From the IMG/VR virus record IMGVR_UViG_3300003691_000012, positions 1 through 47,422 of that record: a stretch of DNA of 47,422 nucleotides; one strand, written 5' to 3'. This stretch comes from a virus. A program made the translations under genes and the position numbers. Shown in pieces: positions 1 through 47,422 of this stretch (position 1 is its first letter; the number at the start of each line of letters is the position of its first letter). The notes beneath the pieces are model-generated. The model ran no database searches. It had not been told where the DNA came from and saw nothing but the letters and a program-made list of their open reading frames with translations.

Positions 1-1547
1 CCAATGAACTCTGTTATCAATTTTTTGATAGCAGGGTCGTTAGTTTTATGTATTAACTTTTTGAGAGTCTTAGCACCAACAGCAGGCTGTTTAGTCTTAG
101 TCCTATCAATAATCTTGAAATCCAAATGCTCATATAGAAATGTTTGCATCTCTGGATTAGAAGCTGGATTGAATACAACATAATCAAAATATGATAATGG
201 TTCTGTTTTCTTTTTCCATCCAGCATTCACCTCAGTGAATTCTTTGAATCTCATTTTCTTTTCATACGCTTGAATCAATGGAGATGCTTTAATATTTTTA
301 GTGAACGCATCACGTATCAAACTTAATTCGATTTTTGCTTTATGAACTTGTTGCATGTCCAATGGCATTCCAGTCAACTCCATCTGAGCTATGACTTTTA
401 TGCTTGGCTTCATTATGGTGTCATAGACATCCAGCTGCTTATCAGCAATTAATGTTGGCCAGTGTTTTTTCTTAACGAACCATGTAGCTAAACAATCCAC
501 TAGATTGTACTCACGTAAAATACCAACAGGTATTAGAGTAATATCTTTAATATCATCCTGAGCATAGTTACCTGCAAATTCATGTGCAATGTCCTTAAGC
601 TTTAAACTATTTCGGGCACAGGAATTGATAGCCAAATATGTTATTATTTTTGTATCATCCAAGTTGTTAGCAAGAACCTCTAGCCCATTCAGTAAACCCT
701 TTTGGTCTAGTAAGTCATCCATGAATAAAGTATAAATTAGAACTTTCACATCATAATTTGCATTATGGTAAGTCAATTTACCTTTGTAAGTTAAGAAGAA
801 CTCTACGAGCAATTCTCTTACTTCTGGATTAGGGATAAATTTCCCATGCTTCACTGGAGTCTCAGATAAATCAGGAATTAATATTGGAGCATAGTCACAA
901 CAAAATGATGTCCCATTATGTTCATCCCATGCAAATGATATGGTACCTACACCTGCTTCCCAAAACTTTAGTGAGAATGCTTCGATGTCACACGTTAATT
1001 CTGGATGCTTGTGTAACAATTCCAATTGCTTGGCTATTGCTACAGTTGATTCAGGGTAATTAGCAGACTTAATAATATTCTGTCCAATTTGAACTTTGTT
1101 ACCTTTTAAATGAGTATCCAAAGTCTTAAGAGATAAATCTAATTTCTCTTGATTTAATGGATTATAGAATAGTGATTGATGGTTAGTACCAAGAATCACT
1201 TTCATGTGCTCATAACCAGGCATAACACAATCCAATACATAACCTAAATGGGCTTCTGCTTTATTTGATTTAGTGAGCACTTTAAAATATGCAGCGTCAC
1301 AGACATATAAGGTTTCTACCTTAAGATTGTCTAATGCTTTTAATAGTTTTTCTAGGCAAGCCTTGATTAACTTAACTGGGCATTTATTGTTTGACGTGTA
1401 ATCCAAATCAAATGCAATGATGTCACTAGGTACAATGCTTATTGGGTCAATATAATGTTCAACAATATCACACTTACGTAATGCTGCTGTTTTAATTAAC
1501 AGTGCCATTTTATATGTTGGATTTGGGTCAAACTCAATATGATGCAT
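1..1547 (-). CDS. DNA polymerase, family A, N4 gp39-like (3' end cut by window)
   Basis: This is the phage replicative DNA polymerase; about 515 residues are visible and the polymerase domain lies beyond base 1. The translation shows a 3'-5' exonuclease-type domain: an Exo I-like acidic motif TCDIEAF near residue 186, an Exo II-like motif TYHNANYDVKVL near residue 255, and an Exo III-like segment around DCLATWF near residue 350, followed by the start of the polymerase region (AQMELTGMPLD). This order is usual for Pol I-type phage polymerases, and the gene sits downstream of the helicase as in N4 (gp37-gp39). The ATG at 1547 has an AGGAA ribosome binding site. It is separated from the helicase by three smaller genes. 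The assignment to the gp39 group is inferred from motifs and gene order. Confidence 0.9.
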   Translation of the reverse strand, partial: MHHIEFDPNPTYKMALLIKTAALRKCDIVEHYIDPISIVPSDIIAFDLDYTSNNKCPVKLIKACLEKLLKALDNLKVETLYVCDAAYFKVLTKSNKAEAHLGYVLDCVMPGYEHMKVILGTNHQSLFYNPLNQEKLDLSLKTLDTHLKGNKVQIGQNIIKSANYPESTVAIAKQLELLHKHPELTCDIEAFSLKFWEAGVGTISFAWDEHNGTSFCCDYAPILIPDLSETPVKHGKFIPNPEVRELLVEFFLTYKGKLTYHNANYDVKVLIYTLFMDDLLDQKGLLNGLEVLANNLDDTKIITYLAINSCARNSLKLKDIAHEFAGNYAQDDIKDITLIPVGILREYNLVDCLATWFVKKKHWPTLIADKQLDVYDTIMKPSIKVIAQMELTGMPLDMQQVHKAKIELSLIRDAFTKNIKASPLIQAYEKKMRFKEFTEVNAGWKKKTEPLSYFDYVVFNPASNPEMQTFLYEHLDFKIIDRTKTKQPAVGAKTLKKLIHKTNDPAIKKLITEFI

Positions 1548-1564
1548 TTATTAGTTCCTATGTT

Positions 1565-1735
1565 TTAATCAGTTAGTACCCAGTTTTCGCATTTGGGATT
1601 GTGATATATACCCTTAACAGGAGTGGACTCATATTCTGCACAACATGGTTTGTCTTTGTTAACATGTTCATCTAACCATTCTTGTACTTCACGTCCTGTC
1701 CACATTTTACGTAATTCAGTTGGGAATCTAATCAT
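1565..1735 (-). CDS. small hypothetical protein (56 aa)
   Basis: A 56-residue reading frame lies between the DNA polymerase and the next upstream gene, with 5 bases to that gene and 17 to the polymerase start. It begins MIRFPTELRKMWTGREVQEW and holds three cysteines (CC near residue 31 and C49) and a histidine, too few to claim a zinc site. The tight packing and coding direction support it as real. No function recognised. Confidence 0.6.
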   Translation of the reverse strand: MIRFPTELRKMWTGREVQEWLDEHVNKDKPCCAEYESTPVKGIYHNPKCENWVLTD

Positions 1736-1740
1736 GATAA

Positions 1741-1881
1741 TTATCCTTGTTCAGTTTTATCTAGCTCAGCCAATTCTTGTTTCAGTTCTTTAACTATTTC
1801 CACATTACCTTCATCTTCATGATAGGCAATTGCATTGATTAAAATTTTACGCTCTGTTTCATATTCTGTTGGGTTATTCAT
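1741..1881 (-). CDS. small acidic hypothetical protein (46 aa)
   Basis: A 46-residue frame, rich in Glu and Lys and probably mostly helical (EIVKELKQELAELDKTEQG at the C-terminus). Its ATG overlaps the stop codon of the upstream gene (TAATG arrangement), which indicates translational coupling. No function recognised. Confidence 0.6.
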   Translation of the reverse strand: MNNPTEYETERKILINAIAYHEDEGNVEIVKELKQELAELDKTEQG

Positions 1882-2417
1882 TAGTTATGTCCTAATAATA
1901 AATTCTTAAGTTTAATTTTATTGACTCTATCATCAATACCAAGATGACGTAATTTGAATAAATCAATATCGTGTTGGGGTAAAGATATTTCATCTTCCTC
2001 TTTACCAATGTTGATAAATTTTTCAATAAATGGCAACAATACAGGACTTATTAATGAAGTGACATGTGTAGCATTTTCACAAGATAACATCAGCATACGC
2101 ATATAATGTTTTATATACTCTTGTTCTATTTTATTTGCTTTTTGGTTATCTACAGTTTTATCCATCTCTGCCCAATATTCTCTAGGCAAAGATATAATTG
2201 TAGAATGCTTTATTACTTCCTTTGCATAATAATAATTAGTTCTGTATTTAAACCCAACAGAAGTTACAGGGGTAACTAATTTTTCGTGCATTAAAATTAT
2301 TGCACGTTTAAATTCTTTATTATTATTACCAAATAAAGCAGACAACACAAAATTCACTATTACAGTTTTAGTACCTGGAGCAAATTTACCCCCCATACTT
2401 CTTAGGTAGTTTGCCAT
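1881..2417 (-). CDS. conserved-position hypothetical protein between helicase and polymerase; carries the C-terminal KLKxLL tag
   Basis: This 178-residue protein occupies the slot between helicase and DNA polymerase genes, the place of gp38 in N4; I do not recognise a domain. It is basic in the N-terminal half and contains a Tyr-rich segment (FKYRTNYYYAKEVIKH). The last residues, VNKIKLKNLLLGHN, are the clearest copy of a C-terminal helix that recurs on at least eleven other leftward small proteins in this window. The start overlaps the end of the helicase gene by 32 bases, so the two are probably co-translated. A replication-accessory role is only an inference from position. Confidence 0.75.
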   Translation of the reverse strand: MANYLRSMGGKFAPGTKTVIVNFVLSALFGNNNKEFKRAIILMHEKLVTPVTSVGFKYRTNYYYAKEVIKHSTIISLPREYWAEMDKTVDNQKANKIEQEYIKHYMRMLMLSCENATHVTSLISPVLLPFIEKFINIGKEEDEISLPQHDIDLFKLRHLGIDDRVNKIKLKNLLLGHN

Positions 2418-3789
2418 AAATTATCACCTCATCCGATGGTCTAGTTGTAGCTACATAAAGTAATCTAGCAACTTCCTCTGGATTGTTATTATTACCTATA
2501 TCATCCATATCCACAAAAGACTTTTGGTAAGTAGAACCTTGGCTTTTATGTACAGTTGATGAGTACACTGGACGCAAATCACAGACAGCTTCTTTAACAT
2601 TAAAGAACTCTGTCCAATCTTTATTTTTTCTAGCTTGCTTAGCCAATCTACCTAAGACTTGCTTAACCTGCCGTTGGTCACATGGGATGAATACATTGAT
2701 GTTATGGTTCAGTGTTGCATTCCATCCATCAATATCATAATAATCATTGTTGCTGTGAACATCAATACTAGTTATCTTAGCTATCGAATCTGTCGGCATA
2801 ACCACGCCTTTTTTATTTCCAATTGACCCAGTTGATATTGGGTTATTAGTTATCAATGATTCACCTATAAACGGCTTAGGGTCACTGGTATGTAAAGCAC
2901 GTACATAATCGTTATATGAGTTTACTTTAGCGTTCGTCCATGCAGTAATTTTAGCTTCATTTGGGTCGATAGTTTTGTTACCAAATTGAGTCTTAACTAA
3001 TTGTTGAAACTCTGCACCTGTGACTAATTGTATTTCTTTTCCGTGTGGTTGAACCTTAGGAAAAGCATCCTTAATTATATCATTATATTGTTGTAAATTA
3101 TTGGCACTAATTACAGCACCATTACGAACCAAAGTAGCTTCTTCATCAGCTAATCTTTTTAGTTCTGGTGGAATAGCTTTAATAATATCAATACATTTCC
3201 GGTAGCCTTCACCCAATTCAGGTATGGTAATATTACTACCAAATCTTTGTGCAGTTTTAAGTATTGCCCGATGCTCTACGTTCTGCTCCACTGGGCATAC
3301 AGTTTCAAATATAGGCAATAATTGGTATGGGTCAAGTACATGCAGAACTTTACAATCAGGAGTAGACTCTCTGATTATTTTAAGTAAATGGTTATTCTCC
3401 ATACTAGCTTCATCAATAATGATTAAGCTATTTTTTATTGGAGAAAATGAACCAGTCTTCTGCAATGAGGTAGTCCCATTGTTGTAATTATTAAATACTT
3501 TCAAGCCAAGTAAAGAATGAATAGTGCCTGCTTCCTCACCTGTGGATTGTGACAATACGCTTGCAGCTTTATTTGTTGTAGCAGTGCAATGTATATTGAC
3601 AGTGTTATCATCACCTGTGAGTAGGTTCAGTAGCTTCTTAGCCTTACGGACACTTTTAATCAAGTGTTTGGTTAGGAAAGTTTTTCCGCACCCTGAGTGA
3701 CCTATTAGAGCCATCTCCTTGGTTTGTTTTCCTAGCATGAACTTCATGAACTTGTCTGTAGCATTTTGCTGGTCAGTTGATAATGACAT
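2386..3789 (-). CDS. SF1B DNA helicase, Dda/RecD-like (N4 gp37-like)
   Basis: This is a 467-residue ATP-dependent DNA helicase. It has a Walker A motif GHSGCGKT at residues 30-37, a Q-like N-terminal segment (STDQQNATDKF), motif II IIIDEASM at 123-130, and near residues 410-421 the motif VHKSQGSTY typical of the UvrD/RecD C-terminal domain. This arrangement is that of the Dda/RecD2 group, which unwinds DNA 5'-3' and often works beside the phage polymerase. The ATG at 3789 has a good AAGGAA site. The gene follows a small winged-helix gene with a 12-base gap and its 3' end overlaps the next gene. Confidence 0.93.
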   Translation of the reverse strand: MSLSTDQQNATDKFMKFMLGKQTKEMALIGHSGCGKTFLTKHLIKSVRKAKKLLNLLTGDDNTVNIHCTATTNKAASVLSQSTGEEAGTIHSLLGLKVFNNYNNGTTSLQKTGSFSPIKNSLIIIDEASMENNHLLKIIRESTPDCKVLHVLDPYQLLPIFETVCPVEQNVEHRAILKTAQRFGSNITIPELGEGYRKCIDIIKAIPPELKRLADEEATLVRNGAVISANNLQQYNDIIKDAFPKVQPHGKEIQLVTGAEFQQLVKTQFGNKTIDPNEAKITAWTNAKVNSYNDYVRALHTSDPKPFIGESLITNNPISTGSIGNKKGVVMPTDSIAKITSIDVHSNNDYYDIDGWNATLNHNINVFIPCDQRQVKQVLGRLAKQARKNKDWTEFFNVKEAVCDLRPVYSSTVHKSQGSTYQKSFVDMDDIGNNNNPEEVARLLYVATTRPSDEVIIYGKLPKKYGG

Positions 3790-3801
3790 TTTAATTCCTT
3801 A

Positions 3802-4026
3802 CTAATAATTTGCTGGTAATGCGACTAGAGTGTATCTAGCAAAATAGCTACCTGTTGGTGTATGCATTTCACGGGTTGTTTTAAACAGCCAACCTGCTGC
3901 TTTGAGGTCATAAATTACTGCTGATAGTCTCGTTACCCAGAACTCATTTATTGCTTCTAGTGGCGAGATTGAACGGTTTTGTATTAGGTATTCCTCTACC
4001 ATTTTTCTTTTAGTTTTCTTAGCCAT
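3802..4026 (-). CDS. small winged helix-turn-helix protein (74 aa)
   Basis: The chosen ATG at 4026 follows a strong CAGGAG site and lies one base after the stop of the upstream membrane protein gene; a longer frame from 4077 would run into that gene. The product starts MAKKTKRKMVEEYL and has the pattern of a wHTH domain: a helix, ISPLEAINEFWVTRLSAVIYDLKAAGW, then a two-strand wing with an aromatic end (SYFARYTLV). This kind of small HTH protein is common in phages of this group. A DNA-binding role, perhaps transcriptional or in replication beside the helicase, is inferred from fold only. Confidence 0.75.
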   Translation of the reverse strand: MAKKTKRKMVEEYLIQNRSISPLEAINEFWVTRLSAVIYDLKAAGWLFKTTREMHTPTGSYFARYTLVALPANY

Positions 4027-4027
4027 A

Positions 4028-4294
4028 CTATTTACTCCTGCACTCTGTGCGAATATATTTTGCTTGGGTGATTCCATTTACTTTTTTATCTTGTACATGG
4101 ATACTTGTTGGGCCTGAAACTAGTCCATAGTCTGCACAAGTTATTCTTCCATCTTCAGCGTTTAAAACTAGTAGATGGAATATTATGTAAAGAATGAAGG
4201 CATCCAATAGGAACATACCAAACATGGTACCTTCCCATTTATCCTTTGTTACTTCAAAAGTTTTTATTATTATTAATACGATTATTGTTAACAT
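4028..4294 (-). CDS. small membrane protein (88 aa, two hydrophobic segments)
   Basis: The N-terminus (MLTIIVLIIIKTF) and residues about 25-45 (FGMFLLDAFILYIIFHLLVL) are long hydrophobic runs, so two inner-membrane helices are likely, followed by a soluble C-terminal tail with two cysteines. An AGGAG site precedes the ATG. It starts the small group with the wHTH and helicase genes. No specific function recognised. Confidence 0.65.
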   Translation of the reverse strand: MLTIIVLIIIKTFEVTKDKWEGTMFGMFLLDAFILYIIFHLLVLNAEDGRITCADYGLVSGPTSIHVQDKKVNGITQAKYIRTECRSK

Positions 4295-4564
4295 TCATTT
4301 CTCCTGTTAGGTTAAAATATTTATATGAAGGGGAGCTAGAGAGTTCAACATTAACGCCTCGTTGCCGTAGCTCACAATTAGCAATCAGGTATCAATCAGA
4401 CTCTATTGACCGGTGTATTTTCCGACTTATTCGACCACACAGTCGACCTATTTAATGTTGTTGGTTTTAGCTCCACCACATATAAATACTTAAATTAACC
4501 ATCACTTGATACCTCAAAGCACTCGTAGGAAATGCTAAGTTTTTTTATGGATACCAAGTGAAAG
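4295..4564 (-). other. 270-base gene-free stretch with inverted repeats
   Basis: No convincing reading frame was found. On the minus strand the most obvious structure is an inverted repeat whose arms are at 4549-4560 and 4503-4513 (11 pairs, two of them G-U), with a smaller AGCA/TGCT pairing inside. Two shorter inverted repeats follow: TCGAC/GTCGA near 4432-4447, and GAGCTA (4333-4338) with TAGCTC (4368-4373). The stretch separates the gene at 4565 from that at 4294 and probably contains a transcript end and a new start. Confidence 0.4.
4503..4560 (-). ncRNA. candidate structured RNA / large hairpin
   Basis: Read on the minus strand, CACTTGGTATCC (4560-4549) pairs with GGTATCAAGTG (4513-4503), 11 pairs including two G-U wobbles, closing a loop of about 35 bases that itself contains AGCA/TGCT. 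It lies immediately after the stop of the small membrane protein gene at 4565. There is no U-run after it, so it is not a standard terminator. It could protect the 3' end, be a processing site or be regulatory. Confidence 0.35.
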
Positions 4565-4771
4565 CTAAACCTTATCGTTACGTTGTTCTGCTAAAGCAGC
4601 CCACATAAATACAGCAAAAGAAGTTATATTAACCATACCTAATATCACTACTAATAGAATAGCTTCTTTAACGTCCTTGGCATGGTTTGCCCCAATCAAT
4701 GCAAATGATGTCACCATAGTTATGGAATATATGTAAGCAACTAGTGCTGACAATCCTAATGTTTTAATCAT
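4565..4771 (-). CDS. small membrane protein (68 aa, two TM helices)
   Basis: The ATG at 4771 is preceded by GGAG at optimal distance, so it was preferred over upstream starts that would lie inside the zinc-ribbon gene. The product MIKTLGLSALVAYIYSI... has two hydrophobic helices (about residues 4-25 and 36-58) joined by a short charged loop (NHAKDVKEA), and a polar tail. It overlaps the end of the upstream zinc-ribbon gene by 8 bases. Function unknown. Confidence 0.6.
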   Translation of the reverse strand: MIKTLGLSALVAYIYSITMVTSFALIGANHAKDVKEAILLVVILGMVNITSFAVFMWAALAEQRNDKV

Positions 4772-4904
4772 AGTCTCCATCTCCGTTTTCCACTTCTTCT
4801 CTTTCAAGTGCACAGTCATTACAAACACCATCAGCGTTTATTTCTTCTGGTTTGCATGGATAATCACAATCATCGCATACTGGATTGTCATAGTCATTAC
4901 TCAT
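4764..4904 (-). CDS. zinc-ribbon-like mini-protein (46 aa)
   Basis: The frame encodes MSNDYDNPVCDDCDYPCKPE and continues with a second pair CNDC at residues 28-31. The CxxC...C...CxxC spacing suggests a bound zinc; the rest is very acidic. It overlaps the upstream gene by 8 bases and the downstream membrane protein gene by 8, a compact arrangement that supports translation. Function unknown. Confidence 0.6.
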   Translation of the reverse strand: MSNDYDNPVCDDCDYPCKPEEINADGVCNDCALEREEVENGDGDYD

Positions 4905-5385
4905 TCTTACTCTCCAATACTTTCAATAAACATTCAGCCAGTGCTTGTTGCTTTGTTTCAGTTGACATTCTAGTTCCAATAGTTATATCCCCTAGATAAA
5001 AATCTGGCAGAACAGAACAATGAAACTTTCCTGAGTCCGTTTTTTTCATTTCATAACCGAAGTCAATCAATGGCATTAAGTCATTCCAGTTGTTAAAATC
5101 AAAAGAGTAAGGCGTTTCTTCGTCCTCTTTATATCTGATATAAACTATCCCATCATCCTTTCGCCCTAACAACTGCCGAACCCATCCCAGCTCAGTAATC
5201 AACTTAATATTCAATTCACGGTCTGATAGGTTATTGATGCTCAACCTCTCTTCTGGAAGTGAGCATCCATCACAATAAAGTTTATCCCCTACACGATTTT
5301 CGTTGCCTCTAACTCCTTTTCTATCGCAAAGCTTGCCTTCGCATTTGTCTGGTAATAACTTCCATAGTCTTTTTAATATATTCAT
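4897..5385 (-). CDS. phage ABA-sandwich domain protein with N-terminal Cys cluster (162 aa)
   Basis: The central part, from about residue 60, shows LGW..., then SFDFNNWNDLMPLIDFGYEM, then a hydrophobic strand and a C-terminal helix rich in Ala/Leu. This is the pattern of the small phage 'ABA sandwich' domain (DUF2591-like), found in many phages without known function. The N-terminus adds CEGKLC...CDGC, a probable zinc-binding module. The start overlaps the upstream stop (GGATGA), so translation is coupled. A rough domain identification by pattern, not by profile search. Confidence 0.65.
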   Translation of the reverse strand: MNILKRLWKLLPDKCEGKLCDRKGVRGNENRVGDKLYCDGCSLPEERLSINNLSDRELNIKLITELGWVRQLLGRKDDGIVYIRYKEDEETPYSFDFNNWNDLMPLIDFGYEMKKTDSGKFHCSVLPDFYLGDITIGTRMSTETKQQALAECLLKVLESKNE

Positions 5386-5570
5386 CCTTTCACCTCTTTG
5401 ATTTCCTTTTGGTAGAAGTATTCTGAATCCCTTAGCTCAAGATATTCTTCTTCTGGCAACCACATAGTTCTATAATCTCGGACACTCACTTCAACCTTGC
5501 CGTTGGTGTAGGTAAGCGTATCTTTATACGCGGATTTAAATTTGAATACTTCATTGTCTTTAATTTGCAT
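5382..5570 (-). CDS. small hypothetical protein (62 aa)
   Basis: A 62-residue, Tyr- and Glu-rich protein (LPEEEYLELRDSEYFYQKE). It overlaps the next gene by 4 bases. No domain recognised; the C-terminus KEIKEVKG is only weakly like the recurring tag of other genes here. Confidence 0.55.
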   Translation of the reverse strand: MQIKDNEVFKFKSAYKDTLTYTNGKVEVSVRDYRTMWLPEEEYLELRDSEYFYQKEIKEVKG

Positions 5571-5589
5571 TTTTAGCCTCTTTAATTAA

Positions 5590-5766
5590 TTACTTAATAC
5601 GATTACTATCTATAACCGTAAAGCTTGCCCCTTTACTGTATAAATATAGATTTTCTACTGTGTACTCTAAATTATTAAAATCATCTTTCTCTAAAAATAA
5701 CTTTATAGCTTCCTGAACATCTTCTTTTGATAAAGTCATAGTTGTTTTCCCGTATTTACAGATCAT
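5590..5766 (-). CDS. small hypothetical protein (58 aa)
   Basis: The frame starts with the ATG of an ATGA overlap with the upstream gene and encodes a 58-residue protein with a helix KEDVQEAIKLFLEKDDF followed by two strands. An internal ATG at the tenth codon is an alternative start. Size, coupling and strand fit its neighbours. Function unknown. Confidence 0.55.
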   Translation of the reverse strand: MICKYGKTTMTLSKEDVQEAIKLFLEKDDFNNLEYTVENLYLYSKGASFTVIDSNRIK

Positions 5767-5993
5767 TTTTTACCTCTTCTGTTAAAGCTATTTTTCTGAA
5801 AGTGGATAAAGCTTTTTTCCTTCTTTATAACCTCTAATTCAGGAATACAGTTGTGGTTAATATGTAAAGTCATGGCGGTGTCAGGTAATGCAAAGAAATC
5901 ATCAGTAGATGTACTACCTGAAATAATAACAATGTTATTTTTAATTACTGCTGCCTGTATTATACGACCTACATTTCTGTTACAGATTATCAT
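5763..5993 (-). CDS. small hypothetical protein (76 aa)
   Basis: The product is beta-rich at the start (MIICNRNVGRIIQAAVIKNN, then IVIISGSTS) and very basic at the end (FNRRGKK). It overlaps both neighbours by 4 bases (ATGA), in an apparent translational chain from 6406 down to 5590. No function recognised. Confidence 0.55.
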   Translation of the reverse strand: MIICNRNVGRIIQAAVIKNNIVIISGSTSTDDFFALPDTAMTLHINHNCIPELEVIKKEKSFIHFQKNSFNRRGKK

Positions 5994-6406
5994 TTGAGTT
6001 TCACCTCTTTGATTAGCTGCTTTAAATCGTCAAGAAATACATACTCGTTAGTGTTTTCATCGCGATAAACATCTACAGTCTCTAACTTGCTAATCGGTAT
6101 GGTGGTAGATTTAAGCTCTACTATTTCTTTTTTCAATTTTTCAGCAAAAATAGCTTTAGGTTTATTATCAGACCTGCAACTTCCAGAACAGTAACTAATA
6201 GATTCCTTTAACTTTTCTATTTCTTTTTGTTGCTCTATTAGTTTTTCAGATGCCTCCGCGCAGACGTCTATAACTGATATTTGACAAGAGCAATCTGCCC
6301 CCTCTTCGGTTTCTCCGTGAAGCTCATAATCATCAACACTAAAATACTCAGTATCGCTATTACCGATATCACTTAAGGCCCATATTAAATTTTTATCTAG
6401 ATTCAC
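5990..6406 (-). CDS. hypothetical protein with central coiled coil (138 aa, GTG start)
   Basis: No in-frame ATG is present near the front; a GTG at 6406 follows AAAGGCGG at good distance and was chosen over a TTG at 6448 without a site. The protein contains an acidic N-terminal part with cysteines (CSCQ), a heptad-rich helix (ASEKLIEQQKEIEKLKES), a C-rich turn (CSGSC) and a second helix. It ends in DDLKQLIKEVKLK, which resembles a shortened form of the recurrent C-terminal tag. Function unknown. Confidence 0.55.
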   Translation of the reverse strand: MNLDKNLIWALSDIGNSDTEYFSVDDYELHGETEEGADCSCQISVIDVCAEASEKLIEQQKEIEKLKESISYCSGSCRSDNKPKAIFAEKLKKEIVELKSTTIPISKLETVDVYRDENTNEYVFLDDLKQLIKEVKLK

Positions 6407-6565
6407 TTTAACCGCCTTTAATAAAAAGAACTTGTAGTAACCATGCAAAGATATCTCAATACAATTATGTTACTACAAGCCGAAGTGTACTTAGTACCGA
6501 TTTTCAGGACAATACCAAGCACTCACTCATCCACAGGCCATCCCGTGGTGAATTCTTTTACACTA

Positions 6566-7027
6566 TTAGTGCATGTGTTTTTGATAAGCTCCCCATGCAA
6601 ACTGATACGCTGCATTTCTAGCATCGGATGCACAACATCCGAAGGATGTTATAGCTTCACGCATCATATTTGCACTCACCCAGCCTTCTTCAAGTAAAAA
6701 TTTACCCATGATTCTAGGAACTGGTTTAATGCTACGATTTCTGTGCTCTAATTGAGTACCAATCTCAGTATGCATATCAAATCCCTCATCACCTCTAACG
6801 AAGCTACAAGCACCAAGTGCTCTTATTTCATCCTCAAAAGTGACGTAAGTATTAGTTCTATGTGCTATGGAGTGTTCAACAACATCATGTGCTATTAGTG
6901 CACCAACTCTGGAATTGTTACTAAGACAATCTTGTATGTAACCAAGTCCTCCTTTATCAAATCCTAACTTTCCAAACGATAACTCACCTGTATAATAATC
7001 AGAAGCGATAGTAAAGTAGCCTTTCAT
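6566..7027 (-). CDS. hypothetical protein (153 aa)
   Basis: The ATG at 7027 is better than an upstream TTG because GGGG precedes it at about 7 bases. The product, MKGYFTIASDYYTGELSF..., contains IAHDVVEHS and FEDEIRALGACSFVRGD, a helical segment with His/Asp/Glu residues that could hold metal, and ends in an Ala-rich helix (ASDARNAAYQFAWGAYQ). I have no family assignment. The 159-base gap after it, before the gene at 6406, holds a GTAC/GTAC repeat at 6487-6497 but no clear promoter. Confidence 0.6.
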   Translation of the reverse strand: MKGYFTIASDYYTGELSFGKLGFDKGGLGYIQDCLSNNSRVGALIAHDVVEHSIAHRTNTYVTFEDEIRALGACSFVRGDEGFDMHTEIGTQLEHRNRSIKPVPRIMGKFLLEEGWVSANMMREAITSFGCCASDARNAAYQFAWGAYQKHMH

Positions 7028-7039
7028 TCTTTGCCCCAA

Positions 7040-7219
7040 TTATTTGTTTAATGCTGCATAAAAGTCTTCAGTTGATTTGCGCGTTTTACGTGGCTTTTTT
7101 CTCAGTTGGTCAGTTGAATAGGTTCGCTTATCGCAGTTTCTGTGAATCTCTAATTTAGTTGACTTACCGCAAATGTGGCATGTACCTAAATCACATCTTT
7201 CTTTATTACTTATTTGCAT
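7040..7219 (-). CDS. small zinc-finger-like protein (59 aa)
   Basis: The frame encodes MQISNKERCDLGTCHICGKS and continues TKLEIHRNC, giving C9, C14, C17, H26 and C29 around a short knuckle, followed by a very basic tail (RKKPRKTRKS). A nucleic-acid-binding role is possible. It lies 13 bases upstream of the next gene start. Function inferred from composition only. Confidence 0.55.
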   Translation of the reverse strand: MQISNKERCDLGTCHICGKSTKLEIHRNCDKRTYSTDQLRKKPRKTRKSTEDFYAALNK

Positions 7220-7324
7220 AACTTTCCCCTTGGCTTTTTTAAAATAAGCACTCCCTTAACCTTTATCCGGAACCAGTTGCCGACTTTGCAGGTCTTAACG
7301 CTGGATGGTAGGAATGCCTATATT

Positions 7325-7359
7325 AAAAAAGCCTCACTGTAATTTAATGAGGCTTTTTT
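7325..7359 (-). terminator. rho-independent terminator after the VWA gene
   Basis: AAAAAAGCCTCA (7325-7336) pairs perfectly with TGAGGCTTTTTT (7348-7359), a 12-bp stem with an 11-base loop and A/T runs on both sides. It begins 25 bases after the stop of the gene ending at 7384 and separates the ATPase/VWA pair from the genes to its left. As the stem is flanked by A's and T's it could work in either direction. Confidence 0.85.
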
Positions 7360-7383
7360 CTTTCTTGGGTTAGTTTGTTTTAC

Positions 7384-8769
7384 TTATTTAGTTGAAATAG
7401 TGATTGTGGCTTTACCAGCCTTAGTCACTCTATTCGTACTAAAATCTACGTTAACAGGATAGGGATAAACCGTAACCTTAGTTTCAACATAGATAGGTTC
7501 AATGGTACCAGTACTACCTGCACACATTACCCATGTAGCTGAAGTATTTTTACTAGCAAATATTCCATTGGGTTCTGCCTGTTCAGTGATAGCAATAACA
7601 CCAAAATGCTTATCTTTGTAACCTACTTTTAGTGGGTTAGTTAAACTAGTATCGTAGTGTATGATTTCACCAAAATTTACTTTAGCTCTTTTGTTGTCCA
7701 CGCAAATCCATACTACCGGATAGCCTGGGTCTTCTCTGATAGCACTGCACTCTAAATCTGAAAATACAATTAACACAGTTGGCTTAGTTTTCTCATAGTA
7801 TTTAAATACCGGTGTCAGATTAGTCCCACCTCTACCTGAGAATCCTACTCCCTGCATTGTGTCATCAGCACTTAGCTTATGTACCACATGAATTTTGGTA
7901 TCAAAATCTATGATGGTTGTTAATGCTGGGTTCAATGTTTCCTTAATGTAATTAATTTCAGAAAGGAAAGCTCTGAACTGTTCATCACTCACTGAGCAGC
8001 TTGTATCGACTGCTACGCATATTTCACCTAAACTTTCACTAAACAGACTAGGTAAATAATACTCGGGCATGAAGCGTCTATTTGGCCACCTCCACGAGAA
8101 GTCATCTGCTGCAAAACTACTCATGTAATTTTGTAGGATAACCTGCCATGGTAATACTGGGTCAATTAACTCATCCAACATGATTTTCACATCATTCGGA
8201 ATAGAGCCATAAGCTTCAGGACTCTTCATACGGGCACGAGTTGCAGCTTTGGTTATGATTTCTTTAACAGCTTGCTGTACATCATCCTCGGTGCCTTTCT
8301 TTGGGCTACGAATATCACAGTCAAATCCATCACTGGAACCATTACCATTTTTCTTTGGTGTAGGGGGTAATAATTTATATACTTGTTCAGTGGACATATC
8401 ACGATACTGTGGGTCATGTAATCCATTAGGCGGGAGTTTGAATCCACTGGCTAGGAGCATTAAATTAATCACATGGTCAGCAGCTTTGTTATAGCGTTCG
8501 CCATCAAGATGCTGTCCACGGAATATATGATTAAATGCTACATGCCATGCTTCGTGAGCCATTAATCCAACACGCTGTTCTAATGTTAGTGGTTCCCAAA
8601 ATTTAGGACTCATTCCAATGACAGTGCCATCGGTGTAAGCTGTCTTACATGACTCGTCCCATACAAATTTTAATGAGAATAATATGGAGGAAATGAACGC
8701 ACTATTGTTCGCAGCCATTAAAGCAATTTTTACTTTATTATATGACTTATCTAATTCTTGCTGATTCAT
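7384..8769 (-). CDS. metallopeptidase-like / VWA domain protein (N4 gp25-like)
   Basis: The 461-residue protein has two parts. The N-terminal half carries a zinc-peptidase-like motif AHEAWHVAFNH (HExxH, residues 72-76), the DUF2201 type. The C-terminal half is a von Willebrand factor A fold with a MIDAS motif VAVDTSCS near residue 254 and a later SDLECS strand. In N4 and relatives such a protein is encoded next to a MoxR ATPase; these pairs act like RavA/ViaA chaperone-type machines, although the phage target is not known. It starts 9 bases after the ATPase stop, so the two are surely one unit. A strong terminator follows. Confidence 0.92.
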   Translation of the reverse strand: MNQQELDKSYNKVKIALMAANNSAFISSILFSLKFVWDESCKTAYTDGTVIGMSPKFWEPLTLEQRVGLMAHEAWHVAFNHIFRGQHLDGERYNKAADHVINLMLLASGFKLPPNGLHDPQYRDMSTEQVYKLLPPTPKKNGNGSSDGFDCDIRSPKKGTEDDVQQAVKEIITKAATRARMKSPEAYGSIPNDVKIMLDELIDPVLPWQVILQNYMSSFAADDFSWRWPNRRFMPEYYLPSLFSESLGEICVAVDTSCSVSDEQFRAFLSEINYIKETLNPALTTIIDFDTKIHVVHKLSADDTMQGVGFSGRGGTNLTPVFKYYEKTKPTVLIVFSDLECSAIREDPGYPVVWICVDNKRAKVNFGEIIHYDTSLTNPLKVGYKDKHFGVIAITEQAEPNGIFASKNTSATWVMCAGSTGTIEPIYVETKVTVYPYPVNVDFSTNRVTKAGKATITISTK

Positions 8770-8778
8770 AGTATTCTC

Positions 8779-9879
8779 CTAAAGCAAATCTTGGTAATTC
8801 TCATTTAACCATTTATCAATAGCAGGACAATCTGCAATTTTACGGTCACGCTTAATAGCACCCTGAAATGTAATAACTTGGAACTCTACAGCTAATCTAT
8901 TTGTAAATTTAATTAGTTGGTCCATATCATCTTGCTTAGTTAATTCCATGTGGCCAGACACTAATGCACTAAGTGCAAATGATACACTTGGGTCATCTTT
9001 AATTGGTACACCTAATGGGTTATTAATGATTTCTTGAATAGTTGGAATCTCTCCATATACATCACAAAATGCTTTGAATTCTGTAGCAGCCCCAGTACCA
9101 ACTGTTCCTGCTAATATAGGTAATTTTTTTGATTCTACCTTTGCCCATGGTTTAATTATTTTTGATACAAATTCCCATGTCCTTGAACAAGGAAAAGTTT
9201 TATCATTATGATTTGCATCAAACTTATGTAATAAGTCATCACGGAATGCAATGAAACCTAATACACGATAATCTATTCCATTTTTGTATCCCCAGTCTAG
9301 CCATTCTGATGGCTTAACTAGTAATTCTAAATGAATTAAACGCGACTGCATTGCTGTGCTTGTTCTATTAACAATAGCATTATCTGTGGCAAGATTACCT
9401 GCACACATGATTGCAACTTTGTCATGCAATTTATGCATACCAACTTGCTTATCTAAAACTAATTTATATGCAGCAGCTTGTACTGACATTGGAGCTGAAT
9501 TAAATTCATCTAATAACAAAAACCAACCTGCATATTTTTCCCCTGTTGTAGCTATTTCAGTCGTACCTGCAGTAAAGGTAGGCTCTACTTTCCAAGGTAA
9601 ACTATCTCCTTCAATTGGAAAAGTGTCCATTGGCACATAACCAGCTTTTGTACCTGACTTGTTAATAAAAGGAAACCCATTTAAGTCAGTTGGGTCACTT
9701 TGTGATAATCGCAAATCAATTAATAATAAATTTCTTTCTTTTGCTATTTCGGCAGCTAGTGCTGATTTACCTACGCCTGGCGATGCAGTAACCATTGGTA
9801 CTAGTCCTGCTCGCAGTACGTCATATACTGCTTCTTTGCATGGTACAAATGATAATGCGTGTACGTTTGCTGTGCTCAT
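8779..9879 (-). CDS. MoxR-family AAA+ ATPase (N4 gp24-like)
   Basis: The 366-residue product has Walker A ASPGVGKS (residues 32-39), Walker B LLLDEFNSAP (D124-E125) and downstream sensor and arginine-finger-like regions (CAGNLATDN, then NRTSTAMQSR). It matches MoxR-type AAA+ proteins that remodel or load metal-binding VWA partners, and such a partner is encoded directly downstream. An AGGA site precedes the ATG at 9879. The gene is preceded by a terminator and two other hairpins, so it is probably transcribed separately from the RNA polymerase genes. Confidence 0.93.
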   Translation of the reverse strand: MSTANVHALSFVPCKEAVYDVLRAGLVPMVTASPGVGKSALAAEIAKERNLLLIDLRLSQSDPTDLNGFPFINKSGTKAGYVPMDTFPIEGDSLPWKVEPTFTAGTTEIATTGEKYAGWFLLLDEFNSAPMSVQAAAYKLVLDKQVGMHKLHDKVAIMCAGNLATDNAIVNRTSTAMQSRLIHLELLVKPSEWLDWGYKNGIDYRVLGFIAFRDDLLHKFDANHNDKTFPCSRTWEFVSKIIKPWAKVESKKLPILAGTVGTGAATEFKAFCDVYGEIPTIQEIINNPLGVPIKDDPSVSFALSALVSGHMELTKQDDMDQLIKFTNRLAVEFQVITFQGAIKRDRKIADCPAIDKWLNENYQDLL

Positions 9880-9921
9880 AATTCTATCCTGTTTGGTTTA
9901 TGGAAGTTTGTTCTATCTGAT

Positions 9922-9960
9922 GAGGAAAAAATAGGGAGTGATGTCAATGCACCACTCCCT
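9922..9960 (-). terminator. rho-independent terminator between RNA polymerase and MoxR genes
   Basis: On the minus strand AGGGAGTG (9960-9953) pairs with CACTCCCT (9940-9933), 8 bp, followed directly by ATTTTTT. It lies about 130 bases after the RNA polymerase stop and 45 before the ATPase start. Confidence 0.8.
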
Positions 9961-9975
9961 AAAACATATATCAAC

Positions 9976-10011
9976 TTGGTTGTATCAAGAGTACTGACAC
10001 GGTACAACCAA
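9976..10011 (-). repeat. inverted repeat, 9-bp arms
   Basis: TTGGTTGTA (9976-9984) is exactly complementary to TACAACCAA (10003-10011), with an 18-base loop. It lies between the RNA polymerase stop and the terminator at 9922-9960, and has no U-run of its own. It could be an operator or an RNA-stabilising stem. Confidence 0.5.
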
Positions 10012-10071
10012 ATCGTAGAGACAATATGCAAGTGCCTTTTTCCACCCGCATCAGTTTTATATTGGAATCAA

Positions 10072-10088
10072 AACCGCTGGAAGCGGTT
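10072..10088 (-). promoter_or_regulatory. 7-bp hairpin with GGA loop (N4-type promoter hairpin or terminator)
   Basis: AACCGCT, GGA, AGCGGTT form a perfect 7-bp stem with a 3-base loop on the + strand, overlapping the RNA polymerase stop codon. The bases before it read TCAAAA, which resembles the CAAAA plus GGA-loop layout of N4 virion RNA polymerase promoters on the template strand (from memory of the N4 promoter). On the minus strand it is followed by TTTTG, so it might equally be a weak terminator. Confidence 0.4.
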
Positions 10089-10274
10089 AAGCTAATGGAT
10101 ACTCTGCTAGTTTAATCAAGTTACCTAAACTGTCAGAAAGTTTTCTATAAGTAACGTGATGATTATCACTAATTTCTTGTAAGATTGTTTCTAATAAATT
10201 TAGTTCAGCAATTGATGCAAGAATATCACGATAGTTTTCTCGAACATTCTGCATATAGTTTGGTGATGCCCAGA
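10087..10274 (-). CDS. RNA polymerase large subunit, exon 2 (N4 gp16-like, C-terminus)
   Basis: This exon completes the polymerase gene interrupted at 11255. After splicing the frame continues from the split Phe codon of HDSF to WASPNYMQNVRENYRDILA and ends LIKLAEYPLA, with stop at 10087-10089. It carries the C-terminal helix region that follows motif C in single-subunit RNA polymerases. Exon 1 (799 nt) plus this exon (188 nt) give 987 nt, exactly 328 codons and a stop. Without splicing the protein would end 7 residues after HDSF (next stop TAG) and lose this part. Confidence 0.85.
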
Positions 10275-11254
10275 CAGGGCGTTAATCAGCTCGTTACACT
10301 GACCTTACTTCCCGTGATTTGTATGAAAACTATATTTTATATTAGCCCTCTCACGAGATAACTTTGCTTCTTCTAATGTATCAAATAGCCCTAAGTGGAT
10401 TTGTTTCTTATCCACCATGATATAAGCACGGTATTTGTTAGTAGGCTGATGGACAGCTACACCTAGTACCCCAGTTGTATTATTAGAACTAATTGATTCA
10501 TTTTGGTGGTTAATCTTATTAGTAACTTCTCTAAGATTTACCCACCTATTATCATTACGAATATGATTGATGTGGTCTACTTGTTCAGGTAAATACCCAA
10601 GCATATACAGGAAGCATAACCTGTGGGCTAGATAATCTACACTACCTACCCGTACAGTTAAGTAACCTGCGCTATGCAAAGCAGCAGCAGCATCATTTGA
10701 TACACCACTTCTAGTAGTAAACCTATGAGTCCATGCGCCAGTAGTTTTGTCGTATTTAAACCACTTACGTAGCGCTTCCTGTGTTACTTCAGTTATATCT
10801 ATAATTCCTGTTTTGCATGAATTGCACAAACAACCTATTTTAGACTTCCTAGAAGAATACAGGTCTTTAGTGGTGTACATAGCTTTACAACTAGTACATT
10901 CACATTCAGCACCCATTTTACCTATTCGTTTAATAATATTTAGCATTGTATTTCTCAATTGTGTATTTGGTTTTGATTATACCCTAACTGAGAATGTAAG
11001 TCTCCAATTTTCACTGGAGTATCGGACTATATCTTCATCCCTCATTACTGAGTAGGATGCAAGGCACTTCGGCTCCCACTTGGGTAGCCTATGGATTTCA
11101 TTGACCGTTCTGGTCTGTATATCCTAGTCTCTGAACCTTCAAAGGGATTCCTCCCTAAGCTTGGCTGCTGATTGGCATACTCTTTCGAGGTTAGCTTCCC
11201 AGACAGTTCACCTTGTCTTGACCACATATTACTATGCGGCATCGCTCTGTATGA
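10275..11254 (-). mobile_element. group I intron (980 nt) with HNH homing endonuclease gene
   Basis: The intron splits codon 267 of the polymerase large subunit. The sequence shows: the 5' exon ends in U (...GATTCGT); an internal guide CAGAGCGA at 11249-11242 whose GCGA half pairs with exon UCGU, with the conserved U-G wobble at the splice site (P1), and whose CAGA half pairs with the first bases UCUG of the 3' exon (P10); a P7-type core signature GAAGATATAGTCC at 11036-11024; a P9-like CTCCA/TGGAG stem just after it; and a terminal G before the 3' exon. The endonuclease gene lies after the core, in the P9 region. Excision restores an uninterrupted frame. Confidence 0.88.
10305..10946 (-). 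CDS. intron-encoded HNH homing endonuclease with AP2-like C-terminus
   Basis: The protein (213 aa from the ATG at 10946; a TTG 12 bases upstream is an alternative) starts with a zinc-binding-like cluster (CECTSCK...CLCNSCK), then the HNH core VDHINHIRNDNRWVNLR near residue 130-146, and a C-terminal segment GVHQ...YRAYIMVDKKQIHLGLFDTLEEAK of the AP2 DNA-binding type. This arrangement is typical of phage HNH_3 homing enzymes, which cut intron-less alleles to spread their intron. It sits wholly within the group I intron of the RNA polymerase gene. Confidence 0.9.
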   Translation of the reverse strand: MLNIIKRIGKMGAECECTSCKAMYTTKDLYSSRKSKIGCLCNSCKTGIIDITEVTQEALRKWFKYDKTTGAWTHRFTTRSGVSNDAAAALHSAGYLTVRVGSVDYLAHRLCFLYMLGYLPEQVDHINHIRNDNRWVNLREVTNKINHQNESISSNNTTGVLGVAVHQPTNKYRAYIMVDKKQIHLGLFDTLEEAKLSRERANIKYSFHTNHGK

Positions 11255-12053
11255 ACGAATCATGAATTGTTAATAATTCAAACTTCTGTTCAGTTGCTAA
11301 TCTGTACATCTCCCTAACTATATAACCATCAATTGATTGTACAATATTAGCAGGTAATGATAAGTCAAAATCGGTTGATTGATTAATGTATGCACGATGT
11401 GTAAATGTGGCATGATTCAATTCATCAACTTCAATTTTCTTATCAACTGGGGTCATCACTTTAACTCTAGCAGTATGTTGGTCAGGTAATGTCCAAACAT
11501 ATTCTAATGCCGTGGAATCTTGATAGCTTTGAATACTGGTTAGTACGTCCATTGCACCTGGGAATAACTCCCACATTGTGTCATAGAATGTTTCCAACTC
11601 AATTGTACCATCACCAAATAATTGTTTGGGTTGTGCCCTTGAATTATACATAGTAGTCATCACCGGCTTCTTTACTTCCTTAGTTGTGTACTGAGTACCA
11701 CATTTATTAAAGATTACTTCTGCAACTTTTCTGTATGCATTTTCCCGTCTACCTGTGTTAATTAAATTAACATTTCCAGCAGTGGTATGGCACCCACTTA
11801 AGCAAGCCATAATTTGTAATCCAGAACTAGTAGCATCCATGCTTGTTAAGAACCCAGTAGCAACTCCTGCTTCTGCGTCTAACAGTGCATTATAAGCTTT
11901 TGTTGCAAGAATAGGTTCTTTGGCTTTTTGTGTAATAAAAGTATCTCTGTTTGTGTCAACCCATTTGACACGGTCCTCAAAGTTTAATTCACCCTGCCCA
12001 AACTGCTCAGCTAAATCAATTTTAATGTATTCATATGCTGAATATTTATTCAT
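11255..12053 (-). CDS. RNA polymerase large subunit, exon 1 (N4 gp16-like, T7-type)
   Basis: This exon encodes the catalytic part of a T7-family RNA polymerase: motif A TSMDATSSGLQ with catalytic D73, motif B KEVKKPVMTTMYNSR around residues 126-139 with conserved Lys and Tyr, and motif C TIHDSF with catalytic D265. The intron is inserted one base into the Phe codon after HDS. The start (GELNFEDRVKW region) corresponds to about residue 460 of T7 RNA polymerase, directly after the point where the small subunit ends, so the two genes together make one polymerase, as N4 gp15/gp16 (RNAPII) do for middle transcription. The coupling of start 12053 to the upstream stop at 12054 is immediate. Confidence 0.92.
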
Positions 12054-12278
12054 TTAATTATCTCCCAATAATAGATTTTTTAAGTTTCGTTTACGTTCTA
12101 AAGACTTAACCCAGTGCACCACCCAAGCAGATGCTTCTCGTTTATTCATATCGTAGTGTTCAACTAGATAACCCGAGCCGCACATATTTGATTTACCTGA
12201 ATCCCTTACCATAGCCATGAAGTTAAATATTTCTTCCTCCTTGGCTATGTGTTTATTTAGTGGATTAGGTAATGGCAT
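12054..12278 (-). CDS. small helical protein with C-terminal KLKxLL tag, between polymerase subunit genes
   Basis: The ATG at 12278 was chosen because it overlaps the end of the upstream gene by 14 bases and starts a coherent 74-aa protein (MPLPNPLNKHIAKEEEIFNF). It is mostly helical (MNKREASAWVVHWVKSLERK) and ends RNLKNLLLGDN, one of the recurring C-terminal tags. It stops one base before the start of the large polymerase subunit. Position suggests a factor working with the polymerase, but that is inference. Confidence 0.65.
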   Translation of the reverse strand: MPLPNPLNKHIAKEEEIFNFMAMVRDSGKSNMCGSGYLVEHYDMNKREASAWVVHWVKSLERKRNLKNLLLGDN

Positions 12279-12600
12279 CGTCAATAACCACGAGAGCTGG
12301 ATTTGTACCAGTAAATGCGTATCCTCCACTATGACCAGGGTCAAACCCCTGCCACTCTTTTGGTTCTTCAGATACTCCCTTAAGTGAGCCAGTGACTAAT
12401 AACAACTTTAATCTATGTGGTTTCATTAACTCAGTTACTCTTGCAAGTACTTTACGTTTTTGACAGCCACGATGGATATGGTAGGTATTACAAATAGAAG
12501 AAGCCATGCGTTTTTCAGCATTTTCACTCAACTCATGTCCTCCGTAATGTTGAATCCATTTATACCTAAATGCCCTGTTTAATTTTTTATTACTAATCAT
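12265..12600 (-). CDS. hypothetical basic protein between polymerase subunit genes (111 aa)
   Basis: The product is basic in its first half (MISNKKLNRAFRYKWIQHYGG, with His and Cys scattered: CNTYHIHRGCQKRK), then HRLKLLLVTGSLKG and a Gly-rich stretch (GFDPGHSGGYAFTG). Start ATGA overlaps the upstream stop; stop overlaps the next start. I recognise no domain. It belongs to the three-gene insert separating the two polymerase subunits. Confidence 0.6.
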   Translation of the reverse strand: MISNKKLNRAFRYKWIQHYGGHELSENAEKRMASSICNTYHIHRGCQKRKVLARVTELMKPHRLKLLLVTGSLKGVSEEPKEWQGFDPGHSGGYAFTGTNPALVVIDDAIT

Positions 12601-12839
12601 ACATCCTCCGTTAATAGATTTTTAAGTTGGTCTTTCTTTCCCCACTCGTGCTCAGCATCTGGTACAAATGTTAATGACGTTTGTTGATTACTGTCATAAC
12701 TAATCTGGTCATTATCTCTACCAGATACAGTACTTACTTGGTTAAATATCTCTAGTTTTATTAGCCAACCACCATGTACTCTTAACCTAAATGTTTTATA
12801 TTCTTCATCCACTGCTTCCCATTTTTGAACTCTAAGCAT
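12597..12839 (-). CDS. small beta-rich protein with C-terminal KLKxLL-type tag (80 aa)
   Basis: The ATG at 12839, 2 bases after the small polymerase subunit stop, has a GGGGG/GTAGG site and is preferred to starts inside that gene. The product begins MLRVQKWEAVDEEYKTFRLR, shows several beta strands, and ends GKKDQLKNLLTEDV, a member of the recurring C-terminal tag set. Function unknown; probably co-translated with the polymerase subunits. Confidence 0.6.
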   Translation of the reverse strand: MLRVQKWEAVDEEYKTFRLRVHGGWLIKLEIFNQVSTVSGRDNDQISYDSNQQTSLTFVPDAEHEWGKKDQLKNLLTEDV

Positions 12840-12840
12840 C

Positions 12841-13764
12841 CTACACCCCCTCAATAATCTGAGGAGTTGCTAGATTAATCAAACTTTTCTTGTAGCTAGT
12901 TGATTGGATATTTACATGAAAGCCTTGCGAATAAATTCTCCCACGTTTGTCAAATTTCCAAGTGAGATAGAACTCATTACCTGCTGCAATTAATTCATCA
13001 TATACAGTGTTAGAAGTAGTCACTAAACGTAAATGGTTTTGTGCCTTCTCTGCTATTTGTCTAGGTGAATCATCAGCACTAGGTGCCTTGGCTTCTTCCT
13101 CTAACTTTAGCATCCTAAGGTCTAATGAAAGTTTAACTGAAGCAGCTTGATTGATTGCAGCTAAGTTTAATTTATCATCATGGTGATTACCTTTTCCCAA
13201 AATAACAGAGTCATTTTTGGTTAGGTAACCTCCACTACTATTTGTCCAAACTTTTTCAGGTGCACAAATCATAGGTGGTAAATATTTCATCTTATCTAAT
13301 CGTGCAATTGCTTTATTTTCTAGTGCATAATTACTACGAATCATTATTGAACCTGATTCACTATCAGCAGCAGAGATAACATCATATAAACCAGTGTGAC
13401 CAACTACAGCTATTACTTCAGCTGCTGTCTTCACTCCAGAGAATATATCTTCGTATCCCATTTCTTCTGCCAGTTTTCCAACTACTGATTGAATAGATAC
13501 TGGAGTTTGTAATGGTAAAGTTATTAATAAAATTTCCATTACTAGTTCTATATTATCTAATTCAGTGTTATCTAAATAATAACCAATACGATTATTCTTA
13601 CTCGCATAACTGTAATTAGTTGTGAAATACGTATCCAGTTTGTGTAATGCTTCACTCAATAAAAGTGGCAGTGCTTCTTTCATGTCACGTAGAATAATTG
13701 CTCTGCGGTCATGTCTGCTATATTTATCTTCAATTGTTATTTGTGCTAGTCGTTTTAAATTCAT
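12841..13764 (-). CDS. RNA polymerase small subunit, N4 gp15-like (RNAPII)
   Basis: The 307-residue product is the N-terminal half of a split T7-type RNA polymerase. Its C-terminus, TWKFDKRGRIYSQGF followed by SYKKSLINLATPQII, matches the 'DxRGRxY ... LLxLA' region at about residues 420-460 of T7 RNA polymerase; the rest of the enzyme is encoded downstream as the large subunit. In N4 this heterodimer transcribes middle genes. AGGAG lies before the ATG at 13764. In contrast to a simple adjacent pair, three small genes separate the subunits here. Confidence 0.88.
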   Translation of the reverse strand: MNLKRLAQITIEDKYSRHDRRAIILRDMKEALPLLLSEALHKLDTYFTTNYSYASKNNRIGYYLDNTELDNIELVMEILLITLPLQTPVSIQSVVGKLAEEMGYEDIFSGVKTAAEVIAVVGHTGLYDVISAADSESGSIMIRSNYALENKAIARLDKMKYLPPMICAPEKVWTNSSGGYLTKNDSVILGKGNHHDDKLNLAAINQAASVKLSLDLRMLKLEEEAKAPSADDSPRQIAEKAQNHLRLVTTSNTVYDELIAAGNEFYLTWKFDKRGRIYSQGFHVNIQSTSYKKSLINLATPQIIEGV

Positions 13765-13785
13765 ATATCACTCCTGATAGTTTAT

Positions 13786-14088
13786 TTATTTATTTATTGC
13801 CCAAATGGTTTGTTGCCCTTTTAATAAATCATTTAACTTGTGTTTTTTTATCTTATCAACTACTTCACATAATAATGAAAAATCTATATATACTTCTTCC
13901 GATAGTGTTACTCTATTGTCTACTGGATTGAAAACGACTCCTTCGTACTCTTCTGCATCATTTAATCTTAAACTTAAGTCAGGGAGTTCCCAATCAGCGT
14001 TGTAAAATTGACAACCTTTACATTTTTTAATACTTCCAGTAATTTTTTGTATTTCACAATTATGACAACCCTCATGAAATATTTTCAT
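13786..14088 (-). CDS. Cys-rich small protein with KLxxLL tag near its end (100 aa)
   Basis: The N-terminus has four to five cysteines in a zinc-knuckle-like arrangement (CHNC...CKGC). The C-terminal part has helix VYIDFSLLCEVVDKI followed by KKHKLNDLLKG, the recurring tag, but here it is extended by QQTIWAINK. It lies 22 bases upstream of the small RNA polymerase subunit. Function unknown. Confidence 0.65.
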   Translation of the reverse strand: MKIFHEGCHNCEIQKITGSIKKCKGCQFYNADWELPDLSLRLNDAEEYEGVVFNPVDNRVTLSEEVYIDFSLLCEVVDKIKKHKLNDLLKGQQTIWAINK

Positions 14089-14097
14089 AGTTCGCTC

Positions 14098-14400
14098 CTA
14101 TTTATTGTGGTATTGCCAGAGAAACGCATTGCATTTATTGTGCATGGCTCCGATGGTCATACCGGTTTTGTGGTCGTGGTGAAGATGTATTGGATATTTG
14201 AAAAAGTTTGGCGGGAAAAGCCTAGTGTTTATTTCCACTATACGTACTTCTCTTGATGGAGGGTCGTTTAGATTATTTTTACAATAATGACATAAACCAT
14301 TTTGATTTATTACATATTGTTCCCGTGCTAATTTACGCAAAGTCCAGTGGGCTTTCTCATAATTTATAGGGAGCTTAATTTCTAGTGATGGTTCAGACAT
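14098..14400 (-). CDS. HNH endonuclease, free-standing small type (100 aa)
   Basis: The protein has CHYCKNNL, then a basic segment, then the core IHLHHDHKTGMTIGAMHNKCNAFLW. This short HNH family (about 80-100 aa, 'HLHHxHxTGxTIGAVHxxCNAxLW') is widespread in phages, often near genes for nucleotide or transcription enzymes, and is thought to act as a homing or nicking enzyme. It is the first gene after the promoter-like hairpin at 14436-14454. A junction-resolving role is also possible, since the motif resembles the endonuclease VII fold. Confidence 0.85.
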   Translation of the reverse strand: MSEPSLEIKLPINYEKAHWTLRKLAREQYVINQNGLCHYCKNNLNDPPSREVRIVEINTRLFPPNFFKYPIHLHHDHKTGMTIGAMHNKCNAFLWQYHNK

Positions 14401-14435
14401 AATTAATACCTCTGATTGAGTGGATAGGCAAAATA

Positions 14436-14454
14436 CCCACCCACTCGGTACGAG
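14436..14454 (-). promoter_or_regulatory. GTA-loop hairpin, putative virion-RNA-polymerase promoter
   Basis: CTCG, GTA, CGAG (14444-14454) is a perfect 4-bp stem with a 3-base loop on the + strand, the template strand for the leftward genes. CCC lies at 14436-14438, where the other sites have CCT, 11 bases before the loop centre. It is 36 bases upstream of the HNH gene start. Confidence 0.5.
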
Positions 14455-14470
14455 CTAAAGATGAAGATGC

Positions 14471-14836
14471 TTAAGAAGTTGCAACATGAATGCTTTGGAT
14501 GATTGTAGTCAATCGTGCATTATCAAAACTAAGGTTTTCACCACGGTCAATTTCTTCATTAATTTCATCACGCAGTCTTTTTGTTTCTATTTCATATGCA
14601 AGGTGTCTGGCTTTTCTGTCACTGGTTGCATTGTTCACAAATTCCTTTCGCTCTATTGCATGTTCCATACGCAAAGCAGTGTGGGCAATCTTATGCTCAC
14701 TGACTTCTTCAGATAACTTTCCTGTTACCATAACTGCTTCCATATATAATCTGACTAGTTCTTTTTTGGAATGCTTAAGAAGCAATGTAGCTCTAGTTGC
14801 ACCGGTGTTTTTATTTTCTTCTGTTTCTTTTTTCAT
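14471..14836 (-). CDS. coiled-coil hypothetical protein (121 aa)
   Basis: The ATG at 14836 follows AAAGGAAG and was preferred to the upstream frame start. The product is very rich in Glu, Lys and Arg with heptads over most of its length (VRLYMEAVMVTGKLSEEVSEH; YEIETKRLRDEINEEIDRGE). It is likely an elongated coiled coil. It is followed by the hairpin at 14436-14454 that probably begins the next transcript. Confidence 0.6.
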   Translation of the reverse strand: MKKETEENKNTGATRATLLLKHSKKELVRLYMEAVMVTGKLSEEVSEHKIAHTALRMEHAIERKEFVNNATSDRKARHLAYEIETKRLRDEINEEIDRGENLSFDNARLTTIIQSIHVATS

Positions 14837-14869
14837 GGTTCTTCCTTTTGGTTGGTTATACAATTACAA

Positions 14870-14977
14870 TTATTTGTAGTTAGTATTCTTTTTAAGTAAA
14901 ACTCTTAATTTCCCATATGGGTAGGTTTCCTTCCCCATGCTATCTCCTGCTAAAATCATACGTTGTTTCCAAGACAT
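14870..14977 (-). CDS. very small basic protein (35 aa)
   Basis: GGAG lies at the right distance before the ATG at 14977, and the frame encodes MSWKQRMILAGDSMGKETYP followed by a Lys-rich end. It overlaps neither neighbour, but starts 2 bases after the upstream stop. The good site and spacing support translation; function unknown. Confidence 0.45.
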   Translation of the reverse strand: MSWKQRMILAGDSMGKETYPYGKLRVLLKKNTNYK

Positions 14978-14979
14978 AG

Positions 14980-15204
14980 CTATTCTCCACTTGTTGATTG
15001 AATCCATTTATTGTTAACCTTACACCACAGTAACTCATTAGAATCACGCCTTGCTTCTTCCACTTTAAATTCAGTGAAACAAGTTTCAGGGTCTTTCACA
15101 AATTTAGCGTCTAATTCAGTGATTGCTGTATGTACAGCTAACAATGTACCGCCTATCATGAATACGAATGTTGCTATAATAATAATACCTTTAAAAATGT
15201 TCAT
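14980..15204 (-). CDS. small protein with N-terminal membrane anchor (74 aa)
   Basis: Residues about 5-27 (KGIIIIATFVFMIGGTLLAV) form one hydrophobic helix; the remainder is soluble with two cysteines (TCFTEF, LWCKV) that could form a disulfide if the tail is periplasmic. AGGAG precedes the ATG. Function unknown. Confidence 0.6.
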   Translation of the reverse strand: MNIFKGIIIIATFVFMIGGTLLAVHTAITELDAKFVKDPETCFTEFKVEEARRDSNELLWCKVNNKWIQSTSGE

Positions 15205-15206
15205 AT

Positions 15207-15428
15207 TTATTCTCCTTTTAGTAATTGTACTAGTTTAATTTTTTTGGCTTTATTGCCTAAATCGATTAGTTCATCTAGGGTTAGATGAATCTCAGATATT
15301 GAGGCACCCCTATCACATAATTCAATAAAACTAGCAGTCAAGTGTAGAGAAAATATACCATTTTTTGATAAACTACTGTGGCCTATATCATCATCATTAA
15401 ATTCATCAATGTCTAGTGTAGTGCTCAT
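15207..15428 (-). CDS. KLKxLL-tag protein (73 aa)
   Basis: The C-terminal part reads ISEIHLTLDELIDLGNK, then AKKIKLVQLLKGE, fitting the extended pattern of the tag family (a Leu-Ser/Thr turn, a helix with Glu-Ile/Leu, then K-x-K-L-x-x-L-L). The N-terminal half is acidic (DIDEFNDDDIG) with a two-strand segment FSLHLTASF resembling the same region of the proteins at 17760 and 18002. Four-base overlap with the upstream gene. Function unknown. Confidence 0.65.
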   Translation of the reverse strand: MSTTLDIDEFNDDDIGHSSLSKNGIFSLHLTASFIELCDRGASISEIHLTLDELIDLGNKAKKIKLVQLLKGE

Positions 15429-15649
15429 TTTACTTCATATGCTTGATTGACCACTACCCAATCGTCAATACAGTTTTCCCGGGTAATTAACTCTGGTTTA
15501 CCATAAGCTTTTGTGTTCTTGCGGTGGATGGCTCTGGACATTCGGTTCACCCAGTGTTGCCAATAAGCATCGATAATTTCCTGTTCAGTCATTTCTACAT
15601 GATTGTTTGAACCATCTTTATTTGGTTCATCATAAGCGTACTTTTTCAC
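15425..15649 (-). CDS. small hypothetical protein (74 aa)
   Basis: The product has an aromatic-rich helix (EQEIIDAYWQHWVNRMSRAI) and a basic middle (HRKNTKAYGKPE). Overlaps both neighbours by 4 bases (ATGA), so it belongs to a translational chain running from 15966 to 15207. No domain recognised. Confidence 0.6.
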   Translation of the reverse strand: MKKYAYDEPNKDGSNNHVEMTEQEIIDAYWQHWVNRMSRAIHRKNTKAYGKPELITRENCIDDWVVVNQAYEVK

Positions 15650-15966
15650 ACAGCACCTCCATGCTTCTCTAGTAGGTCTTCTACTACCTTACTAGGAACA
15701 TAAGCGAATACAGTATCAGTTTGGTTATTCTGTTCTTTTGCATAGCCCTCTATCAAGTCATCATGCTCATTAGGGAAACCTAACTCAAAGGCAGTATAGC
15801 TATCTACATTTGCATAATCTTGTCTAGGAGTACAGTAAGTACCTTTGGAACATTGGATGCTAACCTGATACCCATCTTTACATTTAACTACAGGATTAGG
15901 TGAAAATCCAAACTGTGTCTCTCTTTCTTTACGTCCTTCATTCAATACTTTATTTAACGTTTTCAT
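15646..15966 (-). CDS. hypothetical protein (106 aa)
   Basis: The ATG at 15966 follows GGAG at 6 bases; an earlier start at 15978 has no site. The protein has three cysteines (VKCKDGYQVSIQCSKGTYC) and a C-terminal part FAYVPSKVVEDLLEKHGG. First gene left of the long gene-free region with the structured RNA; that region probably carries its promoter. Function unknown. Confidence 0.6.
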   Translation of the reverse strand: MKTLNKVLNEGRKERETQFGFSPNPVVKCKDGYQVSIQCSKGTYCTPRQDYANVDSYTAFELGFPNEHDDLIEGYAKEQNNQTDTVFAYVPSKVVEDLLEKHGGAV

Positions 15967-16068
15967 TACTTTCTCCAAGTTATAAATATATTTAATTAAG
16001 TAGTATATGGCTCAAGCATCCTCACCCGTAGGTTCTGTGTAATACTTGTGGTTCCGTATACCGCTTAA

Positions 16069-16157
16069 TTGAATATATTCAGCATTACCATTTCATCAGC
16101 AAGTACCTCACGCATTGTGGGTATCTAATCAGAAATGGTAATACTTTACATATTCAA
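16069..16157 (-). ncRNA. candidate long-stem structured RNA
   Basis: Nested perfect arms: TTGAATAT (16069-16076) with ATATTCAA (16150-16157); ATTACCATTTC (16084-16094) with GAAATGGTAAT (16132-16142); and inside, TACC/GGTA and CAC/GTG closing a 5-base loop. The strand is uncertain; minus is assumed because every nearby gene reads leftward. It has no adjacent U-run, so it is not a simple terminator. Confidence 0.5.
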
Positions 16158-16294
16158 GTCTCCACGATTGATAGCTTCGCAGCGTAAACGAAAAGGGAGA
16201 ACTATGAATTAGCCCATATAGGCTGATATTTCTCATTTAAGAGATTTGGATTGTTCATTTGGATTTATATGTTTTTAATGTACCAATGGGGCTT

Positions 16295-16315
16295 CTAACC
16301 CCGTGTTATGTCCAT
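16295..16315 (-). CDS. possible 6-residue leader peptide
   Basis: TAGGAG followed after 10 bases by ATG encodes MDITRG and stops at TAG, with the stop lying in the loop of a GGGG/CCCC hairpin. The strong site before such a short frame suggests a translated leader that could control folding of the downstream RNA. Could be chance. Confidence 0.2.
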   Translation of the reverse strand: MDITRG

Positions 16316-16405
16316 TATATTATTTCTCCTAGTTATTCAGGAACTGACTGTTAGTGTCCTGTGTCACTACATACTTGTATTTCTAAGTAAAAGTAGGATT
16401 GGAAA

Positions 16406-16420
16406 GCTTACGGAGTAAGC
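16406..16420 (-). promoter_or_regulatory. 6-bp hairpin with GGA loop, putative N4-type promoter
   Basis: GCTTAC, GGA, GTAAGC is a perfect 6-bp stem with a 3-base GGA loop on the + strand, preceded by GGAAA. The GGA loop and the adjacent A-run match the form of N4 virion polymerase promoters. It could start a transcript running left through the structured RNA to the gene at 15966. Confidence 0.45.
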
Positions 16421-16446
16421 CCTATATTATCTAAGTAGAAAAATAT

Positions 16447-16473
16447 GTACCCAAGAGCTAAGCTCAAGGGTAC
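16447..16473 (-). terminator. terminator of the gene at 16489
   Basis: On the minus strand GTACCC and GGGTAC enclose a second stem GAGCT/AGCTC, separated by a symmetric 2x2 mismatch and a one-base loop, and are followed by ATATTTTTC. The whole 27-base sequence is an almost perfect palindrome beginning 16 bases after the stop codon. Confidence 0.75.
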
Positions 16474-16488
16474 GGTGGTTACAGATTT

Positions 16489-16788
16489 TTAGAATACTAA
16501 ATCAGCTTTGTCATCATTCGCGCCAACGATATTGATAGTACCAGTGATTGTGAATTCTATTGGCTCTGCACCCGGATTTGCTTCCTGATGCGCTTTCTCA
16601 GCATTAATCATGCTACGAGCTACCAAACCTTTAAGCGACATAGGAACGTCACGAGATACCTGTACTGCTTTAGGCTCTGGATTTTCTTTTGTTGCTTTAG
16701 GCATAACTTTGATTTTCAACCATGCGTCAGCTGGTGATAAATCTTTTAAGTTATTAGAACGTGGTTGAGCTGCTTGGTTATTGTGCAT
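16489..16788 (-). CDS. hypothetical early protein with acidic tail (99 aa)
   Basis: The gene stands alone between its own promoter-like hairpin (16832-16850) and its own terminator (16447-16473), suggesting high, independent expression. The product starts with a Gln/Asn-rich tail (MHNNQAAQPRSNN), is rich in Ala/Lys/Pro in the middle, has strand EFTITGTINIVGAN and ends NDDKADLVF. An acidic C-terminus ending in Phe recalls the tails of single-stranded DNA-binding proteins, but the rest is not recognised, so that is only a hint. Clean start with a TTTTCC-rich upstream and AAGGAAA site. Confidence 0.65.
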   Translation of the reverse strand: MHNNQAAQPRSNNLKDLSPADAWLKIKVMPKATKENPEPKAVQVSRDVPMSLKGLVARSMINAEKAHQEANPGAEPIEFTITGTINIVGANDDKADLVF

Positions 16789-16831
16789 AATATTTTCCTT
16801 TTGAAAATTGTTTAGGTTATTTGGCTTTTTG

Positions 16832-16850
16832 CCTTACAAGGCGGTACGCC
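16832..16850 (-). promoter_or_regulatory. GTA-loop hairpin, putative virion-RNA-polymerase promoter
   Basis: GGCG, GTA, CGCC (16840-16850) forms a perfect 4-bp stem on the template strand. CCT at 16832-16834 ends exactly 11 bases before the loop centre, as at four other sites. Next, GGC-TTTTT-GCC (16823-16833) could fold at the transcript's 5' end. It lies 44 bases upstream of the gene at 16788. The remainder of the 230-base gap holds nothing else clear except the hairpin at 16980. Confidence 0.6.
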
Positions 16851-16979
16851 AACACACCCACAGCGGAGCGTAAAATTGATGGAATTAAACGGATATTACA
16901 GGATTATTTGTGTGAACTTAGGGTTTTTTGTCTTATAGTGTGATTATAGTAAGAATTGTTATATCTGAGAACCCTTAGA

Positions 16980-16994
16980 CCCTCGGTGTGAGGG
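16980..16994 (-). terminator. possible terminator hairpin
   Basis: CCCTC and GAGGG form a 5-bp stem with a 5-base loop, 25 bases after the stop of the gene at 17019. On the minus strand it is followed by TCTAAGGG rather than a U-run, so it is a weak candidate. Confidence 0.3.
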
Positions 16995-17018
16995 ACTACT
17001 AAAACTACCTAAAAAGTA

Positions 17019-17195
17019 CTATTTTTTATCCTTATTTTGGTCGTATAAAAGACCACCAATAAACACATAAATTAGTACCAGTGAATTACCTATTGAACTA
17101 CTAATGAAATAGCCTCCGGCTATTATAAATAGAAGCAAAATAATTAAGAGAATACCCTCATAATTACGGTACCATTTTACTACTGGATTAATCAT
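17019..17195 (-). CDS. small membrane protein (58 aa)
   Basis: The ATG at 17195 follows GAGAGGAAA and was preferred to a longer frame that overlaps the upstream gene. The product MINPVVKWYRNYEGILLIIL contains two hydrophobic helices (about residues 14-30 and 34-50) and a charged end DQNKDKK. Function unknown. Confidence 0.6.
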   Translation of the reverse strand: MINPVVKWYRNYEGILLIILLLFIIAGGYFISSSIGNSLVLIYVFIGGLLYDQNKDKK

Positions 17196-17196
17196 A

Positions 17197-17430
17197 TTAT
17201 TTCCTCTCACAATCAATAACTGCACGATGGTCAATCTTACTGCCATCAGTTGTAATGAGTAAACCATAGGCATCCACACCAATCACTGTAATTGGCTCAT
17301 CGATAAGCATACAAGTTTTACCTATATATCCTGTATTTAGTTTATCTTTCACTGGAGTAATTATAGTAATAACTATAATTACTGTGGCCATAACTAAGAG
17401 TATTACTGCATATTCTATTAATTTATTCAT
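17197..17430 (-). CDS. small protein with membrane anchor (77 aa)
   Basis: Residues 5-26 (IEYAVILLVMATVIIVITII) form a hydrophobic helix; the rest (from DKLNTGYIGK) is a short beta-rich soluble domain with CMLIDEPITVIGVDAYGLLI, reminiscent of small SH3-like barrels such as NfeD-type tails. Its start lies within the end of the upstream 33-aa gene. Function unknown. Confidence 0.6.
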   Translation of the reverse strand: MNKLIEYAVILLVMATVIIVITIITPVKDKLNTGYIGKTCMLIDEPITVIGVDAYGLLITTDGSKIDHRAVIDCERK

Positions 17431-17524
17431 CTTGCTTTTCTCCTTTATCTAAATAGTTCCAGAGTACTAATACTCCACCTGATGCAATTAGCATCGCTAA
17501 AATGTAAGCTGTTTCTAAACTCAT
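17423..17524 (-). CDS. very small membrane protein (33 aa)
   Basis: The frame, MSLETAYILAMLIASGGVLV then LWNYLDKGEKQDE, is a single transmembrane helix with a charged tail. Start is coupled to the upstream gene (ATGA) and stop overlaps the next start by 8 bases; a GGAG site precedes it. The tight coupling supports it in spite of its size. Confidence 0.5.
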   Translation of the reverse strand: MSLETAYILAMLIASGGVLVLWNYLDKGEKQDE

Positions 17525-17763
17525 ACTCTTTCTCCTGTTAGTAGTGTTTTTAAATTAAGTTTTTTAGTTGCATTAACATCAACTGAGTAATGTGTCATTG
17601 TTCTCTCAGCCTCAGCTATAGCATCATTCAAGCTTAGTGCCTTGAAGTCACCGATATACCTGTAGGCATGCCCAGTATGGGCATGCATGACTACCTGAAA
17701 TGATGGGATATCATCAAGTAGTTTCTCCATAGCATCCATAACCTGCGAGTCTATTGATTTCAT
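17521..17763 (-). CDS. KLKxLL-tag protein (80 aa)
   Basis: The N-terminal part includes an amphipathic helix (DAMEKLLDDI) and FQVVMHAHTGHAYRY; the end reads VNATKKLNLKTLLTGERV, a clear member of the C-terminal tag family although with a two-residue extension. It overlaps both neighbours by 4 bases. Function unknown. Confidence 0.65.
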   Translation of the reverse strand: MKSIDSQVMDAMEKLLDDIPSFQVVMHAHTGHAYRYIGDFKALSLNDAIAEAERTMTHYSVDVNATKKLNLKTLLTGERV

Positions 17764-18005
17764 ATATCCTCCATGAGCAATGCTCTCAGCTTACGTTGTT
17801 TATAATGTGCCATGATTTTCTTTAAGTCTGTTATATATAAAATAGATGTAAACATCTGTAATGGTGCTTTTTCTTTGATACATCTTTCTATATAAGGAAT
17901 AGAAATATGAATCTTTCTGCCTGCAATTTGTATAACGTAAACACTATCTTGCTCAGTTACACTAATCCTATCAATACGAGAGTCTATTGGAACAATGTTA
18001 GTCAT
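17760..18005 (-). CDS. KLKxLL-tag protein (81 aa), paralogue of the next gene
   Basis: The product has beta strands (SVYVIQIAGRKIHISIPYIE) then a helix and the end HYKQRKLRALLMEDI. The segment I-x-I-P-Y-I/L and the final ALL/QLLMExx are shared with the protein at 18002, so these two look like paralogues (tandem duplication). Four-base overlaps on both sides. Confidence 0.65.
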   Translation of the reverse strand: MTNIVPIDSRIDRISVTEQDSVYVIQIAGRKIHISIPYIERCIKEKAPLQMFTSILYITDLKKIMAHYKQRKLRALLMEDI

Positions 18006-18277
18006 ACACCCTCCATTAGTAATTGTTTAAGCTTAACCCGTTTAATATCATCCAATATCATAATTATCTCTTTATTTGTTAACAAAAATGATTGAACAAC
18101 ATCAACTATATCTAATCCATTATCCGCATACTTTTGTAAGTATGGGACAGTAAGTCTAATCGATTCTTGGTAAGCAATGGTGAACTGAATTTTATTTGTT
18201 AGATGTATATAATCAACAAATAATATACCCGGCGATTTGAAAGTATAGCCGGGTAAGGTAACCGGAGGATTCATCAC
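18002..18277 (-). CDS. KLKxLL-tag protein (91 aa), paralogue of the previous gene
   Basis: The central part IQFTIAYQESIRLTVPYLQK resembles the neighbour at 17760, followed by a long helix and ILDDIKRVKLKQLLMEGV, one of the best copies of the tag. It overlaps the SLOG-family gene upstream by 4 bases. Function unknown. Confidence 0.68.
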   Translation of the reverse strand: MMNPPVTLPGYTFKSPGILFVDYIHLTNKIQFTIAYQESIRLTVPYLQKYADNGLDIVDVVQSFLLTNKEIIMILDDIKRVKLKQLLMEGV

Positions 18278-18711
18278 TTAAATAATGATGGCTGATGACT
18301 AGACAGTTTACCCTCATAATCAAAGATATAAACGGGTTTACCTAGTTTCTTCATATAAGTAATCATATCTGAAGTACCTTTGGACTTACCATCCCAGAAT
18401 GCTACCAGACCCTCAGCGTGGTCACCCATTGCATGATTACGCTTCATACCAGCTAATGCATTGTATTCACCATAACTATTGCTCTTGGTTACACAGGGAG
18501 CTGTCATATCCTTCCAATCAGCTTTAAAGCAATTCTCAGGTAATGCACCATATAAATCATATGCAGTCATGTCAGCACCCTTAGCCATGCCACAGACTAA
18601 CTGGCAGTCCTCACTGATGATATTACTATCAGTAAGTCCTGCAATAGCCTTAGACATGACCTGTGCATCGGTGAAGTCTCTTCCACCTGCAACTATTAAT
18701 AAATTAATCAT
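18274..18711 (-). CDS. SLOG-superfamily (YspA/cpYpsA-related) nucleotide-binding protein
   Basis: The 145-residue product starts with MINLLIVAGGRDFTDAQ, the diagnostic GGRDF turn of DUF2493/SLOG Rossmann-like domains, followed by VCGMAKGADMTAYD (second conserved G-x-A-x-G-AD motif) and FWDGKSKGTSDMI. Members bind nucleotides or nucleotide-derived ligands; phage copies are common and their role is not known, although SLOG domains also act as sensors in anti-phage systems. It sits in the early-gene chain, coupled to the tag genes downstream. Confidence 0.88.
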   Translation of the reverse strand: MINLLIVAGGRDFTDAQVMSKAIAGLTDSNIISEDCQLVCGMAKGADMTAYDLYGALPENCFKADWKDMTAPCVTKSNSYGEYNALAGMKRNHAMGDHAEGLVAFWDGKSKGTSDMITYMKKLGKPVYIFDYEGKLSSHQPSLFK

Positions 18712-18833
18712 CGCATAGCCCTCAGCTTGGTATGAGCTTTGTTTATCTCAATTGCTAACTCATGAGCTACTTCAATGATGCCATCGCGCAAAGCCTTATC
18801 AAATATATAAAAGTACTGTCGTGAAAATGTCAT
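18708..18833 (-). CDS. very small helical protein (41 aa), tag-like C-terminus
   Basis: The ATG at 18833 follows TTGGAG; a longer frame upstream overlaps another gene and was not used. The protein MTFSRQYFYIFDKALRDGII then VAHELAIEINKAHTKLRAMR resembles the last helix of the tag family (I-x-K-x-x-x-KL-R-x-M) without LL. It overlaps the SLOG gene start by 4 bases. Confidence 0.5.
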   Translation of the reverse strand: MTFSRQYFYIFDKALRDGIIEVAHELAIEINKAHTKLRAMR

Positions 18834-18849
18834 AATATTCTCCAATTGA

Positions 18850-19008
18850 TTAAGATGTATAGATAACCCTTTTACGGTTCCTATCCTTGATTTTCTTCCT
18901 ACCATTGTTACGGTGCTTACTAATCTCCACCTGCTGTGGGTAAGCAATATAAATATCTAGGCTTGCACCTAGAAAGAACAATGTAATAAATATATCTCTC
19001 ATGACCAT
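18850..19008 (-). CDS. small protein with N-terminal hydrophobic helix and basic tail (52 aa)
   Basis: A strong GAGGAG site precedes the ATG at 19008. The product MVMRDIFITLFFLGASLDIY has a hydrophobic stretch followed by a strongly basic tail (KHRNNGRKKIKDRNRKR). It overlaps the previous gene's end by 10 bases. Function unknown. Confidence 0.5.
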   Translation of the reverse strand: MVMRDIFITLFFLGASLDIYIAYPQQVEISKHRNNGRKKIKDRNRKRVIYTS

Positions 19009-19121
19009 GGGTTTCTCCTCGGTTTACTATTAATCCTTAACAATGACATTGGTAGTGCTATTGAAACAACACACACAAATATCAATTGCTGTGGCCCTAA
19101 ATTTACTAATACTTCTAACAT
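18999..19121 (-). CDS. very small membrane protein (40 aa)
   Basis: The frame MLEVLVNLGPQQLIFVCVVS then IALPMSLLRI is one hydrophobic helix with a basic end (NSKPRRNPWS), after a GGAG site. It is the first gene after the hairpin at 19152-19170. Confidence 0.5.
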   Translation of the reverse strand: MLEVLVNLGPQQLIFVCVVSIALPMSLLRINSKPRRNPWS

Positions 19122-19151
19122 AATATTCTCCATTTATTTAATTATTATAAT

Positions 19152-19170
19152 CCTTTCAACTCGGTACGAG
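19152..19170 (-). promoter_or_regulatory. GTA-loop hairpin, putative virion-RNA-polymerase promoter
   Basis: CTCG, GTA, CGAG (19160-19170) is identical in stem and loop to the site at 14444. CCT at 19152-19154 ends 11 bases before the loop centre, the shared spacing. It lies 31 bases upstream of the gene at 19121, between it and the stop at 19177. Confidence 0.6.
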
Positions 19171-19176
19171 CCAGCA

Positions 19177-19452
19177 CTAGTTCAGTAGTATTTGCTTAAG
19201 TTTTATCTTGGCTACTGAGGACTTAATGAACTCAATGTCCTCATCACTAAATACTATGTCAGCATTAGCATGGTCAAGCCCCAGAGGAGTGTTCATATCC
19301 CCCAAATTACGGGTAACAGTTTGTACTCCATAGACACTATTAACTCTGGCAGTAATGTAACTACATTCAATATGTTGGGGTAATTTCGATACTAGTAACT
19401 GAATACTTCTTATTGCCTTACAGTGATAATCACGCTTAGGTAATACGTGCAT
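19177..19452 (-). CDS. KLKxLL-tag protein (91 aa)
   Basis: The product ends IVFSDEDIEFIKSSVAKIKL then KQILLN, matching the extended tag pattern (Ser-Asp-Glu-Asp-Ile turn and helix, then K-I-K-L-K-x-x-L-L). The N-terminal part is a mixed alpha/beta segment with Cys (YHCKAIRSIQLLVSKL) that is not recognisable. GAGGAG lies before the ATG at 19452. Confidence 0.68.
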   Translation of the reverse strand: MHVLPKRDYHCKAIRSIQLLVSKLPQHIECSYITARVNSVYGVQTVTRNLGDMNTPLGLDHANADIVFSDEDIEFIKSSVAKIKLKQILLN

Positions 19453-19486
19453 GGTTCATCTCCTCATAGTAGTCAGGTAATAGCAC

Positions 19487-19499
19487 CGCACGGAGTGCG
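19487..19499 (-). promoter_or_regulatory. 5-bp hairpin with GGA loop upstream of the gene at 19452
   Basis: CGCAC, GGA, GTGCG is a perfect 5-bp stem with the N4-type GGA loop and closing C-G pair, 35 bases upstream of the gene start at 19452, on the template strand. It lacks the A-run and the CCT that accompany other sites, so its role as promoter is less certain. Confidence 0.45.
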
Positions 19500-19523
19500 T
19501 ACGAAAAAAAGAACATTGCTCAG

Positions 19524-19649
19524 TTAAGAGCAACACTCCAATTCAAATAACTTACGTAAAGTATCCGGACTTACATCGTGCCAATGTCCACTCTTACGTA
19601 GCCTGCACTCTAATACTGACATCTTAAACATTACTTTAATAAATTTCAT
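19524..19649 (-). CDS. very small basic protein (41 aa)
   Basis: GGAGTGTGTT precedes the ATG at 19649. The protein MKFIKVMFKMSVLECRLRKS then GHWHDVSPDTLRKLFELECCS has a basic first half and His/Cys residues (C15, H22, H24, C39, C40). It begins 31 bases after the GTA hairpin at 19680-19699. Function unknown. Confidence 0.45.
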   Translation of the reverse strand: MKFIKVMFKMSVLECRLRKSGHWHDVSPDTLRKLFELECCS

Positions 19650-19679
19650 AACACACTCCTAGTTAATTAATATAATAAT

Positions 19680-19699
19680 CCTTACCACGTGGTACACGT
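19680..19699 (-). promoter_or_regulatory. GTA-loop hairpin, putative virion-RNA-polymerase promoter
   Basis: ACGTG, GTA, CACGT (19687-19699) is a perfect 5-bp stem, the strongest of the set. CCT at 19680-19682 ends 11 bases before the loop centre. It lies directly after the stop of the gene at 19701 and 31 bases before the start at 19649. Confidence 0.62.
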
Positions 19700-19700
19700 A

Positions 19701-19955
19701 CTAACTCTCCAGCAATAATTTAAGCTTGTGTTTGTTAACAACCTTCACTATTGCTTGCACAAGCTCATCACTTAAACCTTTCTTCCTAGTAAGTGAATAA
19801 TTAGATTTAGTCAGTTCATCTATATCAAAGTAGGAAGATAATAAAGCGGTACTTCCTTTATCCCCATGGATGTATATTTTTTTAGGTGCCTCATAATAGT
19901 TAATAAACTCAACTTTATTGGTTACTAGTAATTTAGGACATATAACTAATTTCAT
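19701..19955 (-). CDS. KLKxLL-tag protein (84 aa)
   Basis: N-terminal beta strands (KLVICPKLLVTNKVEFINYY), then KGLSDELVQAIVKVVNKHKL and KLLLES at the very end. This is the standard tag with its preceding helix. It overlaps the upstream gene by 4 bases, forming a three-gene chain of tag proteins (20421 to 19701) with the same 77-84 aa size. Function unknown. Confidence 0.68.
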   Translation of the reverse strand: MKLVICPKLLVTNKVEFINYYEAPKKIYIHGDKGSTALLSSYFDIDELTKSNYSLTRKKGLSDELVQAIVKVVNKHKLKLLLES

Positions 19956-20185
19956 AATCTTCCCTCCAGTAGTAATGATAGTTTCTCTTTCTTGATAGCA
20001 CCTACAGCACGTACTACTTCAGCCTCAGTGAGTGGAGAGTTATTACTAGTCAGTCCATCAAGAGTACCCCGGTAATATGCTCCAATGGTGGTAGTACTAA
20101 CTAGTAACTCATCGCGCATAATACTATAAGTAATACGTTTCACACTTGGATTCTTACAGTGTGAATCATTTAATTCAATTATCAT
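19952..20185 (-). CDS. KLKxLL-tag protein (77 aa)
   Basis: The C-terminal part SPLTEAEVVRAVGAIKKEKL then SLLLEGRL is perhaps the most complete copy of the tag module (Leu-Thr turn, Glu-Val-Val helix, I-K-K-x-K-L-x-x-L-L-x-G). The N-terminal part has short strands and a DSHCKN segment. Overlaps both neighbours by 4 bases. Confidence 0.68.
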   Translation of the reverse strand: MIIELNDSHCKNPSVKRITYSIMRDELLVSTTTIGAYYRGTLDGLTSNNSPLTEAEVVRAVGAIKKEKLSLLLEGRL

Positions 20186-20421
20186 TTACCCTCCAGTAAT
20201 CTCTTAAGTTTTTGTTTGTTAATACCATCCACTATCGTGACCACATCACCTTTACTTAGTGTACGAGAGTGATGATTAATATGATTGAGGTTAGTAGTTA
20301 CACTCTTGCCCTTACTATCATTAATGATTAATACATTCTCATTTATTGGATAGTAAATGACCATGTTAATACCACTATCCTCATATTTATAAGGACTAAG
20401 TCTTATACTTTTATGTTTCAT
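20182..20421 (-). CDS. KLKxLL-tag protein (79 aa)
   Basis: First gene of the three-gene tag chain. N-terminus is basic and Tyr-rich (MKHKSIRLSPYKYED), followed by strands (NMVIYYPINENVLIINDSKG), then RTLSKGDVVTIVDGINKQKL and KRLLEGK. It aligns by pattern with the next gene over the last 25 residues. Function unknown. Confidence 0.68.
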   Translation of the reverse strand: MKHKSIRLSPYKYEDSGINMVIYYPINENVLIINDSKGKSVTTNLNHINHHSRTLSKGDVVTIVDGINKQKLKRLLEGK

Positions 20422-20468
20422 ACTAGCCTCCTTAAATAGTGGACTTACTCACATGATACGGAGTACCA

Positions 20469-20481
20469 AACACTGCGTGTT
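20469..20481 (-). promoter_or_regulatory. 5-bp hairpin (TGC loop) upstream of the tag-gene chain
   Basis: AACAC, TGC, GTGTT is a perfect 5-bp stem with a 3-base loop, 48 bases upstream of the start at 20421. Just left of it, TAC-GGA-GTA (20457-20465) is a second, 3-bp hairpin with a GGA loop. One of these may be the promoter of the chain; neither has the CCT element. Confidence 0.35.
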
Positions 20482-20532
20482 CGCTACAAGTAAACAAGTA
20501 CCAAACAAATATAAAAAAACTAATGAATCGTA

Positions 20533-20835
20533 TTAGAAAATACGACTCATCAATATAGTTCTTATCCCATGGTCTTCAGGCCACATCATAAGACGCTTAG
20601 TCTTAACACTAATGATGTTACCTTTAACAGTAACAATGTAAGAAGAACCATCATGGTCAATTACCTTAGCTGGAGCGTAAGGTAATATCTTAATGTTCTT
20701 TAAAGAAACTTGAAGCTTACGTTGCCCATCAGTAGGACACATAATACTAACTAGTGAGTCTTTAATTCCTACTACTATGTAGGTGTTATTCTTGTAGCTG
20801 ATATAGCTACCTAGAATTGGTAAGTTATTAGGCAT
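20533..20835 (-). CDS. hypothetical beta-rich early protein (100 aa)
   Basis: The ATG at 20835 follows TTGGAG; the four-codon longer form has no site. The product alternates short strands and turns (GSYISYKNNTYIVVGIKDSL; GSSYIVTVKGNIISVKTKR) and might be an SH3-like or OB-like barrel pair; a small cysteine count (one). No tag at the C-terminus (TILMSRIF). Stands alone between the promoter at 20867-20885 and the hairpin at 20469. Function unknown. Confidence 0.62.
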   Translation of the reverse strand: MPNNLPILGSYISYKNNTYIVVGIKDSLVSIMCPTDGQRKLQVSLKNIKILPYAPAKVIDHDGSSYIVTVKGNIISVKTKRLMMWPEDHGIRTILMSRIF

Positions 20836-20866
20836 TTTGTACTCCAATTAAACTAAGGCAATATTG

Positions 20867-20885
20867 CCTCTCCTCACGGTACGTG
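20867..20885 (-). promoter_or_regulatory. GTA-loop hairpin, putative virion-RNA-polymerase promoter
   Basis: CACG, GTA, CGTG (20875-20885) is a perfect 4-bp stem on the template strand. CCT (20867-20869) ends 11 bases before the loop centre. Starting there, the transcript would begin with the perfect palindrome GGCAATATTGCC (20857-20868), able to form a 5' hairpin. It lies 32 bases upstream of the gene at 20835; the rest of the gap to 21080 shows nothing else clear. Confidence 0.6.
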
Positions 20886-21080
20886 CAATAGCAGGATAGT
20901 ATATAGTAAGGATATAGTAGAGAAAAGTGGATATAGGAATGGTGAGGAAGGATGCAATATTAGTAAACACACACCAGAATGCCTCTAGCTTGCTCTATAT
21001 GAAGGTAATATCTTATAGGAGTGTGATTGTGTGGGTTAGTGTGAACTAAGCATTAAGCCCCCTTACGGGAGCTCAGTTGG

Positions 21081-21296
21081 CTATAGACCTAACTCTTTCT
21101 CTAAGTCTGCTAGTTGCTTCTTATTCTCCATATCGAAGGACTTCTTTGCTGTTGCTACTCCCTCTTTCACCATTTCACTGGTGTCGATGATAGCTGAGCC
21201 TATGTTCTCAGTGGTAGCCTGTGTAGTAGCTATGACTGTGTTAATAAGACCAATAAGGTTCATGATAGAGCCGAACAGTGCTGATAAAGTTTTCAT
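21081..21296 (-). CDS. first leftward early gene, helical protein (71 aa)
   Basis: The product MKTLSALFGSIMNLIGLINT is amphipathic-hydrophobic at the start, then Thr/Ala-rich, and ends in a basic/acidic helix (KKSFDMENKKQLADLEKELG). It is the outermost gene of the leftward block, 43 bases from its promoter-like hairpin, in the place of the first-expressed genes. A membrane-binding N-terminus is possible. Function unknown. Confidence 0.6.
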   Translation of the reverse strand: MKTLSALFGSIMNLIGLINTVIATTQATTENIGSAIIDTSEMVKEGVATAKKSFDMENKKQLADLEKELGL

Positions 21297-21338
21297 ATGT
21301 ATAATCCTTGCAAGGTTGTACAGTTAATGGCGATAGTG

Positions 21339-21356
21339 CCTCACCATGCGGTACGC
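21339..21356 (-). promoter_or_regulatory. GTA-loop hairpin, putative first early promoter
   Basis: GCG, GTA, CGC (21348-21356) is a 3-bp stem, shorter than the others, with CCT (21339-21341) exactly 11 bases before the loop centre. A GGC...GCC pair follows in the transcribed direction. It lies upstream of the first leftward gene. Confidence 0.5.
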
Positions 21357-21450
21357 TGAGTTGATGGGGTAGGTATGAGGTGGTGGCTAGTAGAATCGAT
21401 ACGGGGGGTGGTTTGGTTTTAGTTGTTTAGGATATACAGTACTGAACTCG

Positions 21451-21535
21451 TACCCAATTATAGTAAATTCTCTTATAATTTTTTTAATGTTAACTCCATA
21501 CCCAATTATGATTTTTTCTCTAATAATTTTTTTAA
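21451..21535. repeat. pair of 37-base AT-rich direct repeats
   Basis: 21451-21487 and 21499-21535 both begin TACCCAATTAT and end TAATTTTTTTAA, with 31 of 37 bases identical. They lie just behind the first early promoter candidate. They might be promoters for the phage polymerase, an origin-type element or part of the genome ends. Confidence 0.6.
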
Positions 21536-21603
21536 AAAATATTATATAAAATTTTGGTAGAGGCTGGGCTATCTTTTATATTAGGTTTTTTAATCTGGTT
21601 AAA

Positions 21604-21618
21604 GTGACCGGAGGTCAC
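21604..21618 (-). promoter_or_regulatory. 6-bp hairpin with GGA loop
   Basis: GTGACC, GGA, GGTCAC is a perfect 6-bp stem with the N4-type loop on the + strand, preceded by TTAAA. It is the rightmost such hairpin and lies 308 bases behind the first leftward gene. It may be a promoter near the genome end. Confidence 0.45.
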
Positions 21619-21935
21619 CACTTAGTTAGTGGAAATAGTGGGCTATCTTATTTAGTTGGTTTAGTGAGTGAAGCGGAATCGGGTGAGAAGGATAGATTTA
21701 TTTATGACGACAAACACGAAGTGGGGGTCGGAGGAATAAATAAATGTAGAGTTCGATGGAGATTATGCTTTGGGAACGTAAGAGAATATTAATAAGAGGT
21801 AAACGCCCCAGTAAGTCAACCTTGCAAGAAAAACCTTCTGGGGGTTTAAGTCCACTTATTATGTGGATTAAGCGGATTATAGGCTTAAGATAAGGATTGG
21901 TCAAATAGTAGGCAATTAGTGAGCGAGTCCCTGCA

Positions 21936-21954
21936 GACATATCCGTGATATGTC
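21936..21954. repeat. 8-bp hairpin with 3-base loop
   Basis: GACATATC, CGT, GATATGTC is a perfect 8-bp stem. It is longer than the promoter-like hairpins and is not near a gene start, so it might be a protein-binding palindrome or a terminal hairpin used in packaging or replication. Confidence 0.45.
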
Positions 21955-22015
21955 GAACATGGCGAGTGGGGATTTTTAAGGTTTTAAGAGAAGGAGCGTA
22001 GCGACTGAACGGTGG

Positions 22016-22095
22016 TCTTTATTAAATAGTCTTTATTAGTTAGCACGTAGATGCTACCCGTCAGATGCTAACCCTGGGATAGCACGTGGGTGCTA
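22016..22095. repeat. tandem repeats and twin hairpins in front of the first late gene
   Basis: Two consecutive 14-base units (22016-22029, 22030-22043) share TCTTTATTA and end TAG. They run into hairpin TAGCA/TGCTA (22041-22056), followed by ATGCTA (22064-22069) and hairpin TAGCAC/GTGCTA (22080-22095). Repeated related hairpins directly upstream of a promoter suggest operators or an activator site. Confidence 0.5.
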
Positions 22096-22109
22096 CTCCC
22101 TTTTAAATA

Positions 22110-22137
22110 TTGACTTGCTGTGAAAAGGGTATACACT
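22110..22137 (+). promoter_or_regulatory. putative sigma70-type promoter for the rightward block
   Basis: TTGACT (22110-22115) is followed after 16 bases by TACACT (22132-22137), with TATACA overlapping as an alternative. It is 40 bases upstream of the first rightward gene. N4 late genes are transcribed by the host enzyme, so a host-type promoter is expected. Confidence 0.5.
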
Positions 22138-22177
22138 ACATAAAAAGTGCAGGATAATTAGATACGGAGTAAATATA

Positions 22178-22534
22178 GTGCATATAAAAAAGAGTTTACC
22201 TAGTACAAGTTACACTAAGGTAGATAACGCTATTTGGGCTAACCCAACTCTTAGTGATGGAGCTAAGGTTTTGTATGGTTTTTTGGCTAGTTTGCCTAAT
22301 GGTAAAACTATTTATGATGGTTATTTAGTTAAGTGTTTGGGGATTGCTCCGAGGACATTAACTAACAGGAAGAAAGAACTTAAGGATGCTGGATTGATAT
22401 TAATGGATAGGTTGGTACCTAATGTTTATGATTTATATGTTGGCTCACTTCAGCTTAATGCAAACCAAGTTAAGAATATATGGGCAGTGGATAATTTAGT
22501 AGAGAGGAAAAGTAATGTATCTAGTATTGGATGA
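22178..22534 (+). CDS. winged-helix DNA-binding protein (118 aa, GTG start)
   Basis: The GTG at 22178 follows GGAG at 8 bases; no closer ATG exists. The sequence SDGAKVLYGFLASLPNGKTI then YLVKCLGIAPRTLTNRKKEL and KDAGLI is the canonical wHTH layout of phage and plasmid replication/transcription proteins ('DGAKLLYALLxxL...IAkxLGvSxrTVxRaLkeLexaGLI'). As first gene of the rightward block, behind a host-type promoter, it might regulate late transcription or packaging. The C-terminal 35 residues are not conserved in pattern. Confidence 0.75.
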   Translation: MHIKKSLPSTSYTKVDNAIWANPTLSDGAKVLYGFLASLPNGKTIYDGYLVKCLGIAPRTLTNRKKELKDAGLILMDRLVPNVYDLYVGSLQLNANQVKNIWAVDNLVERKSNVSSIG

Positions 22535-22673
22535 AGATGGTTCAGTTAGGCAGGTTGATGCAATTAGTAATGCATTAGAGCATGCGATATTTGCGGGGGT
22601 TGCAGATGTTATTAGATTTGAGGCCGGTGTTTACCAGAGAATGAATAAGGAATTTAAGTGGGTACTAGTATGA
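22515..22673 (+). CDS. small hypothetical protein (52 aa)
   Basis: The frame encodes MYLVLDEDGSVRQVDAISNA then LEHAIFAGVADVIRFEAGVY and ends KEFKWVLV. GAGAGGAAAA precedes the ATG. It overlaps the upstream gene by 20 bases and the downstream start by ATGA. The alpha-beta pattern is consistent with a compact fold; function unknown. Confidence 0.65.
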   Translation: MYLVLDEDGSVRQVDAISNALEHAIFAGVADVIRFEAGVYQRMNKEFKWVLV

Positions 22674-23116
22674 GTGATATAAAATGTAAGAAATGTTTGA
22701 AAATTGTTCCAGAGGCACATCAATGTAATCCGGTGGATAGAGCGGTACAAATAGCTACTGAAATAATAGATAAGGAGTTAAATGAAGGTGGTCAGGAATG
22801 GGTGAATGACTTAGCAACAACCACAACAGCATCGGCAGATAAAGACAATTGTATTGTCTGTACCAGTGAAAATTTACATTGCTCCGTTCATGAAAGTAAA
22901 CCAAAAAATAAATACATGAGAGAAATCTTACCTAAAGTATGGGTAGATGTTTATGATGTAATTGACGCTTTTGAAGTTACCGATGGAGGTATGCAACATG
23001 CATTGAAGAAGATTCTGGCAACAGGAAAAAGGGGTCACAAGGATGAGGCTGAAGATAGGAAGGATATATTAGCGAGCGTTAAGCGTTCAAATGAAATTTT
23101 TGAGAGGAAACAATAG
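22670..23116 (+). CDS. hypothetical phage protein with two Cys/His clusters (148 aa)
   Basis: The ATG at 22670 overlaps the previous stop. The protein has CKKC...HQC at residues 5-18 and CIVC...HCSVH around residue 60, both possible zinc sites, then a C-terminal domain VWVDVYDVIDAFEVTDGGMQ followed by ALKKILATGKRGHKDEAEDR. This last segment is a familiar phage module ('DVYDVLxAFxVTcpaxqHAiKKlLxaGxRgkKdxxqDlxEa') of unknown role found in small phage proteins. Confidence 0.7.
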   Translation: MSDIKCKKCLKIVPEAHQCNPVDRAVQIATEIIDKELNEGGQEWVNDLATTTTASADKDNCIVCTSENLHCSVHESKPKNKYMREILPKVWVDVYDVIDAFEVTDGGMQHALKKILATGKRGHKDEAEDRKDILASVKRSNEIFERKQ

Positions 23117-23301
23117 TGGACATTCGTAAAATGGTTATTACTGCTGGAGTAAATAATCTGAAGAAATACGGATATCCTAAAGTGGACTCAGATAAAATAT
23201 ATTCATCATTTTTTCTTGTAATGCTCAAGGAAAGCTTAGATACATCCAAAGAATTGAATGAGGCAATTTTGCCATTAATAGCAACGATAGAAGGAAAGTA
23301 A
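23116..23301 (+). CDS. small hypothetical protein (61 aa, GTG start)
   Basis: The GTG overlaps the last base of the preceding TAG, after GAGAGGAAA. The product (MDIRKMVITAGVNNLKKYGY ... LDTSKELNEAILPLIATIEGK) is predicted to be mostly helical and is a typical small phage helper-type frame, unassigned. Confidence 0.6.
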   Translation: MDIRKMVITAGVNNLKKYGYPKVDSDKIYSSFFLVMLKESLDTSKELNEAILPLIATIEGK

Positions 23302-23302
23302 A

Positions 23303-23617
23303 ATGAGTACAGATGTAGAAATGGAAAAAAAGATACAAGAGAAGGGTTTAACCGCCCCTAGATTAACTCCAAATACTATAAGAGAAAAAGTAGTAAAAGA
23401 AGACTTTCACGTATTTGGTGATTCTTGTTTAACTGTTTGTTGTCTAACATTGGTTAATGGTTTCACGGTTACTGGGGAGAGTGCTTGCGCTAGTCCTGAA
23501 AATTTTGATGCTGAAATTGGTCAAGAAATAGCACGAGATAATGCTATCAATAAGATTTGGGCATTGGAAGGTTATTTACTTAAAGAAAAATTACACACCG
23601 GAGAATATACAAAATGA
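23303..23617 (+). CDS. N4 gp49 / Sf6 gene 66 family protein (104 aa)
   Basis: The sequence LTPNTIREKVVKEDFHVFGD then LTVCCLTLVNGFTVTGESAC and FDAEIGQEIARDNAINKIWA LEGYLL is the clear signature of the Phage_gp49_66 family, small proteins present in many phages and prophages without known function. AAGGAAAG precedes the ATG. It overlaps the next gene by 4 bases; the same two families are usually neighbours. Confidence 0.88.
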   Translation: MSTDVEMEKKIQEKGLTAPRLTPNTIREKVVKEDFHVFGDSCLTVCCLTLVNGFTVTGESACASPENFDAEIGQEIARDNAINKIWALEGYLLKEKLHTGEYTK

Positions 23618-24144
23618 TTAAATTTTTAGATGGGATATATGAGTCACATAAACAAGTTCGTGTAGCACCAATGAATCGATTGGATTATAACTTGTACAGG
23701 AATTGGAAATTACCCTCTGATGAGTGTGGTTTAGATGCTGGTTATTTAGTTGAATATTTGGATGGTGGAAAACCTAATGACAGTAGACATACTGGTTATA
23801 TTAGTTGGTCACCTAAAGAACAATTTGATAATGGTTACGCTTCGACTAATGATAAGAAATCTCTAGGTAACACTGATATTAATACCACTAAGTCTAATGT
23901 AAGTGATTTGGTTGTTTTTGGTAATGGGGATATGTTCAAGTTGCTCTCTAAGGCTTCAAGTAAAAACCAAGGCTGGATGAAATCAACGAAGGCTATGGAA
24001 ATACCTAGAATGGGTTGCTTGGTTCAGGTCACTACACAGCAGGGGGATAATGTTGCAGAGGCTTTGCAATTTATTCCTGGAGTTAAGATTGAAGTCATCA
24101 TTGGGCACGGTGAAGTCATTGGCCGTGAATTAGTACCTTTCTAG
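23614..24144 (+). CDS. hypothetical phage protein (176 aa), partner of the gp49 family gene
   Basis: The central part, YLVEYLDGGKPNDSRHTGYI followed by SWSPKEQF, is a motif common in proteins encoded next to gp49-family genes in phages. The rest includes VVFGNGDMFKLLSKAS and a C-terminal IEVIIGHGEVIGRELV. No biochemical role is known to me. It is followed by the terminator at 24171. Confidence 0.7.
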   Translation: MIKFLDGIYESHKQVRVAPMNRLDYNLYRNWKLPSDECGLDAGYLVEYLDGGKPNDSRHTGYISWSPKEQFDNGYASTNDKKSLGNTDINTTKSNVSDLVVFGNGDMFKLLSKASSKNQGWMKSTKAMEIPRMGCLVQVTTQQGDNVAEALQFIPGVKIEVIIGHGEVIGRELVPF

Positions 24145-24170
24145 ACTTAACTATAAATTGACTATATACT

Positions 24171-24201
24171 AAACCCTTACTTAAGAACTAAGGGTTTTTT
24201 T
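24171..24201 (+). terminator. terminator/attenuator hairpin that contains the terminase Shine-Dalgarno
   Basis: AAACCCTTA (24171-24179) pairs with TAAGGGTTT (24189-24197), 9 bp, followed by a run of seven T's that ends one base before the ATG at 24202. TAAGGG in the 3' arm is also the only possible ribosome binding site for the small terminase gene, 7 bases from its ATG. Confidence 0.75.
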
Positions 24202-24897
24202 ATGGCTTTTGATTTAGAGCTAGAACAATTTAGGAAAGTAGTACCTAAGCATATGTCATCTGTGGTCAATCAGCCAATGGTCGATAAGATTAATGGTTTA
24301 TTTACTGACCAAATTCTTAGGGAAAATTATAGAGATAATTTGCTTTCGTTTGCTAGTGTAATGGAACAGGGTAAATTTAAAATGAACTCGTATGTTGATG
24401 CAGTTCGTTATATTAGTTGTAAGTTAATGGGAGCTAATAATATTCAGGCTTACATTAAAACTTTCCCTGACCGGCATTTATCATTTATTCAAAATGGTAC
24501 CTCTGAGAAGGACATTGCCAGTTATGTGGCTGCGTTCAATAAAGGTAAATTAGTTAATTTGGTTCGAGAGCAGTCAATGATTGCTCCTTGTATATTTAAT
24601 GCTGATATTTTCCAAAAAGCTATTAATGTTCAGGCAAGTCTTATGGTTGATGAGGATGTTAGTCCTAAGGTTCGCTCGGATGCAGCGAATTCTTTGCTTA
24701 CGCACCTTAAACCGCCTGAGAGTGCCAAGGTTGAATTGGACATCACAGTCAAACAAGGAAGCGTCATCGATGAATTACGGGCTACAACAGCAAAACTAGC
24801 GCAGCAGCAGATGATTAACCTCGACTCGGGTGGGCACAGTATTAAGCAGATTGCTGATTCAGATATTATTGAAGGGGAATTTGAAGATAATGCCTAG
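24202..24897 (+). CDS. terminase small subunit (N4 gp69-like)
   Basis: The 231-residue protein lies directly before the large subunit and overlaps its start. It has helical DNA-binding and oligomerisation-type segments (QFRKVVPKHMSSVVNQPM; ISCKLMGANNIQAYIKTFPD; EKDIASYVAAFNKGKLV), a segment SLMVDEDVSPKVRSDAANSL typical of small terminases that pre-form rings, and a long charged tail ending EFEDNA. It recognises the genome for packaging. The ATG follows a T-run; its only Shine-Dalgarno is within the upstream hairpin. Confidence 0.85.
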   Translation: MAFDLELEQFRKVVPKHMSSVVNQPMVDKINGLFTDQILRENYRDNLLSFASVMEQGKFKMNSYVDAVRYISCKLMGANNIQAYIKTFPDRHLSFIQNGTSEKDIASYVAAFNKGKLVNLVREQSMIAPCIFNADIFQKAINVQASLMVDEDVSPKVRSDAANSLLTHLKPPESAKVELDITVKQGSVIDELRATTAKLAQQQMINLDSGGHSIKQIADSDIIEGEFEDNA

Positions 24898-27526
24898 AAT
24901 TAAAAAAACAGTTGAAACTTATCTGAATGAAATTGTCTACGGCTCTGATGCAGGCTATACGCCCACTGAGTTTTCCTTTGATTTTATTAATTTTATTAAA
25001 CTGGTTAATGGAGCTCAAGGGGAAGAGCATAAATCTCCAATTGTTCACTATCGAATGCTGGATAAAGTGCCGGGCAAGTCCCAGAAAATAATTAATATGT
25101 GTTCTCGTGGTTTAGCAAAAACTACTGTCCTCGGGGAGTACTTATTTTTGTATATTGCCGTTTACGGTAAGATTCCTGGCTTTGGTAAGATTAACTTAGC
25201 ACTCTATGTTTCAGATAGTATTGAGAATGGTGTTAAGAATATGCGTAAAAATTTGGAATACCGTTGGGAGAATAGTGCATTTCTTCAGCAGTACTTACCT
25301 CACACAAGATTCACTGATGTTCGTTGGGAATTTAAAAATGCTGATGGAGTTGTCTTCATTGTAAAAGGATATGGTGCAAAAGCTCTTAGTTTAGATACTA
25401 AAGTTATTATGCTGAATGGTTCACATAAAACTATTAAGGATGTGGCTATTGGAGACTATGTTATGTCGCCTTTAGGTTACCAAAGTAAAGTAGTAGATAA
25501 GAGTAATGTGTTCAACAGACCTATGTATCACATAAAACTAGAAGATGGTAGGAATATTAAAGTGTGTGAGGAACATCTCAATGCAGTCACAGTGAAACGT
25601 AACCCGAATAACACTGCTAGTTATGAGGATGCGGTGTTAGATACAAAAGAGTTACTTGAATTAGATTTACAGCATATACGTATTAGGAAGCGCAAAGGCA
25701 AAGTTCCTTACATATCCAAGGAAAACTTAGTATTCATTAAAAATACTAAGCCTGTACAATTTTCACCAAAAAAATATGATATAGACCCATATACTTTAGG
25801 ATTGTTACTAGGGGACGGTTCCTTAAAGAAAGACGGAAGCTGTATTCTACATACACATGTAGATGACTTACCTAATTATATATTAAGCTTGCCTGATAAT
25901 TTAGGAAAGCCCTATTTAGATAAACGCAATGGAACTGTTATGTCTATTGCGATTAAAGGGATTAGTCAATATGTGAGAGATTTACATTTAAACGGTGTGC
26001 ATGGCGATTTTAAGTTTATTCCCCCTAAGTACCTAACAGGTAGCATAAAACAACGCATGAATATACTACAAGGTTTACTAGATACAGACGGTTGCATACA
26101 AAAAAATGGTAGGATGGATTTTTGTAGCAACTCTGAGCAACTGGTGGATAATGTCAGCACATTGGTTAGAAGTTTAGGTGGTACTACTAAGAAACGAAGA
26201 GTAAAAAAAGCTTTTCGTATTGAAATATGGATAGGCATTTGTCCTTTTCGTTTACCACGTAAAGTTAATAGATTTACCGGTACTAGGACAAAATCTCTTG
26301 TGGCAATCAGGAGGATTACTCCTATATCAAGTGAACCAAGTCAGTGTATTAAAGTGGAATCTGTTATGCCTACTGGTACGGATGAAGATAGTCAATTTTT
26401 AGTTAACGATTATTTCCGTACCCACAATACTGGTGTTCGTGGAGCAAAGGAGATGGGAGTTCGTCCACAGTTAGCAGTATTGGATGATTTGGTTTCAGAT
26501 GAAGATGCCCGCTCGGATACAGTCATTGAATCGATAGAATCAACGGTGAACAAGGCAGTTAACTTTGCATTACACCCAACTAACTCTAAAACTATTTGGT
26601 CAGGTACTCCCTTTAATGCAAAAGACCCATTGTACAAAGCAGTTGAATCAGGAGCATGGAATGTTTCAGTATTTCCAGTTTGTCAGGAATTTCCTTGCAC
26701 TCGGGAAGAATTTCGCGGGGCATGGGAAGATAGATTCGACTATGATTATGTGAAAGCTCAATATAATTTTGCTATGGACCAAGGTAAGGTACGAGATTTT
26801 AACCAAGAATTAATGTTACGTATTATGAGTGATGATGACAGACTAATTCAGGATTATGATATTAGTTATTACTTTAAACGCATGGTTACAGACTATCGAG
26901 GCTCGTACAATTTTTATATAACTACTGATTTTGCAACAAGTGAAAAAGCTTCAGCTGATTTTAGTGTTATCTCAGTTTGGGCCTATAATAGTAATGGCGA
27001 TTGGTTTTGGGTTGATGGTATATGTAAAAAGCAGGGCATGGGGGATAATATAAATGATTTATTTCGCTTGGCTCAAGAGTACAAACCCCAACAAGTTGGC
27101 GTAGAAGTTTCTGGACAACAGGGAGGATTCATACCTTGGATTCAGGAGCAAATGTTAGTCAGAAAAATTATGTTTAATCTGGCTTCGGAAAATAACTCTA
27201 ACAAACCAGGTATTCGCCCCAACACCAATAAAATGGAAAGATTCTTAATCATGGAGCCCATGTTTAAGATGAATAAAATCTTTTTTCCTGAGGATAGACT
27301 AAATACACCGGACATGCTTGAAGCCATGAATGAATTAAGATTAGTGGCTAGAAGTGGTTTCAAAAGTAAGCATGACGATTTCGTGGATACCATCTCAATG
27401 TTGGGTAGCTTGACTCCGTGGAAACCATCTGAGGAAATTACGGGTAAAGTGAACAAGGGCACGGGTCATTGGGAAAATTGGGATGAAGATGACGAGTACT
27501 CTGATTTAGATTCCTATATTGACTAG
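24890..27526 (+). CDS. terminase large subunit with intein (N4 gp68-like)
   Basis: The ATG at 24890 overlaps the small subunit stop and is preferred to an upstream GTG. The 878-residue precursor contains a 349-residue intein; the mature ATPase/nuclease would be 529 residues, normal for the family. The N-extein has a Walker A-type CSRGLAKTTVL near residue 70; the C-extein opens with TGVRGAKEMG, then Walker B LAVLDDLVSDEDARSD. The nuclease part begins FYITTDFATSEKASADFSV with its metal-binding Asp, and ends with a conserved HDDFVDTISMLG. It cuts and pumps DNA into the prohead. Confidence 0.92.
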   Translation: MPRIKKTVETYLNEIVYGSDAGYTPTEFSFDFINFIKLVNGAQGEEHKSPIVHYRMLDKVPGKSQKIINMCSRGLAKTTVLGEYLFLYIAVYGKIPGFGKINLALYVSDSIENGVKNMRKNLEYRWENSAFLQQYLPHTRFTDVRWEFKNADGVVFIVKGYGAKALSLDTKVIMLNGSHKTIKDVAIGDYVMSPLGYQSKVVDKSNVFNRPMYHIKLEDGRNIKVCEEHLNAVTVKRNPNNTASYEDAVLDTKELLELDLQHIRIRKRKGKVPYISKENLVFIKNTKPVQFSPKKYDIDPYTLGLLLGDGSLKKDGSCILHTHVDDLPNYILSLPDNLGKPYLDKRNGTVMSIAIKGISQYVRDLHLNGVHGDFKFIPPKYLTGSIKQRMNILQGLLDTDGCIQKNGRMDFCSNSEQLVDNVSTLVRSLGGTTKKRRVKKAFRIEIWIGICPFRLPRKVNRFTGTRTKSLVAIRRITPISSEPSQCIKVESVMPTGTDEDSQFLVNDYFRTHNTGVRGAKEMGVRPQLAVLDDLVSDEDARSDTVIESIESTVNKAVNFALHPTNSKTIWSGTPFNAKDPLYKAVESGAWNVSVFPVCQEFPCTREEFRGAWEDRFDYDYVKAQYNFAMDQGKVRDFNQELMLRIMSDDDRLIQDYDISYYFKRMVTDYRGSYNFYITTDFATSEKASADFSVISVWAYNSNGDWFWVDGICKKQGMGDNINDLFRLAQEYKPQQVGVEVSGQQGGFIPWIQEQMLVRKIMFNLASENNSNKPGIRPNTNKMERFLIMEPMFKMNKIFFPEDRLNTPDMLEAMNELRLVARSGFKSKHDDFVDTISMLGSLTPWKPSEEITGKVNKGTGHWENWDEDDEYSDLDSYID
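25382..26428 (+). mobile_element. LAGLIDADG intein (349 aa) in the terminase, lacking Cys1/Ser1
   Basis: Best limits: after GYGAK and before TGVRGAKE. The intein starts ALSLDTKVIMLNG, where other inteins have C-L-S-x-D-T, so residue 1 is Ala. Two LAGLIDADG motifs, LGLLLGDGS (139-147) and LQGLLDTDG (229-237), mark a homing endonuclease. The C-terminal end has C322 in CIKVESV (block F), F-R-T-H-N (T347, H348, N349) and Thr as +1. Ala1, block F Cys, Thr at G:5 and Thr+1 fit class 3 inteins, but the block B Trp is replaced by Asn (HLNAV, 65-69). If Ser3 were residue 1, two extra residues (AL) would remain in the extein. Confidence 0.85.
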
Positions 27527-27533
27527 GATAGAA

Positions 27534-27554
27534 TATAATGCGACAAATTAAATA
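27534..27554 (+). promoter_or_regulatory. possible late promoter, copy 1
   Basis: TATAATGCG followed by an A-rich leader lies just after the terminase stop. Seventeen of 21 bases match a second copy at 34336-34356, in the same place relative to a new gene group. There is no good -35 box; N4 late promoters need an activator. Confidence 0.35.
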
Positions 27555-27565
27555 GGAATTCAGAT

Positions 27566-28276
27566 ATGCTATTAACAGAAATTTTTGAGAATTTGCAGTA
27601 TGGCGAGTTCTCTATGCTAAATATTGGCGGAGGTGTTTGTGGTGATGGAATACAAAAACCCCAATACCCTGCTCTGATAAGTCATCTCAATGTTGCACTA
27701 ACCCAATTGCATAAAAAATTCCCACTGATACAAAAAGCAGCGACAATTATACAAGATGAAACTATTAATATTTACTACTTGGATAGTGCTTACGCGGCCT
27801 CGAATACAGATAGTGCTGCACCTATAAAATATATTTTAGATACTGAAGCAGACCCATTTGAAGATTTAGTTTTTAAAATTGAAAGAATAGAAGATGAGGA
27901 AGGTTGTGAGTTAGTAGTCGATGACGAATCAGACCCAGACTCGCTATTCATCCCAACGTTCAAAACTATTCAGGTTCCTTTCCCAGTTCAAGGGGAAGCA
28001 CTAGGTGTGGTTTATCGTGCCAATTACCCCAAAATTTCCCATATTGGTTTAGAGCCAGAAAATACTGTAATTGATATTTCGGATAGTCTTCTTCTCCCAT
28101 TGTTGTATTTCATGGCACACCGTGCATATGCTGGTAAGCCACCGATTGATGGTGTTGATAATAGTGCAGTTTATTTTGCCAAATACCAGGCAGCAGTTAA
28201 TGAAATAAACGAGTTAGATTTAGTTCACAGTGATACAGTTGTTAACACAAAATTGGATGATAATGGATGGGCATAA
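27566..28276 (+). CDS. structural/connector-like protein (236 aa), N4 gp67 position
   Basis: The protein follows the large terminase, the place of N4 gp67. It starts MLLTEIFENLQYGEFSMLNI, has alternating helix and strand segments with an acidic stretch (EDEEGCELVVDDESDPDS), and a C-terminal helix (LLLPLLYFMAHRAYAG). The pattern recalls head-tail connectors of short-tailed phages but no motif is decisive; the assignment rests on gene order. GGAATTC precedes the ATG. It overlaps the giant fibre gene by 10 bases. Confidence 0.6.
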   Translation: MLLTEIFENLQYGEFSMLNIGGGVCGDGIQKPQYPALISHLNVALTQLHKKFPLIQKAATIIQDETINIYYLDSAYAASNTDSAAPIKYILDTEADPFEDLVFKIERIEDEEGCELVVDDESDPDSLFIPTFKTIQVPFPVQGEALGVVYRANYPKISHIGLEPENTVIDISDSLLLPLLYFMAHRAYAGKPPIDGVDNSAVYFAKYQAAVNEINELDLVHSDTVVNTKLDDNGWA

Positions 28277-31200
28277 GCAGCAAGCTAAATTGCCAAGGTG
28301 GAGCTAAACATTCCAATGTTGGCGGAGTCAAAAAGTATGTAGATACTGCTTTTGATGATATACAAAAAGTTGCTAATAATTTAGAAAAATTATTAGAACT
28401 TAACGAAACCTTCCAGAATCTTAATGGAATATACTTAGGTGCCTATGCAACATCCCCAATACGAAGACCTGATGGGGGACTATTACAAAATGGTGACCAT
28501 TATCTAAATACAGGCACCAGTTTACTTTATGTTCATTTAGATGGAAATTGGATATATCACTCAATATTCTTTACACAATCCTCTTTAAATCAAGCAGTAG
28601 CGCAGGGTCCCTATAATATTTGGATTGCCTATGCTGATGATAATGTGGGTAACGGTATTTCACTAAATCCTGATGGTAAGTCTTATACCGGTTTTGCTAA
28701 TAATCAGATAACAAATGTTGTGGCTGTCCACGATGCTTCTGTTTTTACTTGGAGTAAATCGATTGGCGTGGATGGAGTTAATTCTTACATTCACATAGCC
28801 TATGCTAACTCTCCTGATGGTACTACTGATTTCAGTACAGTTGGTGGTAATTATTTAGGTATTTATGTTGATGTAAATGTTGCAGCCTCTACCGACCCAA
28901 CTCTCTATAATTGGAATTTAATTAAGGGAGCTGATGGATTAAGTGGTAATACTGGTTTATCTGGAGTTGACGGTACCAGTGTTATTGTTACTGATTTAGG
29001 TGGTGGTAGAATTTCTATTTCTGATGGCGTTAGTACTGTTTTTCTTGATGATGGTGAGATTCCAACTCTTATTGATAATGGTGATGGAACCTACACGATT
29101 ACTTCAGGTATTGAGTCAGTAACTGTTTCTGATGGATTAACTCCGCTAAACGGTATCGATTATTTTGATGGAAATAATGGTGATTATATTTCCTTTGTTT
29201 ATGCCAATGTCCCGAAAGGGGCTGCGGCACCAGTCATTGATGCAGGTAGTGGTACTTGGAATGGTACTGTAGAAACTTATCCTACTGGTGCATCTTGGGG
29301 AGACAATGCTACTTTCGTTGAAGGTGAAACTACTTATTTATCTACCAATAGGTATGCTCATAATATTGCCAATGACACTTGGGCACTAAGAAATAACGTA
29401 TGGTCAATTCCTTCAATTTTTATTGATAAACCAGATGATGCTTCACAAGGCCAGATTAAATCTTTTGCCTTTTTAAGAAGTGCAACACAGCCATTAGTGG
29501 CCCCGACTGGAGGAAGTTTTTTAAATCCAAATCCAACAACCGGAGGTTGGTCGGATGGGATTCCTGCAGGTACGCTACCCATTTGGGTAGTTACCGCAGT
29601 ATTTACCTCGGATGGGGCAGCACCGCAGAATGCGGGCGACCCAGTTCCGTGGAGTACACCGGTTTTATTGGCTGAGAATGGTATTGGGTTTAAACACAGA
29701 TTTAGTGCTAATGAGACTGGCCCATGGTCAGATACCCCGAGTACTACAGATGAATGGATGATTACTAGTGTAAGAGACTCTGCAGGTATTTGGGTAGATG
29801 ACACAACTAACCCTATTAGGATTAAAGGCGAAACAGGTGCTTCATTACAAACAAGCGTAAGGTCTTTCGCATTTAAGCGTTCCAGTGACCCAGTTTTTGT
29901 AGAAACACCAACAGGAGGGGATTTCAGTTCCCCTAATCCAGTAGATGATGTTGTGACTGGGTGGACTGATGGGATACCAACAGGAACAGATAGACTTTAC
30001 GTTTCAACTAGATTATTTACTTCTGATGGTTTAACCCCTCAACACTCTGCTTGGGCAGAGAGTCAGGTATTCTCTTATAACGGTACTGGTTTTAGAACAA
30101 GATTTAGTGTTGATGGGATAACTAACTGGCACTTAGAGCCAACAGTTTTTGATGTTTATATGTGGCCACAAACTAGCTCAGATGGCGGAGTAACTTGGAC
30201 AGATGTTGGTGACCCAATAAAGATTAAAGGCGAATCTGGATTTGGTTCTGTCGAGTTAGATTTTTCTCCTGGTTTAATTGGCGGGGCTGCTGATTTTATA
30301 TTCACTCTAAATGCCACAGCAGGTGGGACAGTTACGAATAGTGAAATAAGAATACAGGGCTCAAAATTTCAACATCCCGATGGAAGTGAGAGAACAACAC
30401 AAACGGATACTCAAGTGAATACTCCTTATGGGGACACAGTTGCAGGTAAATTTTACTTAATGTGGACTGATGAATCTAACGTAACTAGATTTAATCTTAG
30501 CATTGGTAATGCCACAAATATTGTACCTATAAGAATTAATGCTGCAAACGATGGTTGGGAAGTATTTGATAACCTCGGGGCATTTGAAGCATTCACTCCA
30601 ATTATTACAGATTGTATTATTGCAACAGCTACCGCGAGTAATGCTACTGGTGGGCTTAGTTCAATTAGTCCACTGGTTAGTGGTGTGGCTGGAGCAGGTG
30701 GTGTTGGTGATGTAGGGGCTTCTGGTAATAGTGTGGCTCAGCTAACTATTTATCGGAGAAGTGCAACTTTACCCGCTACCCCAACTGGGGGCTCATTTAG
30801 TTTCGACAATTTATTAATCACCCCTCCAACTGATTGGAGTGCAGCAGTAGTTGCTGGAAGTGAGCCATTATACGCAAGTGTTGGTATTGCGTCGACAACA
30901 GGAACTTCTGGAGTAGATTCAGGAATTGTTTGGGGAGCACCAGATATAATTGCCCAAGACGGAAGCACTGGGCCAACAGGTGCCACTGGCTTACAAGGAC
31001 TTCAGGGTGACGCTGGTACTGATGGTATTGCAGGTGTAAATAATTACTTCCACATTGCTTATGCAGATGATATTACTGGGACTGGATTCAGCCAAGACCC
31101 AACAGGCAAAACACACATTGGTACTTACGTTGATGCTATTGAAGCAGATGCTGTCAGTGGAGATGCTCTTTGGAATTGGCAATTAGTGCAAGGCGAAAAT

Positions 31201-33969
31201 GGTGCCAACGGTGACCAAGGTATTCCTGGAATTGATGGTGCTACTGGAGAAACCTCTTATCTTCATATCGCTTATGCAAATACTGCCACTGGTTCAAGTG
31301 GTTTCAGTACAACTGATTCAGTAAATAAGAGCTATATTGGGCAATACACAGATTTTATATCCGCAGACTCGAATGACTCAACATTTTATTCATGGACACT
31401 AATTAGAGGTACTGATGGGACAGACGGTACTAATGGTATAAATGGTGATGACGGAATTACAGGTCGGTCAGTATTTCAGGGAAATATTTATAGACGCTCT
31501 GCAACTGCCCCAGCTACTCCTAGTGCTAATAGCGGCTCATTTGATTTTGGAACAAATGTACTAACACCTCCTGCTAACTGGGATTCGTTTGTACCGGCAG
31601 GAACTAATCCACTTTATGTCTCAACAGCTACATTTTCCATTGTTGGAGACACTGGTGTTGACTCAACACAAACATGGACAACACCCGAAATTGCATACCA
31701 AAATGGAACTAATAGCATTTATGTCAATAAATTTGAAACAGTCACGGAACAAAATGATTTTATTGTTGAATCAGGAAGTAAGTCAGTTTCGGCTGATAGT
31801 TACTCAGGTTCAAACGCAATTGAGTTATCAAGTGATGTTGATTCATCATCGGATGATTCCTCAGGAAATGGAAACACTGCTTATTTGACAATCCCAGAAG
31901 ATTTGGCGCTATTGTTTGCTGGCCAAAATGTTGTTGTTTCGTTTATTGTCAAGCAAGGGAGTGACCCATCAGCAAACTTTTCAGTTGCTTATTCTACAGC
32001 TGATAATGGTAACAGTGGTTTTCATTCATTTGTACCAACAGCTACTTATACTAAGTTTAGCTTTGATTATTTAGTGCCTTTACCTAATCTTAACGGTACT
32101 GATATTATAATTTTTAATGCCGATGAGTCCGGCACAAATAAACAAATTTTGATTGATGATGTAAAAGTAGTAATAAAAGGTGATGCAGGCGCTGATGGAC
32201 TAAGTACTTATATGTACAACGTATTCCAGAGAGCCTCATCTGCTCCTGCTACGCCTTCTGGCGGTAGCTATAACTTTGGTACCAATAATGGCGCACCTCC
32301 CTCTGGATGGACTAATGACGCTCCTGCTGGCACTAATCCCCTTTATATAAGTTCTGCCTTGGCCAGTGTAACCGGAGCTACAGGAACTGATTCAGGTTTA
32401 ACTTGGACAACTCCTGTAATTTTTGCAAGGGATGGTGTGGTTGGTCCTGATGGTGATAGAGGAACTAAGCATTACTATACAACCACTACTGCTAATGGTT
32501 GGTCTAGTACTATTGCAAATGATTTTATCATTGCACAGGGAGATACAAAATCAGTTTGGGATGTTGTGACAATTTCAGACAGTGCAAACGGCTTTTCAGA
32601 AACACGTTATTGGAGTGGTTCTGCTTGGTTGACGATATCAGAAGTCATAGATGGTAACTTAATAGTTATAGGTACCATTTCTGCCAATGCTATAGTGGCA
32701 AATAGTATCACTGCTAACGAAATTGCGGCAAATGCAATTACCGCTAATGAGATAGCCGCTAACAGTATTACTGCCACAGAGATTGCAGCTAATACAATCA
32801 CAGCTGGCCAGATATCTGCTAATGCCATAAATACTTCTGAATTAAATGCGAATTCAGTAACAGCAGTAAAAATAGCAACAGATTCTGTGATAGCTAGGCA
32901 CATATTAGCAGGTGAAATAAATGCTACTCATATTGCAACAGAGTCATTAACAGCAGAACTCATATCATCTGATGCGATACAAGCTAGACACCTATCCATT
33001 TCCTCTGATTCAGCCGAAAATGGTAATGACTCTGGGGTTAGTATGGTATTGAATCCATATGCCGCATCACCATTTACTATAACAGATAGTGGGGGCGATT
33101 TAGTTTTTGCTATACAATTACAAGATGACCAACCAAGAGCAACAGTGGTAGGAAGTGCAAGTATAGGTTTCGTTGACACTGCAGACGCTATTACTGATGC
33201 AGTAAAGAAAAGCATTAACCCGTTTTACTTAGGAGCTGGAGCAAGCAGTATAGGCGCTACTGGTGATTTAACTAATGGACAAATAAGGACAGTTTCCATA
33301 AACCCAGGAGAGGCTGGACTAGTCTCGGGTAGTTTAGTTTTAGCTGCAAGTGGTTGGGAAGGTGGGAACACTAGTGCAAATTATACGACTCCTGTTTGGG
33401 GAATACGAGTTCAGAATGTAACCACAGGTGATTACCTAATAGGCACTGCGGCTAATGCAGTAAATTACACAGGAACTTCTTCAAATTTCCCAGAGGGAGA
33501 AGATTTCTTAGAAAATTGGATTAGTTCATATAATATAAATATAAATATAGGTTTTGTGGATGAGTCTCCTAATGCCAATGTAAATAATAGTTATCGTCTA
33601 ACCGTAACATACGTTAGTGGGACACCCACAGCAATAACACAGAGTCTGTTTAACCTGTCTACACCTAGTGTATCACTAGGCAATTCACTTGATACTGTGG
33701 GCGGTAATGGTGGGTTTTCTTGGACGGATAAAGACACAGGATTTACTGTTAAGAGTGGGACTAGATTTTTGAATGCATCAAGTACAACACTTATTAGTTT
33801 CTCAGATGCCTTCACCACAATATGGTCTGCAACTGCCACATGTAATAGTACACAAAATAACCAATGGGATTATGGCACTATAACTGGATTTGGTAATGGC
33901 TCAATTAGTATAAGAAATAATGACTTGTCTTCACATACATTTAGATGGATTGCCACAGGAATAGTATAA
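28267..33969 (+). CDS. giant tail fibre/appendage protein with collagen-like and repeat domains (1900 aa)
   Basis: The largest gene of the window. After an N-terminal adaptor-like part (GAKHSNVGGVKKYVDTAFDD), two modules alternate: a 'Y-x-H-I-A-Y-A-[DN]' unit (copies near residues 115, 175, 930, 1000) and an 'R-[SA]-x-x-x-P-x-x-P-x-G-G-S-F ... W' unit (at least five copies). Short collagen-like G-x-Y runs lie at about 898-925, 975-998 and 1048-1066. Residues 1475-1545 have a ten-residue repeat (N-x-I-T-A-x-E-I-A-A) like the J-protein/DUF1983 stalk. The C-terminal 350 residues are a distinct tip. It probably binds the host surface. Confidence 0.82.
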   Translation: MGISSKLNCQGGAKHSNVGGVKKYVDTAFDDIQKVANNLEKLLELNETFQNLNGIYLGAYATSPIRRPDGGLLQNGDHYLNTGTSLLYVHLDGNWIYHSIFFTQSSLNQAVAQGPYNIWIAYADDNVGNGISLNPDGKSYTGFANNQITNVVAVHDASVFTWSKSIGVDGVNSYIHIAYANSPDGTTDFSTVGGNYLGIYVDVNVAASTDPTLYNWNLIKGADGLSGNTGLSGVDGTSVIVTDLGGGRISISDGVSTVFLDDGEIPTLIDNGDGTYTITSGIESVTVSDGLTPLNGIDYFDGNNGDYISFVYANVPKGAAAPVIDAGSGTWNGTVETYPTGASWGDNATFVEGETTYLSTNRYAHNIANDTWALRNNVWSIPSIFIDKPDDASQGQIKSFAFLRSATQPLVAPTGGSFLNPNPTTGGWSDGIPAGTLPIWVVTAVFTSDGAAPQNAGDPVPWSTPVLLAENGIGFKHRFSANETGPWSDTPSTTDEWMITSVRDSAGIWVDDTTNPIRIKGETGASLQTSVRSFAFKRSSDPVFVETPTGGDFSSPNPVDDVVTGWTDGIPTGTDRLYVSTRLFTSDGLTPQHSAWAESQVFSYNGTGFRTRFSVDGITNWHLEPTVFDVYMWPQTSSDGGVTWTDVGDPIKIKGESGFGSVELDFSPGLIGGAADFIFTLNATAGGTVTNSEIRIQGSKFQHPDGSERTTQTDTQVNTPYGDTVAGKFYLMWTDESNVTRFNLSIGNATNIVPIRINAANDGWEVFDNLGAFEAFTPIITDCIIATATASNATGGLSSISPLVSGVAGAGGVGDVGASGNSVAQLTIYRRSATLPATPTGGSFSFDNLLITPPTDWSAAVVAGSEPLYASVGIASTTGTSGVDSGIVWGAPDIIAQDGSTGPTGATGLQGLQGDAGTDGIAGVNNYFHIAYADDITGTGFSQDPTGKTHIGTYVDAIEADAVSGDALWNWQLVQGENGANGDQGIPGIDGATGETSYLHIAYANTATGSSGFSTTDSVNKSYIGQYTDFISADSNDSTFYSWTLIRGTDGTDGTNGINGDDGITGRSVFQGNIYRRSATAPATPSANSGSFDFGTNVLTPPANWDSFVPAGTNPLYVSTATFSIVGDTGVDSTQTWTTPEIAYQNGTNSIYVNKFETVTEQNDFIVESGSKSVSADSYSGSNAIELSSDVDSSSDDSSGNGNTAYLTIPEDLALLFAGQNVVVSFIVKQGSDPSANFSVAYSTADNGNSGFHSFVPTATYTKFSFDYLVPLPNLNGTDIIIFNADESGTNKQILIDDVKVVIKGDAGADGLSTYMYNVFQRASSAPATPSGGSYNFGTNNGAPPSGWTNDAPAGTNPLYISSALASVTGATGTDSGLTWTTPVIFARDGVVGPDGDRGTKHYYTTTTANGWSSTIANDFIIAQGDTKSVWDVVTISDSANGFSETRYWSGSAWLTISEVIDGNLIVIGTISANAIVANSITANEIAANAITANEIAANSITATEIAANTITAGQISANAINTSELNANSVTAVKIATDSVIARHILAGEINATHIATESLTAELISSDAIQARHLSISSDSAENGNDSGVSMVLNPYAASPFTITDSGGDLVFAIQLQDDQPRATVVGSASIGFVDTADAITDAVKKSINPFYLGAGASSIGATGDLTNGQIRTVSINPGEAGLVSGSLVLAASGWEGGNTSANYTTPVWGIRVQNVTTGDYLIGTAANAVNYTGTSSNFPEGEDFLENWISSYNININIGFVDESPNANVNNSYRLTVTYVSGTPTAITQSLFNLSTPSVSLGNSLDTVGGNGGFSWTDKDTGFTVKSGTRFLNASSTTLISFSDAFTTIWSATATCNSTQNNQWDYGTITGFGNGSISIRNNDLSSHTFRWIATGIV

Positions 33970-34340
33970 TGCCTAGATACGTAGCATATAACGCAGATAC
34001 TCATGCATTTTTAGGTTTCTATCATACTGATGTGCATAGAAAAATACCAAAACCAAATAAGAGAATAGAGGAAAAAGGTTTTCTGGATAGGATTGGCGAA
34101 CACACTCATTATAATCCATCCCAGAATGAATTTTATACTCCAAAAGGTACAGCATCAGATAATAAATCAGAGGCAAATAGAAATTGGAGAGATAGTCAGC
34201 TACAATTGACTGACAAGTATATGATTACTGATTACCCTATCGCTGTTGACGAATTACGTGATGTGGTAAAGTACAGGAAAGATTTAAGGGAGTATCCTAG
34301 TACATGGATTAGGCCAACCACACCAAGTTTTATGTTATGA
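33969..34340 (+). CDS. tail fibre assembly/chaperone-like protein (123 aa)
   Basis: The ATG overlaps the fibre stop (TAATG). The C-terminal part, NRNWRDSQLQLTDKYMITDY then RDVVKYRKDLREYPSTWIRP, matches the pattern of phage tail-fibre assembly proteins ('R..LL..tDW...D.p......W..YRqaLRdip'). Such proteins help fold the adjacent fibre. The coupling to the fibre gene supports the role. Confidence 0.75.
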   Translation: MPRYVAYNADTHAFLGFYHTDVHRKIPKPNKRIEEKGFLDRIGEHTHYNPSQNEFYTPKGTASDNKSEANRNWRDSQLQLTDKYMITDYPIAVDELRDVVKYRKDLREYPSTWIRPTTPSFML

Positions 34341-34356
34341 TGCGGAAAACTAAATA
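34336..34356 (+). promoter_or_regulatory. possible late promoter, copy 2
   Basis: TATGATGCG plus an A-rich leader overlaps the end of the chaperone gene and precedes the lysis cassette by about 40 bases; 17 of 21 bases match the copy after the terminase gene. Confidence 0.35.
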
Positions 34357-34376
34357 ATCCATACAGGAATATAATA

Positions 34377-34757
34377 ATGACAATTAAGAATTACTTTACG
34401 GAAGCTGAGCTTAGCTGCCCGTGTTGTGGAGTAAATGGGTTTAAACAAGCTACGCTTGATAAATTTAACCTTATGCGCCATGAAGCAGGATTTGCAATAA
34501 ATATGACTTCTGGTTATCGTTGCCCAGAGTATAATAAATTAAAAGGATACACACAGACTCATGCAACTGGCCAAGCTGGTGATGTAAGTTGTCATCATGC
34601 ACAGGCTGTAAGATTAACGGAATTAGGGCATAAGCATGGTATGACTGGCTTTGGTGTGAAGCAGCATGGAGAGGTTAGACGGAGGTTTCTACATTTTGAT
34701 GATTTACCTAATGAATTACCTAAACAACCCAGACCTACTCAGTGGAGCTACCGTTAA
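34377..34757 (+). CDS. M15-family peptidase, putative endolysin (126 aa)
   Basis: The product has the zinc-binding layout of M15A/DUF882 peptidases: H62 in THATGQAGD with D69 (H-x-x-G-x-x-x-D) and H106 in FLHFDD, plus SGYRCPEYN before it. Such enzymes cut peptide cross-links of the cell wall and many phages use them as endolysins. It has no signal peptide, so it needs a holin; holin-like genes follow. N4 itself uses a muramidase, so the lysis enzyme was exchanged. The N-terminal CPCC could bind a second zinc. Confidence 0.87.
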   Translation: MTIKNYFTEAELSCPCCGVNGFKQATLDKFNLMRHEAGFAINMTSGYRCPEYNKLKGYTQTHATGQAGDVSCHHAQAVRLTELGHKHGMTGFGVKQHGEVRRRFLHFDDLPNELPKQPRPTQWSYR

Positions 34758-35197
34758 TGGAAAGGCGAGTATTACGATTGGAGAACGAAGTGAATTCTCT
34801 CCAAGCTGAAACAGTGGAACACAAGACATTAGTTACTTCCCTTGACGAGAGCATGAAGCAAATTGCCACCACCATGTCAGACATAGGTAAAGTCATGTCT
34901 GCTAATGAGGTCAGGGAAGAAGCGCACCAATCTTTCAAATCCGAAGTTATTACTAAGCTGGATAAAGCTAGTGCGAGCCGAGAGGAGGAAAGAGAAATCA
35001 ATAGAGAGTTTCATGCCTCAATTGATAAACGTGTTTCTGTAATTGAACTAATTAATATGTCCCGAGATGCAGAAGTAGCAGACTTAAGGAAGAGTAAAAC
35101 TCAGGGACTGAATGCATGGAAATCCGGAGCACTTGCTATTATAGTAAGTACATTAATGGTAGTAATTTCTACTTATCTCAAAACACCAGTAACATAG
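34757..35197 (+). CDS. coiled-coil protein with C-terminal membrane anchor (146 aa)
   Basis: The ATG overlaps the endolysin stop (TAATG). Most of the protein is a long heptad helix (RRVLRLENEVNSLQAETVEH...), ending in ALAIIVSTLMVVISTYLK, a single transmembrane helix. This is the form of spanin-like or holin-associated proteins, with an inside-out topology relative to Rz. It belongs to the lysis cassette by position; exact function unknown. Confidence 0.65.
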   Translation: MERRVLRLENEVNSLQAETVEHKTLVTSLDESMKQIATTMSDIGKVMSANEVREEAHQSFKSEVITKLDKASASREEEREINREFHASIDKRVSVIELINMSRDAEVADLRKSKTQGLNAWKSGALAIIVSTLMVVISTYLKTPVT

Positions 35198-35205
35198 GAA
35201 ATATC

Positions 35206-35451
35206 ATGACAGCTAAAGATTTAATTATACAATGGTTTACAGACCTACAAATATCAAGAACAATTCAGGCAGCAAGACTCAAGCAAATTTCTGGAATGAT
35301 TGGGATTTTCTTAGTGGTTTTTGTTCCTACACTTGAGCTTGATACAAGCAATGCGTGGATAGGATTAGCCTTATTAGTCCTTGGTGCCTATGATGAATAT
35401 ATCAGAAAGTTAACCACAGAATCTATGGAAGAGAAGCGGGCTAAATTATGA
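35206..35451 (+). CDS. small membrane protein, holin-like (81 aa)
   Basis: AGGAA lies before the ATG at 35206. The product has hydrophobic segments ISGMIGIFLVVFVPTLEL and AWIGLALLVLGAYDEYI, two probable membrane helices, with a charged C-terminus (TESMEEKRAKL). It sits between the endolysin and a recognisable holin and overlaps the latter by 4 bases. A class II-type holin or antiholin is possible. Confidence 0.6.
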   Translation: MTAKDLIIQWFTDLQISRTIQAARLKQISGMIGIFLVVFVPTLELDTSNAWIGLALLVLGAYDEYIRKLTTESMEEKRAKL

Positions 35452-35852
35452 AGTTACCGTGGACAGCAGTACTCGAAGTAGGTGGTAATTTAATTGATGA
35501 ATTGTTTACCTCTGATGAAGAGAAGGCAGAAGCCAAGTTAAAACTAGCTACTCTACATCAAGCTGGAAAGCTTAAGGAGACTGAAAGTTCCATGAATGTA
35601 GTAGTTGCGGAAGCCAAGTCTGAGCACTTCATTGTTGCTGCTTGGCGACCAATCACCATGTTAGTTTTTGTGTTCATCATTGCAAATAATTACATAATTT
35701 ACCCGTATTTAAATCTATTCTTTGATACCGGCATTGAACTAGAATTACCCCCATACTTATGGGAGTTGCTTAAGATTGGTTTAGGTGGATACATTGTAGG
35801 ACGTAGTGTTGAGAAATCCGTAAAAGTTTATAAGGAGAAGAGCAATGAGTAA
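35448..35852 (+). CDS. holin, 3-TM (GTA/DUF3154-like) family (134 aa)
   Basis: The sequence shows AEAKSEHFIVAAWRPITMLV then FVFIIANNYIIYPYL and LPPYLWELLKIGLGGYIVGR, the signature of the 3TM_Phage_holin family, in which an initial amphipathic region precedes membrane helices. It would make the membrane lesion that lets the M15 enzyme reach the wall. Overlaps the next gene by 8 bases. Confidence 0.82.
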   Translation: MKLPWTAVLEVGGNLIDELFTSDEEKAEAKLKLATLHQAGKLKETESSMNVVVAEAKSEHFIVAAWRPITMLVFVFIIANNYIIYPYLNLFFDTGIELELPPYLWELLKIGLGGYIVGRSVEKSVKVYKEKSNE

Positions 35853-36351
35853 ATCAAAATCCCCATGGAAAACGCCAGTAACAATAGCAATCATGTTACT
35901 TATATTAGCTTGGTTGGTTATGGGCACTAAAGCAGAAGCTAAAACAATTTTTGGTGTGTCTGCGGGAGCTACCTTTGTCGGTGGTGAACAGTACGAATCA
36001 GAAACTGTAATGATTACAGAAAACATCAATGACAAATACGAGTTAGGTATTGCTTTGATGTTGAGGCTAGTTTGCGTAGAAGGTGACGAATGTAAACGTG
36101 GTGAGTATGATTCCTCTAACCAGCTTATATTTGCTCAAAGGGTTGTCAGGTACAAGGATTTCCAAATAGGAATCGGAGTAGGCTATAGCCATAATAAGTT
36201 ACCCGCATATAATACACATACTCCCTTTATTTTATCTATGAGGTATAATTTTACTTCAAGGTTCAGTGGTGGGTATTTCCATGAATCATGCGGTGGAAGT
36301 TGTACAACTAATCCAGGCAAAGATATGATTTACGTTGGATACAGTTTCTAA
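35845..36351 (+). CDS. outer-membrane beta-barrel protein, PagL-like (168 aa)
   Basis: Residues 1-32 are a signal peptide (hydrophobic core TIAIMLLILAWLVM, cleavage after AEA at 32). The rest alternates polar and hydrophobic residues as a small barrel and ends in YVGYSF, with a terminal Phe as in outer-membrane proteins. Near the end, YFHESCGGSCTTNPGKDM has H146-x-S148 plus NPG, as in the active site of PagL lipid A 3-O-deacylases (H-x-S-N...NPG), although the catalytic Glu is not certain. In a lysis cassette it might help break the outer membrane or alter the lipopolysaccharide receptor. Confidence 0.6.
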   Translation: MSKSKSPWKTPVTIAIMLLILAWLVMGTKAEAKTIFGVSAGATFVGGEQYESETVMITENINDKYELGIALMLRLVCVEGDECKRGEYDSSNQLIFAQRVVRYKDFQIGIGVGYSHNKLPAYNTHTPFILSMRYNFTSRFSGGYFHESCGGSCTTNPGKDMIYVGYSF

Positions 36352-36424
36352 ATAAAAGCTTACTGTATTTTTTAACATAATTAACTTACAATACACCTAT
36401 TAACATAATGAAACTACCGGAGAA

Positions 36425-36838
36425 ATGAAAATGAGAATATCGAACTTAGGAGTGGTAGCATCATTAAATGCTTTAACTGCTTTATTGGATGCTGGAATTT
36501 CTGGCGCAGTAATCAGTATTTATACTGGTTCACAGCCTGCTAGTGTCGAGACAGTTGCTACAGGAACTTTACTTGGTACAGTCACTTGTGCTGCTACTGC
36601 ATTTGCTGGTGCTGTTGATGCCACTGGCTCTGCCACAGCAACTGCTGCTGCGATTGTATCTGGACTAGCTGTTGCAGATGGTACCGCAGGTTGGTTCCGT
36701 GTTACAGATAGCAATGGACTGGATATTATTGATGGGAATGTTGGGCAAGGTTCTGGTGAACTTAATCTTGATGACAACACCTTGGTTATCAACGATAATA
36801 TTAATGTAACATCTTGGGTTATTACTTTACCCGAGTAA
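36425..36838 (+). CDS. small phage structural protein (137 aa)
   Basis: The sequence begins MRISNLGVVASLNALTALLD after the start ATG (two codons earlier), shows IYTGSQPASVETVATGTLLG and GTAGWFRVTDSNGLDIIDGN, a very common phage virion protein pattern of unknown structure, perhaps a head or tail decoration. A CCGGAG site precedes it and a terminator follows 24 bases after its stop. Confidence 0.65.
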   Translation: MKMRISNLGVVASLNALTALLDAGISGAVISIYTGSQPASVETVATGTLLGTVTCAATAFAGAVDATGSATATAAAIVSGLAVADGTAGWFRVTDSNGLDIIDGNVGQGSGELNLDDNTLVINDNINVTSWVITLPE

Positions 36839-36861
36839 ATGAGTTAGTGTTGCATCCTATC

Positions 36862-36885
36862 GGGGACCTAGTGTCCCCATTTTTT
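36862..36885 (+). terminator. rho-independent terminator
   Basis: GGGGAC (36862-36867) pairs with GTCCCC (36873-36878), 6 bp with a 5-base loop, followed by ATTTTTT. It lies 24 bases after the gene ending at 36838. Confidence 0.8.
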
Positions 36886-36913
36886 GGTTCTCTACATAAA
36901 CAAAGGTATTTAC

Positions 36914-37825
36914 ATGACTCTTGCTATAGTCAATACATCAGCAACCATTGCAGCAGATAATGTAAATAATGTATTCAGTTCGCAAGATTCTGCTAATTCT
37001 CCTACTTGGAGAGTGGCTAACCTAGTTGCAGGCACCCTAGTCAATTTAGGCACTGGAACAAATACCTCAGATGTAAATTACAATCCTTTCACAAAAAGAT
37101 TTGGCTTCATTCGAAATAACTTTGCTGCCTATACTGAAATCTCTGAATCAGATATTGTCAATTCTGTGGCTTCTCCCACACTAATTAGAGTGGTAACCCT
37201 TAATGGTATGTTTGGTGATGACTCAGAAGGTTTATCAGATGTTGTTCCAAATTTTAGTGAAGGTGGTTATGAATTCTGGTCATGTATAGAAAATGGCGGA
37301 AGAGTACAGGCTTACAATTTCCAAATAAGTGAAGGGGACATGTTTAGTACATCCCCTATCACAATAACCGCTAGGCAAGAATTAACAGTGGCTCCTACCC
37401 AAACAGACAACAACTCTGGTGCGGAAGGGGTGGATATGCACCTTTGGGAACAAAAATTGATAGTGGTACAGGAGGGGCAACAAGTCAACACTCCTCAAGC
37501 CATTTATGAAATGGATAGGCCAGTTGATAGATTTACTGACTATGATGCGGCAGTAGATGCCCAACTAATTGTAGCTGAGCCATGGGATGCAGCAGCACAA
37601 ACTGGTGATTTATCCAGTTGTGTTTACCATGCAGCATCAGATACTATTTTAATACTTTCCGATACCGGTAATGCTGTTTATCAATATGATAGAACTGGTA
37701 CCTTACTAAGCACTTTCACAATTGTTGGTATGGGACAACCAGAAGGTATATGCTTTCATGGAGATAATCTTATTATCATGGGTGAAGCAGATGAGTGCAT
37801 GTACTGCACATATGTGGTGGCATAA
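36914..37825 (+). CDS. beta-propeller protein, SdiA-regulated/YjiK-like (303 aa)
   Basis: The product has propeller-type repeats; the C-terminal part DLSSCVYHAASDTILILSDT then NAVYQYDRTGTLLSTFTIVG and QPEGICFHGDNLIIMGEAD matches the SdiA-regulated (YjiK) six-blade pattern with its E-G-I motif. It has no signal peptide. Between structural genes it is most likely a virion tail appendage that binds sugars or calcium, but the family is otherwise bacterial and periplasmic, so this use is unusual. Its stop overlaps the next ATG (TAATG). Confidence 0.7.
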   Translation: MTLAIVNTSATIAADNVNNVFSSQDSANSPTWRVANLVAGTLVNLGTGTNTSDVNYNPFTKRFGFIRNNFAAYTEISESDIVNSVASPTLIRVVTLNGMFGDDSEGLSDVVPNFSEGGYEFWSCIENGGRVQAYNFQISEGDMFSTSPITITARQELTVAPTQTDNNSGAEGVDMHLWEQKLIVVQEGQQVNTPQAIYEMDRPVDRFTDYDAAVDAQLIVAEPWDAAAQTGDLSSCVYHAASDTILILSDTGNAVYQYDRTGTLLSTFTIVGMGQPEGICFHGDNLIIMGEADECMYCTYVVA

Positions 37826-40800
37826 TGAGTGACTTTATATCAGGTGCATTAATACCTACTGGCAACAATTACACAGTAGGCGCAAATGGTGATTTTTTAA
37901 TATGGTTACCATTTGGGTACAGTGTTGGTGCCAATACCACATTAACTCAATCGTTTGGTGGAGTAGCGTTAACTGAGCAACAAGATGAATCTACTGATAT
38001 TGCTGGTAATGGGGACCCTGTTATTGCATTAGGGTATTTATCTTCTCCCGCCTTAACCGCACAAGCTCTAGTTGCAACATGGAGCAGTAACCCAGTTCTC
38101 ACATCTGGCTATGCTTTTTCATTCCAAAATGTTGACATCGCTGCACCGATAAGACCCGGGGTCAATGGAAGCGACTCAGCTACTTATGGTGCCACAAACA
38201 CACCAGCATTAACTTACTCAGCAGTGGCAGGCGATACAGTATTTTATTATAAATATCATTGCACAAATGGAAGCAGTACCTTAGCACTACCTACTGGTTT
38301 CACGTTAATAGATAACACAGTATTATTAACCACTCCTGCGTATAGACAAGTATCTTATTACTACAAAAAAATTACCGTAGATGAGACATTAGTTTCAATT
38401 GGTGCAGATACTTCCGGTAGTTCAGCTGTTGGTGGTGCTCATGGTTTCGTAGTATTGAAACTTGCCGAGGCTCCGACTGGCGTTAATATTGGGACAGTTG
38501 ATACAGATAATGTAGTTGAGATTGGACAGACATTAATTAATACTCCTGGTTCTGGGTATGAAGCAGTACAAGGAACAGGCACCGTAATAATTAGCCCAAC
38601 TGATAATATTGCTGATGCAAATGCTGTCACATTGACTGCTACATCTTGGGCAGATGAATTAATAGAATTTACTATACCCACATCACTGTCAATGTTGTAT
38701 GGGACAGTTTACCTATTCATCACTAATAATACTGGAGAAGTGAATGCAGCAGGTAAATCACTATCACTGGTTCCCCCTGTATTAAATGATTACTTGGTTA
38801 TTAGAGAACAAAATGATTTAGGAATATTAAAAGATATAGTTGGCTTAGCGTTAGAGGCTGACCAACTAGAATACCAAAAATTGTCTGCCAATGGCGGTAC
38901 AGTTTATATGGGCGTATCTGGTACATATTATATTTATGATTACCCAGCAAATGCTGTTACCTCGACTGATACAATTTTATTTAGATTAGGTGATGCGTCA
39001 GATGGCACATGGTCATCAATTGGTTTAACTAATTTCTCTGTTGGGGCTGCAGCAAACATAAGCGGTACTATTAACCAAACAATGAACGGATTCACTCAAG
39101 TAGCAGTGGGCACAGTTGTTGTTGGTGGGGTTACTGGAACCATTAGCCAGAATATGAATAGCTATTCTCAAAATGCTACTGGCACTGTTGCACAAAATAG
39201 TATCACTGGTGTTATTGCTCAAATAATGAGTGGGTTTACTCAGGCAGCAGTAGGCGGTCTTACTGGTCACGATGTTACTGCTACCATCACCCAAACTATG
39301 ACAGGATTTAGTCAAGTTGCTATTGGTACCCTTGGAATAGCTCCTGCTATTACTCAACCACCGCATGCAACTATTGCAAAAAATAGTACATTTAATTACA
39401 CACCAAGTTTAGCAAGTGGTGCTGATGTTTTATGGTTTAAGGAATATGGTCCAGATGATTTAATAGTTGACCCTGAGACTGGGGCAATAACCTGGGATAC
39501 TACTAGCTTACCTCGGGGACAAGGCGTAAGAATAACATTAGGTTGTTCAAATTTTGTCGGAGAAGACTTAAAAACTTTTGTAGTTCATGTCGATGAATTA
39601 GGTACCTCGAAGTTAATGTTAATGAATGGGGCTGTTGATGTTGCTGGCGGTACACCGACAACCGTGGCCACAACTATTCGAGCAGCCGCTACAGAAATAA
39701 ATAGCGGAGATACTTTAATTATTCCTGATGGTTCATTCTTCGCATCTATAGTTTCTCAGAATAGCGGAGAGAATACTTGGGATGAGCAAAACCTAAATGA
39801 TTTACCAACTGGTTTATCTAATCAACACACTTCAGTAATGTCTGAAGGATATACAATAATTGATGCAGCTCCTCATGATTCAATTGCCCGTGATGACAAA
39901 GGCTTACAATCTGGCCCAACTAATACCGGTGAGTTCTATAAATTCAGTGGAATTGAGTGGACTGGCTCAAACAGAGGTCCAGTAGTATTTCGTTCCAATG
40001 GAGCAGTGTTAGATTTTTGTGGTGGTACTGATGGTAGTTATGCAGTAACTCCAACGACCCAAGTAGAAGCTGATGCAGCATTTGCAAACATAGCCGGTAC
40101 TTATATCGGTGGAAATTGCTTAGCAGAAAATTGCTTTGGGTTCGGTGATGCTAGATATATTTTTCAAGCAGGTAATCGAGTAACATCTTCTTCGTTCAAT
40201 AGATGTATAGCTCGCCCAGATGAATATAATGGTACTAACCCTCGTGGTGGTATTATCCATTATGCTGTTGACCAATCTGGTACTTTCTCTAGTTTTGTTA
40301 TCGATGGTGACCAAGAGCATTTGTCTCCATTTTATAATAACTATGCTGGTGCATTTGGTATGCCCGCCACCGGAAATGAAACATGGGCACAGTTCCAGTT
40401 AATGCGTGGTTGCGCTTCCATCAATGTTGACATGAACTCAATATTAAATGACTCCAACTCAGCAACAAATCTACTAACTATAGAAGATTTCCTATTATTG
40501 GATACCACTAATACAGTAACTCCTTGGACTCATGCTACTTCTTTAATGGGAATACAGAGTGACTCTCAGATGACTGTATCTCGTTTATCTATGTCTGAAA
40601 CACATAGATGGGATTTTGATGCTACCACTGGAGCAAATTTCTTTGGTGCATCTACAGGTAGTGTAATTAATGGCGCAATATTTGATAGATTGGGCTGGGA
40701 TGGTGTATCAGCAACAATTGACATAGCAGATTTAGTTGGTAGTGATACCACAGTAGATAATGCAAATATTTACGACTTTAAAGGAAGTATAGATGCTCTA

Positions 40801-42039
40801 GGTAGCTCAACCCCAACTACCACTGTCACATTAACTAACCCAAAAGATAATGGCTGGGATTACCCAGTTAGAGCTGAGTCAGGTTCTCCAATTGCTATAG
40901 CAGGACAGGCGGCTGACTTAACTAGATTTGCTGCACCATCTTCATTATTACCAACTGACACTGGTTGGGATACAGCAACTAATGAGTGGGCTTGGCCACA
41001 CCCAGAAGAACAGCATATTGCTGCTAGAATGAGAACTTATAGTAAAACTGGAATGGCAGTAAGAAATCCAACTGCTAGTACTAACCCAGTTGATTTAACA
41101 GGTACCATAACTGGTAATCGTGGTTTTGCTGCAACTGGTGAATCATTTTCTGAATATATTTGGGGACAGTTTGGAAGAACAGTTCCACCCCTTCGAGTAG
41201 CAGCGACTACAACTGGGACTGGTGAAGTAACTTTGCGTGTAGGTCGATACCGGTCAACTCGTGGCGACACAATTACCAAGTTCAATGTGTATGAAACATC
41301 AGATTTAATTAATCCAGTTGGTTCAGTAACAGGTGGACTAAAAGTAGTATTATCTGGCGTAGCAGGTGGTGCACATACCTACATAATTAAAGCAGTTGAT
41401 GCATCTCAGCTTAGTGCTTGGGGTGCTAACGAAACAGGTGAATCTGGTCCATCCAGAGAAATGACAGTAACGGTGTCTGCATTGGCTGGCCCTGCTGGTG
41501 GAATAAGTCAGACTATGAGTGGATTCACTCAAGTTGCAACTGGCACAGTGGCACCACAGGCACCGATTGACGGTACAATAACTCAAACTATGAACCAGTT
41601 TAGTCAGTCTGCAACTGGCGTATTAGCTGCTTCTTTGGTTGTTGGTACTATCAATCAAACTATGAGTTCTTTTGTCCAAGTAGCCGTAGGTGGGCTTACC
41701 CAGTCAGGTATGAATGGAACCATAGCATTGACCATGAATGGCTTTACTCAAGATGCTAATGGAACCATTACCAAAAATAACATAAATGGTACTATTTCCC
41801 AGACAATGAAGCCGTTCTCTCAGCAATTAATTGAGAGAGTTCCTGATACCATTAGACAAACAATGAATAATTTCAGTCAGTCAATGTCTGGAGTAATTAC
41901 CACAGTAAATATAGGTACGATAACCCAGACTATGAATTCGTTTGAGACATCGATGATAGGTAGTATTTACACTCCGCCTGAAATACCAGTACTGACTACT
42001 ATAAATAAAAACAGTATACTTACTGCTATTAACAAATAA
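37825..42039 (+). CDS. giant repeat-rich tail appendage/tailspike (1404 aa)
   Basis: An N-terminal part (about 1-330) of jelly-roll character is followed by repeat cluster 1 (about 411-505), a region reading IRAAATEINSGDTLIIPDGS near 615-630 that begins a probable right-handed beta-helix (about 608-1060), a fibronectin III-like domain (about 1122-1218, HTYIIKAVDASQLSAWG), and repeat cluster 2 (about 1223-1385). The beta-helix with EWTGSNRGPVVF and AENCFGFGDARYIFQAGNR recalls polysaccharide-binding or -cleaving tailspikes. Catalytic residues are not identifiable. It probably forms a trimeric spike. Confidence 0.72.
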   Translation: MSDFISGALIPTGNNYTVGANGDFLIWLPFGYSVGANTTLTQSFGGVALTEQQDESTDIAGNGDPVIALGYLSSPALTAQALVATWSSNPVLTSGYAFSFQNVDIAAPIRPGVNGSDSATYGATNTPALTYSAVAGDTVFYYKYHCTNGSSTLALPTGFTLIDNTVLLTTPAYRQVSYYYKKITVDETLVSIGADTSGSSAVGGAHGFVVLKLAEAPTGVNIGTVDTDNVVEIGQTLINTPGSGYEAVQGTGTVIISPTDNIADANAVTLTATSWADELIEFTIPTSLSMLYGTVYLFITNNTGEVNAAGKSLSLVPPVLNDYLVIREQNDLGILKDIVGLALEADQLEYQKLSANGGTVYMGVSGTYYIYDYPANAVTSTDTILFRLGDASDGTWSSIGLTNFSVGAAANISGTINQTMNGFTQVAVGTVVVGGVTGTISQNMNSYSQNATGTVAQNSITGVIAQIMSGFTQAAVGGLTGHDVTATITQTMTGFSQVAIGTLGIAPAITQPPHATIAKNSTFNYTPSLASGADVLWFKEYGPDDLIVDPETGAITWDTTSLPRGQGVRITLGCSNFVGEDLKTFVVHVDELGTSKLMLMNGAVDVAGGTPTTVATTIRAAATEINSGDTLIIPDGSFFASIVSQNSGENTWDEQNLNDLPTGLSNQHTSVMSEGYTIIDAAPHDSIARDDKGLQSGPTNTGEFYKFSGIEWTGSNRGPVVFRSNGAVLDFCGGTDGSYAVTPTTQVEADAAFANIAGTYIGGNCLAENCFGFGDARYIFQAGNRVTSSSFNRCIARPDEYNGTNPRGGIIHYAVDQSGTFSSFVIDGDQEHLSPFYNNYAGAFGMPATGNETWAQFQLMRGCASINVDMNSILNDSNSATNLLTIEDFLLLDTTNTVTPWTHATSLMGIQSDSQMTVSRLSMSETHRWDFDATTGANFFGASTGSVINGAIFDRLGWDGVSATIDIADLVGSDTTVDNANIYDFKGSIDALGSSTPTTTVTLTNPKDNGWDYPVRAESGSPIAIAGQAADLTRFAAPSSLLPTDTGWDTATNEWAWPHPEEQHIAARMRTYSKTGMAVRNPTASTNPVDLTGTITGNRGFAATGESFSEYIWGQFGRTVPPLRVAATTTGTGEVTLRVGRYRSTRGDTITKFNVYETSDLINPVGSVTGGLKVVLSGVAGGAHTYIIKAVDASQLSAWGANETGESGPSREMTVTVSALAGPAGGISQTMSGFTQVATGTVAPQAPIDGTITQTMNQFSQSATGVLAASLVVGTINQTMSSFVQVAVGGLTQSGMNGTIALTMNGFTQDANGTITKNNINGTISQTMKPFSQQLIERVPDTIRQTMNNFSQSMSGVITTVNIGTITQTMNSFETSMIGSIYTPPEIPVLTTINKNSILTAINK
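39058..39340 (+). repeat. protein repeat cluster 1: four copies of G-T-I-x-Q-T-M-x-x-F-x-Q-x-A-x-G
   Basis: Within the 1404-aa protein four copies follow at roughly 20-25 residues: SGTINQTMNGFTQVAVGTV, TGTISQNMNSYSQNATGTV, TGVIAQIMSGFTQAAVGGL and TATITQTMTGFSQVAIGTL. DNA identity is lower than protein identity, so the repeats are old. Confidence 0.8.
41494..41980 (+). repeat. protein repeat cluster 2: seven copies of the same unit
   Basis: The unit recurs seven times near the C-terminus: GGISQTMSGFTQVATG, GTITQTMNQFSQSATG, GTINQTMSSFVQVAVG, GTIALTMNGFTQDANG, GTISQTMKPFSQQLIE, DTIRQTMNNFSQSMSG, GTITQTMNSFETSMIG. Spacing varies from about 18 to 24 residues. Confidence 0.8.
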
Positions 42040-42049
42040 GGAACACCCG

Positions 42050-42412
42050 ATGAGTAATGATGTTGAAATAGTGACTGGAGATGATATTGTATTAGTACAT
42101 CCAATATCTACTGATTTTATTGCACCAAATATCCCTGCGAGTGCTATTGTTACTTGTAGTATTGTTTCCTCAGATAAGTCTATTAACTACACTGGTGAGA
42201 TTACCCAAATAGCTACACAAGAGAAAGCAGACTGGGCCAAGGGAAATGTAAGTGTAATCATGACATCAACACAAACAGCTGCTATCACTGCATTGGTTAC
42301 TAAATGGAACAGAGGTAGAGTCCTTGCTTATATGGAAACACAGATAAATGATGCAGGTAAGAGAGACACTCACTTCGCTAAACTAATTATTGTTAGGGGT
42401 AATGTGGCATAA
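42050..42412 (+). CDS. hypothetical structural protein (120 aa)
   Basis: The product (EIVTGDDIVLVHPISTDFIA...) is beta-rich and resembles in layout small head or tail completion proteins: strand-rich first half, then SVIMTSTQTAAITALVTKWN and RGRVLAYMETQINDAGKRDT. It lies 10 bases after the appendage gene and just before the portal gene. No confident family. Confidence 0.6.
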   Translation: MSNDVEIVTGDDIVLVHPISTDFIAPNIPASAIVTCSIVSSDKSINYTGEITQIATQEKADWAKGNVSVIMTSTQTAAITALVTKWNRGRVLAYMETQINDAGKRDTHFAKLIIVRGNVA

Positions 42413-42465
42413 CTACTAGTAGTAGTGTTATCATCACTCCGTTAACTTATAAGGCTTAATACTTT

Positions 42466-44613
42466 ATGCTCCCAGAAGATGAAATTGAACAAGACGACCT
42501 AGACAACGAAGATGTTGAGGATAGTGGTACGTCTGGTGAAAGTGACATATTCCAGACTGAGTGGAAGAAGCCTCCTACTGTTGCTGAACTAAAGAAAGAT
42601 TATACTGATGCACAGGCAACCCATGATGCTCACGTAGCTAAAGTTACTGTATGGCTAGATAACCTAAATATTACTGGTAAGGCCAAGCGCCCAAAAAAGA
42701 AAGGACGTTCCTCATTAACTCCTAAGGTAATTCGTAAGCAAGCTGAGTGGAGATATGCTGCACTTAGTGAACCATTCTTAAGTACTGATGATATATTCAA
42801 TACTGCTCCTGAAACAGCAGAAGACAAGAAAGCTGCTGTACAAAATGGATTAATACTAAATAACCAATTTAATACTAAGATAGATAAAGTCGGTTTTATC
42901 GATGAGTTTATACGTACTGTTGTTGATGAAGGTACCGTAGTAGTTCGAGTAGGTTGGCAGTTTGAGGAAGAGAAATTTGAAGTAGAACTTCCTGCATATG
43001 AGTACCACATATCAGCTGACCCTAATGCTGGACAGATGCTACAACAAGCTGAACAAAATCCATCACTTGCTTCAGAAGAAATGATTCAAGCACTGGCATT
43101 AAGTCAGCAGCACGGTAAACCTATTTTACCTGTTCAAGTGGGGACTAAAGTAGGTACCGACACCAAGACAATATCTAACCATCCTACTATTGAAGTTTGT
43201 GACTATCGTAACGTAATCATTGACCCAATGGCTAAAGGTGAAGTAGAGAAAGCAAATTTCATTATCTACCAATTTGAAACTTCATTGGCAGAACTTAGTA
43301 AAGACCCTCGGTATAAAAATTTAGATAAAATAAACAAAGAAACTAATTCCATATTAAACGAGTCAGATAGTGACGTAGAGTCAGGCTCATTCAACTATAC
43401 TGATAACGCAAGAAAGAAGTTTATAGCATATGAGTATTGGGGAAATATTGCAGTAGATGGAGAAGATGAAACTACTCTAACTCCTATTGTTGCTACTTGG
43501 GTCGGTGATGTAATGATTCGCTTAGAGCAGAATCCATTCCCAGACCAACAACACCCGTTTGTATCCGTACAGTACTTGCCGGTTAGAAAATCTAATTATG
43601 GTGAACCTGACGGAGAGTTGATTTTAGAGAATCAACAAATTATTGGAGCAACTACCCGAGGTATTATTGACACTATGGGTAGAAGTGCTAATGCTCAACA
43701 GGGTATTAGAAAGGATGCCTTAGATGTTACCAATAGAAGATTATTTGATAAAGGTATGGATTATGAATACAACGGGCAAAGTGACCCGAGATTGCTTTTC
43801 CATACTCACCAGTACCCAGAAATACCTCAATCAGCTCAATGGATGATTGCTACACAGAATGCTGACGCTGAGAGCTTAACAGGTGTTAAGGCTTTCTCTG
43901 GTGGCTCTGGGATTTCTGGTACTGCATTAGGGGATAGTGTTGGTGGAATTAAATCAGCACTTGATGCGACTGCTAAGAGAGAGTTAGGAATACTCAGACG
44001 TATCTCCGCTGGGATGAAAAAAATAGCACGTAAGTTTATTAGCATGAACTCTGAATTTTTATCAGACATAGAAGTCATCCGAGTTACTAACGAATTATTC
44101 GTAGAAGTGCGTAAAGATGATTTAGCTGGTAAGATGGATATTAAGTTAACCATTAGTACTCCGGAAGCTGACAATGCAAAGGCAGAAGAACTTGCCTTTT
44201 TACTTCAGACAACTGGACAAACTATGGGACCTGATTTCACTAGAATAATTTTAGCTGATATCGCTAGATTAAGAAAAATGCCTGATATGGCTCAACGTAT
44301 CGAAGACTTTGTACCACAGCCCGACCCACTGGAAGTCAAAAAGCAACAACTAGAAGTTGCTTTACTTGAAGCTCAGATTCGGACTGAACAGAGTAAGGCC
44401 GTTGAAAACCAGGCAAACGCTATACTAGACCAAGCCAAAGCCGCTGACTTAGGTAGCACTAAAGACCTCAAGGACCTACAATTTGTAGAAACTGAGTCTG
44501 GTGTTACTCAAGAGCGAGAACTGGAAAAGGGATTAGTACAAGCCAAAGGTAATATTGCCCTCGAAAGAGTAAAGCAACAGAGCCAGAAGAATAATCCATC
44601 TACTACCAAGTAG
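42466..44613 (+). CDS. portal protein (N4 gp59-like, 715 aa)
   Basis: Length and sequence pattern fit the large portals of short-tailed N4-like phages (N4 gp59 is about 760 aa). Visible are the core EWRYAALSEPFLSTDDIFNT, EYHISADPNAGQ, CDYRNVIIDPMAKGEV and QHPFVSVQYLPVRKSNYGEP, then LTGVKAFSGGSGISGTALGD near residues 470-490 and a C-terminal helical clip (EVKKQQLEVALLEAQIRTEQ). It forms the dodecameric channel through which DNA enters. The start is not preceded by a clear Shine-Dalgarno (TAAGGC lies about 11 bases away). Confidence 0.9.
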   Translation: MLPEDEIEQDDLDNEDVEDSGTSGESDIFQTEWKKPPTVAELKKDYTDAQATHDAHVAKVTVWLDNLNITGKAKRPKKKGRSSLTPKVIRKQAEWRYAALSEPFLSTDDIFNTAPETAEDKKAAVQNGLILNNQFNTKIDKVGFIDEFIRTVVDEGTVVVRVGWQFEEEKFEVELPAYEYHISADPNAGQMLQQAEQNPSLASEEMIQALALSQQHGKPILPVQVGTKVGTDTKTISNHPTIEVCDYRNVIIDPMAKGEVEKANFIIYQFETSLAELSKDPRYKNLDKINKETNSILNESDSDVESGSFNYTDNARKKFIAYEYWGNIAVDGEDETTLTPIVATWVGDVMIRLEQNPFPDQQHPFVSVQYLPVRKSNYGEPDGELILENQQIIGATTRGIIDTMGRSANAQQGIRKDALDVTNRRLFDKGMDYEYNGQSDPRLLFHTHQYPEIPQSAQWMIATQNADAESLTGVKAFSGGSGISGTALGDSVGGIKSALDATAKRELGILRRISAGMKKIARKFISMNSEFLSDIEVIRVTNELFVEVRKDDLAGKMDIKLTISTPEADNAKAEELAFLLQTTGQTMGPDFTRIILADIARLRKMPDMAQRIEDFVPQPDPLEVKKQQLEVALLEAQIRTEQSKAVENQANAILDQAKAADLGSTKDLKDLQFVETESGVTQERELEKGLVQAKGNIALERVKQQSQKNNPSTTK

Positions 44614-44678
44614 GTGACAACCGGAGGAAACTCCAACAATTCTACAGGTAATGCTGGGAGACACGAGGAAGCACAAAA

Positions 44679-45062
44679 ATGAGTGAATCATTTGAACAAG
44701 AACAACAAGTACAGTTAACAATTGAACAAGCAGAAAGTTTTGTTAAGCGTAGAGATGCGCTAACAGCATTGACATCTTCTCCACATTGGAAGACGTTAAT
44801 AAATGAAGTGTATTTTGAAAAAGAACCAATCAGATTGGTGTTATTAAAGTCTGACCCTGGTATGCAGACACCCGAGAAACAAGCGGCAATTGATAAAGAT
44901 ATTTTAGCAATTGGAGCATTTAGACAATTTTTATCTGCAAGTACTTTTTTAGGTAATAATGCAGAGGCGTCATTAGCCGGACATCATGCAGCACTTGAAG
45001 AAATTCGAGCAGAAGAAGCTGGATTAGAAGCCGATGATGTAGAAGTGGATGAGCTTGGTTAA
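44679..45062 (+). CDS. head protein between portal and scaffold (127 aa, N4 gp58 position)
   Basis: The protein is helical and acidic at its end (EEIRAEEAGLEADDVEVDELG) and contains VKRRDALTALTSSPHWKTLI. Small proteins in this position of N4-like genomes are head components or assembly factors; this is by gene order only. It is followed after 2 bases by the scaffold-like gene. Confidence 0.6.
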   Translation: MSESFEQEQQVQLTIEQAESFVKRRDALTALTSSPHWKTLINEVYFEKEPIRLVLLKSDPGMQTPEKQAAIDKDILAIGAFRQFLSASTFLGNNAEASLAGHHAALEEIRAEEAGLEADDVEVDELG

Positions 45063-45064
45063 TC

Positions 45065-46339
45065 ATGTCAGAAATTACTGATAATGAGCAGGAGATAAAC
45101 TACTTGGAGATGTCCGATGAGGACATCGCTAATATGGAGTTACCTACCGAGCTAGAAGAACTTAACGATGATAACCTTGGAGAAGAAGATGGACAACAAA
45201 CAGACGAATCCGGAAACGGAAGCGAAGGAGAATCAGGAGCCGAATCCAGTAGTGGAGAAGGAAGTTCAGATTCAGGAAGCGGAGCCAGTGACGAAGGAGA
45301 AGAAGAAGAAAACTCTGACGAAATCACAGAAGGAGAAACTGGAGAAGTCGAACCAGAAACTTCGGAAGAAGGTGACGAAGTATCCACAACTAACGACTCA
45401 GGAAGCGAAGGCGACTCGGGACAAGATTCGCCAGAAGATGACGGGGAATCGGGACAGTCTACTGAGAAAACAGAGTCAAGCCCTACGCAAGTAACTGAGA
45501 TAAGCGCGGAAGATGCTTATAAACAAGTTATGGCTCCATTCAAAGCGAATGGTAAACAGATGCAAGTTAAGTCTGTTGATGAAGTTAGACGGTTGATGTC
45601 CATGGGTGCTAATTACAATAGTAAAATGGCAGCCCTGAAACCGAATATGAAAATACTTAAAATGTTAGAAAACAATAACATTTTAGATGAAGAAAAATTA
45701 AGCTTTTTAATTGACCTCAGTAAGAAAGACCCTGCGGCAATTACTAAGTTAGTAAAAGATTCTGGTGTTAATCCACTAGATATTGATGTAGAAAAAGATT
45801 CTGGATACGAGTCCAAAACTTACACTGTTTCTGATAGCGAAGTAGACCTTGACCAAGTTCTTGCCGATATACGCGGTACTGACTCGGGCAAACGCACTAT
45901 CGATGTTATAAGCAATAGGTGGGATGAAGCCAGTAAGCAGAAATTGGTCAGTGACCCTTCAATAATCAGGAACATTAATGAACAAATGGAAAATGGAATC
46001 TATGATGAAATTGTAGATAAAGTAGACCATGCGAGAATGATGGGAGAGTTTAAAGGTGTTACGGACATAGAAGCTTATAGGCAAATGGGAAGCCACATGC
46101 AAGCTAATCGGTTATTTAAAGGTATGGATGCAAAACCTGCACCCGCTACTATGACTAAACCGGAAGCCACTGAAATAGTTGCCCCAGTTAGCAAGGCCGA
46201 TGACCTCCAGCTTAAAAATCGAAAGAAAGCAGCAGGTGCTACAAAGAATAGTGGTGGCAGTAAGAAGAAAAAATTATCAGGCATTGATGTATTAGGAATG
46301 TCGGATGAAGATTTTGCCAAACTATCCGCCCCTATTTAA
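45065..46339 (+). CDS. scaffolding-like head protein with acidic repeat region (424 aa, N4 gp57 position)
   Basis: Residues about 20-140 consist almost entirely of Glu, Ser, Gly, Asp and Thr (EDGQQTDESGNGSEGESGAE...), an extended disordered acidic tail. The rest is helical (AEDAYKQVMAPFKANGKQMQ; VRRLMSMGANYNSKMAALKP) with a basic C-terminus (GGSKKKKLSGIDVLGMSDED). Such acidic-helical proteins directly upstream of the capsid gene act as scaffolds or internal head proteins. The low-complexity code keeps other frames open, which should not be taken as genes. Confidence 0.75.
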   Translation: MSEITDNEQEINYLEMSDEDIANMELPTELEELNDDNLGEEDGQQTDESGNGSEGESGAESSSGEGSSDSGSGASDEGEEEENSDEITEGETGEVEPETSEEGDEVSTTNDSGSEGDSGQDSPEDDGESGQSTEKTESSPTQVTEISAEDAYKQVMAPFKANGKQMQVKSVDEVRRLMSMGANYNSKMAALKPNMKILKMLENNNILDEEKLSFLIDLSKKDPAAITKLVKDSGVNPLDIDVEKDSGYESKTYTVSDSEVDLDQVLADIRGTDSGKRTIDVISNRWDEASKQKLVSDPSIIRNINEQMENGIYDEIVDKVDHARMMGEFKGVTDIEAYRQMGSHMQANRLFKGMDAKPAPATMTKPEATEIVAPVSKADDLQLKNRKKAAGATKNSGGSKKKKLSGIDVLGMSDEDFAKLSAPI

Positions 46340-46370
46340 CTTTTAAATTAGTTAATATAAGGAAACTAAG

Positions 46371-47422
46371 ATGACTAGACAATATAATGCAGGTGGGAAT
46401 AGCTCCGATATCGGTGCATCTCAACTGAGCAATGATTTCTTCTACCAGAAGAAAGCGTTAATTGAGATGGCAAAAGAGCAGTATTTCGGCCAACAAGCTG
46501 ATGTACAATCTATGCCAAAACATATGGGTAAAACCATTAAAAGATATTTGTATCTTCCAATGTTGGATGACGCAAACGTCAATGACCAAGGTATCGATGC
46601 TTCTGGTGTTAGTACTACTATGTCAGCAACTATTAAGATTACTTTGCCTGAAGTATTAGCTTCTGCTAATGGCCGTGCAAGTCATTTTATCGTTGGTGAA
46701 GGTGCAAATGCTGCTGCTGCTATTACAGCCGTTGAAGCTGCTGCTCAATTGTTCTTCCGTGACATAGGTGGATTTGATATCACTGCTGCGGCAACTGATA
46801 CCTATGACGAAACTAAAGCTGTTGTTGAAGCTCTTAACCCTGCGTGGGTAGTCGATGATTCATTAGCACAAACTGGTACTGTTGTATCGGCACATGGTAA
46901 CTTGTATGGCTCATCTAAAGATGTCGGTACAATTGCTGCTAAACTTCCTGCATTGTCAGAGTCTGGTGGTAGAGTTAACCGTGTTGGTTTCAAGCGAGTT
47001 GAGTTACAAGGTTCATTAGAGAAATTTGGTTTCTTCGATGAATACACTCAAGAGTCTATCGATTTCGATACAGACGCTGAGCTAATGATGCATGTTAATC
47101 GTGAGATGACTCGTGCAGCTAACGAAATAACAGAAGATGCTTTGCAGATTGATTTATTGAACTCTGCTGGTGTTATCCGTTATGCAGGCGATGCGATTTC
47201 TACAGCTTCTCTTTCTGGAGATACTGGTGGAATTACATTAGTGACTTATGATGACTTAATGCGTTTATCTATTGATTTAGATAATAACCGCTGCCCTAAG
47301 AACACTACTTTGATTACTGGTAGCCGTAGAGTTGATACTAAGACTGTTCAAGGTGCTCGTTACATCTATATGGGAACTGAGTTAGTTACTCAGATTAAAC
47401 GAATGACTGATACTTTTGGCAA
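46371..47422 (+). CDS. major capsid protein (N4 gp56-like), 3' end cut by window
   Basis: About 350 residues are visible from the ATG at 46371 with AAGGAAAC before it. The sequence GASQLSNDFFYQKKALIEMA ... YFGQQADVQSMPKHMGKTIK is the conserved N-terminus of N4-type capsid proteins, followed by RYLYLPMLDDANVNDQGID and, later, VGFKRVELQGSLEKFGFFDE YTQESIDFDT and ANEITEDALQIDLLNSAGVI. The protein has the HK97 fold in this family and forms the icosahedral head; the end is beyond base 47422. Confidence 0.9.
   Translation, partial: MTRQYNAGGNSSDIGASQLSNDFFYQKKALIEMAKEQYFGQQADVQSMPKHMGKTIKRYLYLPMLDDANVNDQGIDASGVSTTMSATIKITLPEVLASANGRASHFIVGEGANAAAAITAVEAAAQLFFRDIGGFDITAAATDTYDETKAVVEALNPAWVVDDSLAQTGTVVSAHGNLYGSSKDVGTIAAKLPALSESGGRVNRVGFKRVELQGSLEKFGFFDEYTQESIDFDTDAELMMHVNREMTRAANEITEDALQIDLLNSAGVIRYAGDAISTASLSGDTGGITLVTYDDLMRLSIDLDNNRCPKNTTLITGSRRVDTKTVQGARYIYMGTELVTQIKRMTDTFG

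Follow-up and report, generated by a model that had tools for sequence, protein, structure and literature searches.

A shared C-terminal helix on small early and middle proteins of an N4-like phage, a candidate docking element

The DNA analysed here, a stretch of 47,422 nucleotides called the window, carries genes for RNAP1, a split RNAP2, an AAA protein and a VWA protein, which identify its source as an N4-like phage (Schitoviridae) represented by a partial genome. Known phages show almost no nucleotide similarity to the window, and the best match of RNAP1 is to Alteromonas phage PT15-A5 with 37%. Single-sequence scans of viral contigs for close relatives of the phage found none, and no window protein matched Pfam above the curated cut-offs. 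Open reading frames were called mechanically. The leftward genes from 1.9 to 20.4 kb form the early and middle side of the genome. On the minus strand of this region lie the RNAP1 gene (12841..13764), which encodes the small, N4 gp15-like part of the phage RNA polymerase II, and the gene for the N-terminal part of the N4 gp16-like RNAP2 (11232..12053). The RNAP2 gene is interrupted by an HNH element, and its C-terminal part is found at 10087-10254.

Twelve small leftward proteins of the window share the C-terminal end x-K-x-K-L-K-x-L-L-x-G, whereas RNAP1 and the N-terminal part of RNAP2 are untagged. All twelve genes are on the minus strand. The first, at 1881..2417, encodes a protein of 178 residues with the tail DDRVNKIKLKNLLLGHN; its residues 17-143 match phrog_4881 and the tail falls outside the match. 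Two tagged genes are located between the RNAP1 and RNAP2 genes, one at 12054..12344 with a probable start near 12278 and the tail ERKRNLKNLLLGDN, the other at 12597..12854 with the tail GKKDQLKNLLTEDV. The protein encoded at 13786..14088 matches phrog_29620 with residues 4-42, leaving the tail uncovered, and carries the tag KIKKHKLNDLLKG followed by nine further residues. The remaining tagged genes are found at 15207..15428 (NKAKKIKLVQLLKGE), 17521..17763 (TKKLNLKTLLTGERV), 17760..18005 (HYKQRKLRALLMEDI), 18002..18277 (DIKRVKLKQLLMEGV), 19177..19452 (KSSVAKIKLKQILLN), 19701..19955 (VKVVNKHKLKLLLES), 19952..20185 (AIKKEKLSLLLEGRL) and 20182..20421 (DGINKQKLKRLLEGK). When the ends were re-read, all twelve terminated as a sequence-only reading of the window had claimed, with the qualification that the motif of the 13786 protein is not exactly terminal. 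The genes at 5990 (ending KQLIKEVKLK) and 18708 (ending TKLRAMR), which that reading had listed as weaker members, lack the LxxLL core and were dropped.

To quantify the likeness, the last 15 residues of the window proteins were compared by end-anchored BLOSUM scoring. This gave 22 similar pairs, whereas the 15 residues before the tail gave none and the N-termini gave one. Shuffled tails yielded a mean of 1.17 pairs and a maximum of 5 in 300 shuffles, and random internal 15-mers a mean of 1.16 and a maximum of 4 in 100 sets. A strict regular expression applied to the last 16 residues was found in 11 of the 335 minus-strand stop-to-stop reading frames, 9 of them listed genes, and in 2 of 284 on the plus strand, neither of which is a listed gene.

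Several tagged genes share 4 bases with the start of the following gene, and the codons of their final E/G residues partly overlap its Shine-Dalgarno site. The shared end might for these reasons be a by-product of ribosome-binding sites, or of DNA copied at gene ends. However, the KLKxLL core sits upstream of the Shine-Dalgarno site, and the motif was absent from untagged genes that also overlap by 4 bases. Identical tail residues agreed in their codons in 154 cases, compared to 144.5 expected from codon usage. Since the synonymous codons differ no less than background, the likeness of the tails is held at the protein level and does not stem from recently copied DNA. Recent copying was rejected as its cause, and a by-product origin is refuted as the main explanation and hardly credible.

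We then asked whether the proteins are related outside their tails. A phmmer search with the bodies only found no related pair among the tagged proteins of the window and none in the contig L005. When the body profiles of 12 groups were compared without tails, the probability reached at most 1.7%, the profiles being shallow with 2-9 sequences each; with the tails added, three pairs climbed to 49-62%. The 71 tagged proteins analysed with PHROGs were spread over at least 15 families, one tagged family resembles a Lar-like zinc ribbon, and PADLOC returned weak single matches only for the 71 proteins. The body encoded at 12054 has orthologues at L009:10975 and L007:8927, each with a tail of its own, and a homologue in gp31 of Synechococcus phage S-CBWM1 that is untagged and stops exactly at the expected start of the tag. 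Orthologues of the 12597 body were found at L009:11174 and L010:9472. Searches by tblastn with the 1881 protein and with the L009 orthologue of the 12597 protein gave no match.

The statement that the proteins otherwise differ holds for the most part, no body-only phmmer pair having been detected, but some of them are related. The proteins at 19952 and 20182 are paralogues whose ungapped alignment extends over 74 residues and takes in the tail (full-length E about 2e-4); for the bodies of 18002 and 20182, z is 4.8. Because of this alignment and this body score, part of the tagged set from 15.2 to 20.4 kb is probably one diverged family. The pair at 17760 and 18002, previously singled out as the paralogues, is weak once the tail is removed (z 1.9).

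The tag is not confined to the window. In other Schitoviridae, 5 to about 20 small proteins per phage carry the helix pattern h-[KR]-[LM]-x-x-[LM]-L, among them members of the Pontosvirinae, the Fuhrmanvirinae (pYD6-A), Shizishanvirus, Littlefixvirus and several uncultured Schitoviridae. In pYD6-A and two Vibrio phages the same phenomenon is seen in another flavour (IKMQELMA, LKLLELLES, YKMEILLND), and the tag is kept in every one of six orthologous body families common to these phages. Among 71 contigs around RNAP1, with many loci spanning just 8-10 kb, significant C-terminal sharing was observed in L023, L037, L058, L054, L004, L003, L005 and L007. Sharing above shuffles and internal segments was also seen in L081 and L087. 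The Pseudomonas fluorescens phages phCDa and 98PfluR60PP likewise showed significant sharing. It was at chance level in N4, LUZ7, roseophage DSS3P2, VCO139, PT15-A5, phiA41, T4, T7 and SPO1. Tag-like scores were reached by 4-6% of the small genes in untagged Schitoviridae and by none of 108 genes in T4, T7 and SPO1. In the RNAP1 tree the tagged lineages are clustered, requiring 7 changes as against 13.8 when the labels are shuffled. The deepest split separates all of them from N4 and the roseophage, the root being arbitrary. No description of the tag was found in the open-access literature. The earlier proposal of a single end shared by many different bodies is supported by bodies without detectable homology, by the occurrence of the tag in several Schitoviridae lineages and by codons that are not copied.

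A different situation was observed in L037 and its kin of the Pseudomonas type. Here the bodies are genuinely paralogous, with an alignment that covers the whole protein. The family consists of W-rich small proteins, often encoded between RNAP1 and RNAP2, that end in VPxE[LF][KR]xxxLL and thus share the helix pattern and the locus with the window set, but differ from it in their homologous bodies and in a helix that lies inside one predicted fold. An HMM search found members in many genomes of the clade; LUZ7 gp21 and PEV2 gp20/gp22 look similar by eye but were below passing in this search. The L037 model is compact (pLDDT 86), and the C-terminal helix is its best-predicted part (pLDDT about 96). 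A fold search with the model gave no PDB match, and its best viral matches were small uncharacterised proteins of the Pseudomonas phages 98PfluR60PP and ZC08. Comparing the L037 family with the window set by profile gave no match. For the 20182 protein, an AlphaFold model of low confidence (pLDDT 60), which was kept out of the fold search, predicts three strands followed by one long C-terminal helix at residues 57-77 containing the tag.

These observations bear on the possibility that all tagged proteins descend from one ancient, fast-diverging family of small strand-plus-helix proteins, in which the C-terminal helix is the core of the fold and the last part to remain recognisable. Paralogous bodies in L037 and L023 (12 and 2 body-only pairs), the full-length alignment and compact L037 model with its confidently predicted helix, the related window pairs 19952/20182 and 18002/20182 and the recurrence of strand-then-helix layouts would all fit such a descent. 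However, the bodies of at least eight groups are without profile similarity and fall into different PHROGs, the homologue of the 12054 body ends without a tag, the 178-residue protein at 1881 has a long body from another family, and one tagged family resembles a zinc ribbon. In addition, the L037 helix has hydrophobic residues on all faces, which would be more than a single packing face needs. We therefore consider a single ancient family unlikely, though deserving of serious attention. Whole-protein homology, the finding that might have reduced the shared tail to an ordinary gene family, was not detected by body-only comparison in the window and in L005; L037 shows it, and L010, L081 and L023 do so in part. 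Spread by duplication, also put forward earlier, holds in part, since L037 and its kin have paralogous bodies and a helix within the predicted fold. Sequence comparison indicates that two situations coexist: one clade has a genuine gene family, and in others unrelated bodies carry the same tail.

The registered tails fit an amphipathic LxxLL-type pattern with leucine-like residues at 0, +3 and +4, and a helix is predicted at the tail in the L037 model and, with low confidence, in the 20182 model. The consensus QL[SD]LF of the sliding-clamp binding motif was found in none of the listed tails. The shared end would be a short amphipathic alpha-helix with hydrophobic residues at 0, 3 and 4, a basic residue at -1 and often a hydrophobic one at -3. 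This helix may act as a docking plug that brings each protein to one partner, while the variable bodies do different jobs.

Copies within a lineage tend to have a common flavour. Aligned in register, the motif is xKxKLKxLLxG in the window, hKMxxLLED in the Vibrio phages, PxEFKTxLLLLG in L023, PxEFRMALLLLG in L037 and PDVVKLAxML in phCDa. When tails were assigned to lineages by leave-one-out, 61 of 108 were placed correctly, compared to a permuted mean of 10.3 and a maximum of 24. The charge follows the lineage as well, with about +2.4 for tagged tails against +0.7 for untagged ones in the window, and about -2.5 against 0.0 in the Vibrio phages. Because the copies in each lineage share one dialect, tail charge included, the partner is most likely phage-encoded; many plugs tracking one changing socket would give one dialect per lineage. 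The shared dialects could also come in part from common descent of the copies from a few ancestors.

Mutual binding of the tags, by which the proteins would self-associate into homo- or hetero-oligomers, would likewise yield lineage-wide dialects and would fit an all-hydrophobic helix such as EFRMSLLLLG. Since the window tails are mostly basic and the Vibrio tails mostly acidic, like-with-like packing is disfavoured and we regard self-association as improbable. The tag might also dock to a host protein such as a protease or its adaptor, the RNA polymerase or the ribosome, so that each body would deliver a different host target to a single host machine. A set of such host-takeover adaptors would fit the early and middle expression as well as the variability of the bodies, but dialect and charge flip between lineages while the core host machines are well conserved, and we give this possibility little credence. 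The basic, amphipathic tails of the window would further be compatible with a membrane-targeting helix resembling the MinD C-terminus, and the N4 RNAPII is tightly membrane-associated (PMC4496689). However, the Vibrio-phage tails show the same helix pattern with a mean charge of -2.5. A universal anchor of the MinD type with a basic face fits the window (+2.4) and fails in the Vibrio tails, which makes membrane targeting very improbable.

As for the phage-encoded partner, 46 of the 75 small genes within the RNAP1-RNAP2 interval are tagged, compared to 82 of 302 outside it (odds ratio 4.3; the p value of 6e-8 is too small, since tandem duplicates are not independent). It is this concentration between the two subunit genes that makes RNAP1/RNAP2 the leading candidate. 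The two-part polymerase would be the socket, and the tagged proteins its accessory or regulatory factors. The N4 RNAPII is a minimal enzyme that depends on protein cofactors, with gp2 recruiting it by direct binding (PMC4496689). Tagged genes are also close to the VWA protein and DNA polymerase genes, and in L004 and L003 they flank the VWA gene. For this reason position does not single out the RNA polymerase; the AAA and VWA proteins are alternative candidates in view of the tagged genes flanking the VWA gene. Against docking to the polymerase, LUZ7 and PEV2 possess RNAP1/RNAP2, yet have one to three weak tag copies only, and N4 has none. Against docking as such, the helix of the L037 clade could be retained for folding. 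Pooled phmmer runs including N4 (L065), with no dedicated gp2 profile, revealed no relation of the tagged proteins to N4 proteins.

Taken together, we infer from the tails and their genomic setting that the tag is an LxxLL-like docking helix for a shared, co-evolving and most likely phage-encoded partner, with RNAP1/RNAP2 as the leading candidate, and put the probability of this reading at about one half. The wider proposal, that many Schitoviridae each encode a set of unrelated small proteins, up to about 20 in number, which plug by a common C-terminal helix into a single socket on the phage's own two-part RNA polymerase with co-drifting dialects, is tentative and may well prove wrong.

LxxLL boxes, the nuclear-receptor boxes of eukaryotic coactivators, are established as small amphipathic docking helices. 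Like the tag, they are short, have leucines at i, i+3 and i+4 with basic flanks and occur on unrelated proteins, all of which bind one receptor. They differ in being eukaryotic, usually internal and often repeated, and show no homology to the tag, so that only their way of working is compared. In the poxvirus ankyrin/F-box families, many viral proteins with variable bodies carry one constant C-terminal docking module; there the F-box is a known domain for a known host complex, whereas the window tag is a helix of 12 residues with a putative docking role. The tagged set can also be likened to N4 gp2, a small early protein that recruits RNAP1/RNAP2 by direct binding (PMC4496689). However, gp2 is a single ssDNA-binding protein in a phage without the shared tag, whereas the tagged proteins are numerous and varied.

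For most small genes that phages express early, no function is known; with a common end to recognise them by, dozens per genome would fall into a single network. The tail peptide offers a single bait for finding the partner, and the idea is testable in phCDa and 98PfluR60PP, two cultured phages of P. fluorescens, and in pYD6-A. Should the phage RNA polymerase turn out to be the partner, this would account for the regulation of a minimal T7-like enzyme in a large phage family.

Within the array of leftward genes of the window whose products share the C-terminal helical tag, one gene encodes a protein without the tag, a SLOG-family (YAcAr) protein (18274-18711, minus strand) with a match under Pfam's curated cut-off. 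The gene for RNAP2, a subunit of the phage RNA polymerase II, is in pieces (10087-12053, minus strand), with an HNH_3 homing endonuclease frame (10305-10958) between them. The terminase large subunit frame (24830-27526, plus strand) carries an in-frame Hint and LAGLIDADG insertion at residues ~189-460, which is an intein.

Among the relatives, a Vibrio-type phage contig with many tagged proteins (L058) also bears a ClpP-like protease gene at its end (1-561; PF00574, E 2e-13). Other shared C-terminal ends were observed as well. LSxYDxKLADIIYGxL is common to two small proteins of the contig L046 (11814-13043). More than 40 tiny ORFs are arrayed ahead of the gene for RNAP1, the other polymerase subunit, in Vibrio phage pVco-5 (737-12000), and some of them share a RYETN-like end. 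A parallel, zinc-ribbon-like array surrounds RNAP1 in Salmonella phage vB_SalP_TR2 (6379-10533). It consists of tiny CxxC proteins, about seven in number and 55-69 residues long, with a common tail, Y-x-x-Q/L-[IL]-[IL], distinct from the tag of the window.

Follow-up and report, generated by a model that had tools for sequence, protein, structure and literature searches.

The large terminase gene of this virus carries an intein that we consider, with a probability of roughly 0.8, to be an active, mobile element of the rare class 3 type in an N4-like phage terminase, with asparagine (Asn67) at block position B:12, where class 3 inteins normally have a tryptophan regarded as almost indispensable. 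The reading draws on the intein junctions, on a census and phylogeny of related inteins in which asparagine at B:12 marks a single clade, and on Vibrio phage records whose terminases contain members of that clade.

Terminase gene and intein junctions

The sequence analysed is a 47,422-base IMG/VR virus record, hereafter the window. The PHROG terminase large subunit family phrog_38 matches both exteins of the interrupted gene (E values of 7e-13 and 1e-75), and the C-extein is 68% identical to the terminase of the N4-like phage pYD6-A; homology along both exteins places the protein among the large terminases (TerL) of the Schitoviridae, the N4-like phages. The features of the gene, in window coordinates, are as follows.

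24890..27526, plus strand: large terminase (TerL, N4 gp68-like) gene with intein; 878-aa precursor, predicted spliced product of 529 aa
24890..25381, plus strand: N-extein, 164 aa, with GYGAK at its end (alignment to intein-free TerL)
25106..25126, plus strand: RGLAKTT, which we take to be the Walker A-type motif of the terminase (alignment and sequence)
25382..26428, plus strand: intein, 349 aa, Ala1 to Asn349, open throughout (translation, empty-site alignments)
25382..25384, plus strand: Ala1, without a nucleophile at residue 1 (junction alignment; Ala in 55/58 Asn-type inteins)
25574..25576, plus strand: His65, block B:10 (invariant, 168/168)
25580..25582, plus strand: Asn67 (AAT), block B:12, where class 3 has Trp (alignment, codon)
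25793..25825, plus strand: first LAGLIDADG motif, TLGLLLGDGSL (sequence; Pfam LAGLIDADG_3 in the intein)
26066..26092, plus strand: second LAGLIDADG motif, LQGLLDTDG (Pfam LAGLIDADG_3, intein residues 225-276, 34.2 bits against a cut-off of 22.5)
26345..26347, plus strand: Cys322, block F:4, predicted first nucleophile (Cys in 145/145 distinct relatives)
26420..26428, plus strand: Thr347-His348-Asn349, block G:5-G:7 (145/145)
26429..27523, plus strand: C-extein, 365 aa, beginning Thr+1-G-V-R-G (alignment and PHROG match)
26477-26491, plus strand: VLDDL, presumably Walker B (sequence)

The intein translation starts with ALSLDT and ends with THN, and the next codon, ACT, encodes Thr+1. A preliminary description, made from the sequence, had read the Ala start, Cys322 in block F, the Thr before the terminal His-Asn, Thr+1 and the replacement of the block B Trp by Asn67 as a class 3-like layout, and translation and profile alignment bear it out in every detail visible in sequence. 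The two LAGLIDADG motifs predict a homing endonuclease domain. Cys62 is also present, and the sole Trp of the whole intein, W283, lies outside the splicing blocks.

That description had also raised the possibility of an extra Ala-Leu in the extein, which would make Ser the first residue of the intein, and had proposed alignment with intein-free N4-type terminases. In four such terminases (pYD6-A, pVa5, MIF8 and L15) GYGAK-TGVRG, or a close variant, runs without a gap and without Ala-Leu, so Ala, not Ser, is residue 1. When the window flanks were joined across the site, the resulting peptide matched 474 of 50,697 phage records; in 473 of these the match covers at least 80% of the peptide in one place, and the site is therefore empty there. 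The GYGAK/TGVRG junction had thus been placed exactly, but its assignment to the conserved ATPase site requires adjustment: the intein lies downstream of RGLAKTT, the presumed Walker A-type motif, before T-G-V-R-G and 16 residues ahead of VLDDL.

Elsewhere in the window, a 1,900-aa open reading frame with collagen-like Gly-rich stretches (28267-33969) probably encodes a tail fibre or similar protein, the product of 7384-8769 on the minus strand matches the HNH endonuclease family phrog_1314 (E value of 3e-125), and a 1,414-aa open reading frame (37795-42039) has no PHROG match at E 0.001.

Asparagine at B:12 among related inteins

A similar intein was found in 672 phage records in the phage-record search, every one less than 60% identical to that of the window. 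Five Vibrio phage records were examined, out of 39 Vibrio rows among the matches listed; their inteins also have Asn at B:12 and occupy the site RGxAK/TT inside the Walker A-type motif. A first scan of IMG/VR contigs recovered loci that share the window's insertion site at 70%, 65% and 39% identity, each of which has Asn, together with two more remote ones that have Trp. Scanning IMG/VR contigs with an Asn-group profile yielded 77 loci, none with an internal stop within the match; of the two patterns used, only one included the B:12 residue, and the 36 loci found by the other alone comprise 16 with Asn and 20 with Trp. A scan with C-terminal blocks, blind to B:12, returned 80 loci, seven of them with Asn, and a genome-contig search for relatives gave three.

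Profile alignment assigned B:12 in 168 of 169 sequences, as Trp in 95, Asn in 73 and nothing else. Two loci lacking a C-terminal end (L091 and L093) were dropped and identical inteins merged (166 to 145), which left 145 distinct complete inteins, 87 with Trp and 58 with Asn at B:12, counts that represent samples of best matches and not natural frequencies. His at B:10, Cys at F:4, Thr at G:5 and the terminal His-Asn are present in all 145, and within the Asn group Ala1 and Thr+1 are found in 55 and 56 of 58 members, respectively. In what was sampled, Asn-type inteins reside only in N4-like terminases, at the sites GYGAK/TGVRG (44 of 58), RGxAK/TT (13) and TGVRG/T (1). Two scans with distant Trp-type groups, in which 157 of 160 class 3-like loci could be scored, found Trp in 155, Phe in two and Asn in none, some of these loci overlapping the earlier set.

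The 58 distinct Asn inteins rule out Asn67 as a private mutation or lesion, and the Asn inteins in Vibrio phage records rule out an artefact of metagenomic assembly. A compensating conserved Trp elsewhere is likewise ruled out, since 24 of the 58 Asn-type inteins lack Trp from both the first 110 and the last 50 residues.

Some individual inteins merit mention. The loci with Phe at B:12 are L231 and L245, both class 3-like. The Asn-type intein at the third terminase site, TGVRG/T (L110, 883-1941), is read with Pro as residue 1, and L047 and L071 combine the Asn with Ser at residue 1, where a nucleophile may exist. Three short Asn-type inteins, L084, L087 and L051 (270, 277 and 300 aa), perhaps have a reduced endonuclease domain.

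With the B:12 column removed before tree building, the Asn inteins form one clade on one side of a branch, and the Trp/Asn switch is one change on the tree. Support for the Asn branch is an SH-aLRT of 99 in a tree of 130 rows, kept from the 145 at an 85% identity limit, and 100/99 in a tree of 67 of the 145, from which L110, L071, L092 and L141 were deliberately left out; in the latter the branch occurs in 100% of 200 bootstrap trees, the bootstrap being not fully settled. Because Trp is found in all other groups, the change on this unrooted tree probably ran from Trp to Asn. All three codon bases must change for this substitution, since Trp is encoded by TGG in 86 of 86 Trp types and Asn by AAT (37) or AAC (17) in 54 Asn types. 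The use of both Asn codons indicates that silent change is accepted at this position, while no replacement was seen. Where dS was usable (0.13-1.7), dN/dS was 0.06 (L055/L056), 0.09 (L006/L067) and 0.12 (L032/L035); it ranged from 0.13 to 0.58 in very close pairs with few changes and was 0.05 in two pairs at dS near 3, and in the other distant pairs, window/L017 included, dS was saturated.

Other positions differ between the groups along with B:12. Residue 14 is Trp, Phe or Tyr in the Trp group and mostly polar in the Asn group, residue 53 is Phe in 78/87 versus Leu in 56/58, residue 61 is Cys or Ala in 72/87 versus Val in 57/58, and residue 321 is mixed in the Trp group versus Gln in 57/58. 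The block F residue at window position 338 is Leu in 77/87 of the Trp group versus polar in 52/54 of the Asn group, the F:13/F:14 count having been made over all 87 Trp-type inteins and over 54 of the 58 Asn types (the window, L017, L018 and L069 were excluded because of block length). Tied as they are to a single tree event, these positions are only candidates for compensation, and they may be hitchhikers.

Class assignment and evidence for splicing

The intein has no Cys or Ser nucleophile at residue 1, the empty-site junction giving Ala1, and this sets it apart from class 1. It has Cys at F:4 (Cys322) and Thr at G:5 (Thr347), as class 3 inteins do, but Asn67 instead of the Trp at B:12 that belongs to their W-C-T (WCT) signature. 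The Cys at F:4 argues against class 2, in which the +1 residue attacks directly without a block F nucleophile. Judged by its sequence, the window intein is outside class 3 under the WCT signature and inside it under the wider criteria of a 2020 survey, which selected 1,701 class 3 inteins by the absence of Cys1 and the presence of Cys at F:4 alone (PMC7891396). Trp deviates in 6.1% of the class 3 inteins surveyed there, and Asn may already be listed among these deviations. The survey also describes the AceL NrdHF intein, in which Met occupies the position (MCT) and splicing follows class 3 chemistry. Class 3 inteins without the Trp are thus already known, and what appears to be new here is N-C-T instead of W-C-T; a search of the literature outside the founding class 3 papers and supplements found no description of the Asn B:12 clade.

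Among known systems, the WCT signature shows high conservation among the class 3 inteins of mycobacteriophages and actinobacteria (PMC5050341). WCT inteins (Mch and Msm DnaB-1, MP-Be DnaB, Bvi IcmO and phage TerL) have in common with the window intein the lack of a residue-1 nucleophile, Cys at F:4, His at B:10, Thr at G:5, the HINT fold and, in most, Ser or Thr at +1 and a LAGLIDADG domain, but they differ in having Trp at B:12. Mch DnaB1 even has the same numbering, with His65 and residue 67, and its Cys124, His65 and Thr143 resemble a protease triad (PMC7664689). The AceL NrdHF intein, for which class 3 chemistry has been shown, is alike in having a non-Trp residue at B:12; however, this residue is the hydrophobic Met, and the intein is split and lacks two catalytic His (PMC7891396), whereas the window intein has the polar Asn, is contiguous and keeps His348. 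The TerL intein of cholera phage VCO139 has Asn at B:12, resides in the same host gene family and is 38% identical to that of the window. The inteins of VCO139 and of the cholera phage JA1 interrupt the Walker A-type motif, some 90 residues before the insertion point used in the window, and the passages of PMC3670811 that describe them give no class.

An AlphaFold2 model built on an alignment of 82 sequences, from the window and IMG/VR, reached a mean pLDDT of 95.6 and a pTM of 0.93. The whole chain superimposes on PI-SceI (1jva; Z 28.7, rmsd 3.3 over 328), and the splicing domain on class 3 Msm DnaBi1 (6bs8; Z 19.5, rmsd 1.6 over 123), gp41-1 (6qaz; Z 19.5, 1.8 over 127) and Mch DnaB1 (6riy; Z 19.0, 1.9 over 128). 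Because gp41-1, called class 1 in PMC7664689, ties with the Msm DnaB intein, fold alone cannot separate class 3 from class 1. The best three matches in a PDB sequence-profile search are class 3 DnaB inteins.

The Vibrio phages bear on whether Asn-type inteins splice. Each of the five records has one terminase C-extein match, and the intein is in that only copy found; in the two Pariacacavirus records a further insertion cuts the C-extein match short. Given a single terminase match per record, these phages should obtain their packaging enzyme from the gene that carries the intein. VCO139 is one of the five and JA1 is its relative; both phages have been isolated and their large-terminase intein reported (PMC3670811). 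Since the intein interrupts the Walker A-type motif of the only terminase copy found and such phages multiply, the Asn-type inteins of Vibrio phages very probably splice, a conclusion that concerns the Walker A site and not that of the window. At least 473 of the 474 matching records have no insert at the window's site, and the argument from viability is therefore drawn from Asn inteins that are 38% identical and occupy a different site.

Vibrio phage records provided further observations. L015 and other D-series records label the terminase that holds the intein a DarB-like antirestriction protein, likely a misannotation. Vibrio phage 1.245.O (MG592610; L337, 1-2223) has a second terminase intein of class 1 appearance, running from Cys1 to VVVHN/C, whose halves are separate open reading frames with an out-of-frame HNH-like frame between them, which makes it a candidate for a natural intein split within its nuclease domain; the annotation of 1.238.B (L009) is similar to that of this second intein.

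Proposed mechanism and alternatives

Splicing of the N-C-T intein most likely follows the class 3 route. Cys322 in block F, helped by His65 and Thr347, would attack the Lys(-1)-Ala1 bond to form a branched thioester, the N-extein would be transferred to Thr+1, and cyclisation of Asn349 would free the intein and leave the terminase halves joined in a 529-aa protein. Asn67 would take over the structural role of Trp at B:12, perhaps accommodated by the changes at residues 338 (Leu to polar), 14 (aromatic to mostly polar), 53 (Phe to Leu) and 61 (Cys/Ala to Val). The LAGLIDADG domain would be expected to carry the intein into terminase genes that lack it.

A more direct part for Asn67 is conceivable but improbable. 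Located two residues after the catalytic His65 on the same strand, it could hydrogen-bond His65 or a reaction intermediate, such that a Cys322-His65-Thr347 centre supported by Asn would amount to a distinct class 3 chemistry, comparable to the Cys-His-Asn site of papain-type proteases. The preliminary description had left a choice between a new variant and impaired splicing. A decaying intein, with Asn67 as its lesion, would agree with the finding that replacing the B:12 Trp with Ala left only precursor in three class 3 inteins (PMC5222942). This explanation is very unlikely, however, as Asn does not vary across 58 distinct inteins, which in the first alignment are as little as about 36% identical to that of the window, going from TGG to AAY takes three base changes, the first profile scan returned 77 loci that are all free of stops inside the match, dN/dS is low, and in five Vibrio phage records the only terminase copy found bears an Asn intein; together with the conserved catalytic residues, this evidence favours a stable functional variant.

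There is similarly only a slim chance that Thr+1 attacks the N-terminal bond directly in a class 2-like manner and that Cys322 is not a nucleophile: Ala1 and Thr+1 are compatible with such an attack, but all 58 members of the Asn clade, which sits among class 3-like inteins in the trees, keep Cys at F:4 and Thr at G:5. Virtually no weight is left for an ordinary class 1 intein, for although ALS could be read as extein Ala-Leu followed by Ser1, the intein-free terminases refute that reading, and the third residue, Ser in 40 of the Asn-type inteins, is Ala in 13, Pro in four and Cys in one, or 18 of 58 in all.

The class 3-type route thus remains the preferred reading for the N-C-T intein. The B:12 Trp belongs to the signature used to recognise class 3 inteins, and a polar residue fixed in a natural clade suggests that this signature is not required. 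The accompanying changes in the Asn clade form a set open to testing by residue swaps. Searches that rely on the WCT signature would overlook a set of inteins in phage terminases.
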